Source of the DNA: a virus
Virus record (IMG/VR): IMGVR_UViG_3300031746_000154
Coordinates: 1 to 25,682 of that record
Length of the DNA: 25,682 bases
Reading direction: 5' to 3' (one strand)
The notes under the pieces are model-generated. The model did no database searches, was not told where the DNA came from, and saw only the letters and a list, made by a program, of their open reading frames with translations. How positions within the stretch are numbered: the first letter of the stretch is position 1; each line of letters opens with the position of its first letter. The position numbers and the translations under genes are program-made. Shown here piece by piece: positions 1-25,682 of the stretch.

Positions 1-69
1 CTGCGGAAAATCGAGGCCTTGACAAATCCCGCCGAGTCCGATAAACAGACAGAGAAGGAGGCATTCTGA
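1..69 (+). CDS. C-terminal end of an upstream gene (partial)
   Basis: An open frame enters from the left edge and ends at TGA 67-69, leaving only 22 residues that end in KEAF. The stop overlaps the ATG of the next gene (TGATG), as at other junctions in this tightly packed genome, so I treat it as a real gene end. The visible part is charged and has no recognisable domain. Its position before an SSB-like gene suggests a recombination or replication protein, which is inference from context only. Confidence 0.6.
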   Translation: MRKIEALTNPAESDKQTEKEAF

Positions 70-509
70 TGAGACTACCAGACTACACGCCCGACATCAT
101 CCCCGAAGGCCACTACGACTTCAAAGTGGTCGACGAACCCGAACAGCGCCGGAAGACCTATAACGACAGGAAGACCGGGGCCGAGCGGGAAACTCTTTAT
201 CTCCTCGTCCCGTTCAGCGCCCGCGATTCAGAGACGGGCCGCACGCTCAAGCACCGGGAGGCGTTCTTCACGCACGAGAAGCGCTACAAAGACCTCCTAC
301 TCGCCACGGGCGGCGTTATGAAACCGGACGGGAACATCGAGCCGCCGGACAGCGTCGATATGGTCGGCAAGCGCTTCAAGGCGCGCATCGCTCACGAGGC
401 CGACAAGCGCGACCCGAGCAAGACGCGGGCGCGCATTCAGGACATCGTTTCGCAGTCCGCGCCGGACGAGGACGTCCCGCCTCCCGGCGAGGATGATATC
501 CCGTTCTAG
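69..509 (+). CDS. Single-stranded DNA-binding protein-like (DUF669-type)
   Basis: This 146-residue protein probably coats single-stranded DNA during phage replication and recombination. What is seen: a body with beta-strand-like segments, a basic stretch near residues 100-122 (GKRFKARIAHEADKRD), and an acidic C-terminus ending DEDVPPPGEDDIPF. An acidic tail ending in D-I-P-F is the hallmark of SSB proteins, where it recruits partner proteins. The overall pattern matches phage DUF669 or SSB-like proteins rather than a classical OB-fold SSB that I can align. The start is ATG 69, with AAGGAGG seven bases upstream and overlapping the previous stop. Replication genes follow downstream. The SSB-like role is fairly secure; the exact family is less so. 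Confidence 0.75.
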   Translation: MRLPDYTPDIIPEGHYDFKVVDEPEQRRKTYNDRKTGAERETLYLLVPFSARDSETGRTLKHREAFFTHEKRYKDLLLATGGVMKPDGNIEPPDSVDMVGKRFKARIAHEADKRDPSKTRARIQDIVSQSAPDEDVPPPGEDDIPF

Positions 510-515
510 AACGGG
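500..515. repeat. 16-bp perfect palindrome across the SSB-like stop codon
   Basis: CCCGTTCTAGAACGGG is a perfect palindrome that includes the TAG stop of the SSB-like gene. As RNA it could form a 6-bp stem with a CTAG loop. A run of eight T follows at about 530-537, but about a dozen bases separate it from the stem, so it is not a canonical intrinsic terminator. It could instead be an operator. The palindrome is seen; its function is unknown. Confidence 0.5.
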
Positions 516-562
516 TTCCCTTCCATCATTTTTTTTCTCCAGTTCCGGGGACGCACGACCAC

Positions 563-588
563 GGGGAGGGAGGACGGCCTCCCTCCCC
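563..588 (+). terminator. Strong GC hairpin in the 149-bp spacer, terminator-like
   Basis: GGGGAGGGAGG (563-573) and CCTCCCTCCCC (578-588) form a perfect 11-bp stem with a four-base ACGG loop. Only a short ACTTTCT tract follows, so Rho-independent termination would be weak. It may instead slow RNA polymerase or protect an RNA end. The spacer 510-658 is the longest non-coding stretch in the window. Besides this hairpin and the upstream palindrome it holds a T8 run and GGAAGGG repeats (610-616 and in the next gene's ribosome binding site). I see no convincing promoter in it. Confidence 0.5.
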
Positions 589-658
589 TCTCCGGACTTT
601 CTGGCGGTCGGAAGGGAAGTCTAAGGCAATCTAAAAGACACAGGAAGGGAGGCACGTC

Positions 659-889
659 TTGGCATCACGAACACGTAAAAACGATAAGACTTTCTGGGTA
701 AGCGATTGCTGTCTGGCGCCGACAGAGACAGTCGCTCCGAGGTATCCCGGCTCCATCGAGAGCGGCCCGAACGACCCCGTTGTCATCTGCGCGAAGTGCG
801 GTCGGAGATGCGAGGAGTTCGGCTTGACGCATCGGGCTATCTGTCAATTGAAGAACTCGCTCAAGAGAACGGCAGGCGAATCGCTATGA
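659..889 (+). CDS. Small cysteine-rich, zinc-ribbon-like protein
   Basis: This 76-residue protein starts at TTG 659, preceded by GGAAGGGAGG, a strong ribosome binding site that decides the start. It carries a CC pair near residue 17 and a CAKCGRRC cluster near residues 44-51, which fit four-cysteine zinc binding. The C-terminal third is basic. Small zinc-ribbon proteins of this kind are common in phage early regions, but I cannot assign a partner. Its stop overlaps the ATG of the replisome organiser gene (ATGA at 886-889), so the two are probably translated together. Confidence 0.65.
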   Translation: MASRTRKNDKTFWVSDCCLAPTETVAPRYPGSIESGPNDPVVICAKCGRRCEEFGLTHRAICQLKNSLKRTAGESL

Positions 890-1719
890 GCCGCACGTGG
901 ATAAAGATTTACTGCGACCGATGGATGAAGGGGACGCTCCGCAACGAGACCCCGACGTTGCGCGGCGTATGGATTGACCTACTCACGCTCGCGGGGAGCG
1001 GCGGGTTCGGCTACGACGGGGAAATAAAAATATCCGAGGGCATCGGATTAATGGACGAGCAGATATGCCGGATGTTCCACGTCGATATGGACACGTGGCA
1101 GGCGGCGAAGGCCCGGCTCGTCGAGACGGACAGGATAAAAATAGGGTCAGGCAACACGATAGCGGTCGTCAACTGGAAGAAATACCAGAGCGAGTATCAG
1201 CGACAGCGCCGTTACCGTGTCAAATCTGTAACTAAAAGTTACAGAATAGCAGGCCATCAGGGGCCGCAGGGCAGTCTGGAAGGCGATAACGCAGGCGCTA
1301 AAAAGTGTAACTCTTTACCAGAGTCCGTTACACGCACAGATTTAGATTTAGATGTAGATTTAGAAGAAGAAGTAGAAGTAGTAGGTGAGCGCCGCGCTTC
1401 GCGCTCGTCGGCTCCCTCCGCCGAAGCGACGAAGGAGCCGACCGGAATCGTATTTAATTTCACAAAGAAGGTCTGGGAGGGAATCACGGAAGAACAAAAA
1501 AAGTTCTGGTCGGACGTCTATCCTGCCGTGAACGTCGTCAACGCGCTCAAGAGAATGGCGGCATACTTTGACGCGAACCCGACGAAGCGGAGGACTCACT
1601 ACGGAGCGTTCATAAACAGATGGCTCAGGCGAGACCAAGATAAGGGCGGAGACGTGCGCGGCGTCAGGCCGACGGCCCGTCCCGACTGGATGCGCCGGGC
1701 GAAAGGAGAGAAGGAATGA
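886..1719 (+). CDS. Phage replisome organiser (replication initiator)
   Basis: This 277-residue protein should bind the phage origin and recruit the helicase loader and helicase. The N-terminal 110 residues (DRWMKGTLRN, GVWIDLLTLA, and a region reading as GEIKISEGI) resemble the winged-helix N-terminal domain of phage replisome organisers. The middle is low complexity, with an acidic run DLDLDVDLEEEVEVV. The C-terminal part (near residues 190-265, with W and basic residues) resembles a DnaD- or loader-interacting domain. The frame is open further upstream, but ATG 886 overlaps the previous stop and gives the family-like N-terminus, so I prefer it. The gene also carries origin-like DNA inside it (see separate entry), as lambda O does. 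The role rests on pattern recognition, not on an alignment. Confidence 0.7.
   Translation: MSRTWIKIYCDRWMKGTLRNETPTLRGVWIDLLTLAGSGGFGYDGEIKISEGIGLMDEQICRMFHVDMDTWQAAKARLVETDRIKIGSGNTIAVVNWKKYQSEYQRQRRYRVKSVTKSYRIAGHQGPQGSLEGDNAGAKKCNSLPESVTRTDLDLDVDLEEEVEVVGERRASRSSAPSAEATKEPTGIVFNFTKKVWEGITEEQKKFWSDVYPAVNVVNALKRMAAYFDANPTKRRTHYGAFINRWLRRDQDKGGDVRGVRPTARPDWMRRAKGEKE
1211..1385. other. Candidate replication origin: GTTAC iterons plus AT-rich tract
   Basis: Five GTTAC/GTAAC elements lie within about 120 bp: 1211-1215, 1228-1232, 1238-1242, 1307-1311 and 1327-1331. Two pairs form inverted repeats: TCTGTAAC with GTTACAGA (1225-1232 and 1238-1245, 5-bp spacer), and GTGTAAC with GTTACAC (1305-1311 and 1327-1333). 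An AT-rich, strand-asymmetric run (about 1337-1385, mostly GATTTA and GAAGAAG units) follows immediately and could be the unwinding element. Iterons plus an AT-rich tract inside the initiator gene is the arrangement of lambdoid origins. The elements are seen; origin function is inferred. Confidence 0.5.
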
Positions 1720-2048
1720 AGATACTCACGTGGCTGAAGGGACTCATCAAGGGCAGGGCGCAGGCCGTCGCGCCCGCGCCTGCGGAGGCGCAGGCCGGGC
1801 AGGTCGTCCCCCCGATGAACACGCCTCCCCCCGAGGAAAAACCTAACCTTGAGCCGAAAGTCGCTCAAGGTCGGGTGAAGCAGGACGAGCACGCGCAACG
1901 ACTGGCCTTCCCGAGCAAGCGCAGGCGGAAGCGCCTCAAGGCGGCACGGCAGAAGGCCGAGCGCCGGGCGCGTGGGATGGCTCAGGAAGCGGCGGCTCTG
2001 GAACGGAAGCGCCTGAAGGCGCAGGAGGGATTCCGTGAGAACGCATAG
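1716..2048 (+). CDS. Hypothetical protein, basic and Ala/Pro-rich
   Basis: This 110-residue protein has a short amphipathic N-terminus (MKILTWLKGLIKG), a Pro/Ala/Glu-rich linker, and a very basic Arg/Lys/Ala-rich helical C-terminal half with repeated RLKAA-like segments. The basic helix suggests nucleic-acid binding or a coiled coil. I do not recognise a family. The ATG overlaps the previous stop (ATGA, 1716-1719), and its own end overlaps the next start by 14 bases, so it sits inside the replication operon. Confidence 0.6.
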   Translation: MKILTWLKGLIKGRAQAVAPAPAEAQAGQVVPPMNTPPPEEKPNLEPKVAQGRVKQDEHAQRLAFPSKRRRKRLKAARQKAERRARGMAQEAAALERKRLKAQEGFRENA

Positions 2049-2256
2049 GATACGCTTTCCGAAGGGCGTGTCGCTCTACGCTCGGGATACCCTAACGCTC
2101 ATCCAGAAGCAAGACGACGAGGCTCCGGTATTCTGGTCTATTCGGCGAGCAGGGGACAAGTCCGCCTCTATCTTCGGAATCTGCGCCACTAAGGGCCGCT
2201 CTCTTATTCTAACGGAGAAGGCGGGCGTCGTCGTTATCGAGGGAGGGACAAAGTGA
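2035..2256 (+). CDS. Hypothetical small protein
   Basis: This 73-residue protein starts at GTG 2035, with GGAGGG five bases upstream and the start inside the end of the previous gene. The sequence reads as alternating beta strands (SLYARDTLTLIQ, PVFWSIRRA, SLILTEKAGVVVI) and is weakly basic, with one cysteine. I recognise no family. Coupling to both neighbours (14-base overlap before, GTGA overlap after) supports it as a real gene. Confidence 0.6.
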   Translation: MRTHRIRFPKGVSLYARDTLTLIQKQDDEAPVFWSIRRAGDKSASIFGICATKGRSLILTEKAGVVVIEGGTK

Positions 2257-2852
2257 GTATTGACCGGGCCGAGTTTGACAAGATACTAGCAGAGGTCGCT
2301 GAGGTATTCAGCCCGCCGGATGAAGGGCAGGTAGATATATACTATCGCCATATGGCGCGTCATCTGCCCGGCGAACTGCGCCGTGCCGCCACGCGGCTCA
2401 TTGAGACGCATACGTATCAGCGCTTCCCGCTCATAGCCGAGTGGAACGATGCCGTCAGTTATGTTATTCAGCAGACGCATCAGCCCGACCCCGACAGTCT
2501 CGACGCGAAGCACTCCTGCGGGTTCTGCGCGGAAGGGTTCGTTCCCTACGTCGACAAAGACGGATACTACGTGGCAGGCTACTGTGACTGCGCGAAGGGC
2601 CGGGCGCTCTATCAACGGCACGCTGACTATATGCGCCGCGTGGGACACCCGATGAAGAACGTGGAGTTTCGCAGGCCGGACGGCAGGGCGGAGGAGCCGC
2701 AGGACTACGACGAACAATTCTTGGACGAGCAGGCCGAGTGCGACAGAGCGAAAGACCTGTCCGCCATAATCGGGGATATGGCTCGTGAGGCACGCGCCAT
2801 TCAAATCAACGAAGAACTAAACTTGAAAGGAAATAGTGAGAACGATGAGTGA
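2253..2852 (+). CDS. Helicase-loader-like replication protein with zinc cysteines
   Basis: This 199-residue protein starts at GTG 2253 after GGGAGGGA and overlaps the previous stop. The first 75 residues (DKILAEVAEVF, DIYYRHMARHLPGELRRAA, FPLIAEWNDAV) resemble the helical domain of phage helicase loaders and inhibitors of the G39P/G40P-loader type, in which a Y-x-x-L/M-x-x-L helix precedes an F-P-x-I/P-x-E turn. A cysteine set follows at C89, C92, C111 and C113, likely one zinc ion. The C-terminus is acidic and helical. Together with the upstream organiser gene it would load the replicative helicase, which must be host-encoded or outside the window. Family assignment is moderate. Confidence 0.55.
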   Translation: MSIDRAEFDKILAEVAEVFSPPDEGQVDIYYRHMARHLPGELRRAATRLIETHTYQRFPLIAEWNDAVSYVIQQTHQPDPDSLDAKHSCGFCAEGFVPYVDKDGYYVAGYCDCAKGRALYQRHADYMRRVGHPMKNVEFRRPDGRAEEPQDYDEQFLDEQAECDRAKDLSAIIGDMAREARAIQINEELNLKGNSENDE

Positions 2853-3279
2853 ATCACTTGACCGCGTGCGGCGTGCGCTAAACGCCGTAGTCGACGGCAA
2901 TCATATGTCCGTTGATAAGAACGGATGGGTATATCTGGAACTCGCGGCGGAGAAGGGCCGCATCAGAAAAATCGGGCAGGTCTACGACCACGCAGAGGGC
3001 GTTGTCTACCAGAAGAAAGTGGAGCAGAAGAACTTCTTTAACAAGCGCCACGGATGGGGGCTGAATGCCGCCGTGCTTTATGCTCTCAAAGACGTGGACG
3101 GCCTCGTTCTGCTCATCTCCGAGAAGGACGACCTGCTCATTACGGCGCGCATCGCCCTCGCCATCGGAGACTGGGGATGGCATAAGAACTCGCCGAACTT
3201 GCCGACGTGCGAGCGGCAGGTATTCGTCAACGAGAAGGACTTCGTGAAGTCCACGCAGTTCGGGAGGAGGGCGAAATGA
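2836..3279 (+). CDS. Hypothetical protein of the replication region
   Basis: This protein has up to 147 residues. GTG 2836 has AAAGGA at good spacing. ATG 2845, three codons in, is the alternative and leaves a smaller overlap with the previous gene. The N-terminal part is helical (SLDRVRRALNAVVDG). The middle has strands and an aromatic segment (KNFFNKRHGWGLN), then a hydrophobic strand (DGLVLLISEKDDLLI). I do not recognise it. It lies between the loader-like gene and RusA, whose start overlaps its stop, which suggests a DNA metabolism role by context only. Confidence 0.6.
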   Translation: MRTMSESLDRVRRALNAVVDGNHMSVDKNGWVYLELAAEKGRIRKIGQVYDHAEGVVYQKKVEQKNFFNKRHGWGLNAAVLYALKDVDGLVLLISEKDDLLITARIALAIGDWGWHKNSPNLPTCERQVFVNEKDFVKSTQFGRRAK

Positions 3280-3890
3280 GCAGGATGGGCGAAGCCTATA
3301 TCAACCTCCTGAACTTGGGGCGGCAAAAGAGCGGCCCGCTCTCCAAAAAAGAAAGATGGGCGGAGGTCGTCATAACCGGAAAGCCGGAAGGAAAGGGCCG
3401 CGCCATCTCAGGCCGCGTCACAACGAAGGCGGGCCGGGCGTTCGTTACGCACAGGACGCCGCGCAAGACTATGACCTATGAGGCCGTCATCCGGTCGGCC
3501 TTCTCGAGCGGATATCCAGACTGGCAGGCGCTCCCTGAATCGTATGTGTTTCTATCGGTCGACGCCCTCTACCCGCCGCCTAAAAAAATTATCGCACGCA
3601 GGGCGTCGCTCATAAAACGGCTAGAAGCGATGAAGGCTAAGGAACTCTCCACGGGCAAGGCCGTCTGGAAGACGGGCGAAGTGGAGGCTATCGAGCGCGA
3701 ACTGACGTTCCAGCGATACTGTCCTGTGCGGCCCGACTGGGACAACGTCGGGAAGATTGTCTGTGACGCCTTGAACGGCGTAGCGTGGCCTGACGACGCC
3801 CGAGTCGTCGACGCTCACGTCGAAAAGTTCTATGCCCTAGACGGGGAAGCGCCGTGCCTTCGCATACGCATAGTGGAGCGTCATATTTAA
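3276..3890 (+). CDS. rusA: RusA-type Holliday junction resolvase
   Basis: This endonuclease of 204 residues would cut four-way junctions in replicating or recombining phage DNA before packaging. The C-terminal region has the RusA signature RPDWDNVGKIVCDALNG followed by PDD: D154, D156, K160 and D164 of the first motif, then D173/D174, matching the acidic metal-binding residues and lysine of the family. The N-terminus has the usual G-K-x-R/T strand pattern and an HRTPRKTMTYEA segment. It is longer than E. coli RusA (about 120 residues) because of an N-terminal extension and a helical insert near residues 105-140. ATG 3276 is chosen because GGGAGGAGGG precedes it and it overlaps the previous stop. 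Confidence 0.9.
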   Translation: MSRMGEAYINLLNLGRQKSGPLSKKERWAEVVITGKPEGKGRAISGRVTTKAGRAFVTHRTPRKTMTYEAVIRSAFSSGYPDWQALPESYVFLSVDALYPPPKKIIARRASLIKRLEAMKAKELSTGKAVWKTGEVEAIERELTFQRYCPVRPDWDNVGKIVCDALNGVAWPDDARVVDAHVEKFYALDGEAPCLRIRIVERHI

Positions 3891-4042
3891 GACGAGTAGT
3901 GGCGGCGGCGTTAGCGGCGACGCTCGCCGCCCTGCTCTTGCTACGCATCATCGAGCGCGCTGAGCGGCACGCACACTCGTGGGGAGAAGTTACGCGACAG
4001 GGAGAGGCGCAGAAATTACTTGACACGCCACGCAAGAAGTAG
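3854..4042 (+). CDS. Small single-span membrane protein overlapping RusA
   Basis: A 62-residue frame starts at GTG 3854 inside the last 37 bases of rusA. It has one hydrophobic segment (residues 16-33, VVAAALAATLAALLLLRI) after basic residues and a polar, charged tail. GTG 3899 is a possible shorter start, though it would lose the residues before the membrane span. N-terminal anchor plus polar tail is the layout of small lysis accessory proteins, but the tail is too short for a normal spanin. The holin-like gene follows after a structured 49-bp spacer. Coding status is moderate. Confidence 0.45.
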   Translation: MPSHTHSGASYLRRVVAAALAATLAALLLLRIIERAERHAHSWGEVTRQGEAQKLLDTPRKK

Positions 4043-4046
4043 TAGC

Positions 4047-4083
4047 CCTAGTAGTGTTTAGCACTACATCTGACACTACTAGG
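4047..4083 (+). promoter_or_regulatory. Competing hairpins over the holin-like gene's ribosome binding site
   Basis: CCTAGTAGTGT (4047-4057) and ACACTACTAGG (4073-4083) form a perfect 11-bp stem whose 3' arm includes the first bases of the AGGAGG ribosome binding site (4081-4086). A shorter stem, GTAGTG (4051-4056) with CACTAC (4062-4067), uses the same 5' arm, so the two folds exclude each other. The long fold would hide part of the ribosome binding site and the short one would free it. Base pairing is seen; translational control is inferred. Confidence 0.5.
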
Positions 4084-4091
4084 AGGTCGCT

Positions 4092-4433
4092 ATGTCAAGA
4101 AAACTTATCATCGCCATCCTCGCCGTCGTCGGAGCCATCGGCACGACTATCGGCACGCAGTTCGGCCTCGCGCTGAACGTCTCGGGCCTCGTCGCGTTCT
4201 TGGGAGCCGCCGCTCTCTACATTCAGCAGGAAGCGAAGGCCGACAAACTCCGTATGAAGGCACAGGCCGGAAAGTGGACAGACCCGAAGTTCTGGCTCGC
4301 CATACTCGCCGCCGTATTCGCGGCTCTGCCCGAAGCGGGCGTCGTCCTACCTCTCGACCCCGGCATCATCAACGCCATCCTCGCCGTCATCATCGGCGTC
4401 ATTTTCAAGGTCAAGCCGTCCGTTCCCGCCTGA
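4092..4433 (+). CDS. Holin-like multi-span membrane protein
   Basis: This 113-residue protein has three or four hydrophobic segments: residues about 4-25, 26-45, 60-80 and 88-105, with a charged loop (QQEAKADKLRMKAQ) between the second and third. Size, segment number and position just before an M15 peptidase gene fit a class I-type holin, which opens the cytoplasmic membrane so that the endolysin can reach the wall. Many unrelated small phage membrane proteins look similar, so this is inference from topology and context. It has a perfect AGGAGG at 4081-4086, but that site is partly within a hairpin. Confidence 0.6.
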   Translation: MSRKLIIAILAVVGAIGTTIGTQFGLALNVSGLVAFLGAAALYIQQEAKADKLRMKAQAGKWTDPKFWLAILAAVFAALPEAGVVLPLDPGIINAILAVIIGVIFKVKPSVPA

Positions 4434-4446
4434 TAACTGACTCGGA

Positions 4447-4839
4447 ATGCCTACCGAGCATTTCAAGGAGACGGAGCCTAATGTCGCCTGCCCGTGCTGT
4501 GGGCTCGCCGAGGTAGACCCGGCTCTTTTCCGGCGCTTAGAGACGACCCGAGCCGTGTTTGGGCCTATCTCGTTCACTTCCGTCTGCCGATGCTCGAAGC
4601 ATAACGCGCAGGTCGGAGGCAAAGAGCGCTCGGCTCACCTGACCATCCCTTTCCTAAAGTCCTCACAGGCCGTAGATATTCCTATACTATTCGCACGGCA
4701 CAGGTATAGCCTGCTCCGCGCCGCGTTCCTTTCGGGATTCGACCGCATCGGAATCGGCGCGAATTTCGTTCACCTCGACATCGCTCGCGACCTTGACCGC
4801 GAAGTGGTATGGCTATACCCGCCGGGGAGCAAAGGATGA
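4447..4839 (+). CDS. M15-family D,D-peptidase, likely endolysin
   Basis: This 130-residue zinc peptidase would cleave the D-Ala cross-link or stem peptide of peptidoglycan. Seen in order: an N-terminal CPCCG segment, a serine/arginine region (SFTSVCRCSKHNAQVGG) matching the S-G-Y-R-C-x-x-H-N-x-x-V-G-G motif of the M15_3 group, the zinc-ligand region SAHL...AVDI (H64 and D77), and the distal F-V-H-L-D with H109. Twelve residues separate H64 and D77 where about six are usual, so there is a short insertion. There is no signal peptide, which fits release by a holin. The preceding gene is holin-like. The ribosome binding site is weak, so translation may depend on coupling. Confidence 0.8.
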   Translation: MPTEHFKETEPNVACPCCGLAEVDPALFRRLETTRAVFGPISFTSVCRCSKHNAQVGGKERSAHLTIPFLKSSQAVDIPILFARHRYSLLRAAFLSGFDRIGIGANFVHLDIARDLDREVVWLYPPGSKG

Positions 4840-5102
4840 ACCCGAAAGACATCATCGCCGCTATCGTGGCAGGTCTGGGCCTACTCACGGGCCTGAAGAA
4901 AAAGCCGCATAAACTTCTGGTCTGGAATGTTCTTCTCAAGCGATGGGAGCGCACGCACGACGGGGGAATGAGCGCCCGTAACTGCCGGAAACTCTTGAAG
5001 ACCGTTCTAGGCGCAGGCGGAGCGCTCGCGTGGCTCTATATTATCGTGAGGGAGAACGTCCACGAGGCGGACATCCCGAGTCCGATGGAGCCGGGCAAGT
5101 GA
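4836..5102 (+). CDS. Small membrane protein of the lysis region
   Basis: This 88-residue protein starts at ATG 4836, which overlaps the previous stop (ATGA) and follows GGGGAG. An in-frame ATG at 4809 would overlap the peptidase gene more and has no better ribosome binding site. It has two hydrophobic segments, residues about 5-18 (IIAAIVAGLGLLTG) and 57-72 (TVLGAGGALAWLYIIV), with a basic loop between. It may be a second holin, antiholin or accessory protein. No family is recognised. Confidence 0.6.
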   Translation: MNPKDIIAAIVAGLGLLTGLKKKPHKLLVWNVLLKRWERTHDGGMSARNCRKLLKTVLGAGGALAWLYIIVRENVHEADIPSPMEPGK

Positions 5103-5476
5103 TTCCGCAATGGATAGGAGAGGCGTCCCTAACACTCGCCGTCGCCGTTGTCATTCTGTTCATCGTCAAGACTCTGGGATGGCGCAAAGAGAAGGCCGAA
5201 CTCAGGGCGCAGGCCGTTACGGAACCGCGAGAGCCGCATACCCCGTGTATTCAGCAACCCGCGATGAGCGATATTATCAAGACGCAGGCGCTCACGGCGG
5301 CAACGGCGGTTCGCACAGAGGTGCTTAGCCAGAAGATAGCCGAAGGGCAAGTGGCGCAGGGCGAACTCCTGAAGCAACTCGTCAGGACTACTAATCTGCT
5401 CGCTCGCTGTGCGGCGCGCTCGTCAAAGGACACCCGAGGGGACGCCATCGCTGACGCCATTGGGGGAGGCGAGTGA
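5099..5476 (+). CDS. N-anchored coiled-coil membrane protein, possible spanin-like
   Basis: GTG 5099 overlaps the previous stop (GTGA), and the resulting 125-residue protein has a membrane segment at residues about 9-23 (LTLAVAVVILFIVKT), then a basic-acidic helix, a Pro-rich turn with one cysteine, and a long helical region rich in Gln, Ala and Leu (near residues 55-105). A single N-terminal anchor followed by a helical domain is the layout of inner-membrane spanins (Rz-like), but no outer-membrane lipoprotein partner is visible, so this is only a possibility. It could equally be a structural scaffold. The frame is open further upstream, but only this start is coupled. Confidence 0.55.
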   Translation: MIPQWIGEASLTLAVAVVILFIVKTLGWRKEKAELRAQAVTEPREPHTPCIQQPAMSDIIKTQALTAATAVRTEVLSQKIAEGQVAQGELLKQLVRTTNLLARCAARSSKDTRGDAIADAIGGGE

Positions 5477-6114
5477 TGGCAAAGCGCGAGATGAAGATGG
5501 AGACGGTCGGCATAAACGACCTGACCCCGAACCCGGCGAACCCGCGCATACTCACAGAGAAGGCCGCAGGCAGGTTAAAAAAGTCCATCGAGCGTTTCGG
5601 GTTCGTGGAACCCGTCATCGCGTGGCGCAAGAAGGACGGCTCGCTTGAGATAGTGGCAGGCCATCAGCGCGTCACAGAGGCGCGGGCCGCGGGACTCAAG
5701 AACATTCCCACGATAATCTTCCCGTTCAAGAGCGAGAAAGAGGCGCTCGCCTATAACATCGCCAGTAACAGGCTCGCCGAGATGAGCGACTGGAACTTTC
5801 CCCTGCTCAAAGACGCCCTCGCAGAACTAGACGACGGCGCGTTCGACGTTGAAGTGACCGGGTTCAATCTGGACGAGATAGAGGGACTGGTCACGTGGGT
5901 AAAGCCGGACATCGACAAGAGCATTGACGAACTGAAGGCCATCGAGGAGAAGTTCAAGCGCGAGAACCCCGGCGGACTTGACCAGTATCTCGTGCTGATA
6001 TTCAGGTTCGAGGACAGAGACGCGTTCGATAAGGCCAAGAAATTCTACACGGCAGACGGCTCTCGCGACTGCGACCCCGCTCTCCTGCTCAAGGCTATGA
6101 AGAATGGCAAGTAA
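5476..6114 (+). CDS. ParB/sulfiredoxin-fold protein
   Basis: This 212-residue protein has the ParB N-terminal fold: INDLTPNPANPRI (residues 12-24), the SIERFGFVEPVIAW helix-strand, and the nucleotide-binding box VAGHQRVTEARAAG (V60-G73; G62, H63, Q64, R65), followed by a YNIASNRLAEM segment. In chromosomal ParB this fold binds and hydrolyses CTP; in sulfiredoxin and related kinases it uses ATP. The C-terminal 100 residues are helical and acidic, not a ParB helix-turn-helix, so plasmid partition is unlikely. Phages often place a ParB-domain protein, usually with a DNA methyltransferase, upstream of the terminase; here the partner is a radical SAM enzyme overlapping by 11 bases. ATG 5476 is preferred over GTG 5473 because it gives better spacing to GGGGAGG. 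Confidence 0.85.
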   Translation: MAKREMKMETVGINDLTPNPANPRILTEKAAGRLKKSIERFGFVEPVIAWRKKDGSLEIVAGHQRVTEARAAGLKNIPTIIFPFKSEKEALAYNIASNRLAEMSDWNFPLLKDALAELDDGAFDVEVTGFNLDEIEGLVTWVKPDIDKSIDELKAIEEKFKRENPGGLDQYLVLIFRFEDRDAFDKAKKFYTADGSRDCDPALLLKAMKNGK

Positions 6115-7513
6115 GCCTGTCGCCTCTCTGCGATACCAGAAGGCGGGCGGCGTATGTAAGGACTGTAACACGTGTGCCGACAAGACTCATTGCGCGCCCG
6201 TGCGTAAGCCGCTCCGTCCCTATGACGGCATCAGGCTGACCGCCGACGGGTTCGACTGCGCCCTGCCCGTGGCTCTGGATAGTCACTCGGTCTGCTCGTT
6301 CAAGTGTCTGTATTGCTTCTCTAATTTTCTGGGCGGTCACGGGCATACTGAAGTAGGGCAGACGCGGCTCAATCGCCTAGAACACGTGCTAATAGGTGAT
6401 AGCAAGGACGAGAAGGTCAAGGCGTTCTGGAAGGCGCTCAAGCGCGACCAGAAGCAACCGTGTCCCCTCCAGATGGGCGCGCTCACAGACCCGTTCGACA
6501 ATATTGAGCGTAATCAGGGATGGGCGCTCGGACTGCCTGCGCTCCTAGAAAAATACCATCAGCCGATACGCGTCTCGACGAAGGGGAAATTGCTTATGCT
6601 CCCTGACTATCTGGATGCGTGGAGTAAGCCTGATTTGGTCTGGGTAGCGTTCAGCCTGATAACGACCGATGACGAACTGCTCGCCAAAGTGGACAGATAC
6701 GCGCCGTCGAGCAAGGAGCGCTTCGCCACGATGAAAGCGCTCTCTGACCGGGGAGTCAGCACGAGTCTGCGCTTCAGGCCCGCCATTCCCGGCATCTCCG
6801 ACTCCACGGCCCGAAAGAAGCACGTCTGGAGAGACCTGATTGACAAGGCCGCCGACGCAGGCGCACGCGCTGTCTCGATGGAAGTGCTGTTCGTGCCGGG
6901 CAAGTTAGAGCCTCACGATATGTTTCACTGGCACGAACTGGAGTCGCTCACGGGTTTTCCCCTCCAGAAGATTTACCGGGAGATAACGCCGCGCTACGGC
7001 GCGTGTATCAGGCCGAGTAAGGCGTGGACGGAAGAACTCTTTCTGGCCTGTCACGAGCGCACGAAGAAGAACGGGATGGCATTCGGCGTCAGCGACCCGA
7101 CGTGGAAGGAACTGAACGACTACGGATGTTGCTGTGGAATCGCTCCCGACGACCCCGTGTTCGGGAACTGGCAACGCGAGAACGCCACGAACGTCGTCGT
7201 TGAGGCCAAGAAGGCTTATGACGCAGGCGACACGCTCAGGGAATGGAGCGCCGCAGACGGGATACCAGAATGGGCAGGTAAAGTCCCTATCCAGTCTATG
7301 TGTATGAACACGGGTATCAAGAGCGTGATGATGCGTCACTACACGTGGAAGGATAAACTGCGCGTCACGTGGAACGACCTGAGAAGCGCACGCGGGCCGC
7401 TGAAATACTTTCAGGGCGTGCTGATGCCCAAGAGAGTTCTGGACGGCGACGTGCGCTATGTCTATAATCCTGTCGCGCATAAGCACGAGAAGACTATCTG
7501 GAAAATAAAGTAA
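6104..7513 (+). CDS. Radical SAM enzyme, SplB/Rv2578c-like
   Basis: This 469-residue protein carries the radical SAM [4Fe-4S] motif C-x3-C-x2-C as C64, C68, C71 (CSFKCLYCF). The following region matches the COG1533 (spore photoproduct lyase-like) pattern: GALTDPFDNIE, a strand with VSTKG, a VWVAFSLITTDDELL segment and RFRPAIPGISD. These enzymes cleave SAM to make a 5'-deoxyadenosyl radical. Two extra cysteine sets exist: C18, C21, C24, C30 before the core, and the triplet C342-C344 with C400 after it; either could hold another Fe-S cluster or zinc. The substrate is unknown. Position between a ParB-fold gene and the terminase suggests a DNA-directed or modification role, which is inference. 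The ATG lies inside the end of the ParB-fold gene. It is not QueE-like, being much longer and differently organised. Confidence 0.85.
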   Translation: MASKPVASLRYQKAGGVCKDCNTCADKTHCAPVRKPLRPYDGIRLTADGFDCALPVALDSHSVCSFKCLYCFSNFLGGHGHTEVGQTRLNRLEHVLIGDSKDEKVKAFWKALKRDQKQPCPLQMGALTDPFDNIERNQGWALGLPALLEKYHQPIRVSTKGKLLMLPDYLDAWSKPDLVWVAFSLITTDDELLAKVDRYAPSSKERFATMKALSDRGVSTSLRFRPAIPGISDSTARKKHVWRDLIDKAADAGARAVSMEVLFVPGKLEPHDMFHWHELESLTGFPLQKIYREITPRYGACIRPSKAWTEELFLACHERTKKNGMAFGVSDPTWKELNDYGCCCGIAPDDPVFGNWQRENATNVVVEAKKAYDAGDTLREWSAADGIPEWAGKVPIQSMCMNTGIKSVMMRHYTWKDKLRVTWNDLRSARGPLKYFQGVLMPKRVLDGDVRYVYNPVAHKHEKTIWKIK

Positions 7514-7605
7514 TGACACGCCGCACGGCTCTCGGACTCTGGGCGCTCTTGTTCCTAGCCATCGCCGCCGCCTGCGCCATCCTGTTCGTTCTGGAGAACA
7601 CGTGA
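7513..7605 (+). CDS. 30-residue single-span membrane peptide
   Basis: A short frame starts at ATG 7513, sharing one base with the radical SAM stop (TAATG), and ends at TGA 7603-7605, which overlaps the GTG start of the small terminase (GTGA). The peptide begins MTRRTALGLWALLFLAIAAA and continues through a hydrophobic stretch to a short polar end, so basic residues come first and then one membrane span. Perfect coupling on both sides and the clear topology support translation. The function is unknown; it may simply couple translation into the terminase gene. Confidence 0.55.
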   Translation: MTRRTALGLWALLFLAIAAACAILFVLENT

Positions 7606-8024
7606 AGACAGGCCGACCGAGCAAGTATCCGAGCATAGACCTCGAGAAGGTCGAGACGCTCGCAGGCTATGGCCTGACCGAAGATGAGATAGCCGACTTC
7701 ATAGGCATAAGCCGGGCAACGCTCGCCGTCTACAAGGGCATCCACCCCGAGTTTCTGGACGTCCTAAAACGAGGCAAGACTAAGGCCGATGGCCTAGTCA
7801 CTCAGGCGCTCTACAAGCGCGCCCTGAACGGCGATGTGACGGCGTGTATCTTCTGGCTCAAGAACAGGCAGAGGGACAGATGGCGCGACAGGCACGACAT
7901 CGACCACGCCGGGGAAGTGGCGGCGAAGGTCAGCGGGCAGGTCGTGTTCCTGATGCCGCGCCCTGATGGGGGAGAGGGGCCGGGAAACGAGCAGGGCGGG
8001 CCGGATGAGGAGGAGGGCGGATGA
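7602..8024 (+). CDS. Terminase small subunit
   Basis: This 140-residue protein should recognise the phage packaging site and hand the DNA to the large subunit. The N-terminus GRPSKYPSIDLEKVETLA, a helix-turn-helix (GLTEDEIADFIGISRATL), the YKGIHPEF turn and the C-terminal KNRQRDRW match small terminases of the GRPSKY type. The Gly/Glu/Pro-rich last 30 residues are probably disordered. GTG 7602 follows GGAG at five bases and overlaps the previous stop. The large terminase is about 450 bp downstream, after two short coupled ORFs and a repeat block that may be its binding site. Confidence 0.85.
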   Translation: MKTGRPSKYPSIDLEKVETLAGYGLTEDEIADFIGISRATLAVYKGIHPEFLDVLKRGKTKADGLVTQALYKRALNGDVTACIFWLKNRQRDRWRDRHDIDHAGEVAAKVSGQVVFLMPRPDGGEGPGNEQGGPDEEEGG

Positions 8025-8095
8025 AGTGGCAGGCTAGGGGCCGTTCGCCTCGCACAGGGCCGAAAGTAGGCCATTTTGAGGAGGAACAGGCGTGA
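8021..8095 (+). CDS. 24-residue coupled ORF after the small terminase
   Basis: ATG 8021 overlaps the small terminase stop (ATGA) after GGAGGAGGGCGG, and TGA 8093-8095 overlaps the next GTG start (GTGA). The basic peptide MKWQARGRSPRTGPKVGHFE ends in EEQA, with Trp, Arg and Lys. It may be a real micro-protein or only a leader that keeps ribosomes moving. Evidence is the strong ribosome binding site and coupling; I see no homology. Confidence 0.35.
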   Translation: MKWQARGRSPRTGPKVGHFEEEQA

Positions 8096-8475
8096 CCGCC
8101 GCCCTGCTCCTATGGCTCTGCCTGTGCCTGCCGGGGGACACGCCCTTCCGCCTGCGCCTGCCCTACCCGCCTGTGCCGCTCATCATCCCGGTCGAAGACG
8201 GGCAAGTTCTGCCTATTCGCGTGCGAAGAGACAGAACTTCTCCGAAGACGGGCGATGTTCTGGGGATTCGCAGGGATTCTGCCGAAGCAGGGAGAACTCG
8301 TCCGAAGACGCAGAACTCGCGCTCTATTCTGACGAGTTCTGGGGATTCTGTTCGAAGACGGCAGAACTTCTCCGAAGACCCGGTTCTTCTGAAAGTTCGC
8401 ACGCCCGGCTCCTCCGTAAGGCCGGGAGTTCGCGGCTCATTCTGTTCGTCTGATGAGCGCGGGAGCGAAGGGTAA
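8092..8475 (+). CDS. Hypothetical protein spanning the terminase repeat block
   Basis: GTG 8092 follows GAGGAGG with a seven-base spacer. The 127-residue protein ends at TAA 8473-8475, sharing a base with the large terminase ATG (TAATG). It has a short hydrophobic start (TAALLLWLCLCLPG), then an Arg/Ser/Pro/Thr-rich, apparently unstructured body. The DNA repeats beneath it are not kept in one frame (the third copy of the composite repeat is shifted), so the DNA rather than the protein appears conserved. It may be translated mainly to carry ribosomes to the large terminase gene. Confidence 0.4.
   Translation: MTAALLLWLCLCLPGDTPFRLRLPYPPVPLIIPVEDGQVLPIRVRRDRTSPKTGDVLGIRRDSAEAGRTRPKTQNSRSILTSSGDSVRRRQNFSEDPVLLKVRTPGSSVRPGVRGSFCSSDERGSEG
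8194..8391. repeat. Repeat block between terminase genes, candidate packaging site
   Basis: AGAACTTCTCCGAAGAC occurs at 8233-8249 and 8363-8379, with a two-base variant (AGAACTCGTCCGAAGAC) at 8293-8309. GAAGAC alone starts at 8194, 8244, 8304, 8354 and 8374, spaced 50, 60, 50 and 20 bp. AGAAC or GTTCT starts at 8206, 8233, 8257, 8293, 8312, 8336, 8363 and 8383. CAGAACTCG (8311-8319) and CGAGTTCTG (8333-8341) form a 9-bp inverted repeat, and GTTCTGGGGATTC occurs at 8257-8269 and 8336-8348. Spacings in multiples of ten suggest binding to one helix face. Small-terminase or pac/cos binding is the leading idea, from position only. Confidence 0.55.
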
Positions 8476-9728
8476 TGGAAGGGCTCGTCTACGAGGCGAC
8501 GGCGCGGCAGGCCGTGTTCCACGCCGCTCCCGAGATGTATAAACTATTCGGGGGAGCGATGGGCGGCGGCAAGACGTTCGCGCTCTGCGCTGAAAGCACG
8601 GCTCTCTCGATTGACTATCCCGGCAATCGAGGCTACGTCTGCCGAGACACCTATGCGTCGTTCCAGCGCACGACGGGAATTGTTCTAGAAGACCTGCTCC
8701 TGCGCTCGGGACAAGTGGCGCGGCATAATCAGAGTCGCAAGTTCTACACGCTCAAGAACGGGTCAACGATATTCTATGGCGGACTGGGCGACGACCTGAA
8801 GCAGATAGACAGGCTCAAGAGTATGGAACTAGGGTTCTTTGCTATTGACGAGGCGAGCGAGACGAGCGAGGCGTTCTTCCTGATGCTCGCGAGCCGCCTG
8901 CGTATCCGCCTGCCGGGGATTCGCTACTTCGGCCTGCTCGCAAGCAATCCCGACCCGGGATGGCTCAAGCGCAGATTCATCGACCAGAAACTTCCGAATC
9001 ACCTGTTCGTCCCTGCCTTGCCGAAGGACAATCCCTGTCTCGCGCCGGGATACGTTGAGCGCCTGCGCGAAGTGTTCCCCGAGGACTGGCAGAAGCGCCT
9101 TATCGAGGGCGACTGGTCAGCGTTCGAGGGACTGAATAGCGTGTTCCCGTTCGGGGCCGTCCAGTTAGCAATGAAGCAATCCCCGACGCGCCATAAGCCT
9201 GTCGAACTCGGCGTTGATGTCGCTCGCTTCGGCGACGACGAGAGTAGCATCACCCTGCGTAAGGGCGACGGCGTCGAGATGCTCTGGACGTGCCGAGGCG
9301 CAGACCTGATGACAACGACAGGCCAAGTCGCACTCGCCATCAAGGAGCATAAGCCGAGCGATGTCAAGGTCGACGCGGATGGATTAGGCGCGGGCGTTGT
9401 CGACAGGCTCAGGGAACTCGGCAAGGAAGTTAGCGAGATACACGGCGGCGGCAGGGCGAACGACCCCGAGCGCTTTGCGAATCGCAAGGCGGAAATCTAC
9501 TGGGGGTTCCGTGAGCGCTTGCTCGCCTGCGAAGTGGCTCTGCCGAACGACTTGGAACTCGCCAGTCAGTTAGCGTCGTGTTCGTATAAAGTGCGTTCGT
9601 CAGGGCAAATAGAAATCACCCCGAAGGACGAGATGAAGCGGCAGGGCGTTCGCTCGCCTGACCGAGCCGAGAGCGTCATCTACGCGTTCGCCGCGCCCGG
9701 CATCGGGCCGCGCATCAGGAGTCTATGA
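8475..9728 (+). CDS. terL: Terminase large subunit
   Basis: This 417-residue packaging motor has an N-terminal ATPase and C-terminal nuclease. Seen: Walker A GGAMGGGKT (residues 26-34), Walker B GFFAIDEAS with D125 and E126, a coupling-type motif ASNPDPGW, and RNase H-like nuclease acidic residues at D248 (GVDVARFGDD), D300/D302 (VDADGLGAG) and D396 (SPDRAESVIYA). Length and motif order are complete, so the gene looks intact. It pumps DNA through the portal into the prohead and cuts it. ATG 8475 overlaps the previous stop; no strong ribosome binding site is needed if translation is coupled. Confidence 0.95.
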   Translation: MEGLVYEATARQAVFHAAPEMYKLFGGAMGGGKTFALCAESTALSIDYPGNRGYVCRDTYASFQRTTGIVLEDLLLRSGQVARHNQSRKFYTLKNGSTIFYGGLGDDLKQIDRLKSMELGFFAIDEASETSEAFFLMLASRLRIRLPGIRYFGLLASNPDPGWLKRRFIDQKLPNHLFVPALPKDNPCLAPGYVERLREVFPEDWQKRLIEGDWSAFEGLNSVFPFGAVQLAMKQSPTRHKPVELGVDVARFGDDESSITLRKGDGVEMLWTCRGADLMTTTGQVALAIKEHKPSDVKVDADGLGAGVVDRLRELGKEVSEIHGGGRANDPERFANRKAEIYWGFRERLLACEVALPNDLELASQLASCSYKVRSSGQIEITPKDEMKRQGVRSPDRAESVIYAFAAPGIGPRIRSL

Positions 9729-11923
9729 TGAACATACTCGACCGCATTGCGACACGGATTCTATCTCGGAAGCAGAGCGAGACCTATCGCGCTCTCTTGG
9801 CTACGGGCGGGAAAGCGCCGATATACACGCCGAAGGACTACGCTCGTCTGGCAGAGGCAGGCTACCAGAACTGCGTGACGGTCTATGCCTGCGCGAACCT
9901 CATTGCGAACTCCGCCGGACAAGTCCCGATTGAACTGTATCAGGGCAACGCGCAGGGTGAGGATGAGGAGATTGAACAGCATCCCATTCTGGACATTCTG
10001 GAGCAACCGAACCCTCTAGTGGGAGGAGCCAGATTCACAGAGACCGCCTGCCTATATGAACTGCTCGCAGGCAATTCCTTCGTCGAACGCGTCGGCCCTA
10101 ACAACGGGCCGCCGAGAGAACTCTACACGCTCCGTCCCGACCGAATAAAGGTCGTGCCGGGAACCGTCGCCGAACTAATAGGCGGGTATGAATACACCGT
10201 GAACGGCGCTGTCACGACGCTGGAGGCGAATAAGATTCGTCACCTAAAAAGGTTCCACCCGACGAACGACTGGTATGGCCTGTCGCCGTTGGAAGTAGCG
10301 TCGAAGGGCATAGACATTCAGAACTTCGCTCAGGACTGGAACTCGCGCCTGCTCGTGAACGACGCCACGCCACGCGGCGCGCTCAAGGTCGACGGGATGC
10401 TCTCCGACGAGCAGTTCAAGCGCCTGCGGCGGCAAGTGCGCGCACAGATAAACGGTCTCGAGGGCGACTCGAACTGGCTCTTGCTTGAAGGCGGAACGGA
10501 CTGGAAGCAATTCGGCCTCTCCCCGAAGGATATGGACTGGCTCAAGGCAGACGAAGTCAACACGCGCAAGATATGTTCTGTGTTCAAAGTAGCGCCGGAA
10601 CTCATCGGCGACAGCGCGAACAAGACATACAGTAACTATCAGGAGGCGCGCAAGGCGCTCTATCTGGAGACCGTCCTGCCGTGGCTAGACTGGTATCTCA
10701 GCGAAATGAGCGCGTTCCTGTGTCCCTTGTTCGGCGAGGGAATGTATCTGGCCTACGACAAGGACAGCATCGACGCGCTTCAGGAAGACCGTTCTCAAAT
10801 CTACACGAGGCTCGCCTCGGCTTACTGGCTCTCCCTGAACGAGAAGCGCGTTCAATGCGGATACGATGAAGTGGACGGCGGAGACGCGATAATGGTCCCC
10901 GTCGGCCTCGTCCCATTCGAGGGCGGACTCCCGCCGACCGAGCCGACTCAGGAAGAACTCGACGCCGAAGCGCAGGCGCAGGCCGACTCTGATGCGGCAA
11001 GCGCACAGGCGCTCGCGCAGGGCAAAGAGCCTGCCGAGGAAGACGGCTCGCAGGCGGAAGGGCAGGCCGAGGAAGACGGCGGAGGCAAGAAACCTCCCAT
11101 CCCTCCGAAGAAGGGCAAGGGGATACTCTGGGCAGACGCCGTTCGCAAGGGAGCGAAAGTGGCTCACTTTGAACTGCGCGTCAAGGCTCGTGAGCGCAGT
11201 CTCACGCCCATCGCAGAGAAGTTCCTGCGCGAGCAGGGCGCACGCATCGTTAAGAATATTCGCAATCTGCCGAGCGTGAACGCACGCGGCGGCATCACGT
11301 TCAGCCCTAAAGACGAGGCGCAGAGATGGCTCGACAAGTCCTACGCGTTCTATCGCGAGGCAGGCGAGCGCGCGATGGAGATGGGACTCGCCGCCACGAA
11401 GGGCGAACTGCCTGAAATAAGTATGAAGGCGAACCCCGGTCAGGTGATAAACTTCACGCGCAAGAACGACGCGAAACTCAAGAAGATGATTCTTTATAGC
11501 GGCACGAAGATAGCCGACACGACGATGAGCGAAGTGATGGACAGTCTGGAGCAGGCCGAGACAGAGAACTGGACGGTCACGGCAACGGCGGAGTTCATTG
11601 CTGAGCGCATCGACGAGGGCATCGCGTGGAAGGCCCGGCGCATCTCGCGCACAGAGACGGCGAAGGTCGAGAACTGGGGAGAGTTGGAAGGCTACAAAGA
11701 GGCCGAGTTCGTGGACGGCAAGGGATGGCTCTGCGCCTTCGTGGAGACGAGCAGGGAAGCGCATAAGAAGGCGAGCAACGACTACGAGGCGAACCCGATT
11801 CCCCTTGATGACCCGTTCGTTGTCGACGGCGAGACGATGATGTATCCCGGCGACCCGACGAGCGCCTCCCCCGGCAACGTCATCAACTGCCTCTGCGCGT
11901 TGTATCCCGAAGTGCTAAAGTAG
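9725..11923 (+). CDS. Portal protein fused to a MuF-type head morphogenesis domain
   Basis: This 732-residue protein combines two functions usually carried by neighbouring genes. Residues 1-400 are a HK97-type portal (YQNCVTVYACANLIANSAGQ, QHPILDILEQPNP, TYSNYQEARKALYLETVLPW, DWYLSEMSAFLCP). Residues about 402-465 are a Glu/Ala/Gln-rich linker ending in Lys/Pro. Residues about 470-732 are a Mu gpF-like domain ending with the typical W-x-C-x-F...R-x-x-H segment, DDPFVVDGETMMYPGDP and NCLCALYPE. The portal forms the dodecameric DNA channel at one capsid vertex; MuF domains are ejected or help in head assembly. The frame is continuous with no sign of sequence error at the junction. ATG 9725 overlaps the terL stop. 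Confidence 0.9.
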   Translation: MMNILDRIATRILSRKQSETYRALLATGGKAPIYTPKDYARLAEAGYQNCVTVYACANLIANSAGQVPIELYQGNAQGEDEEIEQHPILDILEQPNPLVGGARFTETACLYELLAGNSFVERVGPNNGPPRELYTLRPDRIKVVPGTVAELIGGYEYTVNGAVTTLEANKIRHLKRFHPTNDWYGLSPLEVASKGIDIQNFAQDWNSRLLVNDATPRGALKVDGMLSDEQFKRLRRQVRAQINGLEGDSNWLLLEGGTDWKQFGLSPKDMDWLKADEVNTRKICSVFKVAPELIGDSANKTYSNYQEARKALYLETVLPWLDWYLSEMSAFLCPLFGEGMYLAYDKDSIDALQEDRSQIYTRLASAYWLSLNEKRVQCGYDEVDGGDAIMVPVGLVPFEGGLPPTEPTQEELDAEAQAQADSDAASAQALAQGKEPAEEDGSQAEGQAEEDGGGKKPPIPPKKGKGILWADAVRKGAKVAHFELRVKARERSLTPIAEKFLREQGARIVKNIRNLPSVNARGGITFSPKDEAQRWLDKSYAFYREAGERAMEMGLAATKGELPEISMKANPGQVINFTRKNDAKLKKMILYSGTKIADTTMSEVMDSLEQAETENWTVTATAEFIAERIDEGIAWKARRISRTETAKVENWGELEGYKEAEFVDGKGWLCAFVETSREAHKKASNDYEANPIPLDDPFVVDGETMMYPGDPTSASPGNVINCLCALYPEVLK

Positions 11924-11932
11924 GAGGACGAT

Positions 11933-12877
11933 ATGCCTAGAAAGGACTTTCGTTTCGAGGTCAAGAGCGTCAAGGACACGGGTGAGTTCACGGGATACGC
12001 GTCCGTGTTCGGCAACGTCGACCGGGGAGGGGACATCGTGGAGCGCGGCGCGTTCACGAAGACCCTCACCGAGCAGGACTCGCTCCCCTTGCTATGGTCG
12101 CACTTCAGCGATACGCCCATCGGCGTCATCGGTGGCAAGGAAGACGACTACGGCCTGTTCGTTCAGGGAACGATGGATATGAATGTTCAGGCCGCACGCG
12201 AGAAGCACTCGCTGATGAAACTCGGAGCCATCAAGGGTATGAGCATCGGCTACGAAACGCTCAAAGAGCAATGGGAAAAGAGCGTCCGTCGCCTGAAGGA
12301 AGTTCGTCTCTGGGAAATATCGCTGTGCGTGTTCCCGATGAACACGCTCGCCTCGGTCACGGGCGTCAAGAGCGTGGACGAGGTCGCTCCGTTCGTTGAC
12401 GGCCTGCTCGCCATTCCCGCCGAGGCAAAGCCTTACCCGAACGAACACTCTGTGCGCCTGCGCGACCCCGACGAGTTCACTCTGGACTCGTTCAAGCGCA
12501 CGCAGAGCGGGCTGATATACGGCACGGTCAACGTCCCCTTGACAGCGAGCGTCATCTGGGCGAAACTGAAGTCCGTCGCTGACGAGAGCGGAGAGTGGAC
12601 GCATCCGCAGGCGTTACGCTTTTCTGCGAAGGACTGGTCAGTAGACGAGGCGAAGGCGTGGCTCAAGGAGCAGGACATCAAATACATCGCGTTCGAACCT
12701 GCCTCTGATAAAGCGGCAGGACGAATAGAGGAGGCCATCGTAGCGTTACAATCACTCTTGGCAAAGATGGAGCCGGAGAAGACCACTCCACCCGAGCCGG
12801 AGCCGACAGACAAGGCGCTCGCGGCCCTCGCGTCCGAGTTGAAAGCGCTCGGCGAACGAATCTCAAATTCACTTTAA
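11933..12877 (+). CDS. HK97-type prohead protease (S78) with C-terminal extra domain
   Basis: This 314-residue serine protease matures the prohead by cutting capsid N-termini and itself. Residues 1-150 show the family core: F-x-G-Y-A-S-V-F-G-N-V-D-R-G-G-D, H57 in LLWSHFSDTPIG and S104 in KGMSIGYE, the likely catalytic pair. After residue 160 comes a second module (EHSVRLRDPDEF, then SAKDWSVDEAKAWLKEQ), a pattern found in some phage head proteins and not part of the minimal protease. The last 60 residues are Pro/Glu/Thr-rich and then helical, like a scaffold tail. The gene has GGAGGACG upstream and lies directly before the capsid gene, as usual. Confidence 0.9.
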   Translation: MPRKDFRFEVKSVKDTGEFTGYASVFGNVDRGGDIVERGAFTKTLTEQDSLPLLWSHFSDTPIGVIGGKEDDYGLFVQGTMDMNVQAAREKHSLMKLGAIKGMSIGYETLKEQWEKSVRRLKEVRLWEISLCVFPMNTLASVTGVKSVDEVAPFVDGLLAIPAEAKPYPNEHSVRLRDPDEFTLDSFKRTQSGLIYGTVNVPLTASVIWAKLKSVADESGEWTHPQALRFSAKDWSVDEAKAWLKEQDIKYIAFEPASDKAAGRIEEAIVALQSLLAKMEPEKTTPPEPEPTDKALAALASELKALGERISNSL

Positions 12878-12889
12878 GGAGACCGAGAC

Positions 12890-14026
12890 TTGGAACAAGA
12901 AATCAAAACACTCACGGGTCTCGTCGGTGAACTCCGGCTGAAGTTCGAGGACTTCGAGAAGGGGCGGCTGACCAGAGCCGACTTCGACGAGTATAAGGGC
13001 AAGGTCGGCAAGGACATCGACGACATCCAGACGAAACTCAATCGTCCGCCCGTCCCGGCGCAGGTCGTCGTCAAGGAAAACGGCCCGAGCGTCGAGATGA
13101 AGGCGTTCGAGAAGATGAACCGGAGAGGCCCGCAGAACCTCAACGCCGACGAGGTGAAGGTTCTCCAAATCGGAGACCAGACCCTCGGCGGATACCTCGC
13201 GCCCGGCGAATACGTGCGCGAGATTATCAAGGGCATCATTCTCTACTCGCCGATGCGCTCCTACGCACGGGTGAGGACGACAACGGCTTCGTTCATCGAA
13301 ATCCCGAAGAAGACGGGAGCGTCCACGGCGAAGTGGACGTATGAGAACGAGGCCAAGACCGAGACCACGGGCATCGCCTTCGGAATGGAGAAACTCGAAC
13401 CGCAGGAAATGTATTCCCTCTATAAGGCGTCGAAGAAGTCGCTGGACGACAGCGCCTTCAATCTGGAAGAAGAAATCCGTCTCGACGCGTCGGAACAGCA
13501 AGGGAAACTCGAAGGCACGGGATTCATCACCGGGGACGGCATCGGAAAGCCGGAGGGGATTCTCTCGAACGCCGCGCTCATCACCGCGAAGGTCGCGGGC
13601 GCGGGCGGGTCGGGAGTCCTCGGAGTTGCCGACATCTTCGCGCTCCATTACTCTCTCCCCGCAGTCTACGCGCAGAACGGCGTATGGCTGATGAACAGAC
13701 TGACCGAGAAGGCGTGTATGCTCCTGAAGGACACGAACAATTTCTATCTCTGGATGCCTTCTCTCGCTACGGGTCAGCCGTCGACCCTGCTCGGCAGGCC
13801 CATCGCCAGCACGCCGGATATGCCCGACATCGCGGGCGGCGCGTATGCGATGGCATTCGGAGACTTCCAGCGAGGCTATACCATCGTCGACAGACAGGCG
13901 ATGGAACTTCAGCGCCTCGTGGAACTCTATGCCGAGGCCGGGCAAATCGGGTTCATCGTGAACCGTCGCGTCACGGGCAGAGTTACGCTGTCCGAGGCAA
14001 TCAAGATTCTCGCCATCCAGTCCTAA
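12890..14026 (+). CDS. Major capsid protein, HK97 fold
   Basis: This 378-residue protein forms the icosahedral shell. The start is TTG 12890, set by AAGGAG with an eight-base spacer; no nearby ATG fits. The first 65 residues are helical and charged (delta-domain-like scaffold, likely removed by the protease). HK97-type features follow: TLGGYLAPGEYVREIIKGI (N-arm to core), an E-loop region with EIPKKTGASTAKWTYEN, ETTGIAFGMEKL, SKKSLDDSAFNLEEEI, GDGIGKPEGIL, LLGRPI, AMAFGDFQRGYTIVDR and a C-terminal FIVNRRVTGRV. No accessory insertion domain is evident. Confidence 0.95.
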   Translation: MEQEIKTLTGLVGELRLKFEDFEKGRLTRADFDEYKGKVGKDIDDIQTKLNRPPVPAQVVVKENGPSVEMKAFEKMNRRGPQNLNADEVKVLQIGDQTLGGYLAPGEYVREIIKGIILYSPMRSYARVRTTTASFIEIPKKTGASTAKWTYENEAKTETTGIAFGMEKLEPQEMYSLYKASKKSLDDSAFNLEEEIRLDASEQQGKLEGTGFITGDGIGKPEGILSNAALITAKVAGAGGSGVLGVADIFALHYSLPAVYAQNGVWLMNRLTEKACMLLKDTNNFYLWMPSLATGQPSTLLGRPIASTPDMPDIAGGAYAMAFGDFQRGYTIVDRQAMELQRLVELYAEAGQIGFIVNRRVTGRVTLSEAIKILAIQS

Positions 14027-14048
14027 GATAGGCGAGGGAGATAACACT

Positions 14049-14480
14049 ATGAGAGAAACGATTCACGACATCGAAATCAAACAGACCATCGTTCCCCTCG
14101 TCGCCAACAACACGGCGGAGGGGACGGGGCTCGGCGTCGACCGGAAGGGATTCGAAGCGGCGGAGGCCGTCGTTCACATCGGTGACAGCGGCGACACGCT
14201 CTCCGGCTCCCTCTACTGGACGCTGAAACTCCAAGACAATGACGTCGACACGGCAGGAACCTATGCCGATGTCGCCGCCGGACTGGTCATCGGCCCGAAT
14301 CAGGGATTGCTCATCGACGCGCCCGCCGAAGACCAGAGGGTCATCCGCATCGGCTACAAGGGGAACAGGAGATGGCTCCGCGTTCTGCTCACGCAGACGG
14401 GGACTCATACGAACGGCACGCCTCTCGGGGCCGTCATTCTCTTGTCGAACCCCGACATCAGGCCCGTCGCCATCGTCTGA
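14049..14480 (+). CDS. Capsid decoration (cement) protein candidate
   Basis: This 143-residue, beta-rich protein lies straight after the capsid gene, where decoration proteins are usually coded. The stretch VVHIGDSGDTLSGSLYWTLK, an LQDND turn and a later RRWLRVLLTQTGTHTNGTPL segment resemble small beta-sandwich cement or head-stabilising proteins of other phages (Bbp16-like style), though I cannot align it. GAGGGAGAT precedes the ATG. It should bind the outside of the shell. An alternative is a head-tail connector component. Confidence 0.6.
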   Translation: MRETIHDIEIKQTIVPLVANNTAEGTGLGVDRKGFEAAEAVVHIGDSGDTLSGSLYWTLKLQDNDVDTAGTYADVAAGLVIGPNQGLLIDAPAEDQRVIRIGYKGNRRWLRVLLTQTGTHTNGTPLGAVILLSNPDIRPVAIV

Positions 14481-14557
14481 GTAGGTGGGCCGTGAGTCCT
14501 GTCGAGATTGACCGCAGATACGAGGCCAAGAGAGCCAAGACGCAGAAGGAGTTCTTA

Positions 14558-14818
14558 ATGAATATCAAGAATCTCAAAACGCGGCGCGGCATTGTCCGCA
14601 GGCCCGAGGGCATTTCGTTTGCTCTCGACGGGATTCACGTTCAACGAGCGCCCGAGGGAGAGACGGTCAATCTCTCTCTCGAACTTTTCGCCACGTATTT
14701 AGACCGTGGCTGGATTGAAGAAGCGCCGGAACAGGCGGAGCCGGATGTATCCACTCCGCCCGTTACGGCCCCAGAAAAGACAGAGACCCGCGCTCCCCGA
14801 GCGCGTAGGATTAAATAA
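14558..14818 (+). CDS. Small head-region protein with Pro/Arg-rich tail
   Basis: This protein of 86 residues starts at ATG 14558, where AGAAGGAG at six bases decides the start; a longer version from GTG 14492 is in frame but has a weak site. The N-terminal 55 residues (TRRGIVRRPEG, FALDGIHVQRAPEGETVNLS, YLDRGWIEEAP) resemble small phage proteins coded between capsid and connector genes. The tail is Pro/Thr-rich and ends in basic residues. The function is unrecognised. Positions 14481-14557 hold nothing else that I can identify. Confidence 0.6.
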   Translation: MNIKNLKTRRGIVRRPEGISFALDGIHVQRAPEGETVNLSLELFATYLDRGWIEEAPEQAEPDVSTPPVTAPEKTETRAPRARRIK

Positions 14819-14841
14819 CAGCACGTCAATAGGAGGTCACG

Positions 14842-15009
14842 ATGGCTATTAAGGGCGCACCGGAGAACAAGGTCGTCTCAGTCTACGACGCCGCACAGGG
14901 CGCGTATCACGAGGCGCACGAGGACGACATCAAGAAGCAACTCGTCTCTCTCGGCCTGACCGAACAGGAAGCCGACGAGCGCGTGGCGAAGTTGAAGGAG
15001 GGCAAGTAA
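14842..15009 (+). CDS. 55-residue hypothetical acidic protein
   Basis: A short frame from ATG 14842 has a perfect AGGAGG (14831-14836) at five bases and ends at TAA 15007-15009, one base before the next ATG. The protein begins MAIKGAPENKVVSVYD, then has an acidic His/Glu segment and a helical LGLTEQEADERVAKLKEG end that looks like a UBA-like helix pair. The strong ribosome binding site and tight packing support it. No known family is recognised. Confidence 0.6.
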   Translation: MAIKGAPENKVVSVYDAAQGAYHEAHEDDIKKQLVSLGLTEQEADERVAKLKEGK

Positions 15010-15010
15010 G

Positions 15011-15601
15011 ATGAGCCTCAAGCAATGGCGGGACTTCATCGGCGAGGTCGGCAGGGCGTATGACGCAATGCGGAAGGGTCTGCGCGTCAACGAGGTCGGC
15101 CTCATCAAGAAGCAATGGACAATCCAGCGCTGGAACTCCGACGAGGACAGGGAAGCGGGCCGCATCTACGTTCCCGGCCTCGCGAAGGAGATGTTCTTGG
15201 GGATGCCGCAGTTCAGCATCTTCCACGGGAACGTCCTCCTGAACGAAGGCATCAATGCCCTCTGGGAGAAGGCGTGTTCTTCAAGCGGCACGCTCTGGGA
15301 CAACACGAACGCGCAACTCGGCACAGGCACGTCGTCCACGGGCGAGGCCGCGACCGATACAGACCTGCTCGCGGCGGGCGTCTGGAAGGGAATGATGGCT
15401 TCGTTCCCGACCTACGGCACGAGCCAGAAGGCCACGTGGAAGTCCGAGTTCCTGAGCGCCGAAGGGAATCAGTCGTGGCAGGAGTTCTCCGTGCGGAACG
15501 GGAACAGCGCGAACAAGAATCTGAATCGCAAGACGAGCAATCAGGGGACGAAGTCTTCGGGACAGGTCTGGGAACTGACACTCGACATCACGCTCTCCTA
15601 A
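15011..15601 (+). CDS. Phage virion structural protein, beta-rich
   Basis: This 196-residue protein has a helical start and then a pattern I know from many siphophage structural proteins: N-V-L-L-N-E-G-I-N-A-L-W, NAQLGTGTSST, a central FPTYGTSQKATWKSEF strand pair, WQEFSVRNG, LNRK and a final SSGQVWELTLDITLS strand. In other phages such genes lie between head and tail genes and are often labelled tail fibre or structural protein without a proven role. AAGGAGG precedes the ATG. It is likely part of the virion surface, partnered with the fibre-like gene that follows. Confidence 0.6.
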   Translation: MSLKQWRDFIGEVGRAYDAMRKGLRVNEVGLIKKQWTIQRWNSDEDREAGRIYVPGLAKEMFLGMPQFSIFHGNVLLNEGINALWEKACSSSGTLWDNTNAQLGTGTSSTGEAATDTDLLAAGVWKGMMASFPTYGTSQKATWKSEFLSAEGNQSWQEFSVRNGNSANKNLNRKTSNQGTKSSGQVWELTLDITLS

Positions 15602-15612
15602 CGACGTGAAAG

Positions 15613-17175
15613 ATGGCGTCTCAAGGCCCGAACAGCCCTTCGGCGGCGGCACAGATAGTCGCTACGTGGAACAGCGTCACTAACGTCTACGCGTCCGACA
15701 ATAATCGTGCCGATTCGTCCTCGACGTCCGCGATAATGGCGGCGACGGGCTTCGGATTTAACATCCCTACCGGGGCGACCATCTTGGGCATCGTGGTCGA
15801 GGTCGAGGGCTACGGCTCCGGTTCTCAAGCCGCACGAAGAGGGCTGTCCGCAAGCCCGACGAAGGACGGCACAACGAAGGCCGGGAACACGGGTTCACAG
15901 ACAGATATGACCACGACGACTCCCGAGTCGGGGTATAAAACTTGGGGAACATCTTCCGACCTGTGGGGAACGACGTGGACAGTCACGCAGATAAATGCTT
16001 CCACGTTCGGGGTTCTGCTTCAGCCCGCAGGAACGACAGGCTATTCTCGATTCGTTGACCACGTGCGGGTCACAGTCTATTACACGCCGCCTATCAAGGC
16101 CATCACAGACACGGGCGCAGGCTCCGACTCTGCGCCGAACATCAAGGCGGGCATCGCTCTGAGCGATTCGGGTGCGGGCGTGGATGTGGCGACGGCACGG
16201 AATATGACTGCCGCAACGCCCATCAGCGTCAGCGACGCGGGGTCGGGAGCAGAGGCGTATCGGAAGACGATGCGAATGAGCGAGACGGGCGCGGGCGTGG
16301 ACGCGCTCGCGGGCAAGGGACTCAGGCACTCCGACGCAGGCGCGGGCGTGGAGACGTGGCGCAAGGGTATGCGGATGAGCGATGCGAGCGCGAGCGCCAT
16401 TGACGCGCTCGCCGTGAAGTCCCCCGTGTTCCTGAGCGACACGGGCGCGGGCGCAGGGCAGACCCCGTCCATCAAGGCCGCGTTCACAATCACGGACACG
16501 GGCGCGGGCGTTGATGCCCTGCGCGGCAAGGGAATCAAGACGTTCGACGCCGGGACGGGCGTGGACGCCGTCGCTGGCCTCCGCAAGAAACTCGCCACGC
16601 TCGCAGACACGGGCGCGGGCGCAGATGCCGTCGCCACGGCACAGAAGGCGTATATCGTGGTCAGCGACGCGAGCGCCGCCGGGCAGGATAGAATCGCCGG
16701 GCAGGGCAGGCGCTTGAGTGACGCTGGAACGGGCGCAGACGCCGCGCCGTTCGTCAAGAAGCAATCGTTCCTAAGCGACTCGGGAGCGGGCGCTGACGGG
16801 CCTGCGCTCGTCAAGGCGAGGCTTTCCCTGAGCGAGGCAGGGCAAGGGCAGGATACGGCTCAGAGCCGCCGTCTGGGGCCGTCTGTGAGCGATACGGCGC
16901 ACGGCGTTGACTACGCCGTCGCAACGGAATCATCTGGCTACAAGAGCATCAGCGACATAGGCGCAGGCATCGACGTGGCGGCAGGGCGCGCTATCGCCTT
17001 CATCCACGACACGATGTTCGGACTGGAGGGACTCTCAATCAATTTAGGCGCGTGGGAACACGGCGTGACGCCTCGCGTGCGCGACTTTGAAATCCGAGGC
17101 GACAGGGGACGCCCGGCGATTCCTTCACCGAGAGAGAAATCCTTTGACATAACAGGCAGGAGGGACTTAGGATGA
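15613..17175 (+). CDS. Fibre-like surface protein with SDTGAG repeats
   Basis: This 520-residue protein has two parts. Residues 1-155 form a beta-sandwich-like domain (ATGFGFNIPTGATILGIVVE, a TWGTSSDLWG turn, VDHVRVTVYYTPP) found at the N-terminus of several phage surface proteins. Residues about 158-470 hold some 17 degenerate repeats of 16-23 residues, each opening with S/T-D-x-G-x-G followed by a small-residue and basic segment. The last 50 residues are distinct (LSINLGAWEHG, charged and Pro-rich) and may be an attachment site for the small gene that follows. A head fibre or receptor-binding or tail appendage role is likely from architecture; the exact role is unproven. The repeat region is Gly/Ala/Asp-rich. 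Confidence 0.65.
   Translation: MASQGPNSPSAAAQIVATWNSVTNVYASDNNRADSSSTSAIMAATGFGFNIPTGATILGIVVEVEGYGSGSQAARRGLSASPTKDGTTKAGNTGSQTDMTTTTPESGYKTWGTSSDLWGTTWTVTQINASTFGVLLQPAGTTGYSRFVDHVRVTVYYTPPIKAITDTGAGSDSAPNIKAGIALSDSGAGVDVATARNMTAATPISVSDAGSGAEAYRKTMRMSETGAGVDALAGKGLRHSDAGAGVETWRKGMRMSDASASAIDALAVKSPVFLSDTGAGAGQTPSIKAAFTITDTGAGVDALRGKGIKTFDAGTGVDAVAGLRKKLATLADTGAGADAVATAQKAYIVVSDASAAGQDRIAGQGRRLSDAGTGADAAPFVKKQSFLSDSGAGADGPALVKARLSLSEAGQGQDTAQSRRLGPSVSDTAHGVDYAVATESSGYKSISDIGAGIDVAAGRAIAFIHDTMFGLEGLSINLGAWEHGVTPRVRDFEIRGDRGRPAIPSPREKSFDITGRRDLG
16093..17020 (+). repeat. Tandem degenerate repeats coding SDTGAG units
   Basis: About 17 units of roughly 48-69 bp run through the fibre-like gene. 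Each has a core like GACACGGGCGCGGGC coding D-T-G-A-G, followed by GTGGAC or GCAGAC. Unit lengths vary in whole codons, so the protein frame is kept, unlike the repeats between the terminase genes. This points to selection on the protein and growth or loss of units by recombination. Confidence 0.7.
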
Positions 17176-17459
17176 AGGGAGTAGTGGAGAAAGGGCCGAA
17201 TGGAATCCTGACAGTAAGATGCCGATACTGGCCTCCCGACTTGAACGATGGCGAGACCATCTCGCAGGTCGAGTCGTCTGTCACGCCGCCGGGACTCACC
17301 CTGAACGGCGCTCCCGGCATCTCAGGCGCTTGGGTAACACAGACGGTCAGCGGCGGAACGTCTGGCGTGGACTACCTGCTCAAGTTCAAGGTGACTACGA
17401 GCATCGGGCAAGTCTACGAGCATCCAGACATAGATTCCGTCGTGGTAAAGGTCGTGTAA
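17172..17459 (+). CDS. Small beta-rich structural protein, possible fibre adaptor
   Basis: This 95-residue protein begins at ATG 17172, overlapping the previous stop and following AGGAGGG. The sequence CRYWPPDLNDGETISQVESS, then SGGTSGVDYLLKFKVTTSIG and a final strand, reads as a compact beta sandwich. Small phage proteins with this pattern occur beside fibre-like genes and are sometimes annotated as fibre-tail adaptors. Adjacency to the repeat protein fits such a link. The family call is tentative. Confidence 0.55.
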   Translation: MKGVVEKGPNGILTVRCRYWPPDLNDGETISQVESSVTPPGLTLNGAPGISGAWVTQTVSGGTSGVDYLLKFKVTTSIGQVYEHPDIDSVVVKVV

Positions 17460-17460
17460 T

Positions 17461-18036
17461 ATGAGCATACTCGCTACGGCAAATCTGGTCACTCTGGCAG
17501 AGGTCAAGGAGTTCGTCGAGCAGAAGGACGCGTCGAAGGACATCGTTCTGGAATATATGATTGACGCCGTCTCGTCGCGCTTCAACACGTTCACGCGGCG
17601 CTTCCTGCGCTCGGCAGTCTACACGGCGCAGAAGTTCAACGGAACGGGCGAGCCGGACTTCTGGCTCCCTAACTATCCCGTGGGAACGCTCTCGCTCGTC
17701 AAGGAAGACGGCCTCACGCTCGCTCTGGGCGTGGACTTCCTGTCCTACCCCTACGACGGGATGCTCCTGAAGAAGGACGAGAAACTCTGGACGACTCTGC
17801 CGCAGGGCGTCGAGGTGACTTATACGGCAGGCTACGCTCTCGCGGACGTGCCGTCGGACTTGAAATACTCGAGCCTGAAGCAGATAGCGTTCGAGTTCTG
17901 GAAGCAGAAAAGCAAGGCGTTCGGAGTCGACTCGCGCTCCTATCCTGACGGTTCCGTGACGACGAGCGTGCGCTCAAATCTGCTGAAGGAAGTCGAGGAC
18001 GTGCTGTTTCTTTACAGGAGACTCAAGGTCGTATGA
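17461..18036 (+). CDS. Head-tail connector, HK97 gp6-like adaptor
   Basis: This 191-residue protein matches the pattern of ring-forming adaptors that sit under the portal: N-terminal VTLAEVKEFVE, a helix with YMIDAVSSRFNTFTRRFLR, a beta insertion (LPNYPVGTLSLVKEDG, GVEVTYTAGYA), then PSDLKYSSLKQIAFEFWK and a C-terminal helix. The order L-x-E-V-K...R-x-E/F...Y-x-A-G-Y-A...P-x-D-L-K is typical of gp6 and SPP1 gp15 relatives. Neighbouring connector genes support it. Confidence 0.85.
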   Translation: MSILATANLVTLAEVKEFVEQKDASKDIVLEYMIDAVSSRFNTFTRRFLRSAVYTAQKFNGTGEPDFWLPNYPVGTLSLVKEDGLTLALGVDFLSYPYDGMLLKKDEKLWTTLPQGVEVTYTAGYALADVPSDLKYSSLKQIAFEFWKQKSKAFGVDSRSYPDGSVTTSVRSNLLKEVEDVLFLYRRLKVV

Positions 18037-18581
18037 TAAAGATACAGAAGGACTTGACTATCGCCATCGCGCGGCTCGCGAAGTATAAGAAACTCAAGGC
18101 CGCCGCGAAACTCGGCCTCACCGAATGGGCGACTCAGTCCGTGAAGCACGTCAAGCAAGCGCGACTACTGAAAACGCGCACGGGATTTCTCTACCGCAAC
18201 ATCGGGTTCGAGGTGACAGACAATCTGAACGCCGCCGTAGGGACGGGCGTAGGGCGGGCGAAGGGCGTTGTCTACGCGAGCATCTTGGACGAGGGCGGAG
18301 TCATCAAGCCTAAACATAAGCAATGGCTCACGATACCGTTCAAGGGCGTTCTCGGCTCGGCGCATAACTACCGTGGCGCGTCGTTCGTGTTCAAGAGCAA
18401 GAAGGGCAATCTCATTATAGCCACGAAGATAGGCGGGAAACTCCATCCCCTGTTCACGCTCAAGAAGCAGGTCACTATCCCGCGCAAGGACTGGTTCACC
18501 CTGCCGATGAGTCAGATGAAACCGACGCTCGCTCTCGTGACGAGCGCCGAATACCAGAAAAAACTTATGGAGAAGATGTGA
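18033..18581 (+). CDS. HK97 gp10-like tail completion/head-tail joining protein
   Basis: This 182-residue basic protein starts at ATG 18033 overlapping the connector stop (ATGA). The N-terminal helix is followed by TRTGFLYRNIGF, a VGTGVGRAKGVVYASILDEG segment, and HPLFTLKKQVTIPRKDWF, which match the gp10-like minor structural family (T-G-x-L-x-x-S-I..., Y-A-x-x-x-E-x-G...). It likely joins head and tail. Overall length and gene order agree with that family; residue-level alignment was not possible. Confidence 0.7.
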   Translation: MIKIQKDLTIAIARLAKYKKLKAAAKLGLTEWATQSVKHVKQARLLKTRTGFLYRNIGFEVTDNLNAAVGTGVGRAKGVVYASILDEGGVIKPKHKQWLTIPFKGVLGSAHNYRGASFVFKSKKGNLIIATKIGGKLHPLFTLKKQVTIPRKDWFTLPMSQMKPTLALVTSAEYQKKLMEKM

Positions 18582-19057
18582 TGAACGACCCGAAGCGCCT
18601 GCGCGTGCGCGACCGCGTGATTGTCGTCCTGAAGGGCATAACGATGGGCGACGCATACTTCACGACGCCCTACGACGTCCTGCCGCGCTTCGTGACCATA
18701 GACGAGGCAGGCGGGTTCCCGTTGCTGATGGTCACAGTCGCATCGGGCGGCGAGTTCTCGGAAAGTATGGACGGGATGCGCGACGAGATATTCCTCATCA
18801 GCGTTGACGGCTACGTGGACGACAGCACGAACTCAGTTCAAGCGATGGAGCGCTTTCTGCGGGACATCCGCAAGGCGCTCTACCTTGACGCGATGAGCGG
18901 AGCGGCGGGAGGTCTGGGCGACCCGGCCCTCTGCTCAAACTTCAAGATAGCCGAGCCGCCAGACACAGACGAGGGGACTCTGTCCCTGATAAACAAGGCG
19001 TTCTTCTCCCAGAGATTTTCTTGTAACATCTCGGGCATAATTACTAACGGCGACTAG
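18581..19057 (+). CDS. Tail terminator candidate
   Basis: This 158-residue protein starts at ATG 18581, overlapping the previous stop; GTG 18578 is one codon upstream. The fold reads as helices and strands: RDRVIVVLKGIT, MVTVASGGEFSES, DEIFLISVDGYVDD, a helix VQAMERFLRDIRKAL and a C-terminal strand QRFSCNISG. That order, and the position between the gp10-like gene and the tail tube gene, is that of tail terminators (gpU-like), which cap the tail tube. Position counts for more than sequence here. Confidence 0.6.
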   Translation: MNDPKRLRVRDRVIVVLKGITMGDAYFTTPYDVLPRFVTIDEAGGFPLLMVTVASGGEFSESMDGMRDEIFLISVDGYVDDSTNSVQAMERFLRDIRKALYLDAMSGAAGGLGDPALCSNFKIAEPPDTDEGTLSLINKAFFSQRFSCNISGIITNGD

Positions 19058-19065
19058 GAGGTCAG

Positions 19066-19266
19066 ATGGCGAAACTATTCAAGTGGCTCTCAGACGGATG
19101 CGAGGCGCGGCGCTCGTGGACGCTGGACGACGGCACGCAGATGGCAGGCGGGTTCCGGCTCGAACGCGGGCTGACATACGATTCCGCAATCGTTCCGCCG
19201 CACGTTCTCGCAGAGTGGATTAAGACGGGCAACGCGGAACTCGTCAAGACGAAGAAGGAGGACTAA
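19066..19266 (+). CDS. 66-residue hypothetical protein before the tail tube gene
   Basis: This short protein has AGGAGG six bases before ATG 19066 and overlaps nothing. It has Trp/Lys/Arg residues at the start (MAKLFKWLSDG), a turn-rich middle and a helix ending in lysines (AEWIKTGNAELVKTKK). The shape resembles small proteins coded before tail tube genes in other siphophages, whose roles are mostly unknown. Confidence 0.6.
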   Translation: MAKLFKWLSDGCEARRSWTLDDGTQMAGGFRLERGLTYDSAIVPPHVLAEWIKTGNAELVKTKKED

Positions 19267-19269
19267 CCT

Positions 19270-20322
19270 ATGGCAACACCTACCGGGCCGGAACGCAGAC
19301 TGCTCGCGGCAGGCTATCGCAAGGCGGCGGCGTGGGACACGGCTCTCGCGCTCGGCGCAGGGTTCGGGCTGAACTGTAAGAGTATCAGCGGATTCATTCG
19401 CTCGCAGGACTATCTCAAGGCCGACGAGATAGACCTAGCGATGGTGAAGGGCGGCTCTCTCGACGTGGTCAAGCCTATCGAGCCGACCGTGGCGACGGAT
19501 ATGCTCTATGACTCCGGCGCTCTGGGAATTGCGATAGCGCAGTTCTTCGGGATTGCCGGAGCGCCCGCTCAGCAAGGCGGCACGACCGCATACAAGCATA
19601 TCATCCAACTCGCCGACAGCGGATGGAACAAGTTCGGAACGATGGCGGTCGAACTGCCGGGCCAGATTTGGGAATGTCCCTCTATCAAGCCGATAGAGTG
19701 GAGCCTCAAGAGCGTGAACGGCGGGTTCGTCGTCAGCGAAATGAAACTCCGTGGCAACGTCATCAAGAATGACTCGTCCGTGAACACGCTGACGCAGATG
19801 GACGCCCTGACCTATCAGGACAGAGACAATCGCGTTCTGTTCCGTCAGCAGGCCATTCGGATGAACACGCAGGCGGGAGTAACGCTCGAAGGCACGGGAG
19901 TCATAGACCCGACGAGCGTTGAAATCTCGATGAAGCGCACAGGCCACGACTCCGTCTACCCTGCCGGGCAATACGGCATCGTGGAGCCTGCCGAAGGCGG
20001 GTTCCCCGACTTCCGCGTCAAACTTGGATGGCCTCGCTTCGACGCCGTGAACGGCGCTCATTTCGCGGCGGCAATCGCGGAGACGACGCAGAAAATGACC
20101 ATCACGTTCACGGGCCTGCTCATCGCAAGCACCTACTACTATCAACTCAAGTTCTACTTCCCGCGCCTGCGGATGATGGTTCCCGAGCCGTCCTTTGACG
20201 AAATCGTGAAGAACGGCGTGGAACTCATCGCCGAGGAAGCGAGCGCGGCTCCGACAGGGATGTCCTATGCGCGTCCCTATATCGAGATGATTAACCTGCG
20301 GGCGACGGACTATCTGGCCTGA
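19270..20322 (+). CDS. Major tail tube protein
   Basis: This 350-residue protein forms the stacked hexamer rings of the tail tube. The N-terminus is helical and contains ATPTGPERR and AAAWDTAL; later a beta-rich core shows KHIIQLADSGWNKFGTMAV, WECPSIKPIEWSLKSVNGG, VVSEMKLRGNVI and a strand-rich C-terminal half. These elements (H-x-I/F-...-F-T-x-A, then a V-x-E-x-x-S-x-K-x-x-x-W segment) are usual in phage tail tube proteins. It precedes the frameshifted chaperone genes and the tape measure, the standard order in siphophages. The length is in the upper range for the family. Confidence 0.85.
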   Translation: MATPTGPERRLLAAGYRKAAAWDTALALGAGFGLNCKSISGFIRSQDYLKADEIDLAMVKGGSLDVVKPIEPTVATDMLYDSGALGIAIAQFFGIAGAPAQQGGTTAYKHIIQLADSGWNKFGTMAVELPGQIWECPSIKPIEWSLKSVNGGFVVSEMKLRGNVIKNDSSVNTLTQMDALTYQDRDNRVLFRQQAIRMNTQAGVTLEGTGVIDPTSVEISMKRTGHDSVYPAGQYGIVEPAEGGFPDFRVKLGWPRFDAVNGAHFAAAIAETTQKMTITFTGLLIASTYYYQLKFYFPRLRMMVPEPSFDEIVKNGVELIAEEASAAPTGMSYARPYIEMINLRATDYLA

Positions 20323-20331
20323 TAGCAGGGA

Positions 20332-20715
20332 ATGATGCCGAACATCAAGGTAGTCCCGCAGATATCAGACTGGCTCGCTTACGAATTGTCGACACAGTTC
20401 CGCGTCGTCCTAGACGCGCCTCTGCGCCTTCGCCTCCGACCCGTGAATGTCCACGATATGGCGCGGCTCTCGGCTGTCAAAACTATGTCCGTTCCAACGA
20501 ACCCTGACGAATGGGCGATGCTAGAAACATACGCCATCGAGTCAGTCGTGGAGTGGGACTTGACGGAAGGCGGCGAACCTATCGCCGTCACGCCCGAGAC
20601 AAAGGAAGCGTATCTCAGGCCGTGTCTCGGGGAACTGGTCAAGGAGCGCGGCGTAACGCTCGCGACGGCAATTTGGGAGGACGCATCAGCGCGTGAGGTC
20701 TTCCTAAAAAACTGA
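20332..20715 (+). CDS. Tail assembly chaperone, frame 0 (gpG-like)
   Basis: This 127-residue protein starts at ATG 20332 or 20335 after CAGGGA and ends at TGA 20713-20715, immediately after the slippery AAAAAAC. It has helices and beta strands (FRVVLDAPLRLRLRPV, SAVKTMSVPTNPDEW, GEPIAVTPETKEAYLR). Gene order (tail tube, this gene, tape measure) and the shift site mark it as the short chaperone that coats the tape measure during tail assembly; most ribosomes should stop here. Role by context is strong, sequence similarity is weak. Confidence 0.75.
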   Translation: MMPNIKVVPQISDWLAYELSTQFRVVLDAPLRLRLRPVNVHDMARLSAVKTMSVPTNPDEWAMLETYAIESVVEWDLTEGGEPIAVTPETKEAYLRPCLGELVKERGVTLATAIWEDASAREVFLKN

Positions 20716-20784
20716 GGCGCTTCCTTCTCTGGTTCGCAGACTACGGAATGGTCTGCGACTGGTCGGCGGTCGGGGAAGGAAGCG
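20706..20784 (+). promoter_or_regulatory. Programmed -1 ribosomal frameshift site with nested stem-loop
   Basis: The slippery heptamer A-AAA-AAC lies at 20706-20712 in the right register (frame 0 reads CTA AAA AAC TGA). Five bases later begins a stem: CGCTTCCTTCTC (20718-20729) pairs with GGGAAGGAAGCG (20773-20784), including one GU. Inside its loop is TCGCAGAC (20734-20741) with GTCTGCGA (20751-20758), a perfect 8-bp hairpin. Heptamer, short spacer and stable structure match the -1 frameshift sites in tail chaperone genes such as lambda G/GT. Confidence 0.85.
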
Positions 20785-21035
20785 GGCGAGCGCAGAACCC
20801 GCCGGAGATGAGCGATGCCGACTTGGATGCGTGGAACTTCTACACGGGCAATGCGACGGTCTTCGTCCGCGACTTTGGCCTTATGCCTGAACTCCTGCGC
20901 GGCAAGGGTCACGAGGGAGCAGAGAAGGAACTCTTTATGAATAAACTCGCCGTCATCCACGACGGAGTCCTAGAGGCTACGCGCTCTAATGGCCGCAGGG
21001 ACTCCGACCCCGACCTCCTAGAAGGAGACCTGTAA
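20712..21035 (+). CDS. Tail assembly chaperone, -1 frame extension (gpT-like)
   Basis: After a -1 shift at the slippery site the ribosome reads CTG at 20712 and continues for 107 codons to TAA 21033-21035, giving a fusion of about 234 residues with the upstream protein. Codons between the slip and ATG 20748 are open and code RRFLLWFADYG-like residues. ATG 20748 has no ribosome binding site, so independent translation is unlikely. The extension is acidic and helical (SDADLDAWNFYTGNATV, AEKELFMNKLAVIHDG), as in gpT-like domains that contact the tail tube. The tape measure ATG overlaps its stop. Confidence 0.85.
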   Translation: MRRFLLWFADYGMVCDWSAVGEGSGRAQNPPEMSDADLDAWNFYTGNATVFVRDFGLMPELLRGKGHEGAEKELFMNKLAVIHDGVLEATRSNGRRDSDPDLLEGDL

Positions 21036-23437
21036 TGGCTGACATTAAATTCGTCGTCAGCGTCGATGCCGAAAAGGGAACGGCAACGATGGCTCGATTC
21101 ACAGCCGAGGTCAAGAAATCCGGTGACGCGGGCGCGGGCGCGGGCGCTCAGCACGCAACGGCGGCAGGCAAGGTCTCCGGCCTGTGGAAGGAAATGGCTA
21201 TCGGGCAGATGGTCGCGCAGGGCGTGAACAAGACCTTCCGCGCGATGAAGGACTTCTTGGGCGACAGCGTGAAGGCCGCTACCGAGGCCGAGGACTCGCA
21301 GAACGCGCTGAAGGCCGCTCTGGAAATCACGGGCCGCTCCGTAGAGGGCAACACAGAGGCGTATAACGACTTCGCCGCCGCGATGATGAAGGAGACGGTC
21401 TACTCAGATGAGGCCGTTCGAAGCGCGGCGACCCTGATGCTCCAACTCACCGACCTCGACCAGAAGGGCGTTCAGCGCGCCATCAAGGGCGCGGCGGGCC
21501 TTGCTACGACTATGGGCATCGACCTGAACAGCGCGACCCGTATGGTCACGAAGGCGATGGAAGGCCAGACGACCGCCTTGCGCCGGGCCGGAATTATCGT
21601 GGACGAGAATCTTCCGAAGGAACAGAAACAGGCGAAGATGATGGAGGAGTTGGATAAACTCTATGCTCGTTCCACGGCTGAAGTAAAGTCGATGGGCGGT
21701 CAACTGAAGCAGGTCGGGAACTACTTCGACGAGGTGAAGGAAGGCGTCGGCGGAGCCATCGTCGGCAATGAGGATTTCCGAAAGATGGTCAAGTCCCTGA
21801 GCGAGGGTCTTATCAAGTTCGTGGACAGCGATAAGTTCAAACTCTGGCTCTCGGCCCTCACCGAAGTCATCGGCTCGGTCATAAAGTTCTTGGGCGGTCT
21901 GGGCAAGGCCGTCGTTGACGTAGAGAACAGGTTATTCGGCGCTAAGGGATGGGACGACTACGTCGCCACTCAGGAGAGGGTGAACGGCATTATTCAGGAA
22001 GGCATCAACGTCCAGACGTTGCGCCGGAAGGTCATCGACCAAGACATAATGACCGGGCAGGAATGGGCGAAGGCGCTGAAGGGCGTCGGATACAGTCACG
22101 CCGAACTCGTCAAACAAATCAAAGAGGGGAAGTTCGGTGAGGTCGCTCAGGCGGCGTTCACGGAACTCAAGACTGGGACTGTCGCGGCGAAGGCCGCTAT
22201 GGACGGGGCGAAGCCTGTCATCAACGAGACGGGCAACGCCCTGAAGGCGGCGGCAGAGAAGGCGTCAGCGCTGAAGGGTGAACTCAAACTCGTATTCGCC
22301 ACGGAAGTCCGTGACGAGATAGCGCAAGTTGAAGAAGCGATGCGGCTCTTTCAAGGGCAACTCTCCCCGAAGTCTGCGGGGGAATTGAAGACGAAACTCG
22401 ACGACCTGCGTGCCTCTCTCAAGGGCAACGAGACGGAGGCCGAGGCCGTCGAGCGCACGTTTAAAGAAGTCGGCATCAGGACGATACCGGAGATGGCTCA
22501 GCAAGCGGGCATCCTGTTCGCCGCGATGAGGCGGCTCGACGAGGAGTTCAAGGCCGGGAAGGTCGACGTCAACGAATACAAGGTCAAGACGAAATTACTG
22601 AACGATAAACTCAGCGATACCGCCGTCCTCGTCACGACTCAACTGCCGAAGTCCACGCGTAACTTACAGGCCATCTGGAACGCGTCTATGGGAAGTATGA
22701 ACTTGACGACAGGCGCGTTCACGACTAAGGCTCGCATCGACTTCGTCGCTCTCGGAGAGAAGTGGGGAGTGACGATGGGGAAGATAAAGGCGAACTGGGA
22801 TTTGGTCAGCGGGCAGATGAACGCCGTCTTTCAGCAGGCGCAGACGAACAAGGAAATCGGCATAGAGAACGAATACAAAAAGCGACTCGACTATATCAAC
22901 AAGACCGTCACCGACGAGGACGCGAAGGCGAAGGCTATCACCGCTCTGGAAGCAGAGTTCGAGATTCGCCGCACGAGCGCTCGGCGCGCAGGCGCGAAGC
23001 AACAAAAAGTATTCGGCATTATGAGCGCCATCATAAACACGGCAGAGGCGTTCACGAAGGCGCTGACTGCCGGGCCTATCATCGGGCCTATTCTGGCGGG
23101 CCTTATAGCGGCGATGGGCGCTGTCCAGATATCGCTCATTCGCTCTCAGCCGATACCGATGGCGAAGGGCGGCGTCTTTATGAGGCCGACGCAGATGCTC
23201 TCGTCAACGGGTCAGTCGTTTGAGTTCGGCGAGGGCGGAGAGGCGGAGATACTATCGCCGGAGAGCAAGATGCGGCAGGTCTTCCGCTCGGAACTCAGCG
23301 CGGGCGCACGCGGCGGAATGAAGACGGACGTGCGGGTCTACATAGGCGAGCGCGAGATAGAGGACTTCGTTGTCCGCACCGTGAACAAGAACCTGAAGGC
23401 ACGCCGCATACTCGTGCCGGGGGAGAGCCTGATATGA
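21035..23437 (+). CDS. Tape measure protein
   Basis: This 800-residue, mostly helical protein sets tail length and helps DNA entry. It begins with a strand (IKFVVSVDAEKG) and long Ala/Lys/Glu-rich helices. The NALKAALEITGRSVEGN segment, AATLMLQLTDLDQKGVQRAI, GLATTMGIDLNSATRMVTKAM and ALRRAGIIVDENLPKEQK match the TMP N-terminal core of siphophages. Hydrophobic stretches occur near residue 280 (VIGSVIKFLGGLGKAVV) and 675-705 (ALTAGPIIGPILAGLIAAMG). At about 0.15 nm per residue the tail would be near 120 nm. The ATG overlaps the chaperone stop (TAATG) after GAAGGAG. Confidence 0.93.
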   Translation: MADIKFVVSVDAEKGTATMARFTAEVKKSGDAGAGAGAQHATAAGKVSGLWKEMAIGQMVAQGVNKTFRAMKDFLGDSVKAATEAEDSQNALKAALEITGRSVEGNTEAYNDFAAAMMKETVYSDEAVRSAATLMLQLTDLDQKGVQRAIKGAAGLATTMGIDLNSATRMVTKAMEGQTTALRRAGIIVDENLPKEQKQAKMMEELDKLYARSTAEVKSMGGQLKQVGNYFDEVKEGVGGAIVGNEDFRKMVKSLSEGLIKFVDSDKFKLWLSALTEVIGSVIKFLGGLGKAVVDVENRLFGAKGWDDYVATQERVNGIIQEGINVQTLRRKVIDQDIMTGQEWAKALKGVGYSHAELVKQIKEGKFGEVAQAAFTELKTGTVAAKAAMDGAKPVINETGNALKAAAEKASALKGELKLVFATEVRDEIAQVEEAMRLFQGQLSPKSAGELKTKLDDLRASLKGNETEAEAVERTFKEVGIRTIPEMAQQAGILFAAMRRLDEEFKAGKVDVNEYKVKTKLLNDKLSDTAVLVTTQLPKSTRNLQAIWNASMGSMNLTTGAFTTKARIDFVALGEKWGVTMGKIKANWDLVSGQMNAVFQQAQTNKEIGIENEYKKRLDYINKTVTDEDAKAKAITALEAEFEIRRTSARRAGAKQQKVFGIMSAIINTAEAFTKALTAGPIIGPILAGLIAAMGAVQISLIRSQPIPMAKGGVFMRPTQMLSSTGQSFEFGEGGEAEILSPESKMRQVFRSELSAGARGGMKTDVRVYIGEREIEDFVVRTVNKNLKARRILVPGESLI

Positions 23438-24204
23438 CGCGCATACGCTTCGTCTACTACAATCTCTGGCAGAAGTATCCCGTCCTAGCGCGCTCAAGCG
23501 AGCATCCGCAGTTCCCGGCGGAAGAAACGCAGAACGATTCTCGGCAGTTCTTTTTCCGCTCGAAGTATGTGTCGGCGGGCGGTTCGCTCACGCAGAACAT
23601 AGACATCGACCTCGGCGTGGCGCAGGAGTATAACTTCGTCGCCGTCTTTGACCATAACGTGTCGTCGGGGAACACGGAGTTCAAGGTCTACGGCGCAGAC
23701 AACTCAGCGTTCTCGACGAACGTGGTCAGCGACACTATCACGTGGTATGCGGGTTCCGCGTTCGTGTTCTTGGGAACTGCCCGCACGAAGCGCTACATCC
23801 GCATCAAGGTCAACGACACCGGGGCCGGAACGAACTACATTCAACTCGGGAAGATTGTCGTCGGCAAGTATTTCGAGCCGAGCCGGAACTTCGTGAAGGG
23901 ATATCAGGACGGCTACGAGGACTTCAGCGAAGTGGAGTTCTCCGACTCGATGATGATGAGCGCGCTCCAGCGCCCTAAGCCGCGTGCGTTCGAACTGCCG
24001 TTCAACGGCGTCGACGACGCCTCTGCCGCAGGGTTCATAGCCATCCTAAACGAGTGCGGGCAGGGCGCACCGTTCGTCATCTGCCGCGACACAGCGAACC
24101 CGAACACGAACTCGTTCCTCGTCCGTCTCGATGGCTTGAACTATCCGCAGAACACGGGGCCGGGCCGATGGGACTGGGATGCCTCTCTCAAAGAGGTTCT
24201 GTAA
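23434..24204 (+). CDS. Distal tail-like protein, beta-sandwich domain
   Basis: This 256-residue protein follows the tape measure, the usual place for the Dit (distal tail) protein that starts the tail tip. It has a beta-sandwich stretch with F5/8-discoidin-like character (EYNFVAVFDHNVSSGNTEF, KRYIRIKVNDTGAGTNYIQL), then a conserved-looking C-terminal half (FVKGYQDGYEDFSEVEFSDS, FVICRDTANPNTNSF). An ATGA overlap joins it to the tape measure gene, after GGGGAG. Binding of a surface sugar is possible but not shown. Function by position is moderate. Confidence 0.6.
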   Translation: MTRIRFVYYNLWQKYPVLARSSEHPQFPAEETQNDSRQFFFRSKYVSAGGSLTQNIDIDLGVAQEYNFVAVFDHNVSSGNTEFKVYGADNSAFSTNVVSDTITWYAGSAFVFLGTARTKRYIRIKVNDTGAGTNYIQLGKIVVGKYFEPSRNFVKGYQDGYEDFSEVEFSDSMMMSALQRPKPRAFELPFNGVDDASAAGFIAILNECGQGAPFVICRDTANPNTNSFLVRLDGLNYPQNTGPGRWDWDASLKEVL

Positions 24205-25682
24205 ATGACCGCTCCTTCAAATCTCATAGCAACGGCGCTAGACAGCGACCGCATAAAACTTCAGTGGACTCCCGGCAACGACTACCAGTTCACGCTCATC
24301 GAGCGCTCAGCCGACGGCGGGTCGAACTACGCGCAGATAGACTCTATCCGCGGATACCAGACTTCTTACACCGACGACACGCCGCAGGACGGCAAGGAAT
24401 ACTACTACCAGATTCGCGGATATGCCGTAGAGCCGGAGGGATGGACTTCCTACTCGAACGCAGACAGCGCCATAACGCCGAACACTACGCCCGGTCTGCT
24501 GACCGGGACGTGTATCTCGCCGACTCAAATCAAACTGGACTGGTATGACCAGAGCGCGAACGAGACCGGGTTCAAGATTTACAAGGATGGCGCGTATCTC
24601 GATGTCGTCGGCGTGGGAGTCCAGACTTACACGGCAGGCACTCTCACTAGCGGTCAGTATTATAAGTTCAAGGTTCTGGCCTACAACTCTGTCGCTCCCG
24701 ATAGCGGGTTCTCGAACGAGGTCGAGGTCTTCACCTACGACCCGCCGAACGCGCCGTCAAATCTTGAGGCCGTGGCGGCATCGACGACTCAGTTGAATCT
24801 TTCTTGGCAGGACAACTCCGAAAACGAGCAGGACTTCCATATCGAGGAGAGTAGCACGGGGCCGTCCAGCGGGTTCAGCGAGGTCGCGATAGTCGGAGCA
24901 GGCGAGTCGGCATACCCGCGCACGGGCCTAAGCGGAGGGACGCAATACTGGTATCGCGTGAGGGCGCATAACACTAGCAACTACTCAGCCTACTGCGCCG
25001 TCGCTTCGGGCATCACGCAGGGAGCCGTCGCTAAGCCGGGGAACGTCCAGTTATTCAGCGCGAAGGGAACTGACGTCGAGATAATCTTTCAGGACAATTC
25101 CTCTGACGAGGACTATCACAGCATCGAGCGCAAGACGGGCGCAGGCAGTTACGCAGAGATAAAGCAACTCGAACCGAACCGGACTTATTTCAAAGACACG
25201 GGCCGCTCGCCGGGCGATGTCTGCTACTACCGGATTCGCGGGAAGCAAGGCGTCGTCTGGTCAGCATACTCGGACGAGGTCAGCATCACGACGCTCACTA
25301 CTCCCGCGACTCCGACGGGCCTCGCTGTCAGCGAGCAGGCCGACACGTGGCAGAGGCTCGCGTGGAACGCGAGCGCGGGCGCGCAAGGCTACGTTATAGA
25401 GCGCTCTCTGAACGGGTCTTCTTGGAGCGCCTATCTCACGATACAGCGTGGGGACGTGCTAACTCTTAAAGCGCAGGGCTTGAGCGCGGGAACGATTTAC
25501 TACTGGCGAATCTCAGCCTATAACGGCAACGGGACAAGCGCCGCCTCGTCGTCCGCGAACAGCACGACGGCGGCGGAATACTCCGAGAGCGCGTTCGAGC
25601 GCTACGCACGGCGAGCGAACCTGAATCTCGTCGTCCTGATTGAAGTGAATCCCCTAATCGAACTCGGCGGGTTCACGCTCAC
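24205..25682 (+). CDS. Tail tip/fibre protein with fibronectin type III repeats (partial)
   Basis: An open frame starts at ATG 24205 (AAAGAGG upstream) and runs off the right edge, giving 492 visible codons. It consists of about five fibronectin-III-like domains of 85-95 residues, each with a W at the second strand (LQWTPGND, LDWYDQSANETGF, LSWQDNSENEQDF, IIFQDNSSDEDYH, LAWNASAGAQGYV), an I-E-R/E-S strand, a Y-x-D/T turn, and a final YYY-x-I-R-x-Y/A-x-N strand. After the last domain (FERYARRANLNLVVLIEVNP) a new domain begins. Such repeats are typical of tail tip or side fibre proteins that touch the host surface. The 3' end lies outside the window. Confidence 0.85.
   Translation, partial: MTAPSNLIATALDSDRIKLQWTPGNDYQFTLIERSADGGSNYAQIDSIRGYQTSYTDDTPQDGKEYYYQIRGYAVEPEGWTSYSNADSAITPNTTPGLLTGTCISPTQIKLDWYDQSANETGFKIYKDGAYLDVVGVGVQTYTAGTLTSGQYYKFKVLAYNSVAPDSGFSNEVEVFTYDPPNAPSNLEAVAASTTQLNLSWQDNSENEQDFHIEESSTGPSSGFSEVAIVGAGESAYPRTGLSGGTQYWYRVRAHNTSNYSAYCAVASGITQGAVAKPGNVQLFSAKGTDVEIIFQDNSSDEDYHSIERKTGAGSYAEIKQLEPNRTYFKDTGRSPGDVCYYRIRGKQGVVWSAYSDEVSITTLTTPATPTGLAVSEQADTWQRLAWNASAGAQGYVIERSLNGSSWSAYLTIQRGDVLTLKAQGLSAGTIYYWRISAYNGNGTSAASSSANSTTAAEYSESAFERYARRANLNLVVLIEVNPLIELGGFTL

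Follow-up and report, generated by a model that had tools for sequence, protein, structure and literature searches.

Gene content of the window

The DNA analysed here, called the window throughout, is a stretch of 25,682 bp that comprises positions 1 to 25,682 of the IMG/VR virus record IMGVR_UViG_3300031746_000154. IMG/VR classes it as lacking end repeats, and a search for contigs extending it at either end found none. All window genes lie on the plus strand (Table 1). Terminase, portal, protease, capsid and tape measure proteins, which speak for a dsDNA phage, are all present, and judged by its sequence the window is a fragment of the genome of an uncultured tailed dsDNA phage. Shine-Dalgarno-like AGGAGG or GGAG motifs stand upstream of many genes and would fit a bacterial host, without proving it. 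Neither a methyltransferase domain nor a restriction-like nuclease was found among the scanned window proteins, which cover most but not all small ORFs of an incomplete genome. The ParB_N-domain protein aligns only with the first ~150-180 of the 436-633 positions of methyltransferase models and carries no methyltransferase domain.

Table 1. Features of the window and positions of single remaining sites.
Feature	Position	Strand	Basis
Site-free region	1..25682	.	no GATC, CATG, AGCT, TGCA, GTAC, CCWGG, GCWGC, RCCGGY; counts and codon-shuffle null
Phage replisome organiser-like protein	886..1719	+	PF09681, E 2e-6
RusA-like Holliday junction resolvase	3276..3890	+	PHROG 140, E 1e-23, match via longer ORF 3207-3890
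ParB_N-domain protein	5473..6114	+	PF02195; PHROG 498 positions 27-184; PDLC03229 positions 8-153
Radical SAM phage protein	6104..7513	+	PF04055, PHROG 13321
Terminase large subunit (TerL)	8475..9728	+	PHROG 2, E 4e-37
Portal protein, C-terminal head-morphogenesis domain	9725..11923	+	PHROG 2662, E 5e-99, and PHROG 2468
Head maturation protease	11933..12877	+	PHROG 80, E 2e-53
Major capsid protein, TTG start	12890..14026	+	PHROG 10, E 2e-69
Tape measure protein	21035..23437	+	PHROG 1506, E 3e-6
Sole remaining GGWCC (GGTCC)	10894..10898	.	
Sole remaining YGGCCR (TGGCCG)	20990..20995	.	
Sole remaining GGYRCC (GGCGCC)	715..720	.	outside called genes
Remaining CASTG, 1 of 2	6926..6930	.	other at 24262

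Missing words and the level at which they are lost

The original prediction stated that five palindromic tetramers are absent from this DNA. GATC, CATG, AGCT, TGCA and GTAC indeed have 0 copies each in the 25,682 bp and, as palindromes, on both strands. Base composition gives an expectation of about 91 copies each, in agreement with the roughly 90 that had been estimated; the G+C content is 59.5% rather than ~58%. The palindromes named as present were all found on counting, and the quoted examples of codon choice read in the sequence as described. A second-order Markov model expects 113 GATC, 80 CATG, 65 AGCT, 52 TGCA and 38 GTAC in the window. Within genes, 60 codon shuffles with protein and codon use unchanged lead to expectations of 97, 69, 89, 30 and 59 copies in the same order, and 60 stricter shuffles that also keep the base after each codon lead to 102, 49, 65, 22 and 52. 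The lowest count of any tetramer in any shuffle was not below 12, and the Poisson chance of the five being jointly absent is about 1e-126. The check proposed with the prediction, a comparison of 4-mer counts with Markov and codon-shuffled models, thus places the zeros far from chance. Other tetramers are kept, with 334 copies of GCGC (292 expected) and 28 of CTAG (48 expected).

While the five tetramers were named correctly, the list was incomplete: CCWGG, GCWGC, GGWCC, CASTG and many 6-bp palindromes are likewise purged. Each of the odd palindromes has a near twin that occurs at its normal frequency. CCWGG is found 0 times against 48-57 expected and its twin CCSGG 75 times against 71; the corresponding numbers are 0 against 51-63 for GCWGC and 171 against 164 for GCSGC, 1 against 42-52 for GGWCC and 64 against 62 for GGSCC, and 2 against 18-19 for CASTG and 21 against 21 for CAWTG. 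Among degenerate 6-bp words, observed and expected counts in the genes, by the codon-shuffle null, are 0/41 for RCCGGY, 1/42 for YGGCCR, 4/61 for GDGCHC, 0/31 for GGYRCC, 0/19 for GKGCMC and 0/16 for CCWWGG. Individual 6-mers are bimodal, with CGGCCG (0/13.5), GCCGGC (0/14), TGCGCA (0/11), CCGCGG (2 copies) and CGCGCG (3 copies) on the purged side and GTCGAC (18/18), CACGTG (13/12) and AGCGCT (18/26) on the normal side.

A greedy motif search, in which each purged word was added to the constraints of the null before the next one was sought, returned GATC, AGCT, GCAGC/GCTGC, GTAC, CCAGG/CCTGG, CATG, GGACC/GGTCC, YGGCCR, RCCGGY, GGYRCC and YCCGGR as its first words. TGCA, GKGCMC, CGCGCG, CTCTTC, GWGCWC, CASTG, CCGCGG and CCWWGG came later, intermixed with non-palindromic words that we did not count because they may be limits of the null. 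A cautious tally is at least eight 4-5 bp specificities at 0 or 1 copies and probably around fifteen specificities in all.

Some further words deviate from expectation. CTCTTC/GAAGAG, which is the asymmetric site of the Type IIS enzyme EarI, occurs 2 times against about 23 expected, at 8225 and 15836 and in the same orientation. Milder depletions of CCAA, CCACC, GCCCC and TCWGA concern words that match no known Type II site, and these depletions may stem from limits of the null; TCWGA has 24 copies against about 77 in the Markov model and against 48-50 once the other purged words are constrained, and is thus partially depleted. TGCCA is found 0 times against 10 expected and its reverse complement TGGCA 26 times against 26, and TCGCCC is found once and GGGCGA 27 times. 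This strand asymmetry possibly represents avoidance on a single strand, as is the case with Type III sites, or an effect of codon use.

The original prediction also held that the selection is synonymous, a view borne out by two observations. Where relatives carry sites of the purged type in residues identical to those of the window, 0 of 249 are kept in the window, compared with 218 of 671 control palindromes, and the about 2 kb of non-coding DNA hold no sites, although about 45 copies of the 4- and 5-mers would be expected there. Codon shuffles, non-coding DNA and the conserved-residue test therefore agree on a depletion at the level of DNA and not of protein or codon choice. Host codon usage, dinucleotide bias or mutation bias might instead have produced the pattern without any selection on the sites themselves, and dinucleotide frequencies are unusual in the window (CC 0.69, TC 1.45). 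However, shuffles that retain protein, codon counts and codon-junction bases still yield 22-102 copies per tetramer, the non-coding DNA is empty too, and relatives with homologous proteins have other sets. The shuffles rule out this explanation unless mutation were biased against precisely these palindromes as whole words, and we regard it as extremely improbable.

The geometry of the purged words is narrow. As a class, 6-bp palindromes occur at 0.29 of expectation, palindromes with three-base arms and a spacer of 1 at 0.78, and those with spacers of 2-10 at about 0.9-1.0; mirror repeats are not depleted. The depletion is limited to palindromes with spacer 0-1, a limit that is typical of orthodox Type II recognition and rules out the formation of hairpins as the cause. 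A general counter-selection against palindromes, acting through hairpins, cruciforms or structure-specific nucleases and not through sequence-specific restriction, would agree with the low frequency of the 6-bp class, but inverted repeats with spacers of 2-10, the better hairpin formers, are normal. GCGC and GTCGAC are moreover untouched, and odd palindromes with identical arms meet opposite fates depending on whether their centre is W or S. Since GTCGAC, CACGTG and AGCGCT are normal and GCCGGC and CGGCCG are absent, such counter-selection is ruled out as the sole cause, and we give it very little credence overall. The missing words read as known recognition sites: each of the four purged odd 5-mers is a listed enzyme site, a status that 10 of the 32 classes have (P 0.006), and so is each of the five tetramers. 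A few purged words, such as CGCGCG and TCWGA, lack a listed enzyme.

Relatives and candidate hosts

Relatives were sought with TerL as the query, and 80 viral contigs were kept; searches with the tail and radical-SAM proteins gave no further relatives. An 11-kb contig (L001, from IMG/VR taxon 3300032053), 99.7% identical to the window, shows the same five tetramer zeros, which argues against an assembly artefact. Window and L001 differ at 30 positions, and L001 is still without all five tetramers. A random substitution creates one of the five in 9% of cases, so that about 2.7 new sites would be expected over the 30 differences, which are too few to decide the matter and are clustered in one region. 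Most of them lie at 15768-16011, near the start of an ORF (15613-17175) that encodes repeats of SDTGAG-like motifs, and this suggests that 15768-16011 is a variable segment.

Other relatives, at 60-68% TerL identity except for the more distant L016 and L021, lack different words. L005 has purged AGCT, CATG, CCWGG, GCWGC and nearly GCGC and keeps 69 GATC; L009, L010 and L024 have purged CTAG; L016 and L021 have purged GATC; and L002, L007 and L081 have purged none of the tetramers. The 41 comparison contigs that reach 9 kb or more have at most 5 purged motifs, and 19 of them have none; the window has 15. These contigs differ in length and the shorter ones offer less power, yet the 11-kb L001 still scores 13.

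In L003 (positions 1-5339; TerL 65% identical), CG is found 16 times against 364 expected, evenly spread, with no CGN arginine codon in the TerL and portal ORFs, and AAC/GTT 4 times against 67. Restriction systems that recognise 2 or 3 bases are not known to us. Four portal relatives (L098, L100, L101 and L102) have purged GANTC, with 0-1 copies of each form, which suggests exposure to a HinfI-type system.

The phage might itself encode site-specific nucleases directed against host DNA and lack the sites in order to spare its own genome. Such a nuclease would also lead to complete loss, and the window is part of the genome only. However, the scanned window proteins include no restriction-like nuclease, fifteen specificities would require many such enzymes, and the sets differ among relatives. 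We therefore consider this origin highly improbable.

The sole close relative in the bacterial genome set is L081, a contig of an Aminicenantes MAG (TerL 65% identical) on which bacterial-looking genes adjoin the phage relative. The 396 genomes of the phylum of this MAG contained no other close match. The link to an Aminicenantes host is weak, because it is possibly a matter of binning and because L081 avoids none of the purged sites. DNA methyltransferases are scarce in the MAG and in 39 of its relatives (0-4 PF00145 and 0-7 PF01555 matches each), and therefore a single host of this kind would not explain the purged list; the host searches linked no cognate restriction enzyme to the phage. 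If the host is Aminicenantes-like, the enzymes would have been met across a population, with no single strain carrying all of them.

Comparison with known viruses and probable escape from restriction

Site avoidance is an established anti-restriction strategy that is nearly confined to orthodox Type II sites, and complete or nearly complete elimination has been described for about a tenth of surveyed viral genomes (PMC6286503). The near elimination of orthodox Type II sites in dsDNA phages at large is also what is seen in the window. HF1-group haloviruses lack CTAG and GATC, one of them also AGCT and most of them GGWCC, and twenty-one 6-bp palindromes are absent from all (PMC7230728). For Hardycor1, three tetramers and 22 motifs of six bases are described as missing (PMC7911831), and its authors also noted a near-loss of the non-palindromic CAGC, CATC and CCAG (PMC7911831), for which we count 1/101, 7/214 and 11/93. 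In haloviruses the pattern has been interpreted as evasion of restriction (PMC7230728, PMC7911831).

When 25.7-kb pieces are scored identically, 21 motifs are purged in HF2, 19 in HRTV-7, 15 in the window, 12 in Hardycor1 (best piece) and 7 in HCTV-1. Cyanophages and a Helicobacter phage were considered as possible equals and rejected with 0-3 motifs purged. In expected copies of the purged 4-5 bp words the window is highest among the scored viruses (526, against 314 and 288). Like the window, HF2 and HRTV-7 lack several palindromic tetramers, CCWGG, GCWGC and many 6-bp palindromes. In contrast to it they are archaeal and have purged CTAG, which the window keeps at 28 copies, and they have completely purged two or three tetramers, compared with five. 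Hardycor1 shares with the window the absence of AGCT, TGCA and many 6-bp palindromes, and it is tailed with a similar order of structural genes; unlike the window it has purged other sets (CTAG, CTCGAG, GACGTC). With regard to the HF1 group, we found neither homologous core genes nor an absence of CTAG in the window. A TerL search of 50,697 phage records gave matches that were all below 60% identity, and the 30 matches listed, at 23-37%, included no halovirus. Since HF2 and HRTV-7 are about as extreme by the same scoring, the window adds to an already known phenomenon. The strategy is known, and the window is among its most extreme cases, in a virus group unrelated to the haloarchaeal viruses.

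CCWGG, GCWGC, GGWCC and CASTG are purged in HF2 too. The simplest reason for these shared 5-mers is that they are listed Type II specificities, although the coincidence is worth remembering. Together with the GATC that the unrelated HF2 also lacks, and with CGCGCG and TCWGA purged without a listed enzyme, the sharing could point to one or a few defences of loose recognition other than restriction, for example linked to methylation or phosphorothioates, that select against a group of short palindromes. Yet the purged list reduces to no one simple rule, the sets vary among relatives, and the shared 5-mers are themselves Type II specificities. Such a defence seems very unlikely to us.

We consider it highly probable that the loss of sites is an escape from numerous orthodox Type II systems met across a host population. 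The fit rests on the confinement to spacer 0-1 palindromes, on the known Type II specificities and on the differences in purged sets among relatives; the tie to restriction itself is an inference. The original prediction named several four-base restriction systems as the cause. Restriction fits, while four-base sites are too narrow a description, as 5-bp and 6-bp specificities are involved. On this model of restriction escape, entering phage DNA would be cut wherever a site lacks the mark of the resident methyltransferase, and genome copies without such a site would survive more often. In a host population with different restriction systems, losses would accumulate over many generations until the sites are gone, while protein sequences would hardly suffer. 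Relatives would have different sets because each phage line met a different collection of enzymes. A stronger version, in which a single host lineage or one broad palindrome-recognising defence imposed ~15 or more short-site specificities at once, and the phage group preserves so accurate a record of the local repertoire that its missing words amount to a list of the enzymes met, is in our judgement unlikely.

Extreme multi-site purging is thus not peculiar to haloarchaeal viruses. The window also tests how many sites can be purged without protein change, around fifteen here with no visible protein cost. Missing words in a phage genome may be seen as a fossil record of the defences met, and from an uncultured group in which each member lacks a different set, the restriction specificities in an unknown host population should become predictable.
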